A DNA stretch of 64,000 nt from Butyricimonas sp. Marseille-P3923 (GTDB taxonomy: Bacteria; Bacteroidota; Bacteroidia; Bacteroidales; Marinifilaceae). Position 1 is the first letter of the stretch, and the number at the start of each line of letters is the position of its first letter. The notes below the pieces were generated by a model. The model had not been told where the DNA came from. It made no database searches and saw nothing but the letters and a program-made list of their open reading frames with translations. The stretch lies in the NCBI RefSeq assembly GCF_900184685.1, contig NZ_FXXL01000006.1, positions 186,001 to 250,000 of the forward strand. Direction: 5' to 3'. Made by a program: the position numbers and the translations under genes. Below, in pieces: positions 1 through 64,000 of the stretch.

Positions 1-244
1 AAGCAAATCACAACTCCGAGAGTATGACCAAGTTCGAGTTAATGCTGTTTCCAATAGGTCAAAGATACTAATTTGTAAGCAAATCACAACACAAAAACAG
101 AGAGAAAGGTAAAAATTTTGGCTGTTTCCAATAGGTCAAAGATACTAATTTGTAAGCAAATCACAACGCCGACTTATCATTCATTGTCACGGACACGGTT
201 GTTTCCAATAGGTCAAAGATACTAATTTATATGTAAATCACAAT
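1..244 (-). CRISPR. CRISPR array end, 47-nt repeats and 30-nt spacers (type II-C-like)
   Basis: A partial repeat (1-14), full repeats at 44-90 and 121-167, and a degenerate terminal repeat at 198-244 are separated by spacers of 29-30 nt (15-43, 91-120, 168-197). Read on the minus strand the repeat starts GTTGTGATTTGC and ends GGAAACAGC, like the 47-nt repeats I recall for Bacteroides type II-C systems. The terminal repeat differs at five positions. The array continues off the left edge and no cas gene lies in the window. Minus-strand transcription is inferred from the embedded promoter boxes: TTG at repeat nt 2-4, then 19 nt, then TATCTTTG at nt 24-31. Confidence 0.93.
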
Positions 245-376
245 ACACAACAATATGGCTACAATCTAAGATCAAGATAAATCTCAATGCTAAAACTCGC
301 AATAACGAGAGATAGACCGTGCTCCTAACGAAATAAATCTTTTCCCCATTCATTAGTAATATTAAAAAATACGTAT

Positions 377-384
377 TATTTTCG
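377..384 (+). promoter_or_regulatory. Probable -7 box of the btuG/btuB promoter
   Basis: TATTTTCG matches the Bacteroidetes -7 consensus TAnnTTTG with one change. It lies just before the first cobalamin riboswitch. No clear TTTG -33 box is seen at the usual spacing, so the call rests on position and one box. Confidence 0.4.
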
Positions 385-580
385 CGGCGTTATGGTTCTC
401 GTGTAAGATATTCTACAATCTTACGTGGGATTAATAGGGAATCAGGTGCAAATCCTGAACAGATCCACTGCTGTAAGTTTCGTAACAACTTCTCCGGCAC
501 TCACGATCCACTGTCTATTTTAAGGATGGGAAGGACGCCGGGAAGGAAACAAGTCAGAAGACCTGCCATACACAACATTG
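385..580 (+). promoter_or_regulatory. Cobalamin riboswitch 1, upstream of btuG-like gene and btuB
   Basis: The aptamer hallmarks occur in order: GGGAATCAGGTGCAAATCC at about 438, CTGCTGTAAG near 468, GATCCACTG near 505, GATGGGAAGG near 525, and AAGTCAGAAGACCTGCC at 551-567. This is the B12-box arrangement of AdoCbl-class riboswitches. It precedes a BtuG-like lipoprotein and BtuB, so B12 is expected to repress its own uptake. A separate hairpin at 585-608 follows the aptamer. Confidence 0.93.
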
Positions 581-584
581 TTTA

Positions 585-608
585 ACGTTCAAGGGGAAGG
601 AAGAACGT
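585..608 (+). promoter_or_regulatory. Purine-loop hairpin downstream of riboswitch 1
   Basis: ACGTTC (585-590) pairs with GAACGT (603-608) around the loop AAGGGGAAGGAA. A matching hairpin with a compensatory base-pair change sits after riboswitch 2 (6672-6695). It may be part of the expression platform; its exact role is not known. Confidence 0.5.
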
Positions 609-674
609 GAACGCCGATAGCTTAACAATTGTCGACCGTGTACGTCAAGCCTTTTTCTGACTAAAAGGGAATTT

Positions 675-1829
675 ATGTTCATGAAAAAGTGGTTTCATTT
701 TCTGACAATCGTATGGATTAGCATGACGTTAGCGTCGTGCGACAAACCGGGGATGCCTTATCCCGACGGGGTGCTGGGCGACGGGGATATTGAGGCTCTC
801 GTGCTGAACGAGGGGTTGATTAACACAAACGCCGGGGCGATATCGGTGATATACAAAGACAGTACCGTGGTAGTGGATGCCTTTCAAGACGTGAACCATC
901 GCCCAATGGGTGACGTGGCACAATCCATCACGCTGATTAACGGAAAGTATTTCGTGGCGATGAATAACTCGAAGAAAATCGAGGTGGTCAATCCCGTGAC
1001 GTTCAAATCCGAGGGAACGATACTCTACACGCAGGCGGGTTACCCGCGACAGATAGTGCCTATCTCGGAAACAGAAGCCGTCGTGTCCGACTTGAACCGA
1101 CAACTGGTGCGTATTCGCACGGTAGCCCCTTACGGGAAGCCGCTGGAATATATTTCAATCCCGAGATGGGTGGAATATCTGGTCGTGGCGGAAAATAAAG
1201 TGTTCGGCATGACGCAGGGAGGTTTGTACGTGTTCGATGCCAACAACATCAATAAAGAGTACGCCCGGGTTATCAAGGATATATACAACGAGGAGTACAC
1301 GAAGACGTGCCGGATGCTGATAGACAAAGACGGCATAATCTGGGGATTGATGCACCAGAAAAGGAGCGGTGTCGTGACAGGCGTCACGCTGAAAGGCGTA
1401 GACCCGAAACGGGAAAAAGTAGTTAAATCGTACACCCTCCCCATCGGCGACTCGAGCTCACAGACACCGGGCGAGATTATCGGCTATATCAATTACAACC
1501 GCACGGATATCGACCCGACGGGAACATGGATATACTTCAACGTGAAAACCCGTGCGACAGAAGAAAACGCCAAGGGCGAAAAAGAACAGCAGAGCGTGTA
1601 CCGGATGAACGTGACGACGGGTGAATTCGAACATTATTACGACCTGCCGGGCGTGGGTATGATGTACGGGTTCGCGGTTAGCCCCGAAGGCGACGTTTAC
1701 CTGTGCGATTGTTTGGATTACACGGCACAAAGAGGTTATATCCGTCATTATCTGAAAGACGGGAGAAGGGTAAGCCACAAAGTGGGTGTTTATCCCGGGC
1801 AAGTGTATTTCCCCGGAAGTCAACGTTAA
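675..1829 (+). CDS. BtuG-like surface beta-propeller lipoprotein (DUF5074/YncE family)
   Basis: The 384-residue lipoprotein has a signal peptide ending in the lipobox LASC (Cys about residue 22). The mature part has the DUF5074/YncE seven-bladed propeller look: an early LNEGLINTNAGAIS segment, then PMGDVAQSI, and repeated blade motifs. In Bacteroides, BtuG lipoproteins of this type bind cobalamin on the cell surface and cap BtuB. Here the gene follows a cobalamin riboswitch and ends 1 nt before btuB, which supports the same job. The start at 675 has AAAGGGA upstream; the ATG at 681 is an alternative. The B12-binding role is inferred from family and context. Confidence 0.82.
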   Translation: MFMKKWFHFLTIVWISMTLASCDKPGMPYPDGVLGDGDIEALVLNEGLINTNAGAISVIYKDSTVVVDAFQDVNHRPMGDVAQSITLINGKYFVAMNNSKKIEVVNPVTFKSEGTILYTQAGYPRQIVPISETEAVVSDLNRQLVRIRTVAPYGKPLEYISIPRWVEYLVVAENKVFGMTQGGLYVFDANNINKEYARVIKDIYNEEYTKTCRMLIDKDGIIWGLMHQKRSGVVTGVTLKGVDPKREKVVKSYTLPIGDSSSQTPGEIIGYINYNRTDIDPTGTWIYFNVKTRATEENAKGEKEQQSVYRMNVTTGEFEHYYDLPGVGMMYGFAVSPEGDVYLCDCLDYTAQRGYIRHYLKDGRRVSHKVGVYPGQVYFPGSQR

Positions 1830-1830
1830 A

Positions 1831-3861
1831 ATGCAGAATATGTTCAAAAAAATAACGATAGGATTATGTGCCTGTTTCACGCTGGGCAGCGGGATGCAGG
1901 CAGAGGCACAGCGGCGGGATTCGGTGGCGATGCACGGGACTCTCGACACGGTGCAGGTGGTGAGCCGGCGTATCCAACACGCCAACGAGGCAAATGCCGG
2001 GGCGAAGGTTAGCCGCATAGACCCGGAAATCATGCAAGCGAATAAAACCCGTTCGTTGGCGGAATTACTGACGGACTACACGGCTATTTATATCAAGAGC
2101 CTCGGGATGGGAGCCTTGTCGACCGCCTCCTTCCGTGGAGCCAGTCCCTCGCAAACACGGGTGAACTGGAACGGCATCAATATCACGCCGCCGATGTCGG
2201 GAACGTTCGATTTCTCGCAAATCCCGGTTTTCTTCACGGACAATATCAACTTGTATTACGGGAGCAGCCACGTGAAGAACGGGACGGGAGCCATCGGGGG
2301 AAGTATCAACCTATTCACCGACCCGGATTGGCGAAAGGGAGTAAGCGGGAAAGTGCTGGGCGAGTACGGTTCCTACGGCACGTACACCACGGGGGCACAA
2401 GTAAACACGGGCGGAGAGAAATCAAGTTTCAAAACCCGCCTGTATTACCAGCACTCGGATAACAACTATACTTATTTGAACAAGATTCTGACCAACGTCC
2501 CCTTCCGCGAGAAACGACAGGATGCCGATTACACGCAATGGGCAGCAATGCAAGAAGGTTATTTCCGGTTGTCGCGCTACACCCGGTTGACGGCAGTAGC
2601 ATGGTATCAAGAGGGCGAACGGATGTTGCCCCCCGCGCTTGGGGTGGTGAACCAATCACACGAGAAACAACGGGAAACGAATTTCCGGGCATACACGGGA
2701 CTGGATTTCACCCGGGGTATACACGCCCTGCACGTGAAAGCGGCATGGCTGTACTACCGGCAGAAGTACGACAAATGGTACGCCGGGGGGATGTTTGACC
2801 CCGAGGGTACTAAAAATCAATCGCAAACGTGGCAAGGCATTGCAGACTACACGTGTACCCCGCAAGAAAACCTCGTGCTGGGGACAAGCCTGACTTACTC
2901 GCACGATTTGATACGAGTGAGCAGTTACATTGATATCGACTCGTCGAAATACACACTGGGCGACGTGGATTATGATATCCCGGTGGTAGAACCGCCATTC
3001 CGCCATCACCGTAACGTACTGTCGTGGCAGGCATCGGCGTTGTGGACCCCGGTGGAATGGATGATATTGAACGGGCAGTATATGTTCGAGCAAAACGATA
3101 GCCAGGGAGTATCCACGTGGTCGGCGGGCGTGGTATTTAACCTGTGGGAAAAAGAGTTGCAGGTAAAAGGGAATATGGCTTACAATTATCGGTTCCCAAG
3201 CATGAACGACCTCTATTGGCGACCGGGAGGCAACCCGGAGGTGAAGCCGGAAGACGGGTACTCGTATGACGCTTCCGTGGCTTACCGGAAACACTTGTAC
3301 CGGGGGTTATCGCTGGACGCGGAGGTATCGGGCTACTTGATGTATATCGACAACTGGATACTGTGGTTGCCCAAGGACGGGAATCAATGGGTGTGGACGC
3401 CGCAGAATCACCGCAACGTGCGCTCGGAAGGCGTGGAACTGTACGGGAAGCTGACATACGAGATGGGGGATTTAAAGGTGAACGCATCCGGCAATTACAG
3501 TTGGTCGCAATCCCGTACCCGCAAGAAACAGCACGAGGACGACGGCTCGTACATGAAGCAGATTCCTTACGTGCCGAGATTCAAATGGAACGTGCGGGTT
3601 GCCGCCGATTACCGGGGAGCCTTTTTCTCGTGGCAAGTGACTTACATCGGGCGACGCTTTATCACGACCGACCAAGCATACGCTACAGACCCCTATTCGG
3701 TACACAATATATTGGCGGGCTACCGTCACGAGTTCCGTAACGGCATGAGCCTCACCCCGCAGGTACGGGTGGACAATCTACTGGACATTTATTACGAATC
3801 CACGCAGTACTACCCGATGCCGTTGCGTAACTGCCTCGTGTCGCTGATGTGGGAATTTTAG
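1831..3861 (+). CDS. btuB: TonB-dependent outer-membrane cobalamin receptor BtuB
   Basis: The protein has about 676 residues, a signal peptide ending near MQAEAQ, a short segment with a TonB-box-like TVQVVS, a plug domain (RSLAELLTDY through GAIGGSINLF) and a 22-strand barrel ending in the aromatic terminus SLMWEF. This is the BtuB layout of Bacteroidetes. It imports cobalamin across the outer membrane using TonB energy. The frame is open from 1786, inside the preceding gene, but the ATG at 1831 directly after that gene's stop gives a normal signal peptide; the ATG at 1840 is also possible. It is co-transcribed with the BtuG-like gene under riboswitch 1. Confidence 0.9.
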   Translation: MQNMFKKITIGLCACFTLGSGMQAEAQRRDSVAMHGTLDTVQVVSRRIQHANEANAGAKVSRIDPEIMQANKTRSLAELLTDYTAIYIKSLGMGALSTASFRGASPSQTRVNWNGINITPPMSGTFDFSQIPVFFTDNINLYYGSSHVKNGTGAIGGSINLFTDPDWRKGVSGKVLGEYGSYGTYTTGAQVNTGGEKSSFKTRLYYQHSDNNYTYLNKILTNVPFREKRQDADYTQWAAMQEGYFRLSRYTRLTAVAWYQEGERMLPPALGVVNQSHEKQRETNFRAYTGLDFTRGIHALHVKAAWLYYRQKYDKWYAGGMFDPEGTKNQSQTWQGIADYTCTPQENLVLGTSLTYSHDLIRVSSYIDIDSSKYTLGDVDYDIPVVEPPFRHHRNVLSWQASALWTPVEWMILNGQYMFEQNDSQGVSTWSAGVVFNLWEKELQVKGNMAYNYRFPSMNDLYWRPGGNPEVKPEDGYSYDASVAYRKHLYRGLSLDAEVSGYLMYIDNWILWLPKDGNQWVWTPQNHRNVRSEGVELYGKLTYEMGDLKVNASGNYSWSQSRTRKKQHEDDGSYMKQIPYVPRFKWNVRVAADYRGAFFSWQVTYIGRRFITTDQAYATDPYSVHNILAGYRHEFRNGMSLTPQVRVDNLLDIYYESTQYYPMPLRNCLVSLMWEF

Positions 3862-3891
3862 AGGAAGAATAAACAAGTTATTTAATATTAC

Positions 3892-5250
3892 ATGATGAAA
3901 ATTAAAATTATGAAGAAGTTTTATTTAGCACTTTTGCTTTTGGGAATATTTGTAGGATTCTTGAGTTCTTGTAGTGATGATGACGATAACTGGACACCCG
4001 TACCACCGACCGTAACCATCGAAAGCGAGAATGGCAGTTTTTCGACGCTCCCGATGGAATCTATCGTACTGAAAGCCAAAGTTGACAACCCGTCAGAAAC
4101 AAGCTTGGCTTGGTTTGTAAACGGGCAAAAAGTGGCAACAGATTCTATTTATACCTTCACGGCAGAAAGTATTGGTAATTATAATGTTTCTGTTATAGCA
4201 TGCACTACAAATAGCCGCAATCATGCTTCCACTTCAATTGAAGTTCACGGGAAATACAAGTATGGTACTTTTATCATAAACGAATCAACCATGGGCAGTC
4301 CCGGGAATTTAATTTTCATTAATCCTAAAGGAGAGGTGACAGATAACGCCTATTACCTTGAAAACGGAGGTGACTTGGGAAAGCAAAGCCAAGATCTATT
4401 CATCAAAAACAATAAAATGTATATTCTTTCACAAAACGGGGGTGATGACGGAGGCTTTTTAACCATCCTCAATGCAGAAACATTGAAAAGGGAGCGAAAA
4501 TTTCAGGAAGAACTTAACGGACAGGTGAGTATGCCTAGCCACGTGGCAGTACTAGGAGATGATGACATTTACCTACGTGACAATAATGGAATAAAAAGAT
4601 TTCAACCATCAAGTGGAACCGTCACTCTTATTGAAGGCACAAAGGGTGCTCGGAAAAATACAATGGCTGTTGCTGACGGGAAAGTTTTTGCCACAGTAAA
4701 AAACACGGTTGTCGTAATTGAAGCAGGTAAAGATGCAATTAGCAATACGATTGAATTTGACGGGAATGTTTCCGGTGTAATTAAAGCATCCGACGGGAAT
4801 CTTTGGGTTTCCGATGCATCCGGAAAAATCACTAAAGTTGACCCGAAAACATACGCCAAACTAGGAAGCAGCACTGTATCAGAGGAAGCAAAAAGCCTTC
4901 TGAACCCATCATACGCAGCAGCCCCCAGCATTACAGCCAAAGGGGACACGCTATACATGAGTGCCCTTAAATCAACAATTTACCGTCATATTTTCAGCAC
5001 GGGAGAAACGAAATTAATGGTGGATGCCCAAACGATGGTCGACAACGTCGGTATCATTTACAACACGTGCGCTGTTCACCCGATTACCGGAGAAGTTTAT
5101 CTAAATTCCATAAAAGGATACGGCCAAGACTACAAGATTAATAACATCAGTGTATTCAACTTTAGCGGGGATGAACCAGAATTAAGTGCAAATTACGAAA
5201 ATCACACGGCATTCCCCGCCGGCACATTCTTCACTTATAATTTTGAATAA
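3892..5250 (+). CDS. DUF5074-type beta-propeller lipoprotein with PKD-like N-terminal domain (copy 1)
   Basis: The 452-residue lipoprotein has lipobox LSSC followed by an acidic SDDDD stretch typical of surface-exported Bacteroidetes lipoproteins. A PKD/Ig-like domain (about residues 40-120, with LAWFVNG) comes first, then a YncE-like propeller beginning GTFIINESTMGSPGNL. It lies 30 nt after btuB, in the riboswitch 1 transcription unit. It is paralogous to 6837-8306 along its length and more distantly to the BtuG-like first gene. A surface role in binding cobalamin or a related corrinoid is inferred. The ATG at 3910, giving MKKFYLALL, is an equally good start. Confidence 0.78.
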   Translation: MMKIKIMKKFYLALLLLGIFVGFLSSCSDDDDNWTPVPPTVTIESENGSFSTLPMESIVLKAKVDNPSETSLAWFVNGQKVATDSIYTFTAESIGNYNVSVIACTTNSRNHASTSIEVHGKYKYGTFIINESTMGSPGNLIFINPKGEVTDNAYYLENGGDLGKQSQDLFIKNNKMYILSQNGGDDGGFLTILNAETLKRERKFQEELNGQVSMPSHVAVLGDDDIYLRDNNGIKRFQPSSGTVTLIEGTKGARKNTMAVADGKVFATVKNTVVVIEAGKDAISNTIEFDGNVSGVIKASDGNLWVSDASGKITKVDPKTYAKLGSSTVSEEAKSLLNPSYAAAPSITAKGDTLYMSALKSTIYRHIFSTGETKLMVDAQTMVDNVGIIYNTCAVHPITGEVYLNSIKGYGQDYKINNISVFNFSGDEPELSANYENHTAFPAGTFFTYNFE

Positions 5251-5257
5251 ACGGTTC

Positions 5258-6280
5258 ATGAAAAAGAATTTACTTTATATATTAGCTATTCTGGCTATCG
5301 CGGGAATGTGGAGTTCCTGTAGCGATAATGATGGCGGAGAAGATGAACCGGAGATGCCTCTTACCGCACCGGAGGTGTCTGTACAGAACTTGAGCTTGAA
5401 AAATGCTATTCTTCCCTCGAAAACGGTAAGATTAAGAGCGAATATCATCAACACCACACGTGCTGACTTGCAATGGTTCGTGGATGGGAAGGCAACATCA
5501 ACAGACACGATATACGAATTCTCGTCCGCCACAGAGGGAGAGTATAAAATCAAGGTGACGGCATCCAACATCTTGGGCGAGGCATCGGATAGCACGTATA
5601 TCACGGTACAAGACGGTTTCAAAATCTCGGACGTCACGAACTGGACGGGCGAAGGCGATTGCCGTTCGGTGCTGGCGATACAATGGGTAAAACCGGAGGT
5701 GGAGGATTTATTGCACCCGGCAGACGAGGATGTCTTTTTCCGGGCGTGGGGATACAAGTGGAATAAACCGCAAAAAGGGAAGATATCCCCCACGGGATTT
5801 GACATGATTAAAGCCATTGCCAAGAGTGATCCCTGCTTGTTCGTCATCGTTTCGAACGATGCCCTAGGGACTACTATCAAGGGATTCGGTTATGACGGCA
5901 ACGGTGACGGGAAAATCTCGATTGAAAGCGATGATTTCGTGCACAACGAAAGAGAATACAAGGGGATTTCTTTGACAGAAACGAATTTCGCGGATGGTAA
6001 CATATACGTGCAAAAGCAAGAGGATAACATTGATGACGTCAGGGTTACCAGCGAGGGCGACTGGTGGATGGGCGGCTGGTACGTGGCTTATGCATCCTAC
6101 TGGTTGGGATACGGGGAAGCCGTACTGGAAGCGGAGGAGTACGAGTATTCCAATTTCTACGCCAGCAACCGGGAACTGGAAGACGAGTGCTGGGATGCAT
6201 GGACATTCTCCCCGATTAATGACGCAGAACAAAATATCCTACCCATACCCCGCTTGTTGAAAGCAGCAGGCATCAAATAG
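5258..6280 (+). CDS. Surface lipoprotein of the cobalamin locus, PKD-like plus C-terminal partner domain (copy 1)
   Basis: The 340-residue lipoprotein (lipobox WSSC) has a PKD-like domain (about 45-120, LQWFVDG) and a C-terminal domain of about 210 residues. That domain starts at NWTGEGDCRSVLAIQW and contains WGYKW, TTIKGFGYDGNGDGK, WMGGWYVAYASYWLG and CWDAWTFSPIN. The second domain recurs alone in 8329-9084. The position after btuB and a propeller lipoprotein suggests a second surface corrinoid-binding or accessory protein, comparable in context to BtuH of Bacteroides; I cannot confirm that homology. The ATG at 5258 is preferred because upstream in-frame sequence overlaps the previous gene and would destroy the signal peptide. 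Confidence 0.68.
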   Translation: MKKNLLYILAILAIAGMWSSCSDNDGGEDEPEMPLTAPEVSVQNLSLKNAILPSKTVRLRANIINTTRADLQWFVDGKATSTDTIYEFSSATEGEYKIKVTASNILGEASDSTYITVQDGFKISDVTNWTGEGDCRSVLAIQWVKPEVEDLLHPADEDVFFRAWGYKWNKPQKGKISPTGFDMIKAIAKSDPCLFVIVSNDALGTTIKGFGYDGNGDGKISIESDDFVHNEREYKGISLTETNFADGNIYVQKQEDNIDDVRVTSEGDWWMGGWYVAYASYWLGYGEAVLEAEEYEYSNFYASNRELEDECWDAWTFSPINDAEQNILPIPRLLKAAGIK

Positions 6281-6327
6281 CAATAGCATATTCCAAAATA
6301 CTTAACTAAAAAATAATTTTATACATG

Positions 6328-6355
6328 AGCTCCCGGATGATCCGGGAGCTTTTTT
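6328..6355 (+). terminator. Intrinsic terminator of the btuB operon
   Basis: A perfect 10-bp stem (AGCTCCCGGA / TCCGGGAGCT) with a TGA loop is followed by five T. It lies 48 nt after the last gene of the riboswitch 1 unit. Confidence 0.92.
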
Positions 6356-6428
6356 ACTTCAACATCATCAATACATTTCAAGAATAGTCTAAAAGGAGTG
6401 CGATTTGAATATAAAATAAAAAAAATAC

Positions 6429-6459
6429 TTGATTATTTAACATCATTCTTCTATCTTCG
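6429..6459 (+). promoter_or_regulatory. Bacteroidetes promoter upstream of riboswitch 2
   Basis: TTG at 6429-6431 is followed 20 nt later by TATCTTCG (6452-6459), close to the -33 TTTG / -7 TAnnTTTG pattern. Transcription would start just ahead of the second cobalamin aptamer. Confidence 0.6.
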
Positions 6460-6477
6460 CAAAGAATAATGGAAGTG

Positions 6478-6658
6478 AGTGGTGTCCCGATTCGTAAATC
6501 GCGTTTCGGGATGAAAAGGGAATCAGGTGCAAATCCTGAACAGAATCCCCTGCTGTAAGTTTCACTATACTTCCCGGGCATACTTTATCCACTGTCCCCG
6601 ACACGAGGGATGGGAAGGAAGCCCCGGAGAAGGAAACGAGTCAGAAGACCTGCCACAA
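6478..6658 (+). promoter_or_regulatory. Cobalamin riboswitch 2, upstream of the duplicated lipoprotein pair
   Basis: GGGAATCAGGTGCAAATCC, CTGCTGTAAG, ATCCACTGTCC, GATGGGAAGGAAG and GAGTCAGAAGACCTGCC appear in the order and spacing of riboswitch 1, and the two sequences are clearly related. It is followed by the same type of purine-loop hairpin (6672-6695). It controls 6837-9084. Confidence 0.92.
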
Positions 6659-6671
6659 GCTAATATGTTTC

Positions 6672-6695
6672 ATGTTCAAAGGGAAAGGAGAACAT
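6672..6695 (+). promoter_or_regulatory. Purine-loop hairpin downstream of riboswitch 2
   Basis: ATGTTC (6672-6677) pairs with GAACAT (6690-6695) around AAAGGGAAAGGA. Compared with the hairpin at 585-608, a C-G pair has become T-A on both arms, while the purine-rich loop is kept. Confidence 0.5.
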
Positions 6696-6836
6696 AAACG
6701 CCAGTACCGTTTACAAGTCGATATTTGACGCCATCTTTTTCCTACAAACAGAAATGTTTGTATCCACGTGGGATACATGGGTATGAATTAATTATTGCGT
6801 TTTTTAATATATAAAATTAATTCAAAAAAAACAGTT

Positions 6837-8306
6837 ATGAAGAAGTTGTATTTCTTTTTTATCGTGTGGGGATTGATGATCTCGTTGTTTAGCGCGTGTA
6901 GTGATGATGATGACTACATCCCAACCCTGCCCATCGTGGGTTTCGCGCAAGGGAATTATTCCATGGAGTTGACGGATTCCATCGTGTTCAGGGCGGAAGT
7001 TACCAATGCTTTGGAAAACACGTTTAGTTGGGCACTGGACAACGATGAGGTTGCGACAGGTGACACATACGTGTTCAAAGCAGAAAACAGCGGCACCTAC
7101 CAACTAGCCCTGACCGCAAAAAATTCAGACGGCACGACGACCAAAACCGCAACGATTACCGTGAATCCCGGTAAGTATAAAAACGGGACTTTTATACTGA
7201 ATGAAGGGTTAGTTACGACTCACGGCTCGTTGATTTACATCAGCCCGGAAGGAGATATTACCCCTAATGTATATTACAAGGTGAACGGCGAGTATTTAGG
7301 AGATGTGTGCCAAGACCTATATATCAAAAACAACAAAATGTATATCGTATCCCAAAATGGAGGAAACGGGGGTGGTTTTCTAACCATTTGCAATGCTGAA
7401 ACATTAAAAAAAGAACGTTCTTTTCATGATCCTTTTATCTTAGGAATAGACACGAGTTATTATGAAGACGAGGGAAAGATGGTGCAAGTAATCGATACCA
7501 CTTTCTCGTATTGGCCAACACACATTGCCGTATTGGGAGATGACGATATCTATATACGTGATAATAGGAATGGCATCTTCCTAATGCACCCGTCAACAGT
7601 GGCAAATGATCACAGAGCGACTCTAATCAAAGGCACCCAAGGCGCCCGGAAAAATACCATGGCTGTGGCAGAAGGAAAATTATTTGCCTCACGAAGAAAC
7701 ACGGTCATAGTTATCGAACGAGGCAAAAACGAGGTTACACATACAATTGCATTCGGGAAGAAACAGATTTCCGGGCTAATCAAAGCCACAGACGGAAACC
7801 TTTGGGCCTCGGATGAAGGCGGTATTATTTACAAAATCGACCCGAAATCATATGAAATATTAGCACAAAATCAATTGCAAGGTGAAGCAGCCTCACTTTT
7901 GCGTATCAGAGCATCGCAACCTGCCGCACCGAACATCACTGCCAAGGGAGATACGATATATATCAGCAACACGACCACAACAATTTATCGTCACATTTTC
8001 AGTACAAATGAAACAAAATACATGATTGATGCCAAAAATTGGATTCCCGCTTCTTCTGATTTCTGGGAAGGGAACTACGCGAGTAAGCCATTGGTATATA
8101 ATACTTGTGCTGTTCATCCTATCACGGGAGAGGTCTTTTTAAACACGGTAAAGGGAATTGGCTCACAACGCCACACGAACCATATCACGATTTTTGATTT
8201 CAGCCGCATTAATTCCGAGAGCGAAAATTATGCCAGAATAAGTCGTGATTACGCGAATTACACGGATTATCCTGCTAATGTATTCTTTACCTATAACTTC
8301 AAGTAA
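6837..8306 (+). CDS. DUF5074-type beta-propeller lipoprotein with PKD-like N-terminal domain (copy 2)
   Basis: The 489-residue lipoprotein (lipobox FSAC followed by SDDDDY) is paralogous to 3892-5250: PKD-like domain (FSWALDNDEV), then a propeller starting GTFILNEGLVTTHGSL. It shares blade segments such as GDDDIYIRDN, GARKNTMAVA and YNTCAVHPITGEV with the first copy. Copy 2 is longer because of a loop near residue 215 (SYYEDEGKM region). The start at 6837 gives a normal MKK signal peptide; an in-frame extension to 6795 would not. It is expressed from riboswitch 2 and is therefore probably another surface corrinoid binder. Confidence 0.78.
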   Translation: MKKLYFFFIVWGLMISLFSACSDDDDYIPTLPIVGFAQGNYSMELTDSIVFRAEVTNALENTFSWALDNDEVATGDTYVFKAENSGTYQLALTAKNSDGTTTKTATITVNPGKYKNGTFILNEGLVTTHGSLIYISPEGDITPNVYYKVNGEYLGDVCQDLYIKNNKMYIVSQNGGNGGGFLTICNAETLKKERSFHDPFILGIDTSYYEDEGKMVQVIDTTFSYWPTHIAVLGDDDIYIRDNRNGIFLMHPSTVANDHRATLIKGTQGARKNTMAVAEGKLFASRRNTVIVIERGKNEVTHTIAFGKKQISGLIKATDGNLWASDEGGIIYKIDPKSYEILAQNQLQGEAASLLRIRASQPAAPNITAKGDTIYISNTTTTIYRHIFSTNETKYMIDAKNWIPASSDFWEGNYASKPLVYNTCAVHPITGEVFLNTVKGIGSQRHTNHITIFDFSRINSESENYARISRDYANYTDYPANVFFTYNFK

Positions 8307-8328
8307 ATCATTTAAAACAATCAAAACA

Positions 8329-9084
8329 ATGAGAAGTTTATTATCAAAATCTTTCATAGCCTTATTATTTATCGGCTTTTTAGCTTCTTGTAACGAGGAT
8401 ACATCCATCTTAGCGGAAATGGAAGATTTAAAAACAAATACAACGCCTTTAGTTGTAAATGAAAATCTTCAATCCGTCAATTCTATTAATGATATCCAAA
8501 ACTGGACAGGAACGGGAAATAACCGTTCCGCACTTACGATCCAATGGGTAACAGCCTCAGATATTGAGAATCCCACTGATGATGAAATTCATTTCTTGGC
8601 ATGGGGATACCGTTGGGCTTCCGGTGCAACGGGAATAGATATGGTTAAAGCTATCGCAAAAAAAGATACTCGCTTGTACGTTATTCTCGGAAATAATTTC
8701 GGGGGAGTCACAATCAAGGGATTCGGGTATGACGGAAATAATGATGGAAAAATTAAAATCAGTAATTCTTCTCTCACTTTAACAGAAAAGGACTTCGTGA
8801 ACGGCATCTATCAAGAAAAGAATGGGGATAATTTAGACGGTATGAAAACCTCTTCTCCCGAAGACCTCTGGATGGGCGGCTGGTACGAAGCCTACGCAAG
8901 CTATTGGTTAGGCTGGACTGACACAACAACAGTACCGGATGGATTTGATTATTCACAATATCTAGTTGATCAACGTTCATTAGCAAATAATTCTTGGGAT
9001 GCTTGGACGTTCTCCACGATTAATTCGGCAGAATACAATGTTGATCCCAGACCGGAATTATTGAAAGCCGCACCCAATAATTAA
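8329..9084 (+). CDS. Surface lipoprotein of the cobalamin locus, single-domain partner (copy 2)
   Basis: The 251-residue lipoprotein (lipobox LASC) matches the C-terminal domain of 5258-6280: NWTGTGNNRSALTIQW, WGYRW, TIKGFGYDGNNDGK, WMGGWYEAYASYWLG and SWDAWTFSTIN. It lacks the PKD-like domain of its paralogue and has only a short linker after the lipid anchor. It lies 22 nt after the propeller lipoprotein, so the pair structure of the first unit is kept. The function is inferred from co-regulation by a cobalamin riboswitch. Confidence 0.68.
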   Translation: MRSLLSKSFIALLFIGFLASCNEDTSILAEMEDLKTNTTPLVVNENLQSVNSINDIQNWTGTGNNRSALTIQWVTASDIENPTDDEIHFLAWGYRWASGATGIDMVKAIAKKDTRLYVILGNNFGGVTIKGFGYDGNNDGKIKISNSSLTLTEKDFVNGIYQEKNGDNLDGMKTSSPEDLWMGGWYEAYASYWLGWTDTTTVPDGFDYSQYLVDQRSLANNSWDAWTFSTINSAEYNVDPRPELLKAAPNN

Positions 9085-9122
9085 GAAAAACAATAGCAGG
9101 ATAATACACTTATAAAAAAGAC

Positions 9123-9158
9123 CGACCGAAAAGTAAAATTTTCGGTCGTTTTTTTTTT
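9123..9158 (+). terminator. Intrinsic terminator after the second lipoprotein pair
   Basis: CGACCGAAAA (9123-9132) and TTTTCGGTCG (9139-9148) form a perfect 10-bp stem with a 6-nt loop, followed by ten T. It closes the riboswitch 2 unit. Confidence 0.92.
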
Positions 9159-9317
9159 ACACAAATCATTTCAAACCTAAAGAAAAAAAAACTACATCAA
9201 GCAATCAAGTTCCATATTTTTGAGCCAACAATTTTCAAAAACAAAACACATTATACTTATTATAAGCACAATAAAAAACATCAATCCCAATAAAATTATT
9301 TTATTTGAAAACCACTA

Positions 9318-9347
9318 TTGAAATACAATTATTTTATCATACATTTG
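9318..9347 (+). promoter_or_regulatory. Consensus Bacteroidetes promoter upstream of riboswitch 3
   Basis: TTG (9318-9320), 19 nt, then TACATTTG (9340-9347) is an exact TAnnTTTG -7 box at ideal spacing. The third cobalamin aptamer begins within a few bases. Confidence 0.75.
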
Positions 9348-9354
9348 TCATGCA

Positions 9355-9511
9355 TTCGGTTCACTCCGGTGACGAACAGGGAAGCAGGTGAAAATCCCGC
9401 ACTATACCCGTAGCTGTAAGCTCTATTCAACGCTTGAATCAATGATCCACTGTCACGCTGTCGATGGGAAGGAGATTCAAAAGCGAGAGTAAGTCAGAAG
9501 ACCTGCCGATT
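9355..9511 (+). promoter_or_regulatory. Cobalamin riboswitch 3, upstream of nrdD-nrdG-btuF
   Basis: GGGAAGCAGGTGAAAATCCC, CGTAGCTGTAAGC, GATCCACTGTC, CGATGGGAAGG and AAGTCAGAAGACCTGCC are present. This copy is more diverged than the other two and lacks the purine-loop hairpin. A short CACGA/TCGTG hairpin followed by TTTT (9566-9586) may be its terminator-type platform. It lies ahead of an anaerobic ribonucleotide reductase rather than a transporter. Confidence 0.92.
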
Positions 9512-9622
9512 GCAAATAAATTGGAGCTTTCGGGTGAAAAGCGAAAAAGACAATTCTCTGCCATACACGATCTTTTCTCGTGTTTTCCCCGAAGTATTTT
9601 TTTAATTATTAAAATTTTAATC

Positions 9623-11761
9623 ATGGAAACATCAACCACGTTCTCAAGAATCGTGAAACGCAACGGGGAAATTTGCGATTTCAAACCGGAAAAGATTGAA
9701 CAAGCTATTTTTAAGGCAACGAGAGCCATCGGACAGCCCGATCGTAAAACGGCACGTGCTCTGTGTGACAAAGTCGTGCAAATTCTTGCCGCAAGCACAC
9801 CGGAAAAGGAACTCCCGCACGTGGAACAGGTACAGGACACCGTGGAGCTAGTGCTGTTCCAGCACGGCGACCTGCAACTGATGAAAACGTACTTGCTTTA
9901 CCGCAAGCAACACGAGCAAATCCGAAACTCGAAGACCTTACTGACAAATATAGAGGTAATGGATAATTACCTGTCATTGAGCGATTGGAGGGTAAAAGAG
10001 AGTGCTAATTCCTCATACTCGCTGCAAGGATTGAATCAGCATATATCCACACAAATCACCTCCAATTACTGGCTAAGCCAACTCTACCCGGAACGGGTAT
10101 CGGAAGCGCACAAAAGCGGGGCGTTGCATATCCACGACTTGGGATTCCTAAGCGTCTATTGCGTGGGATGGGACTTGAAGGATTTACTTACCGTCGGATT
10201 CCGGGGAGTGGAGGGGAAAGCGCAAAGCAGCCCGGCAAAGCACCTTCGCACGGCTCTCGGACAAATCGTGAATTTCTTCTATACCATGCAAGGCGAGGCC
10301 GCAGGGGCTCAGGCTTTTTCCAACTTTGACACGTTCCTCGCCCCCTACATACGCTTTGACAAGTTGAACTACAAGCAGGTGAAACAATGTTTGCAGGAAT
10401 TCCTGTTCAACTTGAACGTACCCACCCGTGTAGGATTCCAGACACCGTTTACCAATATCACGATGGATCTCGTCGTACCCGATTTCTTGAAAAACGAACA
10501 TATCGTGCACGGGGGTGAAATCAAAGAAGAGGTGTACGGGGATTTCCAAGCCGAAATGACGATGCTTAACAAAGCGTTCGCCGAAGTGATGAGCGAAGGG
10601 GATGCTTCCGGCAGCCTGTTCTCGTTCCCCATCCCGACGTACAATATCACCCCGGACTTTGACTGGAATACCCCGGAGTACGAGGGTATCTGGGAAATGA
10701 CAGCAAAATACGGTATTCCTTATTTCTCCAATTTCGTGAATTCGGACATGAAGCCGGATAACGTGCGCAGTATGTGTTGTCGCCTTCGTCTGGATAAACG
10801 GGAACTCATGAAACGGGGCGGCGGTTTGTTTGCAGCGAACCCGTTGACCGGATCGGTAGGTGTGGTCACGATCAACCTGCCCCGCTTGGGATATGAAGCC
10901 GCATCGGAAGAGAATTTCTTCCAACGCCTGCAACACTTGATGGAAATCAGCAAGGAAAGTCTGGAAATCAAGCGCAAAATTATTGAACGCTACACGGAAA
11001 AAGGGCTGTATCCTTATTCCAAATATTACCTGCGTTACGTGAAAGAGCGTTACGGGTGTTTCTGGAAAAACCATTTCTCGACGATCGGTATCAACGGCAT
11101 GAACGAGTGTTGCATGAACTTCCTCGGGGTTCCTATTTCACACCCGGACGGGATGGGATTCGCGCAAAAAGTGATACACTTTATGCGGGATATACTGGCA
11201 CAATTCCAAGATGAAACCGGTAATATCTATAACCTTGAAGCCACTCCGGCGGAAAGTACCTCTTACCGATTCGCTTTGCTCGACACGGCCGAATATCCCG
11301 ATATTATCGTTGCCAACCAAGAACAATTCAAACAGGGTGCCGATCCTTATTACACGAACTCCACGCATCTGCCCGTGAACTTCACGGACGACCTGTACGA
11401 GGCACTCGACCAACAGGACAAATTACAAACGCTGTACACGGGTGGAACTGTTTTCCACGTGTTTACCGGAGAACACCGCACGTCCGCACAAGCGGCTAAA
11501 AACATGATTCGTAAGGTAACGGCAAATTTCCGCCTGCCTTATATCACGCTCTCGCCCTCGTTCAGCATATGCCCCTCGCACGGGTACATCGCGGGAGAAC
11601 ATTTCAAATGTCCGCATTGCGGGGCTTCCTCGGAAGTGTACAGCCGGATAGTAGGGTACATGCGTCCCGTGAGCCAATGGAACAACGGGAAACGAGCCGA
11701 GTTCGACGACCGGAAACTGTTTGACAAGAGCGTCCGGGAAAAAGAAGCATGCACGCTATGA
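9623..11761 (+). CDS. nrdD: Anaerobic (class III) ribonucleoside-triphosphate reductase
   Basis: The 712-residue protein has an N-terminal ATP-cone (about 5-95), the glycyl-radical reductase core, a C-terminal zinc-binding part (CPSHG ... CPHCG) and the radical-bearing loop VSQWNNGKRAEF, with Gly about residue 689. It reduces ribonucleoside triphosphates to deoxy forms without oxygen and without B12. The start at 9623 follows an AT-rich leader; the open frame upstream to 9464 is riboswitch sequence. It overlaps nrdG by an ATGA and lies behind a cobalamin riboswitch, suggesting repression when B12 allows a class II enzyme to work. No class II gene is in the window. Confidence 0.95.
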   Translation: METSTTFSRIVKRNGEICDFKPEKIEQAIFKATRAIGQPDRKTARALCDKVVQILAASTPEKELPHVEQVQDTVELVLFQHGDLQLMKTYLLYRKQHEQIRNSKTLLTNIEVMDNYLSLSDWRVKESANSSYSLQGLNQHISTQITSNYWLSQLYPERVSEAHKSGALHIHDLGFLSVYCVGWDLKDLLTVGFRGVEGKAQSSPAKHLRTALGQIVNFFYTMQGEAAGAQAFSNFDTFLAPYIRFDKLNYKQVKQCLQEFLFNLNVPTRVGFQTPFTNITMDLVVPDFLKNEHIVHGGEIKEEVYGDFQAEMTMLNKAFAEVMSEGDASGSLFSFPIPTYNITPDFDWNTPEYEGIWEMTAKYGIPYFSNFVNSDMKPDNVRSMCCRLRLDKRELMKRGGGLFAANPLTGSVGVVTINLPRLGYEAASEENFFQRLQHLMEISKESLEIKRKIIERYTEKGLYPYSKYYLRYVKERYGCFWKNHFSTIGINGMNECCMNFLGVPISHPDGMGFAQKVIHFMRDILAQFQDETGNIYNLEATPAESTSYRFALLDTAEYPDIIVANQEQFKQGADPYYTNSTHLPVNFTDDLYEALDQQDKLQTLYTGGTVFHVFTGEHRTSAQAAKNMIRKVTANFRLPYITLSPSFSICPSHGYIAGEHFKCPHCGASSEVYSRIVGYMRPVSQWNNGKRAEFDDRKLFDKSVREKEACTL

Positions 11762-12399
11762 GAATCGGGGCATTTCTCAAACAAAGCCTGATAGACTGGG
11801 AGGGGAGAGTATCCGCAGTGATATTCACGAAAGGATGCAATTTCCGTTGCGGGTACTGCCACAATCCATACCTTGTTCTGCCGGAATTACTCCGGCAGAC
11901 GCAAGATATAGAGGAACACGAGGTGCTGGACTTTCTCGACCGACGCAAAAACTGGCTGGACGGGGTGGTTATATCCGGAGGGGAACCGACGTTGCACGAA
12001 GACTTGATTCCATTTATCCAAAAAATAAAAGCCCTCGGGTTACCCGTGAAACTCGACACGAACGGGTCGCACCCGGAAGTTCTGGAACAGTTGATCGGCG
12101 GGAAATGGATAGACGCAGTGGCAATGGATATCAAATCTGCCCTTTCACTCTCGTGTTACCGGAAAGTGAACCGCACTATGACAGACTCCCTGCTGGAACG
12201 GATTCTTGAATCCGTTCGTCTTGTCAAGGACTCCGGGATAGAATACCAGTTCCGGACAACCGTTATCCCGCAGGTACAAACACCGGAAGAAATACAAGCA
12301 CTGAAAAAAGAGTTCTTAGGGACACACTATATCCTGCAGGAATTCCGGGACGGGGATATTCTTGAGAAACACTTGCAAGAAACATTACCTATAAATTAA
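11758..12399 (+). CDS. nrdG: Anaerobic ribonucleotide reductase activating protein (radical SAM)
   Basis: The 213-residue radical SAM protein has CNFRCGYC, giving the CX3CX2C cluster ligands at about 27, 31 and 34, and VISGGEPT as the glycine-rich SAM motif. It generates the glycyl radical on NrdD. The ATG at 11758 overlaps the nrdD stop as ATGA and is preferred over 11749. The tail end is shorter than in some NrdG homologues but shows no break. Confidence 0.92.
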   Translation: MRIGAFLKQSLIDWEGRVSAVIFTKGCNFRCGYCHNPYLVLPELLRQTQDIEEHEVLDFLDRRKNWLDGVVISGGEPTLHEDLIPFIQKIKALGLPVKLDTNGSHPEVLEQLIGGKWIDAVAMDIKSALSLSCYRKVNRTMTDSLLERILESVRLVKDSGIEYQFRTTVIPQVQTPEEIQALKKEFLGTHYILQEFRDGDILEKHLQETLPIN

Positions 12400-12437
12400 A
12401 AAGTAGTACTTTCGTATCATCATTTATATTCAAAATC

Positions 12438-13241
12438 ATGCAAAGATTTTTATTGCTATTTATATTCGTTATCACGGTATTTACCGGACAGGCGCAGACG
12501 AACAAGCGTATCGTTTCACTTGCCGCCTCCATCACGCAAAACCTGTATTTACTCGGTGCAAATGAAAGCATCGTGGGCTGCACCCGTTTTTGCATCACGG
12601 AACCGGCAGATTCTATTCCCGTAGTGGCTGACGCAGTGAACGTGAACATGGAGAAAATCGTGGCTCTCCGTCCCGATATCGTTCTCACCGGAGGACTTAC
12701 TCCGCCTAAAGTTCTGGAAGGACTCGAACGCATGGGTATAAAAACGCTACGACTGGAACAACCCAAAAACTTCGAGGAGATATGCGAGCAATTCATTATT
12801 CTGGGAGAATTATCAAATAAAAAGACAAAAGCGGAAAGCACCGTGCAGGAGTGCAAAACACGATTGAATGAAGCCAAGAAAAACATTCCTTCCGACAGAC
12901 ATCCCAAGGTATTCATGGAGATCGGATGCGACCCGTTGTATACCGCCCTGCCCGGATCGTTCATGCACGACTATATCCAACAAACCGGAGGAATAAATAT
13001 CGCCAAAGACCTCGACAATGCCATGATATCCAAAGAATTTGTTCTTCTCCAAAACCCGGATATCATTTTCATCGTCGGCATGGGCATCGTGGGCGAAAAC
13101 GAGATTTCCAAATGGAAAGAGATCAATAGCCTCAATGCCGTGAAAAATGACAAGCTATTCCCGCTTGACGACTACATTTGCAGCCCCACGCCCATCACTT
13201 TCGTGGAGACGATAGAAGAGTTGATCAAACTACTGTATTGA
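12438..13241 (+). CDS. btuF: Periplasmic cobalamin-binding protein BtuF (ABC transporter)
   Basis: The 267-residue protein has a signal peptide ending near TGQAQ without a lipobox Cys, then a type III periplasmic binding fold: RIVSLAASITQNLYLLGA, VNVNMEKIVALRPDIVLTGG, and a C-terminal half with QTGGINIAKDL and NPDIIFIVGMG. It hands cobalamin to an inner-membrane BtuCD transporter. It lies 38 nt after nrdG in the same direction, so riboswitch 3 probably controls it. The family also contains haem and siderophore binders; the B12 call rests on locus context. Confidence 0.8.
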   Translation: MQRFLLLFIFVITVFTGQAQTNKRIVSLAASITQNLYLLGANESIVGCTRFCITEPADSIPVVADAVNVNMEKIVALRPDIVLTGGLTPPKVLEGLERMGIKTLRLEQPKNFEEICEQFIILGELSNKKTKAESTVQECKTRLNEAKKNIPSDRHPKVFMEIGCDPLYTALPGSFMHDYIQQTGGINIAKDLDNAMISKEFVLLQNPDIIFIVGMGIVGENEISKWKEINSLNAVKNDKLFPLDDYICSPTPITFVETIEELIKLLY

Positions 13242-13910
13242 TCAGGCAATTTGTATCCCGAGCTTACGAAAATTCTTCGGCTGACCGAAAAGCACGAACA
13301 CGTCTTTTGTCGTGAACACAAGGTCGGCAGGAGGATTGTCCATGACCAGCGTTTTATCGGCCTTGACATCGTAACGCTTTAACGCTACGAGCTTTAACCC
13401 GAACTCTTCCTCGAAATTGGCATCCTCTAACTTTCGTCCCACGAAAGTGGAATGTACTTCCCACTCGATAATTAAATGGTCGTCATCCAACACATAAGAA
13501 TCAATTGTCGTCCCCAACTCCACTTTCGTGGCAAAGAAATCGGCATATTCCCACTCGGGGTTTACGATTTCCGTGATTCCCATAGACGTTAAAATCACCT
13601 TGTGCACGGGAGAGATGGAACGGGCTACGATACGCTTCACCCCAAACTGCTTCAACAGGGCTATCACGAATAACGAGGTTCCAAAATCCTTACCGAATAC
13701 CACGAACACTACATCCACGTCCAGCAACGGCAAGGTCTGCAACGCTTGGGCATTCTTCACGTCCAACGCTACCGTGTTCGTGATCGATTCCTTGTACAAA
13801 TTGATCTTACTAATATCCGAATCGACGCCCAATACTTCATTCCCCCGCTTTGTCAACCGTTGTGACAGAGCAAGCCCGAAATTTCCCAGTCCAAATACAA
13901 TACACTTCAT
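13242..13910 (-). CDS. trkA: TrkA/KtrA-type potassium-channel regulatory subunit
   Basis: The 222-residue cytoplasmic protein has an RCK_N Rossmann domain (VFGLGNFGLALSQRL, then the acidic nucleotide-binding VDSD) and an RCK_C domain (IEWEVHSTFVGRKLED). It gates the TrkH channel in response to nucleotides. It follows trkH on the minus strand with a 170-nt gap containing a large inverted repeat, and its stop abuts that of btuF, so the two units converge. Confidence 0.92.
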   Translation of the reverse strand: MKCIVFGLGNFGLALSQRLTKRGNEVLGVDSDISKINLYKESITNTVALDVKNAQALQTLPLLDVDVVFVVFGKDFGTSLFVIALLKQFGVKRIVARSISPVHKVILTSMGITEIVNPEWEYADFFATKVELGTTIDSYVLDDDHLIIEWEVHSTFVGRKLEDANFEEEFGLKLVALKRYDVKADKTLVMDNPPADLVFTTKDVFVLFGQPKNFRKLGIQIA

Positions 13911-14082
13911 AATAATTGAAAATTGAGAATTGAAAATTGAAAATGAAAAACATATTTTCCATTTCCGAGATTCAATTCGTTATTATATATCATTACCTTT
14001 TCCATTTATATTATCTGTCCAAATTATTATTCACGTCCTACTCTAATCATTTTCAATTTTCAATTCTCAATTTTCAATTATT
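13911..14082. repeat. 36-bp inverted repeat between trkH and trkA
   Basis: The arm at 13911-13946 (AATAATTGAAAATTGAGAAT...) is the exact reverse complement of 14047-14082, with 100 nt between them. Within each arm the unit AATTGAAAATTG repeats. The right arm reaches the trkH stop and the left arm abuts the trkA start. It resembles small AT-rich intergenic repeats of Bacteroidetes and could form a long hairpin in the trkH-trkA message. Confidence 0.8.
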
Positions 14083-15895
14083 AAAGTATTACCGTGTCGT
14101 CCGGATAAGTGTACAGTTTCACTTCCTGCCTGCGGATAAAGCAAGCCAGAAGGGTGAGCAAACCGACACGACCGACGAACATCGTGAGGCTGACGATCAG
14201 TTTGCCCGCAACACTCAGATGCGGAGTCAGATCCATGGTCAATCCTACCGTACCCAAGGCGGAAACGATCTCGAACACGGCTTGAGTTATCGTGGCTGTC
14301 GGTTCCAAGATGATAATAGCGAATGTACCCAGAATAATCCAAAGGATGGAAAGCACTATCACGGAATGTGCCCGATTCACGTTCTCCCGGGTCAGTTGAC
14401 GATGCGCTACCACTACCCGATCGTTTCCCGTGAGATTCGCCCAAATATTCTTCAACGCGATCACGAATGTAGTTACTTTTATACCACCGCCCGTGGACAT
14501 AGGAGCCGCACCAATCCACATCAACACGATAGTCAGAAAGATTGTCGTCGGGTGCAAAATGGATATATTCACGTTATTGAAACCCGCCGTACGGGGCGTC
14601 ACCGCTCCCATGAACGAGGTCGCGAATTTACCCGTCAGGGACATTCCCTCCAAGGCATTGTGATTCTCGAATATCCAGAACAATCCCGTTCCCACGACCA
14701 GCAACACCAAGGTTGTCGGCAACACAATACGGGTTGTCGTACTCACGATACGGGGTTCATGAACCACCTTGTAATTCAGTCCCAACATACATTTTATCTG
14801 ATTCCGGATTCCATAGTGCAGAAGACGCCCGTAATTAAACAAAATCGGGAACCCGATACCCCCGAAGATAATCAGAAACGCCAGAATAATCTGCAACCCG
14901 TACAGGTGGCGAATCAAGGGATCGTAGAGATTTCCCGGTAAAGTGGAGAACCCCGCGTTACAGAAGGCAGAGATCCCATGGAACAGGGAAAAAAAGATTT
15001 TATTCCCGACTCCCGCGACATCCTGTATCTGCAAATATACCAGATAGACACCTATTCCTTCTATAATAAACGTTGTCAAAACAATGTACACGACAGTCCT
15101 GAATATATCGCTTAGGGAAGCCTCGTTCAGCAAGTTCTTCATCATCAATTGATCGTGAAAAGAGGTCCCGCTCAAAAACGACATGGCGAAAAAACTCGTG
15201 AAGGTCATTACCCCTATACCACCGACTTGAATCAGAAACAACAAAACGACCTGCCCCATTAACGTGAACGTTCCCCCGGTATCGACCACCGTCAATCCCG
15301 TCACGCACACGGCACTCGTCGAAGTGAAAAGCGCATCCGTGAAACTTATTCCCCCGTAGGTTGCGTTAGGCAACCTCAGCAGTACCGCTCCCAGCAATAT
15401 AATAAACAGGAAACTCCCGGCAAAAAGAACTTCCGGCTTCACCCGGCTTCGTATCACGACAAATATCTGTTTAGAGAGCTGAATAATACTGAGCAGCAAT
15501 ACCACCCCGTAAGTCAATACACGCTCTATCTTGAATAACACGGGGCGTTCCGTTTCAAACCCCGGTGTATCGAAATGTTTGGATAACAAGGTTAAAGCGA
15601 ACAAGAAGAACAGCACCAGCACTTCTACCCAAAAACCTTTTTCCGCTCGTAACAGTCTAAAATTAAACACGAACCGCAACAATCCAAGAGCCAGAAAAAG
15701 ACGCATGATTTCCCGAAACACGTAATATATTTCGTGGGAATAAGTATCGGGCATCCTGAAACCGAACCGATAAATGACTAAAATAACAGCCAGAAATGAA
15801 GCAAGGAATAACAATACATTGCTTACCAGTTCCACCATTTTTTTGACAGACTTGTATATTTTCCTCGCTCTATATTGAAACTCCACTGAAAGCAT
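14081..15895 (-). CDS. trkH: TrkH/KtrB-type potassium channel subunit
   Basis: The 604-residue membrane protein has an extra N-terminal helical region (about 1-150) before the four M1-P-M2 repeats. Filter-like stretches include TSTSAVCVTGLTV, AFCNAGFS, TPRTAGFNNVN and SALGTVGLT. It takes up potassium together with the TrkA/KtrA protein encoded downstream. It is transcribed away from btuC. Confidence 0.92.
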   Translation of the reverse strand: MLSVEFQYRARKIYKSVKKMVELVSNVLLFLASFLAVILVIYRFGFRMPDTYSHEIYYVFREIMRLFLALGLLRFVFNFRLLRAEKGFWVEVLVLFFLFALTLLSKHFDTPGFETERPVLFKIERVLTYGVVLLLSIIQLSKQIFVVIRSRVKPEVLFAGSFLFIILLGAVLLRLPNATYGGISFTDALFTSTSAVCVTGLTVVDTGGTFTLMGQVVLLFLIQVGGIGVMTFTSFFAMSFLSGTSFHDQLMMKNLLNEASLSDIFRTVVYIVLTTFIIEGIGVYLVYLQIQDVAGVGNKIFFSLFHGISAFCNAGFSTLPGNLYDPLIRHLYGLQIILAFLIIFGGIGFPILFNYGRLLHYGIRNQIKCMLGLNYKVVHEPRIVSTTTRIVLPTTLVLLVVGTGLFWIFENHNALEGMSLTGKFATSFMGAVTPRTAGFNNVNISILHPTTIFLTIVLMWIGAAPMSTGGGIKVTTFVIALKNIWANLTGNDRVVVAHRQLTRENVNRAHSVIVLSILWIILGTFAIIILEPTATITQAVFEIVSALGTVGLTMDLTPHLSVAGKLIVSLTMFVGRVGLLTLLACFIRRQEVKLYTYPDDTVIL

Positions 15896-16065
15896 AACAT
15901 CTTTTTTTAGTTTTTAACGGCATCCCCCTGCACGAGGTTACAAAAAACGCAAAAAACTCATTTGCCCGGAGCATGTCAAAAGTCCCCGATACTAACTTGT
16001 AAAGCTCTTTCAAGTTTAACCAATATTTCGCATCTTTGCACTGAAAATCACTATTGAATTTCCCC

Positions 16066-17082
16066 ATGCAAGGAAAATATTATAAATGGATTCTATTTCT
16101 GGCTTTTTTACTGCTTCTCCTCGCGGGAAGTATTGTGGCAGGGCTTTGCTTCGGGGAGATTCGTTTTTCCATTCAAGATATATTTCAACTCTGGAACGGG
16201 GACCCGGAGGATGTTCGCCTGAACATCCTGCGTCAATTAAGAGTTCCCCGCATCATTCTCGGATTTATCGTCGGCGGTGCTTTAAGCCTGTCCGGAGTCA
16301 TCCTGCAAGGAATCTTCCGCAACCCGCTCGTTGAGCCTTATACCTTGGGGATATCGGGGGGTGCATCGGTGGGAGTCACGGCTGCCATCGTCCTGTCACT
16401 ACATACCCTGCACGGGAGTTTTATGCTTCCCTTCGCCGGGTTTGCCGGGGCTCTTGTCACGGTCATTCTGGTTTACACGCTCGGAGTCCGACGAGGTAAT
16501 GTCCGCGTACACAGCCTCCTGCTGACAGGGGTGATGATTAGTTTTATCTCTTCCTCGCTCATGTTGCTGATCATGTCCGTCACCAAAAGCGAGAACTTGC
16601 ACGGCATCGTGTTCTGGATCATGGGTTCTCTGAATGAAACCGACCCGACACTTATTGCACTGATTTCCGAGACCAGTCTCGTCGTGCTATGCCTTGCTTT
16701 TCTATACACCCCGGCGTTGAACGCCATGCGTTTGGGTTCGGAAAGAGCCATACAATTAGGTATTAATGCCAACCGGGCTATCAAGGTTCTTTTTTTGCTC
16801 AGTTCCCTGCTTACCGGAATATGTGTTTCTATTGTCGGGGTTATCGGGTTCGTGGGATTGATTATCCCTCAACTCATGCGTTTTATCATCGGTTCCGATT
16901 TTCGGATTTTGCTCCCGAGTTCTTTTATCGGGGGAGGTATCTTCTTGATTTTATCCGACATTTTCGCCCGAACGATTATTTCGCCCAACGAATTACCGAT
17001 TGGGGTAATCACCGGAATTATCGGGGGTATCATTTTCATCCTCGTGATGAGCAACACCAAAACGGAAAAAACGATAGACTGA
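16066..17082 (+). CDS. btuC: FecCD-family ABC permease, probable BtuC
   Basis: The 338-residue protein has about ten membrane helices. It has the family segments RQLRVPRIILGFIVGGALS, ILQGIFRNPLVEP, TLGISGGAS and GVIGFVGLIIPQLMRFIIG. It forms the inner-membrane pore for cobalamin or siderophore uptake. It is separated by 1 nt from the ATPase gene. The ATG at 16066 is used; the frame opens 12 nt earlier with a TTG. The B12 assignment rests on nearby btuF and btuB; siderophore transport is the alternative. Confidence 0.8.
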   Translation: MQGKYYKWILFLAFLLLLLAGSIVAGLCFGEIRFSIQDIFQLWNGDPEDVRLNILRQLRVPRIILGFIVGGALSLSGVILQGIFRNPLVEPYTLGISGGASVGVTAAIVLSLHTLHGSFMLPFAGFAGALVTVILVYTLGVRRGNVRVHSLLLTGVMISFISSSLMLLIMSVTKSENLHGIVFWIMGSLNETDPTLIALISETSLVVLCLAFLYTPALNAMRLGSERAIQLGINANRAIKVLFLLSSLLTGICVSIVGVIGFVGLIIPQLMRFIIGSDFRILLPSSFIGGGIFLILSDIFARTIISPNELPIGVITGIIGGIIFILVMSNTKTEKTID

Positions 17083-17083
17083 T

Positions 17084-17890
17084 ATGGACAACGCAATAGA
17101 AATAGAAAACCTTCAATGTGGCTACAACCATAAATTCACGATACGGGATATTTCGTTCACCGTGGAACGGGGTAAATTGACTTCCATTATCGGTCCCAAC
17201 GGGGCGGGCAAAACAACTTTATTCCGAGCCATCACCGGCATGCTACCCGTGCAACAAGGCTCTATCCGGATAAACGGCACGGACGCATTCCGCATGACGC
17301 ATAAAGCAAGGGCAAAACAACTTGCCATTGTCAACCAAACCGTGGAAGCGGATTTTATCTCTATCGAGGACTACGTTCTCATGGGATGCCTCCCCTACCA
17401 CGCCCCGCTACAACTTTTCGAGAGCAAGGAGGACTACGTCATTGCCGAAAAGAATATGCGATTAACAGGTATATGGGAAAAACGTGCAAAACTCATGAAC
17501 CAACTTAGCGGTGGCGAACAACAACTGGCAGCCATTGCCCGGGCTCTCACCCAACAAACGGAGATTCTCCTGCTTGACGAACCCACTTCCCATCTGGACA
17601 TATCCCACCAGATGCGAATACTGAATCTCGTGCAACGCTTGAACCGGGAACAAAACCTTACCGTGTTGCTTATCATTCACGACCTGAACCTTGCCAGCGA
17701 ATTCAGCGACCGACTGATTATGCTCAAAGAAGGAAGTATCCACTCGAGCGGCACCCCGGAAGAAGTATTGACTTACGACAATATCGAAAGCGTCTACGAC
17801 ACGCTGGTTATTACTCAAAGTAACCCTCTTTCGGGTAAACCCTGCGTATTCCCCGTGTCGGATAAACATCACTTCATAAATACAAAATAA
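17084..17890 (+). CDS. btuD: ABC transporter ATPase, probable BtuD
   Basis: The 268-residue ATPase has Walker A GPNGAGKTT (37-45), signature LSGGE (141-145), Walker B ILLLDEP (161-167) and the switch His in IIHD. It powers the adjacent FecCD-type permease. Its last 22 nt overlap the convergent DUF486 fragment, so the element's insertion did not damage it. Confidence 0.82.
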   Translation: MDNAIEIENLQCGYNHKFTIRDISFTVERGKLTSIIGPNGAGKTTLFRAITGMLPVQQGSIRINGTDAFRMTHKARAKQLAIVNQTVEADFISIEDYVLMGCLPYHAPLQLFESKEDYVIAEKNMRLTGIWEKRAKLMNQLSGGEQQLAAIARALTQQTEILLLDEPTSHLDISHQMRILNLVQRLNREQNLTVLLIIHDLNLASEFSDRLIMLKEGSIHSSGTPEEVLTYDNIESVYDTLVITQSNPLSGKPCVFPVSDKHHFINTK

Positions 17891-18093
17891 ACAGCAAGTA
17901 CAAGACAGACGCAAGCCGCCAGATGATTCCATTGGAACGTCACTCCCTTGAAGAAGACCATGGAAAAAATAATAAAGATGGTCAAAGTGATCACTTCTTG
18001 AACGACCTTCAACTGCATTAACGAGAAAGGTCCCCCGTTCCCAATGAATCCCAGACGATTGGCTGGTACTTGCGCACAATATTCAAATAACAT
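17869..18093 (-). pseudogene. 3' part of the host DUF486 gene (split by the element, left side)
   Basis: Codons after the junction encode CAQVPANRLGFIGNGGPFSL and continue to AVYFVFMK, the C-terminal 69 residues of a DUF486 small membrane protein. The first five codons (MLFEY) come from the element end. Joining to the fragment at 47870-48025 at the shared Tyr codon restores 122 residues in frame, the same length as the intact element-borne copy at 47416-47784. This is direct sequence evidence of insertion. Confidence 0.88.
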
Positions 18094-18106
18094 TTCGAAT
18101 TAACCC
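18071..18106 (+). other. attL: host/element junction
   Basis: Host sequence TTGCGCACA is followed by ATA and then the element sequence TTCAAATAAC, with TTCGAATTAACCC at 18094-18106. The inner part is mirrored at the right end (GGGTTA...TTnCGAA), as expected for two half-sites of a serine-integrase attP. Confidence 0.75.
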
Positions 18107-18124
18107 ATGACAGAAAATATTGAT

Positions 18125-18132
18125 TATCTTTG
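18125..18132 (+). promoter_or_regulatory. Probable -7 box of the serine recombinase promoter
   Basis: TATCTTTG is an exact Bacteroidetes -7 box, 24 nt before the recombinase ATG. A -33 TTTG is not seen at standard spacing. The promoter is inside the element end, so expression does not depend on the host. Confidence 0.5.
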
Positions 18133-18156
18133 TGATATCTATTTAGGAACAAAATT

Positions 18157-19941
18157 ATGAAAAAAGCTATTACTTATATTCGAGTTTCAACTAAAATGCA
18201 AGATGTCGCAAGACAAAGGATGAAAATTCAAGAGTATTGCGCTCGAAACAACTATGAAATTGTTCAAGAAATTGTAGATTACGGAATTTCTGGGGCAAGA
18301 GCTGATCGAGAAGGCTATATTAAGTTACAATCTCTTACAGATAAAGATGGAGAAATATTAGTAATTTCAGAATTATCTCGATTGAGCAGGGAGGAAACAT
18401 TAATTACAGTCAATACAATTCAAAATATTATATATCATGGTTTAGACGTGGTATTTTTAGACGATGCAAGTAAATATTATAAAGCTAATCAAGCTCTGAA
18501 TTTAATAGAACTAATAACCTTACTTGTTAGTGCAGACAAAAATGCAAAAGAAAGAATCGAAATAAAAAGAAAAAATCAAGAAGGCAAACAAGCTATATTA
18601 TCAAATAACCCCTATGCTATGGTTGATGGCAATATACCTTTTGGCTTCCAAGCAATCTATAATCCTAATGGACGTAGACCTAAAAAAATTCTCGAAGAAA
18701 ATGAACAAGAAGTTGAACACATAAAAAAAGTCTATGAATTAATATTATCAGGATATTCACTTGGAGAAGTCGCAAGATACTTCAATAATAGAAATATTAC
18801 ATTTAGAGGATTCTTTGTTACCAGACAATTATTAGGTAGATTAATCAAACATTCTATTTACAAAGGAGTTAGAAAAAGGAAATTAAAATTCGATAGAGAA
18901 GAAGCAAGCGTCATTTCTGTCAATATTAAACCAATAATTACACCAGAAGATTTTGACAGGGCAAATCTTTTGGTAAAAGAAAATCATAAATATAAATCAA
19001 CTGGCAAAAATCTATACAACCCATTAAAAGGAATTTTCAAATGTCGATGTGGACGTTCCATGATTGTAAAGGACAAGAAACCAGAAAAGGCTGTCACCAA
19101 ACTCACATACAGATGTAGTTACGTGGGAACAGAAGACAATCCTATTGCCTGCCATTTCAAGGATGAAATCTCTTATCATCTAACCAATGAAATTATATAT
19201 AGCTTATTCAAATACATGAATTATAGTGAAAATATTGACTTTTTCAAAGGACAGATTGATAACAAAGTACAAAACTTAATTGAAGAGATTGACGGTTTGA
19301 ATAAACAAATCAAAAACAAAGAGTTAATTCGTTCAAACCTAGAAGCAGAAAATCAAGAATTAGTACAAAGCTATTTAGAAGCACGTTCTTCCACATTACG
19401 CACTGCGGTACAAAACAAACAAATCGAAATAGAAAATAAAATTGAAGCTCTTAAAAAAGAAATGGACAAACTAACTGATGCAAAACTCAGTAAAGAAGCT
19501 GATAAACTAAGATTAATTGACACCAGAAAAAAAGAAAAACTAGATAATCTTAATATTCAGGAAAAAGGAGAATTATTCCACAAACATCTTGCCTCTGTTA
19601 CCTATTACACTGTCACTATGATGCAAGGTTTTTATGTCATTCAATTTAGGAGTGGTTTAGAGTTCATCATTGCTGTTAGAAAAACTGCTAGAAGCCCTCT
19701 AGTTTCTATCTTACCAGATAAATATACGCTAAACAAAGATACCCTTCTAATTACAGAATATAAAGAAACATCTAAAAATACAAGTCTAAAAAATTTCTCC
19801 CTAAACACTACTGTTACAACAAAAGAAATAACTATTCAAGAATATCTAAAAAGTGAAATTGCAGAACTAAGATCATTAAGAATAGACTATTCATATCGAA
19901 AACAGTATAATGAAAACTTAAAAATGAAACGTGAAGAATAA
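18157..19941 (+). CDS. Large serine recombinase (element integrase)
   Basis: The 594-residue protein has an N-terminal resolvase catalytic domain with IRVS (Arg9, nucleophile Ser11) and SELSRLSR (71-78). A recombinase DNA-binding domain (about 155-285, GNIPFGFQ, FRGFFVTRQLLGRLI) follows, then a zinc ribbon with Cys at about 296, 298, 320 and 332, and a long coiled coil (about 365-455). This is the large serine integrase architecture. Its position at the left end of the element, beside attL, makes it the best candidate for the enzyme that inserted the element into the DUF486 gene. Excision may need a separate directionality factor, which is not identified. Confidence 0.95.
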   Translation: MKKAITYIRVSTKMQDVARQRMKIQEYCARNNYEIVQEIVDYGISGARADREGYIKLQSLTDKDGEILVISELSRLSREETLITVNTIQNIIYHGLDVVFLDDASKYYKANQALNLIELITLLVSADKNAKERIEIKRKNQEGKQAILSNNPYAMVDGNIPFGFQAIYNPNGRRPKKILEENEQEVEHIKKVYELILSGYSLGEVARYFNNRNITFRGFFVTRQLLGRLIKHSIYKGVRKRKLKFDREEASVISVNIKPIITPEDFDRANLLVKENHKYKSTGKNLYNPLKGIFKCRCGRSMIVKDKKPEKAVTKLTYRCSYVGTEDNPIACHFKDEISYHLTNEIIYSLFKYMNYSENIDFFKGQIDNKVQNLIEEIDGLNKQIKNKELIRSNLEAENQELVQSYLEARSSTLRTAVQNKQIEIENKIEALKKEMDKLTDAKLSKEADKLRLIDTRKKEKLDNLNIQEKGELFHKHLASVTYYTVTMMQGFYVIQFRSGLEFIIAVRKTARSPLVSILPDKYTLNKDTLLITEYKETSKNTSLKNFSLNTTVTTKEITIQEYLKSEIAELRSLRIDYSYRKQYNENLKMKREE

Positions 19942-20004
19942 ATATAATATACCTATTAAAATTAAAGCCTATCCCCTCTAAATTGAAGGAATAGGCTTTT
20001 TCAA

Positions 20005-20592
20005 TTAGAATGACAAAGATTCATAGGTCTGCGCAACCTCTTCCTGCCTCAATCCAATATACCGTCTTGTGATAGCCAAAGAGGAATGGTTAAACATATC
20101 CATAAGCATAACTAAAGCCCTTTCTGCATTCTCTGGATTCTGGTTGTAAACCTGCCTTCCAAAAGTCTTGCGTAAACTATGACAGGAGAAGTTTTTGACG
20201 TTTACCCTGTACTTAGCCTTTATCTGCTTTAGAATCCTGTTTAGCTGTTGGGTGGAGTAAACGGTTTTCTTCTGGCTTAGAAAGACAGGAGAATTAAGGC
20301 AAACGGGGTTAATGTGGTTATAACAATCTGCAATGAACTTCTTTAGTTGTGGAGAAATGGGAATAGTCCTTTTCTTCTCCGTTTTGTGTTCCGTGATGGT
20401 GATTTCATCCTTATCCAGAATCAACAACCAAGCGAGTTGCTTCATGTCATACACACGTAATCCCCAGAAAGAACCTAGCGTGATAAACAAAGCGATTTTA
20501 TAATTCCCGTCCTGTATTAGTTTTCTAGTTAGATTAAGCATATCAGCCCAATCCAGACGGTCTGCCGTGGTGTTAGAATACTTCAAACTCAT
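20005..20592 (-). CDS. Short tyrosine recombinase (catalytic domain only)
   Basis: The 195-residue protein has all the core residues: Arg46 (GLRVYD), Lys70 or Lys73, His138 and Arg141 (HSLRKTFG), His169 (FNHSS) and Tyr178 (TRRYIG). There is no N-terminal arm or core-binding domain. The frame is open upstream to 20715, but the ATG at 20592 (MSLKYSNTT) matches the usual start of this short Bacteroidetes family. It may drive site-specific inversion or resolution rather than integration. Confidence 0.85.
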   Translation of the reverse strand: MSLKYSNTTADRLDWADMLNLTRKLIQDGNYKIALFITLGSFWGLRVYDMKQLAWLLILDKDEITITEHKTEKKRTIPISPQLKKFIADCYNHINPVCLNSPVFLSQKKTVYSTQQLNRILKQIKAKYRVNVKNFSCHSLRKTFGRQVYNQNPENAERALVMLMDMFNHSSLAITRRYIGLRQEEVAQTYESLSF

Positions 20593-20832
20593 AACGTTCA
20601 AATTTGTAAGATTAAATATGTAAGTGAATATTTTATAGAGCCAGAGAATAGCCCTAAATTGTAAGTAATTGATAATAAGAAAAACGTTCACTAATACAGA
20701 AAGTGAACATTCCACAAATATACAGGGCTTGCTTCTGGTGAAGCAAACCCTGTATACAGAGAATTTAATTTAAACTGTATTAGCAAAATTAATTATTTGC
20801 TTCTTTGCTGACAAGTTTAAATTATATTCTCA

Positions 20833-21261
20833 TTAATTTTTGATATATGCAACCCAAATATTTATTGCAGTAAGTATCAATGATATTACTGAAATTACAA
20901 TGGCAATCCAACTTTTCTTAGCGTTCTTGAGAGTCTGTATTTTCAAGTCCTCTTCTATTTTCTTGTTTGAATGTTTTCTTGTGTAACCTCCATTTTGGAT
21001 ATACTTTATTCCCAAATCTGTTATTTCTGGCAAATCTAAATCTTCTTTCCTTTTAAATTCAATTAATCCATCTGATAATAATCCTCTTTGTAGAAATTCG
21101 GTTTCCCAATCTTCATGCCCTTCTTCTTTAAATAATGTTTTGCAAATGAAGTCCATTGTTAATCTTTTGTCATCTTCTCCATTATTTCTAATCTTGGTAG
21201 AGATACGAGATAATAAACCATATAAGATTTTATCTAATTTTTCATCATGCGTCATAATCAC
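20833..21261 (-). CDS. Small C-terminally membrane-anchored protein paired with the OLD nuclease
   Basis: The 142-residue protein has a soluble N-terminal part that looks like a winged helix (DGLIEFKRKEDLDLPEITDLGIKYI) and one C-terminal membrane helix (SWIAIVISVISLILTAINIW). It starts 2 nt after the OLD-type gene (alternative start 21255), so it is surely co-transcribed. I do not recognise the family. The pairing suggests a membrane-bound regulator or effector for the nuclease. Confidence 0.7.
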   Translation of the reverse strand: MIMTHDEKLDKILYGLLSRISTKIRNNGEDDKRLTMDFICKTLFKEEGHEDWETEFLQRGLLSDGLIEFKRKEDLDLPEITDLGIKYIQNGGYTRKHSNKKIEEDLKIQTLKNAKKSWIAIVISVISLILTAINIWVAYIKN

Positions 21262-21263
21262 TC

Positions 21264-23069
21264 TTATTCATATAGCTCACTTATTTTTTCAAACCAGCCT
21301 TTTATTTCTTCAAAAGCATCTAGTTGTACCAGCATTTCTTTTGTTAATCGTTTTGCTAAACATCCATTTACAATAGACTTAACTTCTCCTTGTTTTAATC
21401 CTGTTTTGGAAGCAAAGAATGTAGGTAGATCTTCGTTATCCCAATCTGAAATGGAATTACAATCTACTGCTTTGAAATATTCACTGTAGATTTCTTTTGG
21501 AATGTAGTTCTCAAGTTCTCTTTTTTTTGTTAATACGGCAAAAGATTTATCTGGACGGCTATTAATCTTCTCTGCTTGTTCTTTGTATTGTTCAGTGTTC
21601 TTTCCTGAACTTGAATCTCTATCATAGATATGGAACTCTATGACATTTGAATCTTTTAGATAATATCTTTCTACCCAATTTTTTAGATTACCTCCTATCA
21701 TGGGAATAATGCTTATCTGTTTTTCTTCTAAATCAATAATAGACTTTAATTCTGGAATATTTTGATTAATATTCTTCAAGAATCTAATATCATACTCTCC
21801 TTCTACGCATACAACGAGTTTTGTTAAGTATGGCATTATTCCTAACGTTTCACGTATATCAGACAATTTATTATTTTCTTCAGAAACGATATTAGGCTTC
21901 CCCAATGAATCTTTTTTGATGAGAATAAGACTCTCATTTTCTGCTATTTTTGCAATCTCTGGGCTGTGAGTGGTAATAATCACTTGTCGGTTTTCGTCAT
22001 TGGCAAGTTTAATTAGCGAATCTATTAATATTTTCTGATATTCTGGATGCTGAGAAGTTTCAGGCTCTTCAAGAGCATATATGACCCCTTTTGAACTTCC
22101 AACTCTTTCTTCAGCCTCTGCTCTAAAATAGTTTAGTAGTATTAATCTTCTAACGCCACTTCCTCTTTTATTTATTGGAATTCCTTCATCACCAGTGAAT
22201 GAGAAGCTAAAAAGAGTATCCCAATTTTTGTTTTTAACGTTAGGATAGAGCGTTTTGGCTATTTCGGGATTCATTTCAGACAGTTTTTCTATTGTTCGCT
22301 TTCCTTTTTCAATGGCTCTCCGTTCTATTTCCTCAACTACGGATTTTAATTGAACTTCAACCTCTGCAATAGCTTGTTTGGTTATAACTTTTAAGGGATC
22401 TTGAACTTCTTTATCTGAATCTCTATTTTGTCTATCTGATTGAAATATGGCAAAATAAGGAAATTCAGAACTTATGCTATCATATATTCTTTTTATATCT
22501 TCTTTGTCTATTGGAATAAGAGTTAATTGTTTTTCTTTATTCTGAATAGAGTTATATATCGCTTTTCTGAAATCTGATAGAACTCTTTTATCTTGAACGT
22601 TTGCATCAAGCCCCTTTGCTGTACATATTTTTTTTAAATCTGTTATTTTCAATGCAACAAGAGGTTCTTCTGAAAATTCTTTTAAATAATTGGCAACGAT
22701 ATAACTCGTTAAACTTTTTGCTGTTAATGACTTCGTGCAATCCCATATTTTTCTTATTTCGAGTAAACCATCTTCATTCAATAAGTATTCCGCTTCCAAT
22801 GATGTTTTTCTTTCTGGATCTATAAGATATTCTTTACTCTTATCAATTTGAAATGCTACACCAATAACAATTCGCGGAACTGCCCCAACCCTTAAATCTT
22901 CTATTTCAATTTTCACTGTTTCATTATTGAAAAAAATTTCAAGAGCCTCTAATATCGTTGATTTACCAACATCATTTTTTCCAATAATAACATTTAGATT
23001 ATTGTTAAATGGAATTGTTATTTTTTCGTATCCACGAAAGTTCTCAAGATATAGTTTCTTTAGAATCAT
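21264..23069 (-). CDS. OLD-family ATP-dependent nuclease (AAA ATPase plus TOPRIM)
   Basis: The 601-residue protein has an SMC/OLD-type ATPase: Walker A GKNDVGKST (30-38), a Walker-B-like ALEEPETSQHPEY segment and the switch TTHSPEIAKIAE. A TOPRIM domain follows: VVCVEGEYDIRFL and IYDRDSSSG supply the metal-binding acids. OLD proteins act in phage defence (P2 Old, GajA of Gabija). No UvrD-like helicase (GajB) follows; instead a small membrane protein does. The ATG at 23069 (MILKKLYLENFRGYE) is preferred over the frame start at 23144. Confidence 0.9.
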   Translation of the reverse strand: MILKKLYLENFRGYEKITIPFNNNLNVIIGKNDVGKSTILEALEIFFNNETVKIEIEDLRVGAVPRIVIGVAFQIDKSKEYLIDPERKTSLEAEYLLNEDGLLEIRKIWDCTKSLTAKSLTSYIVANYLKEFSEEPLVALKITDLKKICTAKGLDANVQDKRVLSDFRKAIYNSIQNKEKQLTLIPIDKEDIKRIYDSISSEFPYFAIFQSDRQNRDSDKEVQDPLKVITKQAIAEVEVQLKSVVEEIERRAIEKGKRTIEKLSEMNPEIAKTLYPNVKNKNWDTLFSFSFTGDEGIPINKRGSGVRRLILLNYFRAEAEERVGSSKGVIYALEEPETSQHPEYQKILIDSLIKLANDENRQVIITTHSPEIAKIAENESLILIKKDSLGKPNIVSEENNKLSDIRETLGIMPYLTKLVVCVEGEYDIRFLKNINQNIPELKSIIDLEEKQISIIPMIGGNLKNWVERYYLKDSNVIEFHIYDRDSSSGKNTEQYKEQAEKINSRPDKSFAVLTKKRELENYIPKEIYSEYFKAVDCNSISDWDNEDLPTFFASKTGLKQGEVKSIVNGCLAKRLTKEMLVQLDAFEEIKGWFEKISELYE

Positions 23070-23382
23070 AATATTATCTTTTGATTGGTGTTTCTGTCTG
23101 AGAAAATGATATAGCAAAAGTAACTCTATTTCTAAAAGTTTCAAACGATTATGGACTTTCTTAATTTGGAAGGTCTGTTTAGATGCTGAATCTTGTCATT
23201 TGCCTTCGATTAGTAGGTTTTTTGTCTTCAAAACGATATAAGTGTGTTCGTTCAGGGAGAAAGAATGTCGTGAAGGTATACCATGGACCAAACCAGAGAG
23301 ATGTCAAAATTCAGAAAATGAATCAAAGTCATAAAACGAGTCATTTGGAGGCTTTACTTTACGTTTTCTTAAATAGAAGTCT

Positions 23383-23655
23383 TTAACTTACGTCCAACAT
23401 CAATTCCTACCCATCAGTTAATCGACAGTTAATATGAAAAGCTAACTCCAGTACCTTTTTATTAACCTGTATTAGCAATGTCTTATTCTTTGGTTCATGT
23501 TTCTTCAGGTTCCACTACTTTTTCCATACATTAATACTAGTAGGAAACTTCGTATCCTTGAAATAACTCCGTACTCTTAGATAGATTGGATATTTACCAT
23601 TTCGCTTTACTGACTTATCAGCTCTTATACATTTGCCAATAGAGTATTCTACCAT
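23383..23655 (-). pseudogene. Decayed N-terminal part of a phage-type tyrosine integrase
   Basis: Reading down from ATG 23655 gives MVEYSIGKCIRADKSVKRNG and then KYPIYLRVRSYFKDTKFPTS, typical of the arm DNA-binding domain of Bacteroidetes integrases. The frame has stops at 23515-23517, 23407-23409 and 23383-23385. It is too short and broken to be expressed. The rest of the gap between 23070 and 23802 shows no other gene I can support. Confidence 0.65.
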
Positions 23656-23802
23656 TATTATAAATAACTTATCTGGCTCGCATGAAACAAGTTAATTGAC
23701 AGTTTGGAGACGACAAAAAAAATCATGTATTTTTTTTCGATGTAGTTTTGTTAGTTGTCTGTAAAAATGTATTTTTATGAAAATTAAAAGCCCGATTTTA
23801 AA

Positions 23803-26127
23803 ATGAGTAAAGAACTAAATATATTAATATCTAGTTTGTCTGAAGATAATTTCAGAAGATTAGTTCAGGAGTATTTGAAAGAAAAATATAAGACTTCAAA
23901 TGTAAGAATCACCGATGGCCCTTATGATGGTGGAAACGATTTGGAAATAATCATTGGTGATAAGGATATAAAAAGGAACATTCAGATTACTATACAAAAT
24001 AGTAATTACGAAAAGAAGTTGGAAAAAGACTTGCAAAAAGCATCAGAAAATATAGAGAAATATAATTATTTAAATAATTTAGATTTTTATATTAGTCAGA
24101 ATATTACAAAAGATAAAAAGAATGAACTTGTATATAATGCAGAAATTAATTATGGAATAAACCTGAATATTTTAGATGCCAATACTTTAGCACAAGAAGC
24201 AAGTACCTATTCCTCTATTAGAGATTTTACCTATGAAGCTCATGCAATTAAAACGAATGAATCTATACATAAAATTGCTGATAAGCAGACTAAAATTTTA
24301 TTTGATGTCTTAACTCTAAATAAAAATAGTGTTGAGATAAAAAAGAACTTTATTAATTCATATATTTTTTCTTATTTATACATACATCCTAATAGTTCGT
24401 CAGAGGAGATATTTGATTATCTAAATCCTAATCTAAACAATACACTGGATATTAATTTCTTAAGGAAAGAACTAAATTATCTTCGTTCAAAGAAAAAGAT
24501 AGAAAGTCAATTGGATAAAAATAAGTATCAACTAACAGCTTCTCAAAAACAAGAAATCGGAAATATATATTCAGTAGTATCAGAACAAGAAATAGAACTG
24601 GAAGGTATGATTAGCTCTTTTATTTCGGAGAATAATATCCCTTCTGATTCTGGAGAATTGATAAATATATTGTATAAACTATATAGGGAGAATTACACTA
24701 TTGACATAGAAGAAGTCAAAAGTACAAATAACTCTTATAATACATCAATAAAAAAAACGTATTTTGATTTAACTAATTTCTTTATAAAGAAAGGAGTTGA
24801 GAAAGAAAATGCAGAACTTTACTCAAAAAAGTTAATTAAAGTATGTCAATCTAACGATTATTTGAATAAATTATCATCTATCCATTTATTTAATAATTTA
24901 TACTCATCAAACAAACTTGAGAGATATGTAAATTCTAAAAAGCAAAGAATATTCTTAGATACTCAAGTTTTAATTAGAATGTTGTGTACGTTGTATAATG
25001 AGAGAGTTGACTATCCAGATATTGCAATGCATGCATCGAAGTTATTGTTAATTACATTGGAAAAATATAAAGATAAAGTATGTCTATATAGTTCTTTCGA
25101 TTACATTGATGAGGTTGCAGGACATTTATTAGAAGCATATAAACTTAGACGGTTTCTACATTTACCTTTCATATCTAAATTGGGAAAATCCAAGAATGTT
25201 TTTCATAATTGTTTCATAGAGCTTATTTATCAAGGTATTCTTGATGAAGATACAGAATTTATAGATTTTATTGATGAAATAATGAATGAAGAAGTTGGTG
25301 ATATAGCCTATGAAGAATTTTCTCAAATAGCAAAAAGAAGAATTACTGAAATATTTGAACAGATTGGAGTGGAACTTGTATATCATCCAACTTATCCAAA
25401 CTATTCTTCTATAAAAATAGCTTATGAAAAATCTTTGGCATATCAGTCGAAAGAACGTTCAGCTACAGCAAGAGGAAATGATTTAAGAACTATTTTATTT
25501 CTTTCCCAGAAAGAAAATAATATTGATATAGAAACTGGTGAAATAAACGAGCCATTTCTTATAACTTGGGATTCTGCATTTTATTCCTTCCGAAAAGATT
25601 TGCTTAAAGCTCACCCAGAGCTCACTTACTGGTATATTTACTCCCCGCTAAAGCTTGTAGATAGACTTTCTATCATGAATTTTAATTTGAATCCACAATC
25701 AATAAGTCTAAATATAATTGCTTTAGCAGAGACAAATTTTAATTACTCAGCAAAGACTGGTTCTTTCATTGATGTAATTTCTAGTTATTTTAATACAGAT
25801 GATGTTCAAAAGTTTGGAATAATTAATAAATTAGCTTTGCTAAAAGAGGATACCAGAGAAATAAACGAAATTCCAGAGAATGAGATTACAGATTCAGAAA
25901 AAGAAACTGACGTAATTACTAATCTCCTCCTTGATATCAAATCTCATTATAATTCTCTTGAGTCTAAATATAAATTTGAAGATATAATAAAAGTTTTTGA
26001 AAATATATCATTTGAGGATAGGATAATGCATATCTTAAAAACTAGATTGAAAAATCAAAATTCACAATTGATGTTCGATAGTTTTGATGAATTAATCAAA
26101 ACAGAAACTGATAAATCAACACGATGA
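23803..26127 (+). CDS. Large putative defence nuclease: Mrr-like N-terminus, PIN-like C-terminus
   Basis: In the 774-residue protein, residues 1-130 look like a restriction-endonuclease fold: DGPYDGGNDLEI then IQITIQ. The usual catalytic Lys after Gln is Thr, so this domain may be altered or inactive. A winged-helix-like part (about 205-250) follows. The C-terminal region has RIFLDTQVLIRML and, later, FLITWDSAFYSFRK, spaced acidic motifs like those of PIN-type RNases. It stands alone between a decayed integrase and a strong terminator. I do not know a named family with this order; a phage-defence role is inferred from context. Confidence 0.6.
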   Translation: MSKELNILISSLSEDNFRRLVQEYLKEKYKTSNVRITDGPYDGGNDLEIIIGDKDIKRNIQITIQNSNYEKKLEKDLQKASENIEKYNYLNNLDFYISQNITKDKKNELVYNAEINYGINLNILDANTLAQEASTYSSIRDFTYEAHAIKTNESIHKIADKQTKILFDVLTLNKNSVEIKKNFINSYIFSYLYIHPNSSSEEIFDYLNPNLNNTLDINFLRKELNYLRSKKKIESQLDKNKYQLTASQKQEIGNIYSVVSEQEIELEGMISSFISENNIPSDSGELINILYKLYRENYTIDIEEVKSTNNSYNTSIKKTYFDLTNFFIKKGVEKENAELYSKKLIKVCQSNDYLNKLSSIHLFNNLYSSNKLERYVNSKKQRIFLDTQVLIRMLCTLYNERVDYPDIAMHASKLLLITLEKYKDKVCLYSSFDYIDEVAGHLLEAYKLRRFLHLPFISKLGKSKNVFHNCFIELIYQGILDEDTEFIDFIDEIMNEEVGDIAYEEFSQIAKRRITEIFEQIGVELVYHPTYPNYSSIKIAYEKSLAYQSKERSATARGNDLRTILFLSQKENNIDIETGEINEPFLITWDSAFYSFRKDLLKAHPELTYWYIYSPLKLVDRLSIMNFNLNPQSISLNIIALAETNFNYSAKTGSFIDVISSYFNTDDVQKFGIINKLALLKEDTREINEIPENEITDSEKETDVITNLLLDIKSHYNSLESKYKFEDIIKVFENISFEDRIMHILKTRLKNQNSQLMFDSFDELIKTETDKSTR

Positions 26128-26293
26128 AACAAATATTGTAGACACAAAAAAGCAATAGAAATTTTTTATTGTATTAGCAATGGTTAAAATTTATGTTTTT
26201 TCTATGATAATGCTTTATCATATGATTTAAGAGATAAAGGGGCGTAAATAGAAGCGCACTATTTTGAATTCTCCAACTCCTAATCTTTCATTA

Positions 26294-26345
26294 TTTTTTA
26301 CACCGATGGTATTTATAACTCACTAAATACCATCGGTGTAAAAAA
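26294..26345. terminator. Bidirectional terminator closing two opposing units
   Basis: A perfect 22-bp inverted repeat (26294-26315 / 26324-26345) with an 8-nt loop starts with TTTTTT and ends with AAAAAA, so it works on both strands. It ends the nuclease gene on the plus strand and the small-protein cassette on the minus strand. The rest of 26128-26444 shows no gene. Confidence 0.93.
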
Positions 26346-26444
26346 ACACACAGTATACTGATTATCAATAACACAGTTCTTCCACCAAGGATCTTTACCT
26401 ATTTTCGTAATCATTCCTTTTATTATCTAACCAAATAGTTTCTA

Positions 26445-26597
26445 CTATATCCGTGTAATATTATCTTCTCCCCATACTTCTCTACTTTCAGCTTTCTCTT
26501 CTTCTGTTAATTCTACTTCAACAGAGTTTGGATCTTCTGGTAACTGTGGAAGTTCCTCTTTTGTCCAAGTTTTTTGAGGTTCTAATGTTCTACTCAT
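26445..26597 (-). CDS. Small acidic protein of 50 residues, last gene of the cassette
   Basis: The ATG at 26597 opens MSRTLEPQKTWTKEELPQLP and ends ...NITRI. The stretch LPQLPEDPN recalls the tail of the 63-residue protein upstream (QELPTLPPPENTK). In another frame just past its stop, VETIWLDNKRN resembles the C-terminus of 27613-27978 (VETIWSDNENS), so the region contains a degraded copy of that gene. It may be a remnant rather than a working gene. Confidence 0.45.
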   Translation of the reverse strand: MSRTLEPQKTWTKEELPQLPEDPNSVEVELTEEEKAESREVWGEDNITRI

Positions 26598-26625
26598 AAT
26601 CATTTATTATTTAAATTGTTAATAC

Positions 26626-26865
26626 CTACTTCCTCATAATATGCTGAACTTTACACTCACCTATGCAATATTCATTCTCCTTTAGTCCATGTTCACTAGC
26701 ATATTTATGTGCATCTTCCTCTGTTCTGAAATATATATCATCATATTCAGGATTACTAATAATTTCTCCAAACTCATCAATAAGAGCTATTGTCTTGGTG
26801 AATCCTGCCCATCCCCAGTATGGTTCTTCTCTAATTATTCCATTATCATAGACCCTGTCCTTCAT
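26626..26865 (-). CDS. Small motif-sharing protein A (79 residues)
   Basis: It starts MKDRVYDNGII and ends with the module YFRTEEDAHKYASEHGLKEN EYCI (split here for length). The same module, a hydrophobic-Phe start then T/S-x-EE-x and a GLxEDEY ending, occurs in 26984-27175, 27420-27626 and 28006-28224. No signal or membrane helix is present. I do not recognise the family; four copies within 1.6 kb point to tandem duplication and divergence. Confidence 0.6.
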   Translation of the reverse strand: MKDRVYDNGIIREEPYWGWAGFTKTIALIDEFGEIISNPEYDDIYFRTEEDAHKYASEHGLKENEYCIGECKVQHIMRK

Positions 26866-26983
26866 TAGTTTTATTATTTAATATTGTTGCTCCTGTAGCA
26901 ATAGGAACAAATACATATCTTCCAGTTAAAGCATCCCAAACTCTTTTCACGTGTGGAGTTGTTGATAAATCGTTAAATAATCT

Positions 26984-27175
26984 CTACTTAGTATTTTCTG
27001 GAGGAGGTAATGTAGGAAGTTCCTGTATATAAAACCTCTCTGTATAATCTTCTTTTGATAGATTATGTTCTCTCACATATTCATCAAGTTCTTCCTGAGA
27101 ATCAAAATATAGATACTCTTTTGTAGCTTCAATTACTAGAATTAATCCATAACCAGTCCATTCTTTCATAATCAT
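26984..27175 (-). CDS. Small motif-sharing protein B (63 residues)
   Basis: It contains LYFDSQEELDEYVREHNLSK followed by EDY, the same module as protein A, then a Pro-rich tail QELPTLPPPENTK. The start at 27175 overlaps the upstream gene's stop as ATGA, indicating translational coupling; 27169 is an alternative start. The function is unknown. Confidence 0.6.
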   Translation of the reverse strand: MIMKEWTGYGLILVIEATKEYLYFDSQEELDEYVREHNLSKEDYTERFYIQELPTLPPPENTK

Positions 27176-27366
27176 TTTATTTTATATTTATTGATTATAT
27201 ATCTAATTGCACTAGGAACTAGCAATATTATCCCTAATAGTATAAAACTTAGTCCAGGGTCATACCAAGGGCTGCGATACGGTTCTATATTAATATAAAT
27301 TTTAATGACACCTACAATCATCCCAAATAATATAAGTGCTATTCCTAGTATATTAAGTATTTTCAT
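27172..27366 (-). CDS. Small two-helix membrane protein (64 residues)
   Basis: There are two predicted membrane helices (about 4-24 and 38-56) with a short loop IEPYRSPWYDPG and a basic C-terminal tail NKYKIK. It is translationally coupled to the next gene. The family is not recognised. Confidence 0.6.
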   Translation of the reverse strand: MKILNILGIALILFGMIVGVIKIYINIEPYRSPWYDPGLSFILLGIILLVPSAIRYIINKYKIK

Positions 27367-27419
27367 TAGAATCTCTTTTTAGTTAATTTCTCCTCCATGT
27401 TTCAATGATAAGTGATTCA

Positions 27420-27626
27420 TTAATACTTCCATTCTATAACTTCATACTCATCTTCTTCTAAACCATATTGTTTAGCAAATTCATGGAGATTATCTTCATT
27501 TTTAAAATATATCTGTTTCAACTCTTCGTTTTTCTCTCCACTTAGTAAACCAATTTGAAGATAATATTTTAAATAAGCATATTTCTCATCTGATTCATAT
27601 ACTATTCCATTATCATACACTTTCAT
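27420..27626 (-). CDS. Small motif-sharing protein C (68 residues)
   Basis: MKVYDNGIVYES at the start matches protein A (VYDNGII), so the ATG at 27626 is preferred over 27638. The module IYFKNEDNLHEFAKQYGL then EEDEYEV closes the protein. The gene overlaps the upstream 121-residue gene by 14 nt. The function is unknown. Confidence 0.62.
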   Translation of the reverse strand: MKVYDNGIVYESDEKYAYLKYYLQIGLLSGEKNEELKQIYFKNEDNLHEFAKQYGLEEDEYEVIEWKY

Positions 27627-27978
27627 GGCTGTTTTCATTATCTGACCAAATAGTTTCCACTAACTCATTCGTACTTATCTTATATACTTCAATTCTGTCT
27701 GAATATCCATATATACGATAATTTTCATTTATCGCTATATAGTTATGACTTCCTTCTTGTCCATAATGAATATGATATTCTAATTTACCATACTTCTCTT
27801 CTATCCCGTCTACAGCTTCATTCCATACTTCAACTAAATTACCTTTCTTGTCACGTATTTCTGTATGTTCATCTGCATATCTACACATGGTAATACAATC
27901 ATTAACCATTACAAATATAGGGTCTCCTTCTTCTGGTGGTGGTCCTAATTTAGGTCTTGTAAACTTACCGTAATCCAT
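27613..27978 (-). CDS. Hypothetical protein with Pro-rich N-terminus (121 residues)
   Basis: The soluble protein starts MDYGKFTRPKLGPPPEEGDP and ends VETIWSDNENSHESV. The middle has an alternating hydrophobic pattern suggesting a beta-rich fold (NYIAINENYRIYGYSDRIEV). A decayed relative of its C-terminus lies near 26410-26450. The family is not recognised. Confidence 0.6.
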   Translation of the reverse strand: MDYGKFTRPKLGPPPEEGDPIFVMVNDCITMCRYADEHTEIRDKKGNLVEVWNEAVDGIEEKYGKLEYHIHYGQEGSHNYIAINENYRIYGYSDRIEVYKISTNELVETIWSDNENSHESV

Positions 27979-28005
27979 ATAACTTACCTCTGCTTTTAAG
28001 TGACA

Positions 28006-28224
28006 TTATACATACCAGAAAGCAATCTCATATTCATCTTCTTTTAAACCATTCTCTTTAGCAAAAGCAATAGCTTCTTCTTTGGTTTTAAACATTGGAC
28101 ATTCTAAAGGAGCAGCTACTTCTATTTTCTCTATTTCTCCTACTTCTAATTTAGGTTTGTTTAGTAATTGTATTCCGTATGGTCTATATTCAAATTTATG
28201 ACCTTCTCTCTCATATACAGACAT
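28006..28224 (-). CDS. Small motif-sharing protein D (72 residues)
   Basis: It starts MSVYEREGHKFEYRPYG and ends with MFKTKEEAIAFAKENGLK then EDEYEIAFWYV, the best-preserved form of the module shared with proteins A, B and C. It lies 2 nt after the preceding membrane protein gene. The function is unknown. Confidence 0.62.
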   Translation of the reverse strand: MSVYEREGHKFEYRPYGIQLLNKPKLEVGEIEKIEVAAPLECPMFKTKEEAIAFAKENGLKEDEYEIAFWYV

Positions 28225-28226
28225 AA

Positions 28227-28967
28227 TTATTCATTTTTATCATTTCTTGCATGATGTGTTAGTGATCCCTTTATAGGTGGATAAAATTCTGTACCCATTA
28301 TACAACTTGTAATGTAATTTCTAGCGTCCATTCTATCGCTTGTTTCTTGGGTTGTAATTCCATACTTTATACCCCATTCTGTTAGTGATTGTGCTAACTC
28401 TCTATGCTGGTCTATAAACTCTTTTAGTTCCTTTACTGGTGCAATATCTAACTCATCCAAGAAGGCATTATCACTGTAATAATTAGGATGCAGATACCCA
28501 CGGAAAGGAGGTCTATTTCTTGCCACTTCCCAAGCATCTTGCTCTGACAGGAAACGATTCTCGTAAGGAGAGGCTATTTTCCACCTGAAACGCTCTAGGT
28601 TGTTTATAAAAGAGAACAAGGCTTTCATTGATTCATTATACAAATCTATTGTTGCCTGTTGATGTTCTGCTTTATATTTCGCATCTATCGCCTGTCGCTC
28701 TTCTTCGCTAATCTCATTTTGCCATTCTGTTTCCTTTATCTCTTCATGTTGTTTTACAACGTCTTCTTCATCTAGTACTTTGTCCAAAAACTCACACGTC
28801 TGAATGACTATGATACAAGCTACCACGATCCACACGCAAACAAACAGAACGGCATATCCAAAGTTTGTTGGCTCTATCCACTTCCAAACGAAGAATCCAA
28901 CCCCAAGTATCTCTACAAGTATAACGACAGTATATATCGTTGTAATAAGTTTTTTCTTCTTACTCAT
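28227..28967 (-). CDS. Membrane protein with two N-terminal helices and a charged C-terminal domain (246 residues)
   Basis: Helices at about 8-28 and 35-57 are followed by an acidic helical stretch (DEEDVVKQHEEIKETEWQNE) and a soluble domain with WKIASPYENRFLSEQDAWEV. The first 57 residues would anchor the soluble domain on the cytoplasmic side. It sits in the middle of the cassette with near-zero gaps on the small-protein side. The family is not recognised. Confidence 0.65.
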   Translation of the reverse strand: MSKKKKLITTIYTVVILVEILGVGFFVWKWIEPTNFGYAVLFVCVWIVVACIIVIQTCEFLDKVLDEEDVVKQHEEIKETEWQNEISEEERQAIDAKYKAEHQQATIDLYNESMKALFSFINNLERFRWKIASPYENRFLSEQDAWEVARNRPPFRGYLHPNYYSDNAFLDELDIAPVKELKEFIDQHRELAQSLTEWGIKYGITTQETSDRMDARNYITSCIMGTEFYPPIKGSLTHHARNDKNE

Positions 28968-28974
28968 CTTATCA

Positions 28975-29289
28975 CTATATTATGAATTTATCCAATAGTT
29001 GACTTACTATAATAAGAATCGCAACAGGACTTAACCAGAGTATTAATATTAATCCAATATCTTTCCTACTTTTCTTGATAGAGCGTGATGAAAGCGTGAT
29101 AACAAGAAATGCTAGCATTAAGCCAATCAATGTAATAAACACGTAATTACCAATATCATACCACTTGTCAAAATTAAACATATAGTGTTCAATATTACTA
29201 CAGCTTGTTACCCCTGCCACAAACGCACATATACAATTACTTAAAAGCAACAATATAACATACACTCGTAAATCTTTCCAGTACTTCAT
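28975..29289 (-). CDS. Three-helix membrane protein (104 residues)
   Basis: Predicted helices lie at about 9-27, 47-66 and 78-96, with a basic loop SSRSIKKSRKD. The gene begins 6 nt after the next membrane gene of the cassette. There is no recognisable domain. Confidence 0.6.
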   Translation of the reverse strand: MKYWKDLRVYVILLLLSNCICAFVAGVTSCSNIEHYMFNFDKWYDIGNYVFITLIGLMLAFLVITLSSRSIKKSRKDIGLILILWLSPVAILIIVSQLLDKFII

Positions 29290-29295
29290 ATATTG

Positions 29296-29592
29296 TCATT
29301 TTAGTTGTCCATATATCAACAATTCCTTCACTAACATTCCCAACTTAAATGCGATCATTGGAAACAGGAACAAACAAAAATATAGCAGGCTACTTATCCA
29401 TTGTTTCTTACAAAGGAGGTACAAGCCTACAAGTGTAGTCGCAATGCCTAGTGTCCACCAGTAGATTTTTAATATTACAGTAAGATTAGTAGTGACTTGT
29501 ACAGCAAATAACACTATAAAACTGATAGCCCAGAATGAATAGACTATTTTCCAGTTTAAACAGGCATTCAATATATCTTTATATCTTATCAT
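29296..29592 (-). CDS. Three-helix membrane protein, CLNWKI family (98 residues)
   Basis: It aligns with the C-terminal third of 29958-30614: ACLNWKIVYSFW against VCLNWKIMYVIW, and CKKQWISSLLYF against RKRQWLNTVMFF, both ending near KEL/HEL. Three predicted helices lie at about 15-35, 40-60 and 68-88. It is thus a duplicated membrane module. The function is unknown. Confidence 0.62.
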   Translation of the reverse strand: MIRYKDILNACLNWKIVYSFWAISFIVLFAVQVTTNLTVILKIYWWTLGIATTLVGLYLLCKKQWISSLLYFCLFLFPMIAFKLGMLVKELLIYGQLK

Positions 29593-29613
29593 TTTGAAAA
29601 TGTAATTTGTAAA

Positions 29614-29961
29614 TCACCATATCTTGTGAATAAATGTTTGATTAACCGCAATATCTGATGTGTGGAGGAACATGGTAATACAAAACGCAACAAGTAATAT
29701 TCCCACATTTTTCCATTTTTTCTTGTATAGTTGGTATATAAATGAAGGAATTAACCATATTCCTAAACCTAAATAGAATGATCTTCCATTTATATATAAT
29801 TGCCCCAACTCAAAATCTCCAAATTTAATGACAGGTTTGAAATTAAGCCAATATATTGCATTAGGATCAAATGGAATTGTATTAAACAAGTAAAAAATCA
29901 TGAATAGCAATATGATTGATATTCTAACATCATCTAAACAAGTAAGTAGTATCCGTTTCAT
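29614..29961 (-). CDS. Three-helix membrane protein (115 residues)
   Basis: Predicted helices lie at about 13-30, 58-77 and 82-99. YQLYKKKWKNVGILLVAF resembles the basic-Trp-Asn segment of the CLNWKI module (KKQWISSLLYF), suggesting distant common origin. Its ATG overlaps the preceding stop as ATGA, so it is translationally coupled. The function is unknown. Confidence 0.6.
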   Translation of the reverse strand: MKRILLTCLDDVRISIILLFMIFYLFNTIPFDPNAIYWLNFKPVIKFGDFELGQLYINGRSFYLGLGIWLIPSFIYQLYKKKWKNVGILLVAFCITMFLHTSDIAVNQTFIHKIW

Positions 29962-30614
29962 AACTCATGAATTATAGATATTATTCCTCTAAAACAGATT
30001 GGAATAAAAAACATTACAGTATTTAACCATTGCCTTTTTCGTAACCAATAGCATCCAGATATGGCAAAGACGCAACAACCAATAATCTTTATAATGAATA
30101 ATACTTCTATTATAGAGAAGAATAAATTCCAGTTATTCCGTAGGGTTCCAATTACAAGTAGATAGATGAACCATATTACATACATGATTTTCCAGTTCAA
30201 ACAAACCTGTATTAATCTTTTTTTATCAATTAGTTTCTCTATCATCTCTCTTCCCAATATTAAAAATGGGACAGAAATGATTGATAAACGCAGCATCATC
30301 CCAAATGTTGATTCGTTAATTCTTGGGAAGATTGTGGGGATTAATATTGATAACACGTACAAGCATCCTAAATAATATAGCTGTTTATTACCTTTGGGAA
30401 TGAACTCGCAAGCGATACAATAACAGGAATGGATAAATACTAACACCATAAAAGAGTTGATATTACTTACATATCCTACTCTATTTTTAATCGTCCATAA
30501 ATGATAATCCCAGTAAACAACCAATTCAAATAGCAAGTAACCTATTGTAAGTGCAATCAAAGTCAGAATAAATGCTATTCCTATCTCTTTAAATATCTTT
30601 GTCAATACATCCAT
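29958..30614 (-). CDS. Multi-helix membrane protein (218 residues)
   Basis: About six or seven predicted helices are present, with a last third that is the CLNWKI module also found in the 98-residue protein. A conserved-looking loop FIPKGNKQLYYLG joins helices in the middle. The gene lies 1 nt after the LRR gene. No transporter motif is seen, so the role is open. Confidence 0.62.
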   Translation of the reverse strand: MDVLTKIFKEIGIAFILTLIALTIGYLLFELVVYWDYHLWTIKNRVGYVSNINSFMVLVFIHSCYCIACEFIPKGNKQLYYLGCLYVLSILIPTIFPRINESTFGMMLRLSIISVPFLILGREMIEKLIDKKRLIQVCLNWKIMYVIWFIYLLVIGTLRNNWNLFFSIIEVLFIIKIIGCCVFAISGCYWLRKRQWLNTVMFFIPICFRGIISIIHEL

Positions 30615-30615
30615 G

Positions 30616-31500
30616 TCATTCTTCTATTATTTGTTTAAACTCGCACCACCCCATAGCCTGCCTGTAATCCTTGTAAGAACCAACAGGAACGAACAATTTA
30701 CATTCCATGTAGTTCTTTTTGCCAAATGTATTATCTCTCACGCTAGGAGGTATTTTATTCTTGGAATGTATCTCAATTAAAGAGTTGCAATTACCCAAGG
30801 CAAAATTCCCTAGCTCTTCTAGGCTAGAAGATAAAGTGATCGCAACTAAACTTTCGCAACTCCAAAAAGCAAATTCTTCCACGCAAGTAACCTTATCAGG
30901 AATGATAATCGTACTTAGTTTCTCGCAATGATTGAAAGCATTTTTACAGATACGAGTGACCTTACTAGGGATAGTAACACTTGTAAGACTAGAGCAATTC
31001 TTCAACATTCCAGTCCTTATTTCAGTTAATTTATTTGGCAAAGTGATTGAAGTTAGGCTCCAACAATTCCAAAAAGCGTTAGTACCAATTTCCATGATAC
31101 TATCAGGTAACGTTATTGAAGCCAGCTTGGTACAACCACTAAAAGCCCCCTCGCCAATTCTATATAATCCATTAGAAATAAATATAGATGTTAGGTTCAC
31201 GCAGTTCCAGAAGGCATAGTTGCCAATTCTATCCACGTGGTTAGGTATCGTGACGGTATGTAATTCAAAATTGTTACTAAACATCTTGTTACCAATCACG
31301 ATGGTATCTTTAGAAATCTCTATTGTTTTCTTTAATACCCCTGCTTCTTTCTCGAAGTTAGGAGATAAATCAACGTGAATACCTTCCCTTGTTAATTCTT
31401 CATCAACAAGAGAGGTGTCACGTTTCGTGTCTTCCGTGAAAGATACTGTAAATAGCCTCTTTATTTTGGCTAACCATGAAACAGGCTTTCTGTTTCCCAT
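30616..31500 (-). CDS. BspA-type leucine-rich-repeat protein (294 residues)
   Basis: At least seven LRR_5 (BspA/Treponema) repeats of about 23 residues run from about 75 to 255. Examples are IGNYAFWNCVNLTSIFISNG, IGEGAFSGCTKLASITLPDS and ICKNAFNHCEKLSTIIIPDK. The C-terminus (CKLFVPVGSYKDYRQAMGW) is the usual cap. There is no signal peptide; residues 1-16 are basic and hydrophobic. The family normally mediates binding to proteins. Its place in a membrane-protein cassette suggests a recognition or scaffold part. Confidence 0.85.
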   Translation of the reverse strand: MGNRKPVSWLAKIKRLFTVSFTEDTKRDTSLVDEELTREGIHVDLSPNFEKEAGVLKKTIEISKDTIVIGNKMFSNNFELHTVTIPNHVDRIGNYAFWNCVNLTSIFISNGLYRIGEGAFSGCTKLASITLPDSIMEIGTNAFWNCWSLTSITLPNKLTEIRTGMLKNCSSLTSVTIPSKVTRICKNAFNHCEKLSTIIIPDKVTCVEEFAFWSCESLVAITLSSSLEELGNFALGNCNSLIEIHSKNKIPPSVRDNTFGKKNYMECKLFVPVGSYKDYRQAMGWCEFKQIIEE

Positions 31501-31542
31501 ATTTCAAAAACTTTTGTAAGCACGATTAAATTCTATTTTATA

Positions 31543-32127
31543 TCAAAATCCAATCTTTGGTCTTTCTTGCTGTTGCATGTTACGTTTCATGATTTCCTCT
31601 TTTTGAACATGAATATCGCTTATCACATCATCATAAAGCGACATTACATTAAAAAATCTCTTTTTAAAGACTTTACTATTCTCAATATCCATGGACACGT
31701 CAATAAAATATGAATCATTATAAGTTCTGACTTTAACAAACCTGTATTTAGCATTGACAACCTGTCCCAAAAACAATTTGTCAAAACTATCAAATCGAGT
31801 GTTATACTCGTCATCTTCAATAGGAATAGAAAAATACACCACAAACACATTATCCCTTGGTATTATTTCAAGATGATACTTCAAGTTTTTACGAGTGAAA
31901 TAAAGTTCTCCTTCCTCTTTCTCGTGTTCAAAACCGTTGTCATACAAATAATCACAAATGCGAGATTCCAATTTCTCTTTTGTTAGTTTGGTGTTTGAAA
32001 TCAAGGTATAAATAATTATTGAAGCCAACAATATACATCCCCAAAACCATTCTAATTCTGTTAATTTGAATCCCAGATAAATAGCTAACAAGACTACACT
32101 TGCAAAAAATGGAATATATTCTTTCAT
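31543..32127 (-). CDS. Membrane-anchored protein with a soluble alpha/beta domain (194 residues)
   Basis: Two N-terminal helices (about 5-20 and 26-44) are followed by a soluble domain: LESRICDYLYDNGFEHEKEE, YFTRKNLKYHLEI and VFVVYFSIPIEDDEYN. The pattern recalls YbjN or secretion-chaperone folds but is too weak for a call. It is the first gene after a 263-nt gap with a TATATA-centred palindrome, so it may head a transcript. Confidence 0.6.
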   Translation of the reverse strand: MKEYIPFFASVVLLAIYLGFKLTELEWFWGCILLASIIIYTLISNTKLTKEKLESRICDYLYDNGFEHEKEEGELYFTRKNLKYHLEIIPRDNVFVVYFSIPIEDDEYNTRFDSFDKLFLGQVVNAKYRFVKVRTYNDSYFIDVSMDIENSKVFKKRFFNVMSLYDDVISDIHVQKEEIMKRNMQQQERPKIGF

Positions 32128-32161
32128 ATATCAATCGTTTAATCTAACTGCTTGTAAAAGG

Positions 32162-32215
32162 AAGTGAGTTCTTATCATGATTGGTATATAGCCATTCCAC
32201 GATAATCACTCACTT
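32162..32215. repeat. Imperfect palindrome with TATATAG loop in a gene-free gap
   Basis: The arm AAGTGAGTTCTTATCATG... (32162-32184) pairs with 32192-32215 with few mismatches, around TATATAG. It is placed upstream of the minus-strand gene that starts at 32127. Similar TATATA-centred palindromes occur at 36961-37021 and 37125-37188. A regulator site or hairpin leader is possible. Confidence 0.55.
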
Positions 32216-32390
32216 ACTGGTGATTAATCTTTCCACTTGTTCTCTAAATTCTTACATATTAATATATGTAATCATAAAATACACGCAAAAAAATAAATTC
32301 ATGCTCATTTTAGCGTGTCATTGATTTTATTAATAATTTCATTTTTGTTGTATTGACAAGTATTAAATTCTCTTTCTTGTATTAGTTATT

Positions 32391-34028
32391 TTATTTACAC
32401 CCACATTGTTCCCATAATCCTTCGAGTTGTTTTTCGAGTTCTTTGTCATCTGTAAGGTTATAAGCAACTTGAATATCTTTACAAGCACCCTTTCGGTCTT
32501 TATTACGAGCTTTAAATATTGCCCTATACATATAAGCATAAGCATCCCGTTTAAAATCCTCAGATTTAATAACTTCATCCATATCTTGTATGGCTTTTCT
32601 CCATTCTTCTATATCAGCATAAAGGTATGCTCTAGTTAAATAGTTATCTGGTTGTACGGGATCTATAGCAATCACTCTATTCAAGTCATTTAATGCTTTG
32701 GAATATTCTTGATGATTCCTGTACAATTGAGCTCTATTTAAAAGTCCAGTAGTGTTACTTGGATTACTTTCAATTGCTTTAGAAAAATAATATTGTGCAT
32801 CACTGTTATTATCCATCACGTAAGAAATGATACCCATTGCATTTAACGCTAATTCATCATCTGGATTATTTTCTAATATGTTGGAAAATACAGAGGCAGA
32901 ATATTCTAAATCACCTTCTTGCATGGAAACATAAGCAAAATCTCTAAAATAATTATCAACATTTACAGATATTTTTTTCCTGTATTCATCTAAATTGATA
33001 TTCATGAATTGCCATCCCCTAGAAGTGTAACCATACACAATATCAATATTTTTGAGTTTATTTTTTATTGCTGGAAAAAACACTTTAAATCTTGTGCAAG
33101 AAGCCAAAGGTGTTGGAGTTCCATCGGCTTTATTTACACCAATTGTAGATGATGTTAGATAGTGTTTTATGTCTAGATCTTTATCATGGATTAAAAAACC
33201 TGCATCTTTTTTATTTAATTCACACCATATAACTGCATTAGGAATACTGAGATTGAGATTTGTATATGAAAAATAACCAATGGTCATGTTATTTTTAAAC
33301 TCTAGGGCATGTAACATAATTTCAGCCCCTTGATTTGAAGGTATATTTAAAAGAATAAATTTGTCCCCTCGATTAAAAGAGGAATTATTTTTAACAAAGT
33401 CATTCTTTTTTAGCTGTTCAATTTTATCTTGATCTAATAACACACCAAAGTTAAGATTTTGTCCTCTTGTTTTTTGAAAGGTAGCAACGGCAAAACATTC
33501 TCCTTTGTCATTTAATATGGCACTACCACTACTACCAGGTGAAATTGGTGCTGTAATTTGTACCGTTTGTCCATGTTGTTGATCTTCCCTGTAAGAAGAA
33601 ACAATTCCTTCTGAAACAGTATTTTCCAACCCAAGTGGAGCGCTAATATTATATATTTTTGCACCTTTCTGTGGAGATTTTGTTGCAAATTTCAAAAATG
33701 AATGTTGAGTTTTAGAAGGTTTGATTTTGAATTTTACAATATCCCATTTTTTATCAGAAGCCACAACTTCTTTTATTTCGTGTTCCTTTCCATCAACAGT
33801 TTTTATTATTGCCTTTACCGCACCATCTAGTACATGATAATTCGATATTCCCATTCCTGATGGATCAATAAAGAAACCAGATCCAGAACCTTTAGGTGCT
33901 CCAAATTCATCGTAAGTATATATTGTGAATGTAGCGTTTTCTGTTTCTGATATTATGTCTGATAATTTTTTAGTACACGCTTGTAATAATACCATCGTGA
34001 TACAATTAATAAAAAAAATATATCTCAT
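32391..34028 (-). CDS. Trypsin-like serine protease lipoprotein with TPR repeats (545 residues)
   Basis: The lipobox LLQAC (Cys18) indicates an envelope lipoprotein. An HtrA/S1C-like chymotrypsin fold carries the full triad: His65 (NYHVLD), Asp96 (KWDIVKF) and Ser167 (SPGSSGSA). The C-terminal 170 residues contain about four TPR units (NTTGLLNRAQLYRNHQEYSK, DNYLTRAYLYADIEEWRKAI). There is no PDZ domain. It starts 1 nt after the SH3b-TPR gene, so they form a pair. Likely role: cleaving or sensing a partner in the periplasm. Confidence 0.85.
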   Translation of the reverse strand: MRYIFFINCITMVLLQACTKKLSDIISETENATFTIYTYDEFGAPKGSGSGFFIDPSGMGISNYHVLDGAVKAIIKTVDGKEHEIKEVVASDKKWDIVKFKIKPSKTQHSFLKFATKSPQKGAKIYNISAPLGLENTVSEGIVSSYREDQQHGQTVQITAPISPGSSGSAILNDKGECFAVATFQKTRGQNLNFGVLLDQDKIEQLKKNDFVKNNSSFNRGDKFILLNIPSNQGAEIMLHALEFKNNMTIGYFSYTNLNLSIPNAVIWCELNKKDAGFLIHDKDLDIKHYLTSSTIGVNKADGTPTPLASCTRFKVFFPAIKNKLKNIDIVYGYTSRGWQFMNINLDEYRKKISVNVDNYFRDFAYVSMQEGDLEYSASVFSNILENNPDDELALNAMGIISYVMDNNSDAQYYFSKAIESNPSNTTGLLNRAQLYRNHQEYSKALNDLNRVIAIDPVQPDNYLTRAYLYADIEEWRKAIQDMDEVIKSEDFKRDAYAYMYRAIFKARNKDRKGACKDIQVAYNLTDDKELEKQLEGLWEQCGCK

Positions 34029-34029
34029 A

Positions 34030-35445
34030 TCAATTAATTTTGAAATTAGGGTCTTTCTTTAATTTGTTTGTCACTTGAGGACGAGATTGAGGATTGGCAT
34101 TTATTCCCTTTAGAATGTTTTCTCCTGCAACACCTCCTTTATTTAAATCATCTTTATATGAAGCAATCCCAAGTATATATTTGGCACATCCTCTAACATT
34201 ATAAATGTACTCATCACGATCACAATATTGGTCAGGTAATTCGTTTAAAGCCTTATTCGCAAAACTAATTGCCGCTTCATATTGTTGATTTTCAAAATAA
34301 CATTTCGCCATAGCTGAATAAACGCCTTTACTTTTTGCTCCTAAATATGTTGCGTTTGAATAATGTTCTATTGCATCATTATACAATTGATGATACTGTA
34401 ATACTCGTCCCATCTCCTCTGAAAATTTTTGTTTTCTATAGCTATCATTGCTTAGTTTTTCATCGCCTGCCGTATACAAAACAAATATAGTTTTTTGATC
34501 ACCTTGCACAAAAAGTAGTTGCTGTCCCATGTCAATATATTTGGGAATTGCAACACCACATTCTTTGCCAAGATCATCCGAGCATATATACAAATGCCAA
34601 GTATCACTATCCTGTCTATTTTTTATGTCAATTTTAGCAAGTGTTTCATTTGTTGCGGGGTTGATAAATACAAATTGGTTATTATTTATCAATACTGCGT
34701 TGTTTTCCATTGTTAAAGAATAGTTCTCATGTTGAATACTGATTCTTCCAATCACATAACATACAATGATATCGCTTTTACCGTGAGATGATGAAGATTC
34801 TTTAGGCTCTGCGGGAAGAAACTCCATCACGTAATTTAATAATTGAGTTGCAATACCCACTGCGTTGTTGGTAGTGTTCTTCGTGGAACCTAAAATACTT
34901 GTTTCTCTTGTACCATTACTGGTAATGCCAGCAGAATTAGTCCATGAACCATCTGGATTTCTTCCAAATCCTTCAGAATCTAATGTTTTTAGTACTAATT
35001 TAAAACCTTCCTCAAATAGCTCCCTCTCTTTGTTAGAATAATTGTTTCTGCGTAACCACGATTCTCTTTCTTGTATAAATAGGTTCTTCAATTTCTCCAC
35101 GCTGTATTTTTTTCCAGCCCATTCAAAAGTTCTCTCCCTGAAATCGTGTTGGTTGTTTACTGTTTGGGTAGGTTCTTGTTGTTGTAAACAGAGTTTTGTA
35201 ATATATCCAATGGTATTATTAACCTTTACTTTATAATATACACTCCCAGTATTGATGTCTAAAACATAAACCGTTTCTCCTTTTTTACATTTTTGAATGA
35301 CATCCATGCTTGTTGGAGAGGGACGAAGGTATGCCATAATTCCATCTTTAATTACGGTTTGATAAATGTAAGCTTGTTGTGCAACTAAAGGATGGTTAAT
35401 GATTATTAATGCAATCATAACCACGGTATTGATAATTCGTTTCAT
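34030..35445 (-). CDS. Secreted SH3b and TPR protein (471 residues)
   Basis: A signal peptide (MKRIINTVVMIALIIINHPL, cleavage near VAQQ) is followed by a bacterial SH3 domain (about 30-92: MAYLRPSPTSMDV, KKGETVYVLD, GYITKLCL), a long unassigned middle and C-terminal TPR-like repeats (YNDAIEHYSNATYLGAKSKG, YEAAISFANKALNEL). SH3b domains often bind peptidoglycan or proteins. It is the first gene of the protease pair and probably its partner in the envelope. Confidence 0.78.
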   Translation of the reverse strand: MKRIINTVVMIALIIINHPLVAQQAYIYQTVIKDGIMAYLRPSPTSMDVIQKCKKGETVYVLDINTGSVYYKVKVNNTIGYITKLCLQQQEPTQTVNNQHDFRERTFEWAGKKYSVEKLKNLFIQERESWLRRNNYSNKERELFEEGFKLVLKTLDSEGFGRNPDGSWTNSAGITSNGTRETSILGSTKNTTNNAVGIATQLLNYVMEFLPAEPKESSSSHGKSDIIVCYVIGRISIQHENYSLTMENNAVLINNNQFVFINPATNETLAKIDIKNRQDSDTWHLYICSDDLGKECGVAIPKYIDMGQQLLFVQGDQKTIFVLYTAGDEKLSNDSYRKQKFSEEMGRVLQYHQLYNDAIEHYSNATYLGAKSKGVYSAMAKCYFENQQYEAAISFANKALNELPDQYCDRDEYIYNVRGCAKYILGIASYKDDLNKGGVAGENILKGINANPQSRPQVTNKLKKDPNFKIN

Positions 35446-35888
35446 AGTAATATGTTTTTAATTTGTAATATATTCCATTACTTTATTGAACTCCCCAATC
35501 CCCGAAGAAATATTAATACAAAAAAGAAGCGTGGGAATTGTCAGTCTATTCACTTTGAGGGTCTGGACTCCCTTTCATACAAATAAACAGCTACCCCACG
35601 CTAAACCAGTATATATAATTGGATTGTATATATGGCAAGCATGAGCGTTTGTACTGTTTATCCCTGTATGATGAAATTGTCCAGATTCCAAAGTGAGGAT
35701 AAAACTAAACGCTTCTATTATCTAACATGTTACCAAACAGGTTTTACCCTGCCCAGTGTCATACAAAGGTAGATAATTTTTAGCATCCTACAAACGCCAC
35801 TACGGGGTAGCCGTGTAACAAATTTATGAATTAATCATCGCCCGCTGCCAGACAACGGGTATTCTATTGTAATTTAGAATCAGATTAA
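35446..35888. promoter_or_regulatory. Gene-free 443-nt region with nested inverted repeats
   Basis: No gene is supported here. AGCGTGGG (35528-35535) pairs with CCCACGCT (35595-35602) around a 59-nt loop. Two TATATA tracts at 35607-35635 form a second small palindrome (CCAGTATATA / TATATATGG). The region would contain the promoter and leader of the SH3b-TPR gene. Confidence 0.45.
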
Positions 35889-36944
35889 TTACTCTATAAA
35901 CCATTTATAGGTGTTATCACCATGCAAAGCTCTATCTATTCCTTCTGTTAATTGCGTGGCGTTTAATGACCTATCGAGGAAATTATCTATGTAACTACTT
36001 TTATTCGCACCTGTCAACATGTTGTAGAATTTCCATAAATTTATTTCATTCTCTCCATGCTCCCTCTTGAAATTGTCATCGTTGTAATACGCTTTAGCCA
36101 CCATGTTAACCTGGCTATCCGTCAACTCCATGCATGGTAAACGCTTCTTCTCTCTGGCAGGTAAACATTGATACAACCTACTTTTACCCAAGAATTGTGC
36201 GAATTGATGTTCCGCGAGGTAAGAACCTGTAAAGCTCTTCATCAACCTTAAATGCTTTTCCGCATCGTACTGTTGGAATAACTTCATCACCCCTCTAAAT
36301 AAATCATGGTAACTCATCGCTCTTAAATCAGTCTGGAAACCATCAGTAAAGGTACACAGGTTACAGCATACCTTGTTCTTGAATCCAATAGCAACACTGA
36401 ACCTCTCTGATGTCTTCTTTGAATAGAGGTTCTCCCTGTTATACGCCCTCACACCTGTAATACATAGATTCACCCTGTTGCCGTTTATAGATTCATGAAT
36501 AGTAGGTATTTCAAAAGCGAACGCCATTCTTTCGTAATAAATAGTCTTGTCACTTTCCAGTAATTCAGATACTGGTTTATGTATCGCTTCTGGAATCCTA
36601 CCTTTTATAACGTGGCTAACCATTATATCAGGTTCATCCATGCTTTCCCCTCTAAACAATTCACTAGCTACCTTATGCACTGTTTCAATAAATGCTGGAT
36701 GGGATATTGTCATCTCGTTATCCTTGCTGAACACTGGCACGATACAATCATTCTTTAAATGTAGCATATCTACTGGTGAAGTGTTAGCCTCTATAAAATG
36801 TTTTCTCCTTTCGTCCTTTCTAGTTGGTTCATTTACCACTTCATAAGGAGTGTAGGTAGGTTCTTCTTGCTTGACGTTATCACTGCCAAATAAAACTGGC
36901 AACAATCCTTCATTCTGGTTTGAAATTAATATTGACGTGTTCAT
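35889..36944 (-). CDS. DUF3871 family protein (351 residues)
   Basis: The sequence fits DUF3871, a family I recall from Bacteroides mobile elements: FIETVHKVASELFRGE, MVSHVIKGRIPEA, FEIPTIHESINGNRVNLCIT, VGFKN-type core (IGFKNKVCCNLC) and a C-terminal LWKFYNMLTGANKSSYIDNF. Length and both ends look complete. The function is unknown; it may interfere with host or plasmid functions. A 251-nt leader with TATATA-centred palindromes precedes it. Confidence 0.78.
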   Translation of the reverse strand: MNTSILISNQNEGLLPVLFGSDNVKQEEPTYTPYEVVNEPTRKDERRKHFIEANTSPVDMLHLKNDCIVPVFSKDNEMTISHPAFIETVHKVASELFRGESMDEPDIMVSHVIKGRIPEAIHKPVSELLESDKTIYYERMAFAFEIPTIHESINGNRVNLCITGVRAYNRENLYSKKTSERFSVAIGFKNKVCCNLCTFTDGFQTDLRAMSYHDLFRGVMKLFQQYDAEKHLRLMKSFTGSYLAEHQFAQFLGKSRLYQCLPAREKKRLPCMELTDSQVNMVAKAYYNDDNFKREHGENEINLWKFYNMLTGANKSSYIDNFLDRSLNATQLTEGIDRALHGDNTYKWFIE

Positions 36945-36960
36945 AATCTAGTCTATTTAC

Positions 36961-37188
36961 TGGTGGTGGAAATATTTGAAACTTCAGTTTATATATACAA
37001 TTCATAAATTCTCCACCAACCTTGATTTATAAAGTTCATTATCACTTCTACTTGATTTATTCATTCTCTAGCGTTATGCCAGTTAAAAAATTAAACTGGA
37101 AATACATTTATAGTTTACGTTCTATTGGTGGTGAGGATTATTGTCCTTAGTGGCTATATATACCAATCCAGACAAAAATTCACCAACC
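36961..37188. repeat. Two TATATA-centred palindromes upstream of the DUF3871 gene
   Basis: The first spans 36961-37021 (TGGTGG ... CTCCACCA) and the second 37125-37188 (TTGGTGGTGA ... TTCACCAACC). Each has TATATA near its centre, and the outer arms are alike between the two. They lie in the gap between the RadC-like gene and DUF3871 gene. This suggests repeated operator sites or hairpins for one regulator. Confidence 0.55.
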
Positions 37189-37195
37189 TAAATTT

Positions 37196-37648
37196 TCATA
37201 TCTTACCGTTAGCTGAATAACTGTAATACCCCTCTTCATAGTAAAGAACGTAATCCAGTAACTCTACATCTATGTATGAAAGTGCAATCTTTACCTGTTG
37301 TACCAGTTCATCATCCTGTTTAGTTGGCTTTATATCACCAGAAGGTTGATTTATACAAACTATCACACTTTTACAATTAGAGAGAGCAGCTAGTTGTACT
37401 ATAAACCTAATATCCGTGATGTTGTAAGATAACGCACCTTCACTCACGGTAGATATTCCTAATACTTGATTCCTACCATTTAACAGGATAACTCTAGTTG
37501 AGATATGGTGCTCTATGGTATCTTTAAATGGAGAAACCAGTAGCTCGTGAACGTCCCTAGCCATTTTGATTTTATACCTTTTAGAAGGTTTAGTGTTATT
37601 CCTGTACACCAGTTCTACTACTGGTACTTTTATCAATTCTTCATTCAT
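37196..37648 (-). CDS. RadC/JAB-domain protein lacking the zinc-binding histidines (150 residues)
   Basis: The RadC JAMM core is clear (VILLNGRNQVLGISTVSEGA, then the C-terminal DELVQQVKIALSYIDVELLD). The usual HNHPSG metal-binding motif reads INQPSG (residues 99-104), so both His are replaced by Ile and Gln. The trailing acidic part (KQDDEL) is kept. RadC-like genes are common on Bacteroides mobile elements; this one is expected to be inactive as a metalloprotease and may only bind. Confidence 0.82.
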   Translation of the reverse strand: MNEELIKVPVVELVYRNNTKPSKRYKIKMARDVHELLVSPFKDTIEHHISTRVILLNGRNQVLGISTVSEGALSYNITDIRFIVQLAALSNCKSVIVCINQPSGDIKPTKQDDELVQQVKIALSYIDVELLDYVLYYEEGYYSYSANGKI

Positions 37649-37902
37649 GACATTGTTTTAGTTGATTTTTAATTTGAATACATTAATGGTAATGAAATTG
37701 AGAGAGTTGTAAACTTGTCAGGTTTGGCAATGGAGAGGAAAGATTCTTGTTTATACTGCCTGTTTAGAAAGGTGATACTTCCTTCACTTTGGTATAACAA
37801 TATCTTTCCCCTTCCCACTGCGCTCGCTGTCCCTGTTCCTTCTCCACTAAAGGGTTATTTTAGTAGAATAATGCTTTTACAAAAAAAAGTAGAGATTACT
37901 CT

Positions 37903-38373
37903 CTACTCTTCATCAAACAGTATGGCGAATTTCCATACAGTTAGCGTGTACTCGTTCCCGTTGTAACTGGCAGGCGTTTCCATGCTACCACAGCAAATAA
38001 TAGTTTGCCCGTCTAGGATAGAAAACAAATCCTCGTAACTGGTATTCACTGCCAAGGGGTAAATGTATTGTAGCCTGTCTTTATACTGTTCCTCTATAAC
38101 TGGATCACACGGGACATCATCGGGTGTTATCCCCGTTTGCTTGGAACCTTTCACCATGTTACGGATTCTAATATCTATCCTTTCATCCCCTTTCATGCAG
38201 GAGAGGGAAATACTTGTTGGGTCTTCACCCTTGAATCCAATAACTTTTAGAATATCTCCCACTTTTGGAGGTGCTGGTAACGTGACCAGCTTGCCCGCCA
38301 GTTTGGATTTACTAATGTCTGAAAAACATTTGGGCAGGATAACCTTGTTCACTTCAAAATCTTTTTTTAACAT
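37903..38373 (-). CDS. Hypothetical protein (156 residues)
   Basis: The soluble protein has a Pro-rich beta segment (LVTLPAPPKVGDILKVIGF) and a C-terminal part LTVWKFAILFDEE. No motif is recognised. It is divergent from the KAP NTPase gene. The gap 37649-37902 between it and the RadC-like gene holds no gene that I can support. Confidence 0.6.
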   Translation of the reverse strand: MLKKDFEVNKVILPKCFSDISKSKLAGKLVTLPAPPKVGDILKVIGFKGEDPTSISLSCMKGDERIDIRIRNMVKGSKQTGITPDDVPCDPVIEEQYKDRLQYIYPLAVNTSYEDLFSILDGQTIICCGSMETPASYNGNEYTLTVWKFAILFDEE

Positions 38374-38649
38374 GATAGTTTGTTTTTAATTAATTGATTT
38401 TTTCCAGAGATGGGTGGGGGATGTAAATGGTACACTACCCTAGCGTGGAATACTCTTTATATATAATGCTAACCTGAAATCGAAAGGGAGGGGGTGTTTT
38501 ATCAGAGGGTAGATATATATGTTTATGATATAAGGCTTCACTCAATATAGATGGGGAAATATTGCCATAGAATAATTACGAGAAACAATAAGTATTCATT
38601 AAATTTGTACAATAAACAGCTATAAACACCACAATTCAATATTATTGAT

Positions 38650-40044
38650 ATGAAACATGAAGATATTGTTATAGATAAAAAAAATCCTTTCGCAAATTGT
38701 AAATTGGGCAGAGAGCCTTATGCAAATATTTTGTCATCAATAGTTGATAGCTATGCAAAGGGATTTGTGCTTGCAATTAATGGAGAATGGGGAGTTGGAA
38801 AAACAACCTTCGTAAAAATGTGGATGCAGAAGCTAAAAAATGAAGGACATAAAACCATATACTTCAACGCTTGGGAGAATGACTTTGTTTTAGAACCTAT
38901 GGTTGGTATTTTAGGAGAGTTGAAATCATTAATAACCTCTGATCCAGAGAAGCGTTTTGATTCTATTTTAAAAGGATTCGCAAAGTTCTCCAATAAAATA
39001 ATTCCAGCTTCATTAAAATTTGTTGCAAAAAGTATTGGTTTAGGGGGTATTGCTGATGTGATAGAAAAAGGAGGAGAAGCAATGGCAGCATTTTTTGAAA
39101 ATGAAATAAGCAATTATGACCAAAAAAAGGAAAGTCTCCAATCATTAAGAAATGATCTTTGTAATCTTGTTGCACAAAACAATGGAGGTAAACCTGTTGT
39201 TTTTATTATTGATGAGCTAGATAGATGCAGACCAGATTACGCTGTGGAAGTTCTGGAAAAGGTTAAGCATTTCTTTTCAGTACAAGGAATAATTTTCGTG
39301 TTATCAATAGATAAAAAGCAACTCGGCAACTCTATTAGAGGATTCTATGGTAGTGAAAATATTAATGCAGATGAATATTTAAGAAGATTTATTGATATTG
39401 AATATAGTTTGCCAGAGCCATCTATTAAAGATTTTTGCGAGTACTTGTATGATTATTTTACCCTTAATGAGTTTTTTGAAAATGAGTGGAGGTGTACCTA
39501 TGATACTTTTAAAGATGATAGCCTGTTGTTTAAAAAGATTTCGGTTATATTATCAACAGAAAAACATCTTACTTTAAGAAAAATTGAAAAGTTATTTGCG
39601 TACACTCGTTTGGTGCTAAAAACATTTCGTATAGAAGGATGTGTTCTTCCTGAAGTTGTGTTCATGTTGATTTATTTAAAATACTATGAGAACGACTTAT
39701 ATAATGCTATCAAAAGAAATAAGTTAAATATTCATGATATTGTAAATCAGATCAATTCTATTTTTACTATTTCATTGAAAGATAAAGAACAATATGAGTA
39801 TCGAACTCTTATTTTTGCTATGGCGAAATTGATTTACTGTTACAATAATTCTTATAGAGGTACAGGATATTATCAATCATTATTCTCTAGAGAAAACGAA
39901 GAATTATCTTTTGATACAGGTGAGATTGACAAAAATTTTCTTTATTTGGCATTAGAGCATTGTGACCAAAAATATACTAGATTTGAATTATCTACAAAAT
40001 CATTAATACAGAAAATAGATTTATTAGAATCATTGAAACAATAG
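38650..40044 (+). CDS. KAP-family P-loop NTPase (464 residues)
   Basis: Walker A GEWGVGKTTF (45-54), an early FNAWEND segment and Walker B VVFIIDELDRCRPDYAVEVL define the KAP family. The usual membrane insert between the two motifs is replaced by a mildly hydrophobic stretch (about 115-150, IIPASLKFVAKSIGLGGIAD), so membrane contact is possible. KAP NTPases occur in phage exclusion (F-plasmid PifA) and other defence loci. The gene stands alone on the plus strand among minus-strand genes; its 276-nt upstream gap has no other gene. Confidence 0.88.
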   Translation: MKHEDIVIDKKNPFANCKLGREPYANILSSIVDSYAKGFVLAINGEWGVGKTTFVKMWMQKLKNEGHKTIYFNAWENDFVLEPMVGILGELKSLITSDPEKRFDSILKGFAKFSNKIIPASLKFVAKSIGLGGIADVIEKGGEAMAAFFENEISNYDQKKESLQSLRNDLCNLVAQNNGGKPVVFIIDELDRCRPDYAVEVLEKVKHFFSVQGIIFVLSIDKKQLGNSIRGFYGSENINADEYLRRFIDIEYSLPEPSIKDFCEYLYDYFTLNEFFENEWRCTYDTFKDDSLLFKKISVILSTEKHLTLRKIEKLFAYTRLVLKTFRIEGCVLPEVVFMLIYLKYYENDLYNAIKRNKLNIHDIVNQINSIFTISLKDKEQYEYRTLIFAMAKLIYCYNNSYRGTGYYQSLFSRENEELSFDTGEIDKNFLYLALEHCDQKYTRFELSTKSLIQKIDLLESLKQ

Positions 40045-40061
40045 ATAATCCATATCTATAA

Positions 40062-40997
40062 TTAAAGGTATAATATAGTCTTCTTTACTTCTTTTGGACT
40101 AGAAGCCCTCTCTTTATAACATTTAGTATTTATCAATGAAGTAAGGAAATATTGTAAACTATGTATTTGAGGTGGCAGGTTGGGACACAATTTAGGCAGG
40201 TTACATTTCAATGAATAATAATTATAATGCTTCTTGGCGTTTCTATCTCCATTTCTAACTGCCGTTTCCAGTTCCTCTTCTGGTTGATCGTACCTGTGAA
40301 TACATAGCACTTCCATTAGCTTGAAATCGTATGGAGGGGGGATAACATTCTTCTCTATACAATAGTTATATATAATATCGTATTTCTCTCTGGCTAACTT
40401 GTTAAAAGTTCTCAATCCAAAATTACTTTTAGCATGTGGGGTATCCAGTATGATGTTGTTATCCGTGATAAGGAAGAAATTATTAACTTCCACCAGTTTA
40501 TGATGCTTTACTGCCAAATCTATATATTTCTTTACGGTTTTGGGAGATAAGTTTAATTGCCTAGATATTTCTGTCTTGTTATAGCAAGTGATATTGGTAT
40601 TATTGATACATAAACATTTAAGTAGTACTAGGAAGGCTTTCAATTCATCAGGAATATCTTCCAGTAATAAATCTTTCTTGAACCTGACCCAGTTACTCTT
40701 TGGAATGTCTACATGATATGTAACAGGTGTGGTTAACTGTCCTTCATTGTTCCTGTAATTATACTCTTTACGCAGGAAGCCTAAATCTTCAAATTTGGCG
40801 GTGTACTTGGAAATGGTATCCACGTCCTTTATTCCTGTAACTTCACGAAGTGTTTCCCTCAGTACATGGGATTCACCTGTTTCGTAATCTGATTTAAAAA
40901 GTAACCATGTAAATGTATAAGTTTCATCTAGGTTCAGTTTACCTGCAATATCTCTCGTTATGATTCTATAATCCTTCTTTTCTTCTTCATTTGCCAT
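40062..40997 (-). CDS. Winged-helix protein, possible replication initiator (311 residues)
   Basis: Two winged-helix-like segments are visible: residues about 5-90 (LRETLREVTGIKDVDTISKY) and about 120-175 (NKTEISRQLNLSPKTVKKYI). Such double winged-helix proteins include plasmid Rep proteins. Upstream, 40998-41266 holds two 15-bp near-identical direct repeats. Rep function is an inference; a transcription factor is the alternative. Confidence 0.55.
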   Translation of the reverse strand: MANEEEKKDYRIITRDIAGKLNLDETYTFTWLLFKSDYETGESHVLRETLREVTGIKDVDTISKYTAKFEDLGFLRKEYNYRNNEGQLTTPVTYHVDIPKSNWVRFKKDLLLEDIPDELKAFLVLLKCLCINNTNITCYNKTEISRQLNLSPKTVKKYIDLAVKHHKLVEVNNFFLITDNNIILDTPHAKSNFGLRTFNKLAREKYDIIYNYCIEKNVIPPPYDFKLMEVLCIHRYDQPEEELETAVRNGDRNAKKHYNYYSLKCNLPKLCPNLPPQIHSLQYFLTSLINTKCYKERASSPKEVKKTILYL

Positions 40998-41128
40998 TAT
41001 TAATTCCAGTTTGAAACAACCATCTAAAAATGATCTATGGACTTTCTGGTTCTGCTTTTATCTCGTGGGATAGGCTGGCAAGCCTGTAACACCAGTACTA
41101 GTTATTAGTTAAATAGTTAATAGTATGT

Positions 41129-41167
41129 ACCCTGTCAATTCCCCAAAAGCATACCCCGTCAAATCCC
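41129..41167. repeat. Iteron-like direct repeats upstream of the winged-helix gene
   Basis: ACCCTGTCAATTCCC (41129-41143) and ACCCCGTCAAATCCC (41153-41167) match at 13 of 15 positions with starts 24 bp apart. They could be binding sites for the adjacent winged-helix protein. The rest of 40998-41266 is AT-rich and shows no gene. Confidence 0.4.
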
Positions 41168-41266
41168 TAATTTTTAAATATTAATCTTTATGCGTGGATA
41201 ATCTCTTTATTTCAGGTTGGAATCTCTGGTTACATGAAATACAGTTATATCATGTAGCTTTATAGA

Positions 41267-41458
41267 TTAATCTTTACAGGGTGGTAGTATCTGGATTCTG
41301 GTATTCTCATCTGGAATGTAATATATCTTTCTCACTTTATCTACCTGTTTTTTAATCTTTTTCAGCCCTTTAGACTTTATCCAGAAACCTATGGATACCT
41401 TATTGTCAGGGATACCAGATTGTATGGCTAATCGCCTTAATCGCTCGTAAGTGTACAT
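41267..41458 (-). CDS. Small basic DNA-binding-like protein (63 residues)
   Basis: MYTYERLRRLAIQSGIPDNK has the look of a short helix-turn-helix, followed by the basic KSKGLKKIKKQVDKVRKIYY. Size and charge suit an excisionase or small regulator. It lies upstream of the winged-helix gene on the same strand. Weak call. Confidence 0.5.
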   Translation of the reverse strand: MYTYERLRRLAIQSGIPDNKVSIGFWIKSKGLKKIKKQVDKVRKIYYIPDENTRIQILPPCKD

Positions 41459-41523
41459 GATTTGATAATTTGATTGGTTAGTACGGTGTATCTAGTTTAG
41501 TGCCACTTGAAGACCAAAAATTA

Positions 41524-41552
41524 CTCCTTACAGGTGGACTTGCAAGGAGTAA
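41524..41552. repeat. Hairpin in the gene-free stretch 41459-41755
   Basis: ACTCCTT and AAGGAGT pair around a short loop upstream of the small basic protein. There is no T-run, so a leader hairpin or operator is more likely than a terminator. Nothing else is seen in the 297-nt gap. Confidence 0.4.
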
Positions 41553-41755
41553 CAGGAATCCTTTATATAGTTATTTCAAATGGTATGCTTTGATTATTAA
41601 GATGGTACAAAGATATTTAACATCTGGGATACCGACAAATAGAGTATAGGTATTCTTAAAATATAAAGTAAATAACTATTTAAAGAAAAAATATTTCCCT
41701 CTCACCTTGTTTGCCTGTCAATTTAATATATTAGTAACTTCGATTCTTATTTTAT

Positions 41756-42421
41756 TTAGTAATTCAAATCAATACCCGTTTTATCTTTTACGAATTCGAT
41801 ATATTCTGTCAAGGTTTTTTCCGCATACACTTGGGAGAAAAAATCTAGTACATTATATTTTTTAGCAAGGAATATAATACCAGAATCTTTTTTAATTAAT
41901 TCCTCTTTTGAATTACTCAACATTTCTTCTGTTTGATTTTTTATAAATTCTGAATTATCCCAGATGTTCCTATTTTCTTCTTTAGGCTTTATTTGTAACA
42001 TAAAAATTAGAATAGTTGAAGCTTCCTCTGAAGTAATATAAGAATTAATATTACAAAAATGTTTATCAGAAGATTGAGCTTCAAAATATCCAGTATCGCT
42101 AACTTCAACTATTGATAAATCATATGCCCAAGATTGATTCTCTTGGAAACACTCCTTGTAACCTAAATAAAATTCAAAAATATAGCAATATAAAAAATCC
42201 CATGCCCAAATATTATCCACTTTAAGAGTTCCATAGCTACCACGAACCGAATGGATTGTATCAAAAAAAAGTCTATTGCCTGTTAAGGAGGAGAATTTTA
42301 GTTTGTCTTGCACGAAATGCATGATATCCACAATTCGATGTTGATACTCGTATAATAAACGATGAGCCTTACGTACATCAACTAAAGCCTTTTCCATATC
42401 AGCTTGATTTATTTTTTCCAT
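41756..42421 (-). CDS. Hypothetical partner of the PD-(D/E)XK protein (221 residues)
   Basis: The soluble, mostly helical protein (MEKINQADMEKALVDVRKAH, WAWDFLYCYIFEFYLGYKEC) has no recognised motif. It overlaps the upstream nuclease-like gene by 13 nt, so the two are made together. It could be a toxin, antitoxin or regulator in a two-gene module. Confidence 0.62.
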   Translation of the reverse strand: MEKINQADMEKALVDVRKAHRLLYEYQHRIVDIMHFVQDKLKFSSLTGNRLFFDTIHSVRGSYGTLKVDNIWAWDFLYCYIFEFYLGYKECFQENQSWAYDLSIVEVSDTGYFEAQSSDKHFCNINSYITSEEASTILIFMLQIKPKEENRNIWDNSEFIKNQTEEMLSNSKEELIKKDSGIIFLAKKYNVLDFFSQVYAEKTLTEYIEFVKDKTGIDLNY

Positions 42422-43086
42422 ATTGAAGAATTAAATATTGATATCGAAGATTGATTTATAGATAGATTGTTCTTGTTCAATGTTTCCAACCAAATGATAT
42501 TATGTACTCCAAACATGTTTAAGCCCCAAATGATATTTTCAAGTATTCTGGCATGAGTTCGATCCTGTGTTTCATGATATTCTTGATCTAACGTGAAGAG
42601 TAAAGAATGCCAAGTACATTTGTAAACGCTATAATTTATTGATTGATTATTAAATAATATTGTTCGATCTTTCGGATCAAGATTTGTACAACCTCCTAAA
42701 GCAATAAGAATGATAGGTTTTGAATACCCATGTTCTACACAGAAAGAACATACTTCCTTGTCCCACTGTTCCTCGTACTGCCCACAATAATCACTCATTT
42801 TTGCTTCAATTATCATATCTAATTGATCAAATTGAAAGACTACATCTGGTTCCACGTATCTACTGTTAGTAATACTTTCATCATCAGCACTATATTTAGA
42901 CCAAAACGAATATGAACATAATTCTCCAACATTTTGAGGTGTTTTTATCGCACACGCACGTTTAAGAATCTTGTAAATTGTAAAAGAAGGAAGGTAGATC
43001 AAATTTCCTAAAACTGTCGATGTTTTTAAATCTTCCTTCCATATATTTACATCAGGAAATTTATTATTAAGTAAAGATTGCAACAT
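42409..43086 (-). CDS. PD-(D/E)XK nuclease-like protein (225 residues)
   Basis: EPDVVFQFDQLDMIIEAK (79-96) gives the Asp and Glu-X-Lys of a PD-(D/E)XK active site (Asp81, Glu94, Lys96), with a following Gln-rich helix (YCGQYEEQWDKEVCSF). It resembles anti-phage or restriction-like nucleases that act on DNA. It heads a two-gene unit with 41756-42421. A role in defence is inferred. Confidence 0.7.
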   Translation of the reverse strand: MLQSLLNNKFPDVNIWKEDLKTSTVLGNLIYLPSFTIYKILKRACAIKTPQNVGELCSYSFWSKYSADDESITNSRYVEPDVVFQFDQLDMIIEAKMSDYCGQYEEQWDKEVCSFCVEHGYSKPIILIALGGCTNLDPKDRTILFNNQSINYSVYKCTWHSLLFTLDQEYHETQDRTHARILENIIWGLNMFGVHNIIWLETLNKNNLSINQSSISIFNSSIWKK

Positions 43087-43223
43087 AGATTAAATATTTA
43101 TCAATCATAAGCCAAATATAATCATTTTGTAACACAAAAAAGTCATTGATTAATGGTGATATTTTCAGGAGAATCTTTTTTACTGTGATAAAAATATATT
43201 TTACTTTTAACCAACTAAAAAGA

Positions 43224-44225
43224 ATGATTATGAAAGCAAACGAGATGATTTTAATAGAAACGTTGAAGGATATTGAACCTGCATTAAAAGAATACTTCGC
43301 TTATGACAGGGCGATGTTATACCCTGAAATAGAAAGAATGTATCTAGCAACTCACCCAGCAGGATTACATAACATACAACTAGAAGACAAGTACAGGGTA
43401 GAAGTTCCAAGCACGCTAGATGAACTGGCAACAAGCGATAATCCATTTGATTGGCAACGTTACGCTCCTAGAGAGCAAAAGATGATAAAAGTGGTTGATA
43501 CCTTGGCTTACATGACAGATAACATAAAAGGTATCCTTTTTAAAGATGATGGATTGAAGAAAAAGATAGAGGAATTAGTTGAGGGAAGTAATATCCCAGA
43601 AGAATATCAAGTTGCCATGGTTCACGTCCTCTGGATACTAGCCATTATCTACAAGAAGCATGAAGCGTTCAAACCTATCCTAGACCCAGAATTACTGGAG
43701 CAAAGTTACAACATGGATACCTATTTCCAGCAAGTAAGACCTGAAATGCTACAACTCTACCTGTTCCTTAAGAGGGATAAAAGGAAGAAAGACAAATCAA
43801 TCACTTTAAGTAACAATCAAGAAAAGATCATCATTAACAACGCCATGGAGAGCTGGTTCACCAATCTCCTAGATTCCTACCTACATATATACTTGGGAGT
43901 AAATTCTATTGAAGAAGCGGAAGAAGAATTAAAGGAAGTCTATTCATCAAAGAAAGGACGAAAGGCAGATAACCCTGCACGAAACCTTGTAATAATGGGA
44001 ATATACCGTTTATTAAAAAAACATTCCCAGTTAAAGGATAGCAAAATACATGATTTTATCTACGAGTACATGTGTATAATAGAAGAAGGTGATGTAGTTA
44101 ATGCAACAATAAAATCCGTGATTGAATATTTCAGAAAAGGCGATTACACACCCCAATGGGTTCCCGCATCACAAGGTAATTATAGAATCTCCCCCAATAA
44201 CCCTTCCAAACTTTATTTCTGGTAA
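43224..44225 (+). CDS. Hypothetical helical protein (333 residues)
   Basis: The soluble, helix-rich protein (MIMKANEMILIETLKDIEPA, PRNLVIMGIYRLLKKH-like middle) has a charged central part (KRDKRKKDKSITLSNNQEKI) and an aromatic C-terminus KLYFW. The ATG at 43224 is preferred to the upstream frame start at 43146; 43230 is also possible. The family is not recognised. Confidence 0.6.
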   Translation: MIMKANEMILIETLKDIEPALKEYFAYDRAMLYPEIERMYLATHPAGLHNIQLEDKYRVEVPSTLDELATSDNPFDWQRYAPREQKMIKVVDTLAYMTDNIKGILFKDDGLKKKIEELVEGSNIPEEYQVAMVHVLWILAIIYKKHEAFKPILDPELLEQSYNMDTYFQQVRPEMLQLYLFLKRDKRKKDKSITLSNNQEKIIINNAMESWFTNLLDSYLHIYLGVNSIEEAEEELKEVYSSKKGRKADNPARNLVIMGIYRLLKKHSQLKDSKIHDFIYEYMCIIEEGDVVNATIKSVIEYFRKGDYTPQWVPASQGNYRISPNNPSKLYFW

Positions 44226-44333
44226 CAACACTAGCCGTCATACATTTTTTTCTTGAAAAATTCGCAGAGAATAGTAAAAATACTGGAACTATTTCTCTGC
44301 GAATTTTCATTTATTGCTTCTATAGTTTTGTGT

Positions 44334-44416
44334 CGTCAATCAAGAATGACGGCGCGCACCTCTTCCAAGATTGAGGGTAAGCTCCAGCCCTGTTGGATGC
44401 AAAATGTAGAATCCAT
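44334..44416 (+). ncRNA. Structured leader RNA, copy 1 (upstream of 44429)
   Basis: GTCAATCAAGAA opens a segment that aligns with 45527-45598. A stem TCAATC/GATTGA and a second stem GCTCCA/TGGATGC are present. Compared with copy 2, the outer base pair of the second stem changes from G-C to A-T while pairing is kept. It ends about 13 nt before the ATG. It is likely a cis-acting leader; its ligand or partner is unknown. Confidence 0.55.
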
Positions 44417-44428
44417 AAAAATAACGAC

Positions 44429-44842
44429 ATGGATACCAGAAATATTATTTTAGACGAGAATTGTCTTGCAGTCATAACAGAAGCTAATGTAGTCTTAAGC
44501 TATGCTGCGATAGGGAGATTAGATAACCTTACTTCCTGCATTATTCGGAAGTTTAAAAACTTACCCGTGCAGGAAGCAACTTTTACTATTAACCTCGATA
44601 ATGTATATTTGGATAACACCCCAAACGTCACTCTGCTAGTAGAAAAAATATTTCCAGATGCGATACGACCTTTGGTAAAAAGGAAGTTGTTATGCACTTT
44701 TCCTGATATCGAGTTTAAAGATGTACAAATCTTGATTGTTTCACGAGAAAATATAGATAGCGACGAGGAGGAGCAGGACGGTATGTTCTATGATGTAAAT
44801 CTAGTGATAACAATATCACGTGAAATAATACAAGAGGAATAA
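44429..44842 (+). CDS. Hypothetical protein (137 residues)
   Basis: The soluble protein (MDTRNIILDENCLAVITEAN, VLSYAAIGRLDNLTSCIIRK) ends with an acidic DSDEEEQDG stretch and a beta segment VNLVITISREII. The ATG at 44429 is chosen because sequence upstream, from 44393, is the conserved leader. The family is not recognised. Confidence 0.6.
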   Translation: MDTRNIILDENCLAVITEANVVLSYAAIGRLDNLTSCIIRKFKNLPVQEATFTINLDNVYLDNTPNVTLLVEKIFPDAIRPLVKRKLLCTFPDIEFKDVQILIVSRENIDSDEEEQDGMFYDVNLVITISREIIQEE

Positions 44843-44986
44843 TCTACTGGAAAGATCATCCCGAATTCAATTATCAGGGTTTGGGATGGTCTACATTCAA
44901 CTGAATGCGGGAAATACTAGAAATAAACTTTGGTTAGAATGAAATAGAGAGCTGTTTTATCTACCATTAATTCAATTATTATTTTT

Positions 44987-45322
44987 ATGACAAAAAAAAA
45001 GAAACAATTTGAAATTGAACCAGAGGGGTCTGTTAACAAGATCGTGAAATGTCTTGATTCGTTACCTCCAGAAAAATTATTGGCTGTTTTATTCCAAGCA
45101 TGTTTTCATATGCAGGAAAAAATAGATGATATTCATGACGAGTGTGTTCATGTCGTGAAAACGGCAGGAGAAGAGGAGGTGTGGGACGAGCAAGAATATC
45201 GTTCAAAAATTGACAACCTCCACGCCAAGGCTAAGAGTGTATGGCTTAACGCCTTTGACGGGGGAGGAAGTCCAAAACATCTCGGGAATAACCTGTTTGA
45301 AGAATTAAACCTTCAAGTATGA
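44987..45322 (+). CDS. Hypothetical protein (111 residues)
   Basis: It has a basic start (MTKKKKQFEIEPEG), then helices (CLDSLPPEKLLAVLFQACFH, EEEVWDEQEYRSKIDNLHAK). There is no motif or signal. It lies between the two leader-RNA genes. A hairpin GAAGTTCTTGG/CCAAGAACTTC (45329-45362) follows without a T-run. Confidence 0.55.
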   Translation: MTKKKKQFEIEPEGSVNKIVKCLDSLPPEKLLAVLFQACFHMQEKIDDIHDECVHVVKTAGEEEVWDEQEYRSKIDNLHAKAKSVWLNAFDGGGSPKHLGNNLFEELNLQV

Positions 45323-45526
45323 TAGAATGAAGTTCTTGGTTTGGTTATGAGCCAAGAACTTCTAAAACCCGTGTTATCAATTTTCCAAATAAACCTGTTG
45401 CAAGAATTTTTTAGTGAAAACTATTGAAGCCCATGATTCATTTTTTTGACTTTCCCAAAATTGGATATTTCAATTTTAATATTTATTGGCTTTCTGTCTT
45501 TGAATTTGTAAGTTGCATTTTTGCAT

Positions 45527-45598
45527 TGTCAATCAAGAACAACGGTGATCACTTCTTTAGATTGAGAACAAACTCCAACCCAGTTGGAAGTGAAATAT
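45527..45598 (+). ncRNA. Structured leader RNA, copy 2 (upstream of the ParB-like gene)
   Basis: It aligns over about 70 nt with 44334-44416: GTCAATCAAGAA, then CACTTCTTTAGATTGAG, then ACTCCAACCCAGTTGGAAGT. Stems TCAATC/GATTGA and ACTCCA/TGGAAGT form, with a compensatory change against copy 1. It ends about 20 nt before the ATG. Confidence 0.55.
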
Positions 45599-45617
45599 TA
45601 ATTTTAAAATAGATTTT

Positions 45618-46517
45618 ATGAAAGAGTGTGTTTTAACTAAAAAGGGTATTATTACCCTAGCAGCCTTAAAGGCTACAGGTAAAAAGATTGCTTTTATTAA
45701 AGGTAATCGTCAGGTACAAGAGAAGAACGTAAACGCTAAACGGGCTTCTTTAAAAGAGAACGGTCAAATTATCCCTGCCGTTATTGTAGACGGTGAAGAG
45801 GTACAATCCGTAGATTTGGAAATCGTGGATGCAGAAACGGGGACACCTGTTGCACTAGAAGATCACGAGAAATATGTAGTCATACTGGATGGGCAGCACA
45901 GGTACACTGCCTACATCCAGAACGGTGACAAGAACAAGGGAGAGTTCTATTTCATGTACCCGTTAAACGAGGGGATAACCCTCCAAAAAATCTTGTCAGA
46001 GGCGAATATCGCTACCAAAATGTGGGACGGCAAGGACTTTGCCAGTGGTGCTTTAATGATGAACCCAGATAAAAAGTTGCCCCTTCTGAAGGCAATAGTT
46101 GAATTGCTTAATCAAGGTTTCCCGTTAGCCACTGTACAAAAATGGCTATGCTTTAAAAACGCAGGTATTAACAAAGAGGTTCTGGCAAAAGCCATGAACG
46201 GTAAGATTGACGAAAAACTCCTGAAAACTCCTTACTTGGAGAAAGGGAAACGACTTTTGGAAGCAGCCCAGAAATCATTTAACAATGACTTTTTAGGGAA
46301 ACGGTATCTGGTTGACTTCTTAATTGAGAAGTATGAAGATGCAGACGACGAGAACAAAGCTGAAACGATGCAACAGCTAGTAGAGTTCCTCGTGGGAATT
46401 GACAGGAGTAAGGTAGACGAGATAGAGAAAGCCAAAGGTCAAAAAGGTGTAATAGCCAAGGAGCAGGTAATTTTAAACAAACTGAATGAGTTGTATAACT
46501 CCAAATTCGGTGCTTAG
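45618..46517 (+). CDS. ParB/sulfiredoxin-like N-terminal domain protein (299 residues)
   Basis: A ParB-like fold at the N-terminus (KNVNAKRASLKENGQIIPAV) is followed by the signature ILDGQHRYTAYI (89-100). The C-terminal half is helical (FNNDFLGKRYLVDFLIEKYE) and acidic. ParB-like domains bind DNA or cut nucleotides; many are on mobile elements. A leader RNA precedes it. It is not a chromosome partition protein by context. Confidence 0.8.
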   Translation: MKECVLTKKGIITLAALKATGKKIAFIKGNRQVQEKNVNAKRASLKENGQIIPAVIVDGEEVQSVDLEIVDAETGTPVALEDHEKYVVILDGQHRYTAYIQNGDKNKGEFYFMYPLNEGITLQKILSEANIATKMWDGKDFASGALMMNPDKKLPLLKAIVELLNQGFPLATVQKWLCFKNAGINKEVLAKAMNGKIDEKLLKTPYLEKGKRLLEAAQKSFNNDFLGKRYLVDFLIEKYEDADDENKAETMQQLVEFLVGIDRSKVDEIEKAKGQKGVIAKEQVILNKLNELYNSKFGA

Positions 46518-46535
46518 GAATTGAAATGTAAATAC

Positions 46536-46560
46536 CGGAGGAAGCCTTTGGCTTCCTCCG
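46536..46560. terminator. Hairpin after the ParB-like gene
   Basis: CGGAGGAAGCC (46536-46546) and GGCTTCCTCCG (46550-46560) form a perfect 11-bp stem with a TTT loop. The plus strand has AAAA after it rather than T, so termination is likely but not typical. Confidence 0.5.
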
Positions 46561-46589
46561 AAAACACTTCCTTCAAAAATAAATAAGAT

Positions 46590-47315
46590 ATGCAAAAGAC
46601 GAGTATTAGTTGGACTGAAAAGACTTGGAACCCAGTAACGGGATGCACTCCAGTATCAAGGGGATGTATGAATTGTTATGCCGCAGCAATGGCAAACCGT
46701 TTTCGTGGCAGACAGGGAAAATATAAAAACGGTTTCAAGGTTACTTTACATGAAGATTCCTTGGATGAACCTTTACATGAATTGAAATCATGCAGGATAT
46801 TCGTGTGTTCAATGGGTGATTCATTTCATGAAGACGTATCTTTTGAATTTGTGGATAAGATAATGGAAACAATTAATAGAACACCTTGGCACAAATACCT
46901 AATGTTAACCAAAAGACCAGAAAGAATGGCAGAGTATTTTCAAACTCGTGAAGTTCCCCAGAATGCATGGTTAGGAACAACGGTAGAGGCGGCAGAGTAT
47001 AAATACCGTGTTGATATATTGAGGTCAATAAAGGGTTCTTTTAAATTCCTGTCCTGTGAACCTCTTGTAGAGAATCTGGGAGAACTGGATTTGACAGGTA
47101 TTGATTGGGTAATAGTAGGTGGTGAGAGTGGTAGTAGGGCAAGACCCATGAAAGAGGAATGGGTAATGAACATCAAGGCTCAGGCAGAAGTACAAGGTGT
47201 GGCTTTCTTTTTCAAGCAATGGGGAACATGGGGTAGTGACGGGGTGAAGCGAAGCAAAGAAGCAAACGGACATCTTTTAAATGGTAAGGTATACCAAAAG
47301 ATACCTGATAAATAA
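46590..47315 (+). CDS. DUF5131 (phage Gp37/Gp68) family protein (241 residues)
   Basis: It starts with ISWTEKTWNPVTGC and has Cys19, Cys26 and Cys29 (CTPVSRGCMNCYA), the cluster-like motif of the family, followed by MLTKRPERM and VIVGGESGSRARP. These proteins are common on phages and islands; a radical-SAM-like fold is suspected, the reaction is not established. It lies with a ParB-like gene upstream, a frequent phage arrangement. Confidence 0.87.
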   Translation: MQKTSISWTEKTWNPVTGCTPVSRGCMNCYAAAMANRFRGRQGKYKNGFKVTLHEDSLDEPLHELKSCRIFVCSMGDSFHEDVSFEFVDKIMETINRTPWHKYLMLTKRPERMAEYFQTREVPQNAWLGTTVEAAEYKYRVDILRSIKGSFKFLSCEPLVENLGELDLTGIDWVIVGGESGSRARPMKEEWVMNIKAQAEVQGVAFFFKQWGTWGSDGVKRSKEANGHLLNGKVYQKIPDK

Positions 47316-47337
47316 GAATATAATACATTTACATGGA

Positions 47338-47370
47338 TAAACCAGTTACTCGTTACGGGTAGCTGGTTTA
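47338..47370. terminator. Bidirectional terminator between DUF5131 and DUF486
   Basis: TAAACCAGTTAC (47338-47349) and GGGTAGCTGGTTTA (47357-47370) form a stem with AT ends, followed by TTATTTT. It sits between convergent genes (DUF5131 on plus, DUF486 on minus). Confidence 0.7.
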
Positions 47371-47415
47371 TTATTTTGACTATTCACAAAATATATGTGT
47401 ATATATAACAATTCA

Positions 47416-47784
47416 TTATTTCAGAAATACAAAATACACAGCTAATACCAAACATACTGCTGCCGCTAAATGATTCCACTTCAATGTTTCCCCTTGAAAA
47501 AAGACCATTGTAAAAATAGCAAAAATAATAAGGGTTATCACCTCTTGAATAACTTTAAGCTGCAAAAGCGTAAATGGTCCTCCATTTCCCTGAAAACCAA
47601 TGCGATTAGCTGGAATTTGACATGAATACTCAAAAAATGCCGTCATCCACGATATTAAAATTACTCCAATTAATGGCCAATTATTAATAATCTTCATTTC
47701 CTGCAATTTCAAATGACCGTACCAAGCAAAAGTCATGAAAACATTGGAAACTATAAGTAATAATATCGTATATAATCCTTTCAT
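47416..47784 (-). CDS. Element-borne intact DUF486 membrane protein (122 residues)
   Basis: Four predicted helices are present; the protein starts MKGLYTILLLIVSNVFMTFA and ends AVYFVFLK. It has the same length as, and is clearly homologous to, the reconstructed host gene split by the insertion (53 + 69 residues). It is placed just inside the right end, on the same strand as the host gene. It therefore probably replaces the lost function. The DUF486 family has an unknown biochemical role. Confidence 0.9.
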   Translation of the reverse strand: MKGLYTILLLIVSNVFMTFAWYGHLKLQEMKIINNWPLIGVILISWMTAFFEYSCQIPANRIGFQGNGGPFTLLQLKVIQEVITLIIFAIFTMVFFQGETLKWNHLAAAVCLVLAVYFVFLK

Positions 47785-47849
47785 ATATTATTCATTATAA
47801 GAAATTTAACATTAAATATTTTTTTAAATTTTCCGCCCAATTTGTCAGG

Positions 47850-47880
47850 GGTTATTACGAATTTTTATACTCGAAAAGAG
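47850..47880. other. attR: element/host junction
   Basis: The element sequence GGTTATTACGAATTTTT is followed by ATA (47867-47869) and then the host sequence CTCGAAAAGAG. The element part mirrors the left end (GGGTTA-n-TTnCGAA). Removing the element rejoins the DUF486 frame at the Tyr codon TAT (minus strand). Confidence 0.75.
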
Positions 47881-48025
47881 CGATACACCATGAAAAGAGG
47901 ATAACACCGAAAAGCGGCCAGTTATCTATCCACTTCATTTCCTGTAGCTTCAAGTGTCCATACCAAGCAAATGTCATAAAAATATTCGAGACAATCAATA
48001 ATAATATCGCATAAAGTCCTTGCAT
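47870..48025 (-). pseudogene. 5' part of the host DUF486 gene (split by the element, right side)
   Basis: The ATG at 48025 opens MQGLYAILLLIVSNIFMTFA and reads to CIALFEY at the junction, then runs into element sequence (KNS, stop). This is the first 53 residues of a 122-residue protein; the remaining 69 are at 17869-18078. The original promoter remains here, divergent from the AAA gene. Confidence 0.88.
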
Positions 48026-48134
48026 AGTATCAAATATTAATCCATGAAATGATCTCTTAAATCGACGCGAAAGTATAAAATTTATTATCTTTGTTGATAA
48101 CGATTGGGACAAACTTTTATCAAGTACCAGAATC

Positions 48135-48971
48135 ATGAAAGCAAATAAAATTCAAAAAATAGAGATCCGCAATATATGGGGAAAATATAATTTCCGGTGG
48201 GAAAACTTGAATCCGGACGTGAATATACTCACGGGTATCAACGGTAGCGGTAAGACCACGTTTTTTAATATTATCGATGCCTTGTTATCTGCCGATGTCA
48301 AACGGTTGAAATTATACAATATCGAGGCGGAAATCATGATCGACGGTAACGAGATCAATTTCCGAAAAGATAGTTCCGTGTCTTCCATAAGACAAAAACT
48401 AGCCGGGGTAAATTATCTGAAAATAAGTACATTCGATGTGCCTATCCGCGATAGACGAAAAATGGGCAAGGAAGACAGTCCCCTGTTGAGCGAGTTAAAA
48501 GAGATCGTGTACAGCGTGGGAGAGAACAACAACTCTTTTTCCGATTATCGTCTTCGTGCCACGAACTTTCCCGAGCAGGCAGAGAAAATCAACCGCCGGA
48601 TTCGCGATTTCTATGACACGGTGAATCATCTGTTTGCCGGTACCGGAAAAACGATAGAAATTGACCCGATGACTAACCAGCTTGTTTTCCGTGACGGCAA
48701 CGAGCTTATTCACCTGTACAAACTCTCCTCGGGAGAGAAGCAATTGTTAATCATCCTGCTCCGGGTTTTTCTCATGGACGGACAACCTTATATCCTTTTG
48801 ATGGACGAGCCGGAAATTTCATTGCACATCGAGTGGCAATACCGTCTTTTTGAAGAGATTCAAAAACTAAACCCGCATTGCCAGATCATCACGTCCACGC
48901 ACTCCCCGAGTCTTTTCGGCGACGGTTGGGGTGACAAACTCGTGTTTATCGAAGACTTATTAATTCAGTGA
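48135..48971 (+). CDS. AAA/SMC-type ATPase, first gene of a PARIS-like pair
   Basis: The 278-residue ATPase has Walker A GINGSGKTTF (about 36-45), signature KLSSGEKQLL, Walker B ILLMDEPEISLH and the switch His in STHSPSLF. AAA ATPases of this type next to DUF4435 form the PARIS anti-phage system (AriA-AriB). This one is shorter than AriA as I recall it. It is host-side, its GC is host-like, and its ATG is 42 nt after a TATCTTTG box (48086-48093). A housekeeping or other role is possible. Confidence 0.72.
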   Translation: MKANKIQKIEIRNIWGKYNFRWENLNPDVNILTGINGSGKTTFFNIIDALLSADVKRLKLYNIEAEIMIDGNEINFRKDSSVSSIRQKLAGVNYLKISTFDVPIRDRRKMGKEDSPLLSELKEIVYSVGENNNSFSDYRLRATNFPEQAEKINRRIRDFYDTVNHLFAGTGKTIEIDPMTNQLVFRDGNELIHLYKLSSGEKQLLIILLRVFLMDGQPYILLMDEPEISLHIEWQYRLFEEIQKLNPHCQIITSTHSPSLFGDGWGDKLVFIEDLLIQ

Positions 48972-49067
48972 CTATGACTAATTTTAGATTTATGATTTCA
49001 GATTTTAGATTGAACCTGCCTATCAATCGTAATTCATAAATCGTAAATTAATTAATTTTCAATTGTT

Positions 49068-50018
49068 ATGTTTCGCCCTCCTATATCAAAAGAAAAATAT
49101 TACTACCACGCTGCCAAACGCTTTATGATGGACGCACAGTTGTTACGGTGTCGTGCCGCCATACACGTGGAAGACAAGGATGATATTGTATTCTGGAGTA
49201 CCATTTTCAAACATTTTCGTCCTAATGACCGGTTTCACTTTATCGCCGGCTCCCGGAACGAGAAAGGACACGAAACCAAAGGCGTGACACAATGTTTGAA
49301 ATACATCAAATACTTGAATCCTAAATTCTTTATCTGCATTGACAGTGACTATCGTTATTTATTGCAGGAACGGAATATAGATATCAACCATTACATTTTT
49401 CAAACCTACACTTATTCTTTCGAGAATCATCACTGTTACGAAGAGGGACTAAATGACTTATGCCGCCGGATTACCACGTTGCCCAATCATCTTTTTGATT
49501 TCAGGCAATTCTTGAAACAATACTCGAATATCGTGTACAAACTATTCCTTTGGCATCTTTATTTCCTTGTTGCCGATCCTAAACGCTTCTCGATAGCGGA
49601 ATTCAACGAACTGGCATCATTCGAGTGGCAACGCCGCCCCGACATCCGACAGAACGGACGCAAAGAGTTGAATATCCTAAAAAACAAGGTCGATCGCAAA
49701 CTGGCACAATTACGTAGAGCCTATCCTAAAGCAGACCTTTCTATCCTGGAAGATAAATATAAAGAAATAGGATTGACGCCCGACACGACCTATCTTTTTA
49801 TCCGGGGGCATAACGTGTACGATATGGTCTATATGCTCAACCGGGAAGTGTGCAAAAAAGTTTTACGACAAGCGAAAGACGCCTCCGCGGGAACACATCC
49901 GCGAGTTAATTTATTCGGTTACCGGAATAGTATTGACGACCAACTGAAGAAAAATATCCAGTTCGGGGCTTATCCCGCTATCTTGAAAATAGAGGAAGAT
50001 ATTCACACGCTGTTCTGA
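49068..50018 (+). CDS. DUF4435 protein, second gene of the PARIS-like pair
   Basis: The 316-residue protein has the DUF4435 pattern: AIHVEDKDDIVFWSTIF, then FFICIDSDYRYL and YSFENHHCYE, which supply the acidic residues of the TOPRIM-like core. AriB of PARIS belongs to this family and cuts host tRNA once released. It follows the ATPase by 96 nt. The pairing supports a defence function, but order and spacing alone do not prove it. Confidence 0.72.
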   Translation: MFRPPISKEKYYYHAAKRFMMDAQLLRCRAAIHVEDKDDIVFWSTIFKHFRPNDRFHFIAGSRNEKGHETKGVTQCLKYIKYLNPKFFICIDSDYRYLLQERNIDINHYIFQTYTYSFENHHCYEEGLNDLCRRITTLPNHLFDFRQFLKQYSNIVYKLFLWHLYFLVADPKRFSIAEFNELASFEWQRRPDIRQNGRKELNILKNKVDRKLAQLRRAYPKADLSILEDKYKEIGLTPDTTYLFIRGHNVYDMVYMLNREVCKKVLRQAKDASAGTHPRVNLFGYRNSIDDQLKKNIQFGAYPAILKIEEDIHTLF

Positions 50019-50027
50019 CATCGGATT

Positions 50028-51164
50028 TCATTTCCAAGGTTTTTCTGTTGCAAGGATAGCCGTATGCTTCGCTCCGTCTTTCCCAATCGTGAAACGAACC
50101 GAAACATATATTCTCTTACCGGAAAGCGAGGATTCCCATTTCGGACTTTCCGCCAACAAGCGAATCAATTCTTTATTACTTTCTTTGGAGAAACCGTCTT
50201 TAATACGGATACGGCTAGGTACTTTCTTTTTATTCAGTTCAAAAGAAACCAGAACAATACCTTCATTTCCATTTTTCACGTCTTTTTCCGGGTATTTCAG
50301 AGCATCCGCCATGTAACGATTAAAACGTACAATATCATCCGCGGAAACTATCGTATCCTTTTTTAATTCATTCCCACCGACAGTCGCGACAGATCCCACC
50401 ATACTTGTTTTCTTTACTGTATTATAACCTGTAACGACGACCTCATCCAATTTCTGCTGGTCTACTTCCATCTTCACTTGTATCTGTGTCCCGGCTTTTA
50501 CAACAACGCCTTGCATTTTCATCCCGATAAAATTAAAGGTCAAATGCGTTTTCCCCTCCGGAAGTTCCAACCGGAAAGTTCCTTGTTCATCAGTCACGGT
50601 CCCGACACTTGTTCCGGAAACAAGAATCGTTACACCCGGTAACACCTCTCCTTTTTCATCGGTCACGATACCCTCCACCGTATTCATCGATACCCCACGT
50701 TCTTTTTTCATCACCTCCATCGCAACCTCCGCTTGTTCCGGTTGTACCTTCCGCAACATGCTCACGTGAGCCGAATCCTCTACACCATGACTACTATCCG
50801 CGGAAAAAACCTCAATAGCCTCACGCCTCATTTCTCGCGGGGCAACCATAGCCATTTCCTTTTCCAGAACTTTCGATGTATCTTCCCTTTCGACAAGCCA
50901 CAAAGTACCACACATCGCCAAAACCAAAAACGAGGCAGCAATATACAACCAGCTCCGGCTTTTCTTCTTGCTCCCCTGGACACGCTCCTCCAAATGACGC
51001 TCCAAACGAATCAGACCATCAATCGGGTCCCCCGGAGTCGAGGTCAGTCCTTCCAATGCCTCGTACAAAAACGGGTCAGACAAAGCTTCCCGCTCCAGCC
51101 TATTGGCGGACTCCCCTTTCCGGTTGCCCCGCAGGTAATCTTTTATGTCATCATTCCGTTTCAT
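50028..51164 (-). CDS. Anti-sigma-like membrane protein with carboxypeptidase-regulatory and TonB-like domains (378 residues)
   Basis: The N-terminal 70 residues are cytoplasmic (DDIKDYLRGNRKGESANRLE, typical of anti-sigma domains), followed by one membrane helix (SWLYIAASFLVLAMCGTLWL). The periplasmic side has a CarboxypepD_reg-like domain (VEGIVTDEKGEVLPGVTILV) and a TonB-C-like end. It overlaps the sigma gene by 14 nt. It likely holds the ECF sigma factor inactive until a signal from outside. Confidence 0.78.
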   Translation of the reverse strand: MKRNDDIKDYLRGNRKGESANRLEREALSDPFLYEALEGLTSTPGDPIDGLIRLERHLEERVQGSKKKSRSWLYIAASFLVLAMCGTLWLVEREDTSKVLEKEMAMVAPREMRREAIEVFSADSSHGVEDSAHVSMLRKVQPEQAEVAMEVMKKERGVSMNTVEGIVTDEKGEVLPGVTILVSGTSVGTVTDEQGTFRLELPEGKTHLTFNFIGMKMQGVVVKAGTQIQVKMEVDQQKLDEVVVTGYNTVKKTSMVGSVATVGGNELKKDTIVSADDIVRFNRYMADALKYPEKDVKNGNEGIVLVSFELNKKKVPSRIRIKDGFSKESNKELIRLLAESPKWESSLSGKRIYVSVRFTIGKDGAKHTAILATEKPWK

Positions 51165-51735
51165 ACGATGTTATTCCTTTATGTTCCAAACACAATTTCA
51201 AATTTCGTTTCCCGTTCTGGATAAAACTTTTTACATTTTTCAAGGAAAACCCTGTTCGCTCTTCCACTTCCTTGTAAGAAAGTTCCTGCAGGAAGAAATA
51301 ATTCACGCTGATACGCTGCTTCTCGGGGAGAGCCTCGATACAATCCTGCAATGCTTTTTCCCGTTCTTCATTCTCTCCTGTTATTGTAAGATGAAAATCA
51401 TCGCAAAATTCCATAAAAGAATCGTCTAAAGAAACCGATAAATTTCTTGTCCGCTTCCGAAGTTCCATCAGACAATAGTTTCGTACGCAGGTATAAAGCC
51501 ATGGCTTGAATGTTTTGATATCGCTCCCTTTTACTTTCACTATCAATTCCTCAAACAACTGCATAACGGCATCCTGTGCATCTTCCGGTCGTTTTAAATA
51601 TTTCAATGCCACACCATACACAAGCGACATATATCTTCTGTAGACCTCTACCAGATACACCAACTCTCCTTTTGCACAATACTTCCGCAAAAGTTCCTCA
51701 TCCGTTCTATGTTCCTGAACCTGATTCACATCCAA
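51151..51735 (-). CDS. ECF-type RNA polymerase sigma factor (194 residues)
   Basis: Sigma-70 region 2 (AVMQLFEELIVKVKGSDIK, WLYTCVRNYCLMELRKR) and region 4 (ALPEKQRISVNYFFLQELSY then KEVEERTGFSLKNVKSFI) are complete. It is paired with the anti-sigma gene and diverges from the VWA gene across 109 nt. It probably controls its own unit and the adjacent genes. Confidence 0.88.
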   Translation of the reverse strand: MDVNQVQEHRTDEELLRKYCAKGELVYLVEVYRRYMSLVYGVALKYLKRPEDAQDAVMQLFEELIVKVKGSDIKTFKPWLYTCVRNYCLMELRKRTRNLSVSLDDSFMEFCDDFHLTITGENEEREKALQDCIEALPEKQRISVNYFFLQELSYKEVEERTGFSLKNVKSFIQNGKRNLKLCLEHKGITSYETE

Positions 51736-51844
51736 GTATTGATTTTTACAAATATACGAATTTATAAAATTTCTTTCTCAAATTTATGGAATTTCTTCAG
51801 CCAAATCATCTTCTTGAAAAAATAACTCTAATATTATATCGCTT

Positions 51845-53692
51845 ATGAGAACTTACCATTTATTCCAAAAGATCACATTTATAGTGAGTTTGCTAGTTAG
51901 CTTGAGCCTATTGACTTCTGCCCAAAAATCTTTGGTCACGGGAAAAGTAATTACAGCCAAAGATGGTCAACCGCTTCCCGGTGTCACCGTCATTATTAAA
52001 AACACTTCTATCGGGACGGTATCTAATGTATCCGGAGAATTTTCTATTCAAGCGCAAATTGGGGATACTCTTGTTTTCTCGTTTATCGGACTTCAAACCC
52101 GCCTAGTAAAAGTGGAAAAGACAAAATTACTCGTGAAATTACATGGAGATCAAAATCAACTGGAAGAAGTTGTCGTGAGCGGGTATCACACGGTCAAGAA
52201 AGAGGCCTTTGTCGGGAGTTGCGTTACAGTCAAGGGTAACAGCTTACAACGACGAGCAGATTATTACTCTAACACGGAAGAATACAATAGTTTTTCACAA
52301 AATCAATTCCGTAAAGCACTAGATGCCCCGCTTTCCACGTTCTCCATTGACGTGGATGTGGCTTCCTACTCGAACATGCGGCGTTTTATCAACAACGGGC
52401 AAATACCTCCCGCTGATGCCATTCGCACGGAAGAATTGCTGAATTACTTCACGTATGATTATCCCGCTCCCCGGGGTAATGATCCGGTGAGCATCACGAC
52501 TGAAGTATCCGCAGCCCCGTGGAATCCGCAACATCGCTTGGTACACATCGGAATCAAGGCAAAAGAAATTGCCATGGAAAATCTACCCGCCTCCAACCTC
52601 GTGTTCCTGATTGATGTTTCCGGTTCCATGAGCGACCAGAATAAATTACCTTTGTTGAAGTCGTCGTTAAAAATGCTCGTGCAAAAACTTCGCCCGCAAG
52701 ATCGGGTAGCCATCGTAACCTATGCAAACCACACGAAAGAGTTGCTGCCTTCCACGTCCTGTGAAGATAAACAAAAGATCATATCCGTTATCGAAAGTCT
52801 GTATGCCAGCGGCGGAACTGCCGGAGGCGACGGGATACAAAGAGCTTACCGGGTTGCCGAAGCCAGCTTTATCAAGAACGGGAACAATCGGATTATTCTT
52901 GCCACGGACGGCGATTTCAACATCGGATTATCCTCTCCCCAAGAACTGGAGAAACTGATCGAAACCAAACGTTCTTCGGGTATCTACCTTACCGTATTAG
53001 GATTCGGTATGGGTAATTACAAGGACAACCGGGTACAAACGCTAGCTGAAAAAGGAAACGGCAATCACGCGTACATAGACAACCTGACTGAAGCAAAAAA
53101 AGTTCTGGTGAGTGAGTTCGGGGGAACATTATTCACCGTTGCCAAAGACGTGAAAATCCAAGTCGAATTCAATCCCGCGAAAGTACAGGCATACCGTTTA
53201 ATCGGGTACGAAAGTCGTTTATTGGAAGACAAGGACTTTAACGACGACACGAAGGATGCCGGAGAAATGGGAGCCGGGCATAGCGTGACCGCCTTGTATG
53301 AAGTTATCCCGGTCGGAGTCAAGAGTAATTTGTTGGGAGATATCGATCCGTTGAAATACCAGAAAACCGAAAAGAAAGAGAAAAAATCACTGACGGATAG
53401 CCCGGAGTTACTGACACTGAAACTCCGGTACAAACAACCGGATTCAGACAAAAGTTCCAAAATGGAAGTTGCCGTCATTGATAAAAATACTTCATTGAAT
53501 AACGTTTCCGAGAACTTCCGATTCTCGGCAGCCGTGGCAGGCTTCGGAATGCTGTTGCAAGACTCCAAGTATAAAAATGATTTGACTTACGATGACGTCA
53601 TCCATCTTGCCCGTGAAGCCACCCAATACGACCCGGAAGGCTACCGGAAAGAGTTTATCCGTCTGGTCGAAAGTGCCGCCTTACTGAAGTAG
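51845..53692 (+). CDS. VWA-domain protein with carboxypeptidase-regulatory N-terminus (615 residues)
   Basis: A signal peptide (cleavage near LTSAQ) is followed by a CarboxypepD_reg-like domain (VTGKVITAKDGQPLPGVTVI), a VWF-N/YfbK-like region (LDAPLSTFSIDVDVASYSNM) and a VWA domain with the metal site FLIDVSGSMS. It resembles YfbK-type VWA lipoproteins of Bacteroidetes. It binds metal-dependent ligands at the cell envelope. A shared link with the adjacent sigma/anti-sigma pair is suggested by the same N-terminal domain. Confidence 0.87.
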   Translation: MRTYHLFQKITFIVSLLVSLSLLTSAQKSLVTGKVITAKDGQPLPGVTVIIKNTSIGTVSNVSGEFSIQAQIGDTLVFSFIGLQTRLVKVEKTKLLVKLHGDQNQLEEVVVSGYHTVKKEAFVGSCVTVKGNSLQRRADYYSNTEEYNSFSQNQFRKALDAPLSTFSIDVDVASYSNMRRFINNGQIPPADAIRTEELLNYFTYDYPAPRGNDPVSITTEVSAAPWNPQHRLVHIGIKAKEIAMENLPASNLVFLIDVSGSMSDQNKLPLLKSSLKMLVQKLRPQDRVAIVTYANHTKELLPSTSCEDKQKIISVIESLYASGGTAGGDGIQRAYRVAEASFIKNGNNRIILATDGDFNIGLSSPQELEKLIETKRSSGIYLTVLGFGMGNYKDNRVQTLAEKGNGNHAYIDNLTEAKKVLVSEFGGTLFTVAKDVKIQVEFNPAKVQAYRLIGYESRLLEDKDFNDDTKDAGEMGAGHSVTALYEVIPVGVKSNLLGDIDPLKYQKTEKKEKKSLTDSPELLTLKLRYKQPDSDKSSKMEVAVIDKNTSLNNVSENFRFSAAVAGFGMLLQDSKYKNDLTYDDVIHLAREATQYDPEGYRKEFIRLVESAALLK

Positions 53693-53770
53693 TAAGGCGC
53701 ACATCTATTTCATAAACTCGTACGCGGGAAGCATAACAATCTTACAGCCATCCTGCTCAAAATTAAAAAA

Positions 53771-53802
53771 GGTCTACAAAATCCGAACGGATTTTGTAGA
53801 CC
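53771..53802 (-). terminator. Terminator between the VWA gene and the DUF3298-type lipoprotein
   Basis: GGTCTACAAAATCC / GGATTTTGTAGACC is a perfect 14-bp stem around GAAC. On the minus strand it is followed by TTTTTT, so it ends the minus-strand lipoprotein gene; on the plus strand it lies 79 nt after the VWA stop. Confidence 0.85.
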
Positions 53803-53825
53803 TTCCAAGTACTAAAAACGAGTGA

Positions 53826-54515
53826 TTATTTTATCAAAATATCCCCTTTCAAAGCTGCCCGCGGAACAACAACTTCAGCAGAACCACAAGCATAAGCCCC
53901 GAGTACGTATTGTCCGTACAAAAAATAAACTGACGTTGCATTAAAATTGATTGCCCCCGCCAAATCTAATGTAGGTTCCATCGTAAAACAACCGTCCGGA
54001 TTCTTAAAATTAGCCTTTAACAGCGTGTTTATCTGTGCGGCATTGGCATAATTCAAGATTTCCTTGTTCGTTAGGAACTTTTGATTTTTCACGTCATAAT
54101 TGAATGAATGATAAGTCGTCATTCCATGCGCTCCTCCCGTGAAGGTATAAACTCTTAAACGTACGCTGACAAATTGGTCGGTAGCCATAAACACGCTATC
54201 GTCAACCATCAACTCATACTTCCAGTCCGGACGTTCATCCGGTTTGTCCGCGAATGTTTGAAATAATTCCGTGGCATCCGCCCGCAAGCTATCTTTCAAG
54301 TCATTTACTAACTTTTCGATCTTGCCGTTCAATACCATGCAACTCTTGTTGATTGTCTCGTCCGCAGCAGAGAAGACCGAACGGTCGATCTGAATGTCAC
54401 AATCTTCCGAACTTACTTCCGAGTGCTCCTGTTTCACGTTCAGATTCTGAACTTTAGGCTGGCATCCCACGAACACGAGAGCCAATCCAATTGCCATAAT
54501 TAGTGTACTTTTCAT
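53826..54515 (-). CDS. DUF3298/DUF4163-type lipoprotein (229 residues)
   Basis: Lipobox VFVGC, then a DUF4163-like (QIDRSVFSAADETINKSCMV) and DUF3298-like (FTGGAHGMTTYHSFNYDVKN) arrangement are seen. FTGGAHG is the hallmark of the C-terminal domain of RsiV-like proteins. It is likely anchored in the envelope. No operon partner is clear. Confidence 0.82.
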   Translation of the reverse strand: MKSTLIMAIGLALVFVGCQPKVQNLNVKQEHSEVSSEDCDIQIDRSVFSAADETINKSCMVLNGKIEKLVNDLKDSLRADATELFQTFADKPDERPDWKYELMVDDSVFMATDQFVSVRLRVYTFTGGAHGMTTYHSFNYDVKNQKFLTNKEILNYANAAQINTLLKANFKNPDGCFTMEPTLDLAGAINFNATSVYFLYGQYVLGAYACGSAEVVVPRAALKGDILIK

Positions 54516-54584
54516 AGTGCATTTTGTTTTTTGTGTGTATCACAAAAGTATGAATTTAAACGTGTGGTTATTCACACCTCACAA

Positions 54585-55874
54585 TTATTTTTTTAACAAA
54601 TCCAGCTCCGCAAGTTTCTGTTTAATTTTCATCTGTACCATTGCTTTTGTCATCTCTTGGGTAATCTGCATTGATTCCATAAAAGCCTGATTATAACACT
54701 TTTTCGATTCCCCATATTCCTTCAGCACTTTATTCGTATCTCCTAACATCGCCAAGAAATTAATCTTATCCAATAACGACACGTCCGTGTATTGCAACGC
54801 CTTGATCGTCCATTCTTTGGTTTTCAAAATAACATCTTCAGGCACTTTTCCTCCCGTGGCAATATATACTTTTTGTGCTGCCATACCATAATCCGTCGCC
54901 CGAGCCTCATCTCCCAATTCTTTTAAGTAAGCATCCATCGATTTCATGTACGCTTCGCCGTCTTTTTTATAAAATATCTGGTACTCGGCATCATACAGAT
55001 AAGTAAACCGTTGGCGGGCAGACATTGTTTTTTGAGGCACCACGCTATAAGTCAATTTCATATCCCCGTCAATACGTTCCAGATATTTTTTATACTCTTC
55101 TTTCCCGGCACGTGCCAGATTCTCTATCATTTTATTATTATACTCCATCACGTAATAAGCGGGTCCTTCACCCAACACCAGATACGCTTCCATATTTTTA
55201 TTCATAAACTCCATCAGTTTATCCCCCGGCTTATCCGCTTGGTGAAAAGTATTAATAATCCGATAATCCTCCGCATTGATTAGTTCCGGTCCCATCTTCA
55301 AATCGATATACTCTTTGAAGAGTTTCTCGATTCGGGCGATCCATTTGGCACGCTCCATATCTTCCAACGTACCCACGTAAGCCGGAGCTCCCGCCAACAC
55401 CTGCTGCATCAACTGCAAATCATTTTTTGAAGATTTAAGTTTCGCATAAGTCTCCTCGAAACTCATTTCGTCCCCTGTGGCAACCTTTGCCAATTTCAGA
55501 AAAGCATCCCCTGCCAATGCCCCCACGGACTGAGATAAAAGTTTTCCTTCAGCGCTAAAAAAAGCCAATGTCGGCAAAGACTTTACCTTATATTGTTTGA
55601 CAACAGGTCTGTTTGCTGGCTCCTCAGTATCTATCTGAACAGAAATAAATCGCTCATTAAAATACTCCCCCACGGCGGGCAAAGTAAACACATCTTTGAC
55701 CATGCGTTTACAAGGTCCGCACCAGTCCGCGTAGAAATCCACAAAAAGCATTTTTCCCTCTTGTTTCGCTTTTTCCAAGGCAGCATTAAAATCCCCCTCG
55801 AAAAAAACAATGCCTTGTCCGAAAGCCCGGACTCCCCCGAGCAATACCAATAATATAACTAAAATCGTTTTCAT
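54585..55874 (-). CDS. Thioredoxin-domain envelope protein (429 residues)
   Basis: A signal peptide (MKTILVILLVLLGGVRAFGQ) and a thioredoxin fold with active site WCGPC (FVDFYADWCGPCKRMVKDVF) are followed by a long helical C-terminal part with TPR-like features. The ATG at 55874 is preferred to the frame start at 55904, which lacks a signal. It follows the SusC/SusD locus on the same strand; it may reduce or stabilise envelope proteins. Confidence 0.85.
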   Translation of the reverse strand: MKTILVILLVLLGGVRAFGQGIVFFEGDFNAALEKAKQEGKMLFVDFYADWCGPCKRMVKDVFTLPAVGEYFNERFISVQIDTEEPANRPVVKQYKVKSLPTLAFFSAEGKLLSQSVGALAGDAFLKLAKVATGDEMSFEETYAKLKSSKNDLQLMQQVLAGAPAYVGTLEDMERAKWIARIEKLFKEYIDLKMGPELINAEDYRIINTFHQADKPGDKLMEFMNKNMEAYLVLGEGPAYYVMEYNNKMIENLARAGKEEYKKYLERIDGDMKLTYSVVPQKTMSARQRFTYLYDAEYQIFYKKDGEAYMKSMDAYLKELGDEARATDYGMAAQKVYIATGGKVPEDVILKTKEWTIKALQYTDVSLLDKINFLAMLGDTNKVLKEYGESKKCYNQAFMESMQITQEMTKAMVQMKIKQKLAELDLLKK

Positions 55875-55935
55875 TTCTTTTCTGTTTAGAAGTAAACCCG
55901 GCAAGGATGTGCCGGGTTTTACCCGAATAAATAAT

Positions 55936-56361
55936 CTATTTTACAATAAACGTATATACATCCGGCAATGCAGATGAATAACCGTCATTCGAAACCCTCA
56001 ACGTAACCACATAGCGTCCCGCGGGGAGTTTCGTGTACAAGGGTAATTCCATCACACCCCCTCCGCGAACAATGATTTCCTGTTTAAATAATTCAGCATT
56101 CCCCCCGTCCGAAGCCTTCACGCTCACGAACTCATACTGCAAAGGAGCCGTTCCCAGCACTCCTTGAATTTTCGGCGTCACCCAAGGAGCCTCGTTAGCA
56201 ATTCTAACTGCATCTTCTACCGGATCTAACGTTTTTTTCACTTCCAATTCATTCGGCAAATAACCGGCATTATCCGCCTTCAAATACCCGATTTTCATAT
56301 CCTGGCATCCCCAACAGGTCATGACCAGTACAAGAAATAAATATACTTGTTTCATCATCAT
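55936..56361 (-). CDS. Lipoprotein of the SusC/SusD locus (141 residues)
   Basis: Lipobox CWGC is followed by a small beta-sandwich-like region: IGYLKADNAGYLPNELEVKK, GVLGTAPLQYEFVSVKASDG and LPAGRYVVTLRVSNDGYSSA. I know this type from SusC/SusD loci but cannot name the family with certainty. It follows the fasciclin-type gene by 9 nt. Likely an accessory surface protein. Confidence 0.7.
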   Translation of the reverse strand: MMMKQVYLFLVLVMTCWGCQDMKIGYLKADNAGYLPNELEVKKTLDPVEDAVRIANEAPWVTPKIQGVLGTAPLQYEFVSVKASDGGNAELFKQEIIVRGGGVMELPLYTKLPAGRYVVTLRVSNDGYSSALPDVYTFIVK

Positions 56362-56370
56362 ATTCTGTTT

Positions 56371-56994
56371 TTATAATTGTCCCAAGGTGTAAGAGTAATC
56401 CAAAGAATGAACGAACCCGTTATCCGTTTCGATATCGGTTGAAGCCACATCAATCATAGCCCTCGAATCGAAAGAAATTATTTTCAGGTAAACGGGTCCC
56501 ACGTCCGGGATATCATGATAAGTATCCCGAAACGAATATATCCAGAACTTCGTTCCAAAAGCATTCGTGAACACTTCGCCACCCTCGCCTTGTGTCTGCC
56601 CGAGAATCTGTTCTCCCCGGGGAATATCATCCCGCTTGTGAACACCCGCAACCACGTGTTTCAACAGTATATCCCGACATACTTCTACCGGAATATCTTG
56701 AATGGCGTCATATCCCTGTTCTATCATCCAACGAAGGATAGATAAATTCGTCGGTCCGAAAAAAGTCATTTTCTCGTATCCCGCCTGTTTCCCCTGAAAC
56801 AAATCCCGCAACCCGGCACGTTCCACTAAAAGCAGAGTACTATCCCAATCGTAAGAACTGGAATGTAAATAATCGTACATCGTCCCGTCAAAACGACCGT
56901 TTGCCAATCCCGTGTCAATGTAATTGTATTTTGTTTCACAAGAAAAAAGCGAAAACAAAAGCAAAAGCAATCCTATATTTTTCATCATCTTCAT
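56371..56994 (-). CDS. Fasciclin-like lipoprotein (207 residues)
   Basis: Lipobox LFSC is followed by a FAS1-like domain: MYDYLHSSSYDWDSTLLLVE, KMTFFGPTNLSILRWMIEQG and DILLKHVVAGVHKRDDIPRG. FAS1 domains mediate adhesion to proteins or glycans. It is 6 nt after the SusD-like gene in the same unit. Start at 56994; 56988 and 56985 are close alternatives. Confidence 0.8.
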   Translation of the reverse strand: MKMMKNIGLLLLLFSLFSCETKYNYIDTGLANGRFDGTMYDYLHSSSYDWDSTLLLVERAGLRDLFQGKQAGYEKMTFFGPTNLSILRWMIEQGYDAIQDIPVEVCRDILLKHVVAGVHKRDDIPRGEQILGQTQGEGGEVFTNAFGTKFWIYSFRDTYHDIPDVGPVYLKIISFDSRAMIDVASTDIETDNGFVHSLDYSYTLGQL

Positions 56995-57000
56995 TTTTAT

Positions 57001-58542
57001 TTACTCGAATTTTGACCAATAAATATTCTGGCGTATCAAATCATTATAGGTAAACGCATCACCGCCTATCGGCAGGAACAAAGCCCCATCCTTCACATCT
57101 TGCTGGGTCAACGTCTTGTAATTGCCTTCCATACACGCGTGAACGTACTCCAAACCATTCCGCATAATATCGAAATAACGGTGTCCCTCGAGCAACAATT
57201 CCCGCTCCCGCTCCTTGAAGATAGCCAGCCGGATATCATTCTCTCCCGGGCGGGGATAAAGTGTCGCATGAGCTCGCCCGCGAATAGCATTCAAATCATC
57301 TATAGCCAGATCATCATCCAGCTTCGCGTAACATTCGGCTCTCAACAAATAAATATCCGCCAGACGCCAGTAGCAATAATTCGCGTCAATATATGCCAAT
57401 TGAGGAGTCGGACTCCACGACACATCTTGATAAACGGCATCCCTCCATTTGTAGATGTAAGCGAATCCTTGGTTTACCTTATACATCGTGTCATGTGACA
57501 TAGAATCCAATTTATAAAAATACTCATCCCGGCGGTCATCCGTCTCTTCATAAAGATTTTTCACGGTTTCAGCTTTAATCGCAAAAGTCTTCGTCACCAC
57601 GGAAGCTGGAGTTTCCGTTCCCTTCACCGGCCAAGTAATATATTGGCGTCCGGGGAAATAAGCCATCGGATAATCCTGAAAACGATCCAACTCGAACTCC
57701 AGAATATTTTCTTGGCTGGCTCCCATCCCTTTCATCGCTTTCGTGCATACCTCACCAACCGTACGCTCCAACTCGTAGTAACCCGCTTTCTTATCTATCA
57801 AAAGCGAACACCATTCAATAGCCTTTCCGTAACAATCTTTCGCATCTCCGTCCAACCCGTGCATCTCAATCATACTTCCTTTCCACGCGTACAAATGCGC
57901 CAACAACGCCGCACAACTTCCTTTGCACCCGTATTGTTTCGACACCCACGTGTTTACACCCAAAAGAGGCATTTCCTCGTATTTGGGCAATAGTTTGTAT
58001 CCTTCCGAAGCATTCTTTATCGCCTCATCCAACACGTCCGACATCGAACTCTTGTTATACACTTCCATACTCGTGCTATTCTTCGTGATTACAGCCTCTC
58101 CCCACTTTCTGGCAAGATCGAAATAAACAAAACCTTTCACGAAATATGCTTGTCCGGCATAAAAGTCCAGTTTATCTTTTGAAACCCCTTCAGCCCGATG
58201 CAAATTATCCAATATCACGTTCGCCACGTAAATTAAATCATAATGATTTGTCCAATTGTTATAACTGGAATAAGGACTTACTAATGATGTCTGATTCAAC
58301 ATCCGATGATCTTGATAAGTTGAATTACCTACCAGATCAGCTATAAATCCGCGAAGAGGCATTATTTCATTCTCGAATGCTTTGTAACGGGAAAAGGCTT
58401 GTAGTTGAAACACTATCGCGTTAAAATCTTCCTCTGTCTTAAAGAAGTTCGTGAACGTGATGGCATTCTCCGGCTCCACGTCCAGCACGTTATCACACCC
58501 CCACAACAAGGGGAAAAGCAGTATATATATAATTTTCCTCAT
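57001..58542 (-). CDS. SusD/RagB-type surface nutrient-binding lipoprotein (513 residues)
   Basis: Lipobox LLWGC opens a SusD-like fold: VLDVEPENAITFTNFFKTEE, the TPR-like AYFVKGFVYFDLARKWGEAV, and a C-terminal YWRLADIYLLRAECYAKLDD through LLLEGHRYFDIMRNGL. It works as the lid of the SusC transporter encoded 2 nt upstream. The substrate is not known. Confidence 0.93.
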   Translation of the reverse strand: MRKIIYILLFPLLWGCDNVLDVEPENAITFTNFFKTEEDFNAIVFQLQAFSRYKAFENEIMPLRGFIADLVGNSTYQDHRMLNQTSLVSPYSSYNNWTNHYDLIYVANVILDNLHRAEGVSKDKLDFYAGQAYFVKGFVYFDLARKWGEAVITKNSTSMEVYNKSSMSDVLDEAIKNASEGYKLLPKYEEMPLLGVNTWVSKQYGCKGSCAALLAHLYAWKGSMIEMHGLDGDAKDCYGKAIEWCSLLIDKKAGYYELERTVGEVCTKAMKGMGASQENILEFELDRFQDYPMAYFPGRQYITWPVKGTETPASVVTKTFAIKAETVKNLYEETDDRRDEYFYKLDSMSHDTMYKVNQGFAYIYKWRDAVYQDVSWSPTPQLAYIDANYCYWRLADIYLLRAECYAKLDDDLAIDDLNAIRGRAHATLYPRPGENDIRLAIFKERERELLLEGHRYFDIMRNGLEYVHACMEGNYKTLTQQDVKDGALFLPIGGDAFTYNDLIRQNIYWSKFE

Positions 58543-58544
58543 GG

Positions 58545-61500
58545 CTAAAATTTTACAGTTAATCCTAATGTCAATTTCCGGGCTAACGGGTAATACATGA
58601 AGTTATCGTACCCGGTATAGGGGTCTACGACTTCCGGGTCCACGCCGGAATAATTTGTCAACAGGAATAAATTCTCTGCCGTGAAAAACAAACGGCAACC
58701 GTCAATATTAATTTTCCGCATCCACTCTTTCGGGAAATTATACCCCAACGTCAATTGTTTCAACCGCAAATAATTCACCCGTTCTATGTTGGAAGAAACG
58801 GCTCCGTCAAATTGTCCCGTGTAACTCCGGCTACTAGAAGTTATGATCGGATAATCAGCCTTATCTCCCGGTTTCTCCCAAAATGTCGTATTTGCATAAT
58901 CCACAAAAACCGTACTCGGTCTAAAATCGTACTGCAAAGAAGTAATTTTGTACAAATTAATAATCTTTCTACCTAACGTGTACGTGAACAAAACATTCAA
59001 ATCAAAACCTTTCCACATAATCTCGTTAGCCCATCCTCCGTAAGCCTGCGGTAGAGTAGATCCAGCATAATACCTATCGTCGCCATTGATGACTCCATCT
59101 TGATTCATATCTTGTATCATTCTGGTTCCTGCGGCATACGGGTAACTTTTGATCATCGAATACAACAGATTTTTGTTCCCTTGTTGGTCATAATAAGCCG
59201 GAATATCTTTTTCTGACTCAATCATTCCTAAATCTTTATAAAGATAAAGCCCGTAAATAGGTCGCCCGAGCACCAACTGTCCGGTTCCGTTCACCATATC
59301 CATATCCGTGTACGACTTTTCGAAACGATTCCAGTTTCTTGAAATATTAAACTTTCCACGCCATTTAACCTCCGTGTCACGCAGAATATCATAGTTCAAC
59401 TCCATCTCAATTCCCTCGTTAGAAATCTCCATCGCATTCTGCCATGCCGTTTTATGAAAATAATAATTCCCCGGCAAAGAAACGTTGAACAACAATGATT
59501 TGGAATACTTGTAATAATAATCCAATTTGAATTTCAAACGATAATCAAAAAGATCTATATCCAAACCTATATCGTATTGATCCGATTCCTCCCAAGTCAG
59601 ATTAGTATTAATAATTTGAGAGGGCAATACCCCGGAATTTCCCAAGAAGTGATTCGCCAACTCAAGCGTCCCATGTGCCAAATAAGCATCACTGAACTGT
59701 TGTCCCGAAGTACCCCAAGATGCGCGAATCTTCGCGTAACTCAACCACCATTTTTTGAAAAACGGTTCTTCCGAAAATGCCCAACCAACGGCAACCGACG
59801 GGAAAGTAGCCCAACGCACGTTTTCGCCGAACACGGACGAACCGTCCCTCCTTAGCGTGTACTCGAACAGATATTTCTTTTTATAATTATAAGCCAAACG
59901 CCCGAAATAACTCAGCATGATTTTTTCTTCAAAATTAGACCGGTATGCCTGCAAGGCTTGGATACTTCCATATTTTTCGTAAGTCGTCGGGAATCCGTCT
60001 AAAACATAGTGAATCTTATCACTCGGGGAACCTTTACCCGAAGCACTAAACTGGTCTTTTGCCTCTCTCGAATAAGACAATCCCAAAAGGATCTCCATAT
60101 TATGATTATTCCGAATCGTCTTATTATAAACAAGCAAATTCTCGTTAGAAAACATCGTTCCGCTACTGATACTTCCCGTTGACACACTTAATTTATCTGT
60201 CGGATCCAAATAACTGGGGGTAAAAGAATTTCGTTTCCCTTCAGAGAAATCCATCGACAAACTGGAAGACAATTTCAGCCCTTTAATAAACTCATACGCT
60301 ACAGCCAGACTGGCCCGAATCCGGTAAGTGATGTTTTTCTCGGACGACTCGTTTATCTGTTTCAACGTTTCCTTTTCAATATCCCCGGAACCCGGCAAAA
60401 TAGAAAGATTCAATTTCGGGTCAACAGTCAACCGTTCGTACTTACTCGCGCTCGAGAAAGAAGTATTCGCCGCCCCCCGGCTCCGATCCGTATAAGCAAG
60501 ATACAAACGTGCATCCACGTTCAAGTTTGTACGAGGAACGACATTAATATTCGTCAAAATATTAGCCCTTTTAAACTCGCTCCCCAGCATAATCCCTCTC
60601 TCGTTATACCAGCCTGCCCCGATCATGTATTTTATCGTTTCCGTCCCACCGGAAGCCTGAAGATTCGCATTCAAAATCTTCCCCGCATCGAAACAATATT
60701 TCCACCAATTCGTCGAATTATTATAAAAAGGATTCAGACTATCCTGCAAAGGTCTTACCATATCCTTCTGCGCATCATTTAAAACATATCCGTTATTCCA
60801 AAAGAAATCATACGCGCCATTCTGGTGATATGCCTCCCGGTAAGATTCCGGCATTTTATAAATACCTGTCTGCCAACTCCCGTAAGCCGCACGTACACTT
60901 CTAAACTTATAGATATTAGCCATACGTTCCAAGTGTCCGCCCGTCTGCACCGGGGTTTCGGGCAAAATGGAATAGGAGTATGACACGTTAGCCGAAAATT
61001 TTCCTCGTCCCGTTTTCCCCTGCTTCGTGGTGATTAAGATTACGCCGTTACTCGCCCTTGAGCCGTACAATGCGGCAGAAGCGGCATCTTTCAAGACTTC
61101 AACGGACTCGATTGTCGAAGGATCTATCTCCGCCAAGGTGTTCGTCCCCGTCACGGGAGAAGTAAAAGAATGCACGGGTACACCGTCAATGACATACAAA
61201 GGAGTCCCGTCCGTCTGGGATTCTGATAACAACGAATTATAGCCCCGGATATTGATACGGGTACCGCCACCACCGGGAGAACCGGAAATACTAGTCACCT
61301 CGACTCCTGCCATATGTCCCTGCAACAAATTTTCCAGACTCGCGGAAGGCACCTCTTCCAAATCTTTCGCTTTCACGGAAGACACCGCACCGATCAACTC
61401 TCTCTTTTTCCGCTCTCCATAAGCCACCACGGTTACCTCGTCCAAACCGGAAACTTCGTCCTCCAACACCACGTTCACGGTCGTTTGCCCCTTCAACTCC

Positions 61501-62078
61501 ACCTCTTTCGTCTTCATACCCACGAACGAGAACAATAATCTATCCACCGAACCGGGAACTTCAAATTTATAAGTTCCATTTACATCGGTCACCACCCCAA
61601 TCGTCGTTCCCTTCACGTAAACAGAAACCCCGGGCAGCACCTCATTCCTCTTGTCTTTCACGACTCCGGTAATCACTTTTTTCTTCTCGTTCAAGGCAGC
61701 TTTCTTCTCTGCTTCCGCCTTTTTCTTGATCACGACCACGTTCTTCTCCAATGAATAAGTGTAATCGGTTCTCCTTAAACAGACATTCATCACGCTATCA
61801 ATCAACACGTCTTTGACGTCAATCGTGATTTTCCCGATTTTATTCACCGCATCCATGCTGTACACGAACGTCATCTTGCTCTGTTTCTCCACAGCAAAAA
61901 TGATGTCCAACATCGAAGCATTCTCCCTTTTCAAGGTCAATCTCTCCGTCTGGGCAAAGGCGTTACCAAGCATCCCGCCGCCAAAAACAAACGCCAAACA
62001 GAGGCAGACTTTCATACAAATTGTATTTATTCTCCTTTTTTTATCGTGCAGGAGCCACGTCCAAAGATTTTTTTTCAT
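58545..62078 (-). CDS. SusC/RagA-type TonB-linked outer-membrane transporter with STN domain (1177 residues)
   Basis: A signal peptide (KVCLCLAFVFGGGMLGNAFA) leads into an STN signalling domain (about 60-120, ENASMLDIIFAVEKQSKMTF), a CarboxypepD_reg-like domain (GVVKDKRNEVLPGVSVYVKG), the plug (GRASNGVILITTKQGKTGRG-like region) and a long barrel ending LTLGLTVKF. The STN domain indicates signalling to an anti-sigma FecR, which is encoded just upstream. The substrate is unknown; the fasciclin and thioredoxin partners suggest proteins or glycoproteins. Confidence 0.94.
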   Translation of the reverse strand: MKKNLWTWLLHDKKRRINTICMKVCLCLAFVFGGGMLGNAFAQTERLTLKRENASMLDIIFAVEKQSKMTFVYSMDAVNKIGKITIDVKDVLIDSVMNVCLRRTDYTYSLEKNVVVIKKKAEAEKKAALNEKKKVITGVVKDKRNEVLPGVSVYVKGTTIGVVTDVNGTYKFEVPGSVDRLLFSFVGMKTKEVELKGQTTVNVVLEDEVSGLDEVTVVAYGERKKRELIGAVSSVKAKDLEEVPSASLENLLQGHMAGVEVTSISGSPGGGGTRINIRGYNSLLSESQTDGTPLYVIDGVPVHSFTSPVTGTNTLAEIDPSTIESVEVLKDAASAALYGSRASNGVILITTKQGKTGRGKFSANVSYSYSILPETPVQTGGHLERMANIYKFRSVRAAYGSWQTGIYKMPESYREAYHQNGAYDFFWNNGYVLNDAQKDMVRPLQDSLNPFYNNSTNWWKYCFDAGKILNANLQASGGTETIKYMIGAGWYNERGIMLGSEFKRANILTNINVVPRTNLNVDARLYLAYTDRSRGAANTSFSSASKYERLTVDPKLNLSILPGSGDIEKETLKQINESSEKNITYRIRASLAVAYEFIKGLKLSSSLSMDFSEGKRNSFTPSYLDPTDKLSVSTGSISSGTMFSNENLLVYNKTIRNNHNMEILLGLSYSREAKDQFSASGKGSPSDKIHYVLDGFPTTYEKYGSIQALQAYRSNFEEKIMLSYFGRLAYNYKKKYLFEYTLRRDGSSVFGENVRWATFPSVAVGWAFSEEPFFKKWWLSYAKIRASWGTSGQQFSDAYLAHGTLELANHFLGNSGVLPSQIINTNLTWEESDQYDIGLDIDLFDYRLKFKLDYYYKYSKSLLFNVSLPGNYYFHKTAWQNAMEISNEGIEMELNYDILRDTEVKWRGKFNISRNWNRFEKSYTDMDMVNGTGQLVLGRPIYGLYLYKDLGMIESEKDIPAYYDQQGNKNLLYSMIKSYPYAAGTRMIQDMNQDGVINGDDRYYAGSTLPQAYGGWANEIMWKGFDLNVLFTYTLGRKIINLYKITSLQYDFRPSTVFVDYANTTFWEKPGDKADYPIITSSSRSYTGQFDGAVSSNIERVNYLRLKQLTLGYNFPKEWMRKINIDGCRLFFTAENLFLLTNYSGVDPEVVDPYTGYDNFMYYPLARKLTLGLTVKF

Positions 62079-62181
62079 AACTTTGAAGAATTAAATTGAT
62101 TTTGAATTTAACCAAATGGGTGGCAGGAAATAATCACCACAAAATTTCCGCTACCCGTTTTTATTTATATTCAGCTTAACA

Positions 62182-63345
62182 TTAAGTTCCACTCATCACG
62201 GTCAACGTCTTTCCCTTCATCGTGAATCTCACTTCCCCGGTCAATTCCAATATATCCAAGAGTGTATCCACATGCTCGTATTTTTCCAATTTAAAACCGA
62301 ACCGTTTATCTGCCATCTCCGGGTTCTGGTAAAAAATCTCGAAATCATACCAGCGTGCCATCTCCTGCAAGATATCATCCAACCGCTCCTCGTCAAACAC
62401 GAACACCCGTTCTTTACGCAAACGATAACTCTCCCCGTTTATTTTCCGGTAAGAAAAATCTCCCGTGTTCTTGTGGAAGACAGCTTGCATATTCGGACGC
62501 AACACGTTATCCTTCACGCTTACCACCCCCTCAACCAACGAGGTTTCCACAACATCCATATTATTATAGGCTTTCACGTTAAAACTTGTTCCCAGTACCT
62601 TCACGTCGAGCGACTTCGTTTTCACGTAGAAAGGATGAACGGGATCATGATGTACCTCGAAATAAGCCTCTCCCGACAAATACACTTCCCGTTTATTTCC
62701 TTCAAAACGGGTCGGGAAACGAATTTCCGATTCGGCAAACATCCAGACATTTGTGCCATCGGCAAGCTTCAGATTATATTCTCCTCCCCGGGGTACCACG
62801 ACCTTGTGATATTCCACCTTCGCATCCATAACGGAATCCAGACCGGAATAATCCAATCCCTGCCCTTCAGCCAGCGTGACACCAAAATCATTCAATTCTT
62901 TCGTCACGTTTTTTACTGTATCCAAAGCTATACATTTTCCCCCGGGTAGTTCCAACATCGTTTTGTTGGATTCAAAATAAGCATCCACGATATATTGAGG
63001 ACGATCCTCCTGTTTACTTTTATTCACCAGAAAAATCGAGGCGGCTACAGCAAGAGGCAAGGCAAAAACAGCCGCCCACCAGAACATCCGGTACATCATC
63101 CCCGAAGACTTCTTGCCTGTAACTTTCCGAATCCTTTCCCAACTCTTATCCGCGCTAAACGATGCGTACATCTCTTTTTTGGCGGCAATAGATCGTTCGT
63201 CCTGAACCCGAGCCAGAAGTTGCTCTCCCTCCGGATGAGCATGTAGTCGTTTTTTCAACTCGACCTCCTCCTCCGGTGAAAGTTTTCCCTTCAGGTATTT
63301 CGTGATTTGTTCTGCTAATTCTATCGATTCCCTATATTTTTCCAT
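62182..63345 (-). CDS. FecR-type anti-sigma factor (387 residues)
   Basis: The cytoplasmic N-terminus (LSPEEEVELKKRLHAHPEGE) is followed by one membrane helix (MFWWAAVFALPLAVAASIFL), a FecR domain (VPRGGEYNLKLADGTNVWMF) and a DUF4974 C-terminal domain (DDILQEMARWYDFEIFYQNP). It transmits the substrate signal from the SusC STN domain to the ECF sigma factor upstream. Confidence 0.93.
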   Translation of the reverse strand: MEKYRESIELAEQITKYLKGKLSPEEEVELKKRLHAHPEGEQLLARVQDERSIAAKKEMYASFSADKSWERIRKVTGKKSSGMMYRMFWWAAVFALPLAVAASIFLVNKSKQEDRPQYIVDAYFESNKTMLELPGGKCIALDTVKNVTKELNDFGVTLAEGQGLDYSGLDSVMDAKVEYHKVVVPRGGEYNLKLADGTNVWMFAESEIRFPTRFEGNKREVYLSGEAYFEVHHDPVHPFYVKTKSLDVKVLGTSFNVKAYNNMDVVETSLVEGVVSVKDNVLRPNMQAVFHKNTGDFSYRKINGESYRLRKERVFVFDEERLDDILQEMARWYDFEIFYQNPEMADKRFGFKLEKYEHVDTLLDILELTGEVRFTMKGKTLTVMSGT

Positions 63346-63439
63346 AAATGTTTTCCTGACTATTCATATATAATATGCAGAAACACGATTTAGGGGTGAG
63401 CGGGAATGCGTTTTTTTTGAATTTATTTCAAAAATCTCT

Positions 63440-63976
63440 CTACAAGTTCATAAGAATAAGAAAAAACACGAACAAATTCTTCAACTCCTCCCGCAAAAAA
63501 GCATAGGCTTTTCTTTTCTGGGTCTTGATCGTGTTCACAGATATATGCATCTTCTCGGCGATCTCCTCCTGCGAACAACCATTCATACTCATTACCACGA
63601 TTCGTCGTCTTTCTGGAGGTAATTTATCAATCGCACGAATAATTTCCCGGTGTACTTCTTCCTCGATAATAGCATTTAATACACTATCCGAATCGTCTTC
63701 TATAGCCGGATTTACATCTTCACATTCCCGGTGTTGCCGCAAATAATACAAGGCATTGTTACGAAGTGCCTTGAATAAATAAGCCTTAAAATAAACCATA
63801 TCCGTGTAGATACCGCGCTTTTCCCAAATATGAATAAAAGTATCCTGCACCACATCTTCCACCGCTTCATGCTCTTGAATATACCGTTTCACGAAAGCAC
63901 ACGACGGATTAAAAAAGTTGTCAAACAACTTTTTAAAAGCTCTCTCGTCACCGTGGTTAAACTGATACAATAACAT
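63440..63976 (-). CDS. ECF sigma factor of the SusC/FecR locus (near the right edge)
   Basis: Region 2 (HEAVEDVVQDTFIHIWEKRG) and region 4 (KLPPERRRIVVMSMNGCSQE then EIAEKMHISVNTIKTQ) are present. The ATG at 63976 is preferred; a GTG at 63985 and the open frame beyond it mean that the true start could lie outside the window. It should activate the locus when FecR releases it. The C-terminus (VFFLILMNL) is hydrophobic. Confidence 0.9.
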   Translation of the reverse strand: MLLYQFNHGDERAFKKLFDNFFNPSCAFVKRYIQEHEAVEDVVQDTFIHIWEKRGIYTDMVYFKAYLFKALRNNALYYLRQHRECEDVNPAIEDDSDSVLNAIIEEEVHREIIRAIDKLPPERRRIVVMSMNGCSQEEIAEKMHISVNTIKTQKRKAYAFLREELKNLFVFFLILMNL

Positions 63977-64000
63977 CTGGCACACCGTATAATTCGGGTG

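Follow-up and report, generated by a model that had tools for sequence, protein, structure and literature searches.

Large serine recombinases (LSRs) often target conserved sites inside genes, and the host should thereby lose the gene. Some integration events restore the end of the target gene, as at icd, prfC and trmE. Cassettes of the SCCmec type, which use LSRs, undergo serial insertions at a single chromosomal site (rlmH/orfX), have variable cargo and leave the target gene intact at its 3' end. The element skin is a gene-intervening element that is excised in development. Synthetic Cleave-and-Rescue drives, which are engineered, eukaryotic and nuclease-based, break a resident gene and supply a rescue copy. 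In the parts of the sources cited here, the gene end is also restored upon integration by islands at tRNA and tmRNA genes (PMC4383910) and by bifidoprophages at dnaJ2 (PMC6109161), and gin, within gerE, is a gene-intervening element removed in development (PMC5595907). Serine-recombinase IMEs of the rumA, Maff2-related and traG kinds cut genes internally, and the disrupted genes are described there as dispensable (PMC5704250).

Here, a 29.8-kb LSR element is described that splits DUF486 (PF04342), a small membrane-protein gene, in a gut bacterium. The element probably integrates into DUF486 by means of its LSR and carries a replacement that would stand in for the gene it breaks. The window, which is the whole stretch of DNA analysed, comprises 64,000 nt of Butyricimonas sp. 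Marseille-P3923 (GCF_900184685.1, NZ_FXXL01000006.1 positions 186,001–250,000, forward strand). Coordinates are window positions, and G000 denotes the genome of the window.

The split gene and its att sites

The first-pass annotation read the locus as a serine-integrase element splitting a DUF486 gene, which is borne out by the LSR domains, the PF04342 match of the intact copy and the host gene halves at both element ends (Table 1). It had also noted, correctly, that the 53 codons of the N-terminal half and those of the C-terminal half add up to the length of the intact homologue inside the right end. These three are the only DUF486 matches in the genome. Compared with the intact genes of four other genomes of the genus (G006–G009), the N-terminal half is 92.5–96.2% and the C-terminal half 97.1–98.6% identical at the amino acid level. 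By hydropathy, the split falls between the second and third hydrophobic stretches; no solved structural relative of DUF486 was found by sequence.

Table 1. Features of the element and of the split host gene, in window coordinates.
Feature	Position	Strand	Details
Host DUF486 C-terminal half, native	17869..18082	-	69 codons + stop after Tyr codon
Putative attL crossover dinucleotide GA (gene sense)	18083..18084	-	First two bases of Glu52 codon
Left attP arm	18085..18108	-	Gives in-frame ATG + LFE ahead of C-half
Large serine recombinase, 594 aa	18157..19941	+	PF00239, PF07508
Short tyrosine-recombinase-like gene, 236 aa	20005..20715	-	PF00589
AAA/OLD-like ATPase, AriA-like candidate defence gene, cargo	21264..23144	-	AriA profile E 2.6e-65
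KAP NTPase, candidate defence family PDC-S20, cargo	38650..40044	+	
PDC-M15A/M15B candidate defence pair, cargo	41756..43086	-	
DUF5131 gene, cargo	46590..47315	+	PF07505; 79% aa in G010
Terminator-like hairpin past 3' end of DUF486 copy	47336..47372	+	1 found, 0.5 expected
Intact, putative replacement DUF486 copy, 122 codons	47416..47784	-	PF04342 E 7e-43
Right attP arm	47848..47870	-	Terminates host N-half after KNS; identical in G010
Putative attR crossover dinucleotide GA (gene sense)	47871..47872	-	
Host DUF486 N-terminal half, native	47873..48025	-	92.5–96.2% aa identity to intact genes of G006–G009

The LSR has Resolvase and Recombinase domains, plus a zinc ribbon scoring below the cut-off. 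The crossover was placed by hand, comparing seven att junctions with native genes. The best fit is the GA that opens the codon of the invariant Glu52; the first-pass annotation had put the cut in the Tyr codon that follows it. Recombination of attP with attB by the LSR at this GA would split DUF486. The right-hand host fragment terminates as FEY-KNS-stop, while the left-hand fragment gains an in-frame ATG encoded by the element (MLFEYCAQ...), a feature absent at the corresponding junction of a related arrangement in another family (G272). Among 56 family genomes searched with at most three mismatches, the 26-base left-arm pattern occurs only in G000 (one site) and in a second Butyricimonas genome, G010 (two sites). 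The element thus sits at one site with a short shared core, and relatives have the empty site, as is typical of LSR integrative elements.

The intact copy sits 86 bp in from the element's right end, opposite the LSR and on the strand of the host gene. It has EYSCQ in the target region where the host has EYCAQ, as first reported, and retains the GA core. The suggestion that this divergence spares the copy is not supported: its 30-bp arms are 60–67% identical to those of the host against 65–74% for the remaining gene, thus only slightly less host-like, and in G010 a cargo-type copy is cut at the same codon. The GC3 of the intact copies is 0.30–0.36 (0.30 in the window), compared with 0.46–0.66 in the six host genes listed. 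The window and G010 copies differ by six synonymous changes and one nonsynonymous change, and between the window copy and G045 differences affect 81% of the synonymous sites, as against 6.5% of the nonsynonymous ones. By these counts, the element-borne copies are AT-rich and evidently under purifying selection.

After insertion, the orientation of the copy would place it just downstream of the host promoter and the shortened N-terminal half; no terminator-like site was found between this half and the copy on their strand. Promoter-like sites near the copy are at chance level (5 found, 5.8 expected). The copy may be expressed from this position and so substitute for the function of the broken gene.

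Empty sites, recurrence and the role of the copy

All four same-genus genomes without the element (G006–G009) carry one intact DUF486 gene, to which the two halves in the window align with 2–9 bases between the aligned ends; both the uninterrupted gene and the lack of element sequence had been expected by the first-pass annotation. The same three-part arrangement is found in G010. The window and G010 are 99.0% identical in nucleotides over the LSR (99% in amino acids) and 98.1% over the copy, but 80–85% over the chromosomal flanks. Since the LSR and copy are 98–99% identical while the flanks differ by 15–20%, the element was acquired recently and separately by the two genomes. Such likeness between two species with diverged flanks is also an indirect hint that the element may be active.

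The G010 array consists of a host C-terminal half, a HigBA-like pair, a cargo-type C-terminal half, the LSR element, a new copy and the host N-terminal half. The cargo-type C-terminal half starts exactly at the junction, therefore such a copy was cut; its right arm is 87% identical to that of the window copy. Because this half adjoins the present element, it could be argued that the copy is a landing site for further elements in a cassette-chromosome-like array. This is improbable, as it rests on a single instance and landing seems a by-product rather than what the copy is for, given that the cut copy gets replaced again.

The layout recurs in G272, which belongs to another family and has an LSR only 40–42% identical to that of the window; its empty site is present in G352. 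In a comparison of all ORFs of at least 60 aa (E 1e-5), the window and G272 elements have only the LSR (40%) and the DUF486 copy (72%) in common, suggesting that the integration module includes the replacement gene, and the recurrence of the layout in a largely different element suggests that carrying a spare is part of the insertion mode. The full-length gene would thus travel as a part of this module, opposite the LSR. All three genomes with far-separated DUF486 halves (G000, G010 and G272) have an intact copy at the same end and in the same orientation, although they represent just two independent types of element. An assembly artefact, or a duplication confined to one lineage after which the native gene decayed, could be entertained given the small sample and the G010 element spanning a gap between contigs, but three assemblies agree, their att arms match, native genes show the empty site, and both host halves are hardly decayed, which leaves this explanation next to no probability.

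The copy could also be ordinary cargo useful to the element itself, its shared identity with the target being a coincidence or by-product. The copies do seem to come from different lineages (a single clade uniting the four copies has p-AU 0.03). This account is nevertheless very improbable, since the copy is the only non-LSR gene common to the G272 element, in the same position and orientation, and DUF486 is rare in phage records (4/50,697 match); a viral-contig scan with the copy, sensitive to close relatives only, found none. One of the four phage records, MT839793, looks bacterial by its ORFs, and both gut plasmid records inspected among those with a DUF486 match are chromosome-like. Neither LSR relatives nor an att arm was found in viral contigs, and the top hits to the LSRs among phages and plasmids have 26–27% identity over part of the protein.

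A stronger rival, though still rather unlikely, is addiction, in which the copy mainly stabilises the element. The native gene being broken, element loss other than by exact excision would leave the cell without DUF486, and the sole intact DUF486 found is element-borne in all three carriers; the HigB/HigA-like pair of the G010 array also fits. On the other hand, exact LSR excision would give back the native gene, 187/393 genomes of the order have no DUF486 match, and the predicted anatomy is identical to that of rescue. Since DUF486 is matched in only 206/393 genomes and broken in several, it may cost little to lose. The proposal of the first-pass annotation, in which the copy serves as a substitute for the split gene, is favoured by recurrence, placement and purifying selection, and functional rescue is the probable consequence. 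If the copy takes over this function, a conserved mid-gene site becomes usable without depriving the host.

Four LSRs of this group occur in the 393 genomes. Against the module reading, two of them adjoin other genes, in G133 amt, whose start is missing, and in G175 a gene which we take to be PgeF/YfiH-like; neither showed a second close copy. Other genomes with several DUF486 matches (G144, G155, G260, G520, G645, G722, G790, G809 and G810) were rejected as element splits: they hold adjacent broken pieces, except for a tandem pair (G809) and a duplication (G144). Low G+C content alone is a weak indicator, as G144 has an intact DUF486 of 29% G+C on a contig that is itself AT-rich. In G047 and G042, of one genus, the DUF486 genes resemble mosaics of N- and C-terminal halves, as scars of past elements might. 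When 45 genes were compared in triples by max-chi-square, however, 81 triples exceeded a chi-square of 18, and their cut points fell mainly at codons 10–19, 30–49 and 100–119, with none at 50–59.

Element class and comparison with known systems

The tyrosine-recombinase-like gene is present in G010 (97.3% nt) and absent from G272. No virion structure or packaging gene was found among 30 ORFs (Pfam) or 20 ORFs (PHROGs), and a prophage was rejected on this basis. No relaxase or conjugation gene was recognised among the 30 ORFs by Pfam, 18 of which had no match at all. The element is an LSR integrative element with a whole, putative replacement gene, and searches of the open-access literature found no description of such elements. 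A complete spare gene is a straightforward way to make highly conserved mid-gene sites accessible to mobile elements, and may create host dependence on the element. A split gene accompanied by an intact homologue within the element, close to one of its ends, provides a search rule that could reveal more such elements, and the present cases yield two LSR/att pairs from Bacteroidales.

More tentatively, these may be natural break-and-rescue elements in which the LSR is combined in one module with a target gene carried by the element, the gene apparently being acquired repeatedly from different donors and the host made dependent on the version of the element. The host gene would then be turned over by repeated insertion, cutting of earlier copies and partial excision, steps suggested by the G010 array.

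Like the gene-end-restoring islands and prophages, the element would let the host keep its gene despite integration. As far as the cited accounts go, those supply no more than the part of the gene past the crossover, which is joined to the host part, whereas the present element brings a second, entire gene and leaves both host parts behind; a gene-end-restoring island was rejected because the frame stops after KNS at attR, attL contributes no more than MLF and a separate whole copy is present. An SCC-like cassette was rejected as well, since the target is here split. With gin and skin the element shares the position of a recombinase element within a coding sequence, but those are described as restoring the gene by excision, whereas the present element has a second copy. 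The rumA, Maff2-related and traG IMEs are similar in their LSR, internal site in a conserved gene and very short shared core; they differ in that no relaxase was recognised here and in the replacement copy, of which the consulted part of their description makes no mention (PMC5704250). Finally, the element is a natural parallel to engineered break-and-rescue drives: as in Cleave-and-Rescue, a resident gene is broken and a second copy brought, but the copy gives no support for recoding against re-cutting.

Insertion site, crossover and content of the element

The window genome (5.3 Mb) belongs to the same genus as that of the second carrier, G010. The stretch between the two DUF486 halves is AT-rich, at 33% G+C versus 43–46% in the flanks. 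A domain profile search places a 594-aa large serine recombinase (LSR) at its left end, and an intact 122-codon DUF486 gene (the copy) lies at its right end on the strand opposite the LSR. The division of the host gene into 53 and 69 codons, described in the first-pass annotation, is confirmed, and the genome has no DUF486 match beyond the halves and the copy. No virion genes have been recognised among 30 ORFs searched against Pfam (18 without any hit) or 20 ORFs searched against PHROGs, and no relaxase among the same 30 ORFs.

Features of the element and of related loci (L handles denote stretches of comparison genomes, followed by genome:contig)
Feature	Location	Coordinates	Remark
AriA/OLD-like ATPase	Element interior		Candidate defence gene; profile search
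KAP NTPase	Element interior		Candidate defence family PDC-S20; profile search
PDC-M15A/B pair	Element interior		Candidate defence genes; profile search
DUF5131	Element interior		Listed with candidate defence genes; profile search
DUF3871 and RadC	Element interior		Profile search
Tyrosine-recombinase-like gene, short (236 aa)	Window	20005-20715	Adjoins LSR; kept in two species
HigB/HigA-like pair flanked by two DUF486 C-halves	L054 (G010:C13)	3612-5633	Two attP arm copies, one LSR seen
ThiF-type E1 enzyme with DUF6791	L081 and L082 (G272 element)
LSR at start of ammonium-transporter-like gene	L092 (G133:C2)	8447-11403	Related LSR; gene seemingly missing first residues; contig end soon after
LSR adjoining a gene with two further named-by-sequence neighbours	L093 (G175:C21)	6699-10365	Related LSR

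The expectation that element-free relatives would have an uninterrupted gene and no element sequence at the site is borne out in four genomes of the genus (G006–G009). Each has a single intact DUF486 gene, to which the window halves align with 2–9 bases between the aligned ends. The neighbourhood is common to these genomes overall but not identical. The genes right of DUF486 align in all four, and the ~1.8 kb immediately left of it (to 15909) in none; beyond 15909 leftward nothing near aligns in G006, and in G008 an additional ~2.4 kb lies upstream of DUF486. In G010 the left-hand neighbours can be aligned. Judged from amino-acid identity to the G006–G009 genes (97–99% for the C-half, 92–96% for the N-half), the host halves are native, and they show hardly any amino-acid decay.

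The crossover was placed by reading the attL and attR junctions by hand against native genes. The best fit is GA, bases 1 and 2 of the Glu52 codon, since a crossover there requires no additional mutation; TA of the Tyr codon, where the cut had first been put, is a less likely alternative. With GA at the centre, the attP half-sites of both element types make up an imperfect inverted repeat (GGGTTA ... TAACCCC). The junctions in G272, a carrier from another family, share ten bases, and the crossover could sit anywhere among them. Glu52 and Tyr53 are invariant in 12 aligned DUF486 proteins, and hydropathy suggests that the cut parts two pairs of membrane stretches.

The integration module in other carriers

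Split genes were sought as genomes with more than one DUF486 match, a search of overlapping family, order and class draws in which single-match figures hold among the matches listed and splits of which one half went undetected are not counted. Two of 56 family genomes (the window genome and G010) and five of 393 order genomes (the window genome, G272 and three others) have more than one match. The three others are adjacent broken pieces or a duplication. In the class set (395 genomes), six besides the window genome have two matches, all adjacent pieces or a tandem pair (G809). An intact copy is present in all three genomes found with far-separated halves.

In G272 the LSR follows the C-half, and after ~18 kb of different cargo come the intact copy and the N-half, with order and orientation as in the window; G352, of the same genus as G272, has an empty site. 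The G272 LSR is 40–42% identical to that of the window, and an all-against-all comparison (ORFs ≥60 aa, E 1e-5) finds only the LSR and the DUF486 copy common to the two elements, which is the chief ground for assigning the copy to the integration module. With its ThiF-type E1 enzyme with DUF6791 and a larger ORF that by eye looks E1-JAB-like, the G272 cargo may include a ubiquitin-like defence operon.

The G010 element is divided between two contigs. Its DNA is 99.0% identical to the window in the LSR, 97.3% in the tyrosine-recombinase-like gene and 98.1% in the copy, versus 80–85% in the chromosomal flanks. Synonymous divergence is 0.08 for the copy but 1.7 for the host N-half and 2.05 for the host C-half. 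Each of the two species has therefore received the integration module recently, in a separate transfer. Because the remaining alignable stretches range from 83 to 98% identity, the interior is a mosaic.

The first G010 contig carries, in order, the host C-half, an attP arm (the element-side sequence flanking the crossover), a HigB/HigA-like pair, a cargo-type C-half that starts from the same codon as the host C-half, a second arm copy and the LSR; the second contig carries the intact copy and one host-type N-half. With up to three mismatches, the arm is found nowhere else in the 56 family genomes. On the simplest reading, we infer that an earlier element with its own DUF486 copy inserted in G010 and that this copy, perhaps fused by then with the host N-half, was hit by the present element, which brought a fresh one. 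No N-half matching the earlier copy occurs in the array. Given two arm copies but a single LSR, a minimal element of arm, toxin-antitoxin pair and DUF486 copy possibly moved in trans.

Origin and expression of the copy

The copies carried by the window, G010 and G272, together with the cut cargo-type C-half in G010, have GC3 values of 0.29–0.36; six listed intact host genes have 0.46–0.66. This composition suggests long residence in AT-rich elements, an argument limited by G144, whose native DUF486 is equally AT-rich in an AT-rich genome. Between copies and host genes the protein is conserved and silent sites are saturated. The window copy clusters with genes from two further family genera (g13 and one g4 genome), and the G272 copy is placed elsewhere with weak support. 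On 69 columns, the AU test speaks against a single clade of all four copies (p-AU 0.03) but not against one restricted to the copies of the window and G010 and the cut G010 copy (p-AU 0.16). The module has thus probably acquired its gene on more than one occasion. In two genomes of one genus (G047 and G042; stretches L009 and L017), the DUF486 halves resemble different relatives, and recombination near the middle of the gene is possible.

From the KNS-stop that terminates the truncated N-half it is 70 bp to the start of the copy on the same strand, with no terminator-like site between the two on that strand. Promoter-like sites near the copy are no more frequent than chance. The Bacteroides promoter consensus TAnnTTTG occurs in the G272 spacer and as a one-off version in the window and G010. 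The copy may be driven by the host promoter, its own promoter or both. The left arm supplies an in-frame ATG to the abandoned C-half in the window and G010; since this is absent in G272, the fragment is probably not important.

Value of the replacement copy and comparison with other LSR elements

DUF486 is matched in 206 of 393 order genomes, so the gene may be dispensable and its rescue worth little. The LSR profile (E 1e-40) matched four of these 393 genomes. In two, the LSR adjoins other genes: presumably an ammonium transporter-like gene, amt (G133), and what we take to be a PgeF/YfiH-like gene with encapsulin-like and ferritin-like neighbours (G175). No second close copy of the neighbouring gene was found in either; hence not every member of this LSR group brings a replacement copy.

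For the terms used, open-access full texts yielded no account of DUF486 serving as an attachment site, nor of any LSR element with a full copy of its own target; neither is described in the portions seen of PMC6536676, PMC4383910, PMC5595907 and PMC6222049. PMC7054086 and PMC11968277 match, in the portions seen, only through DUF4866/DUF4867. Among known systems, as given in excerpts of the respective papers, many LSRs use one conserved site (PMC10083194), serine-recombinase IMEs disrupt genes that are dispensable, rumA among them (PMC5704250), and the 3' end of dnaJ2 is reconstructed on integration (PMC6109161).
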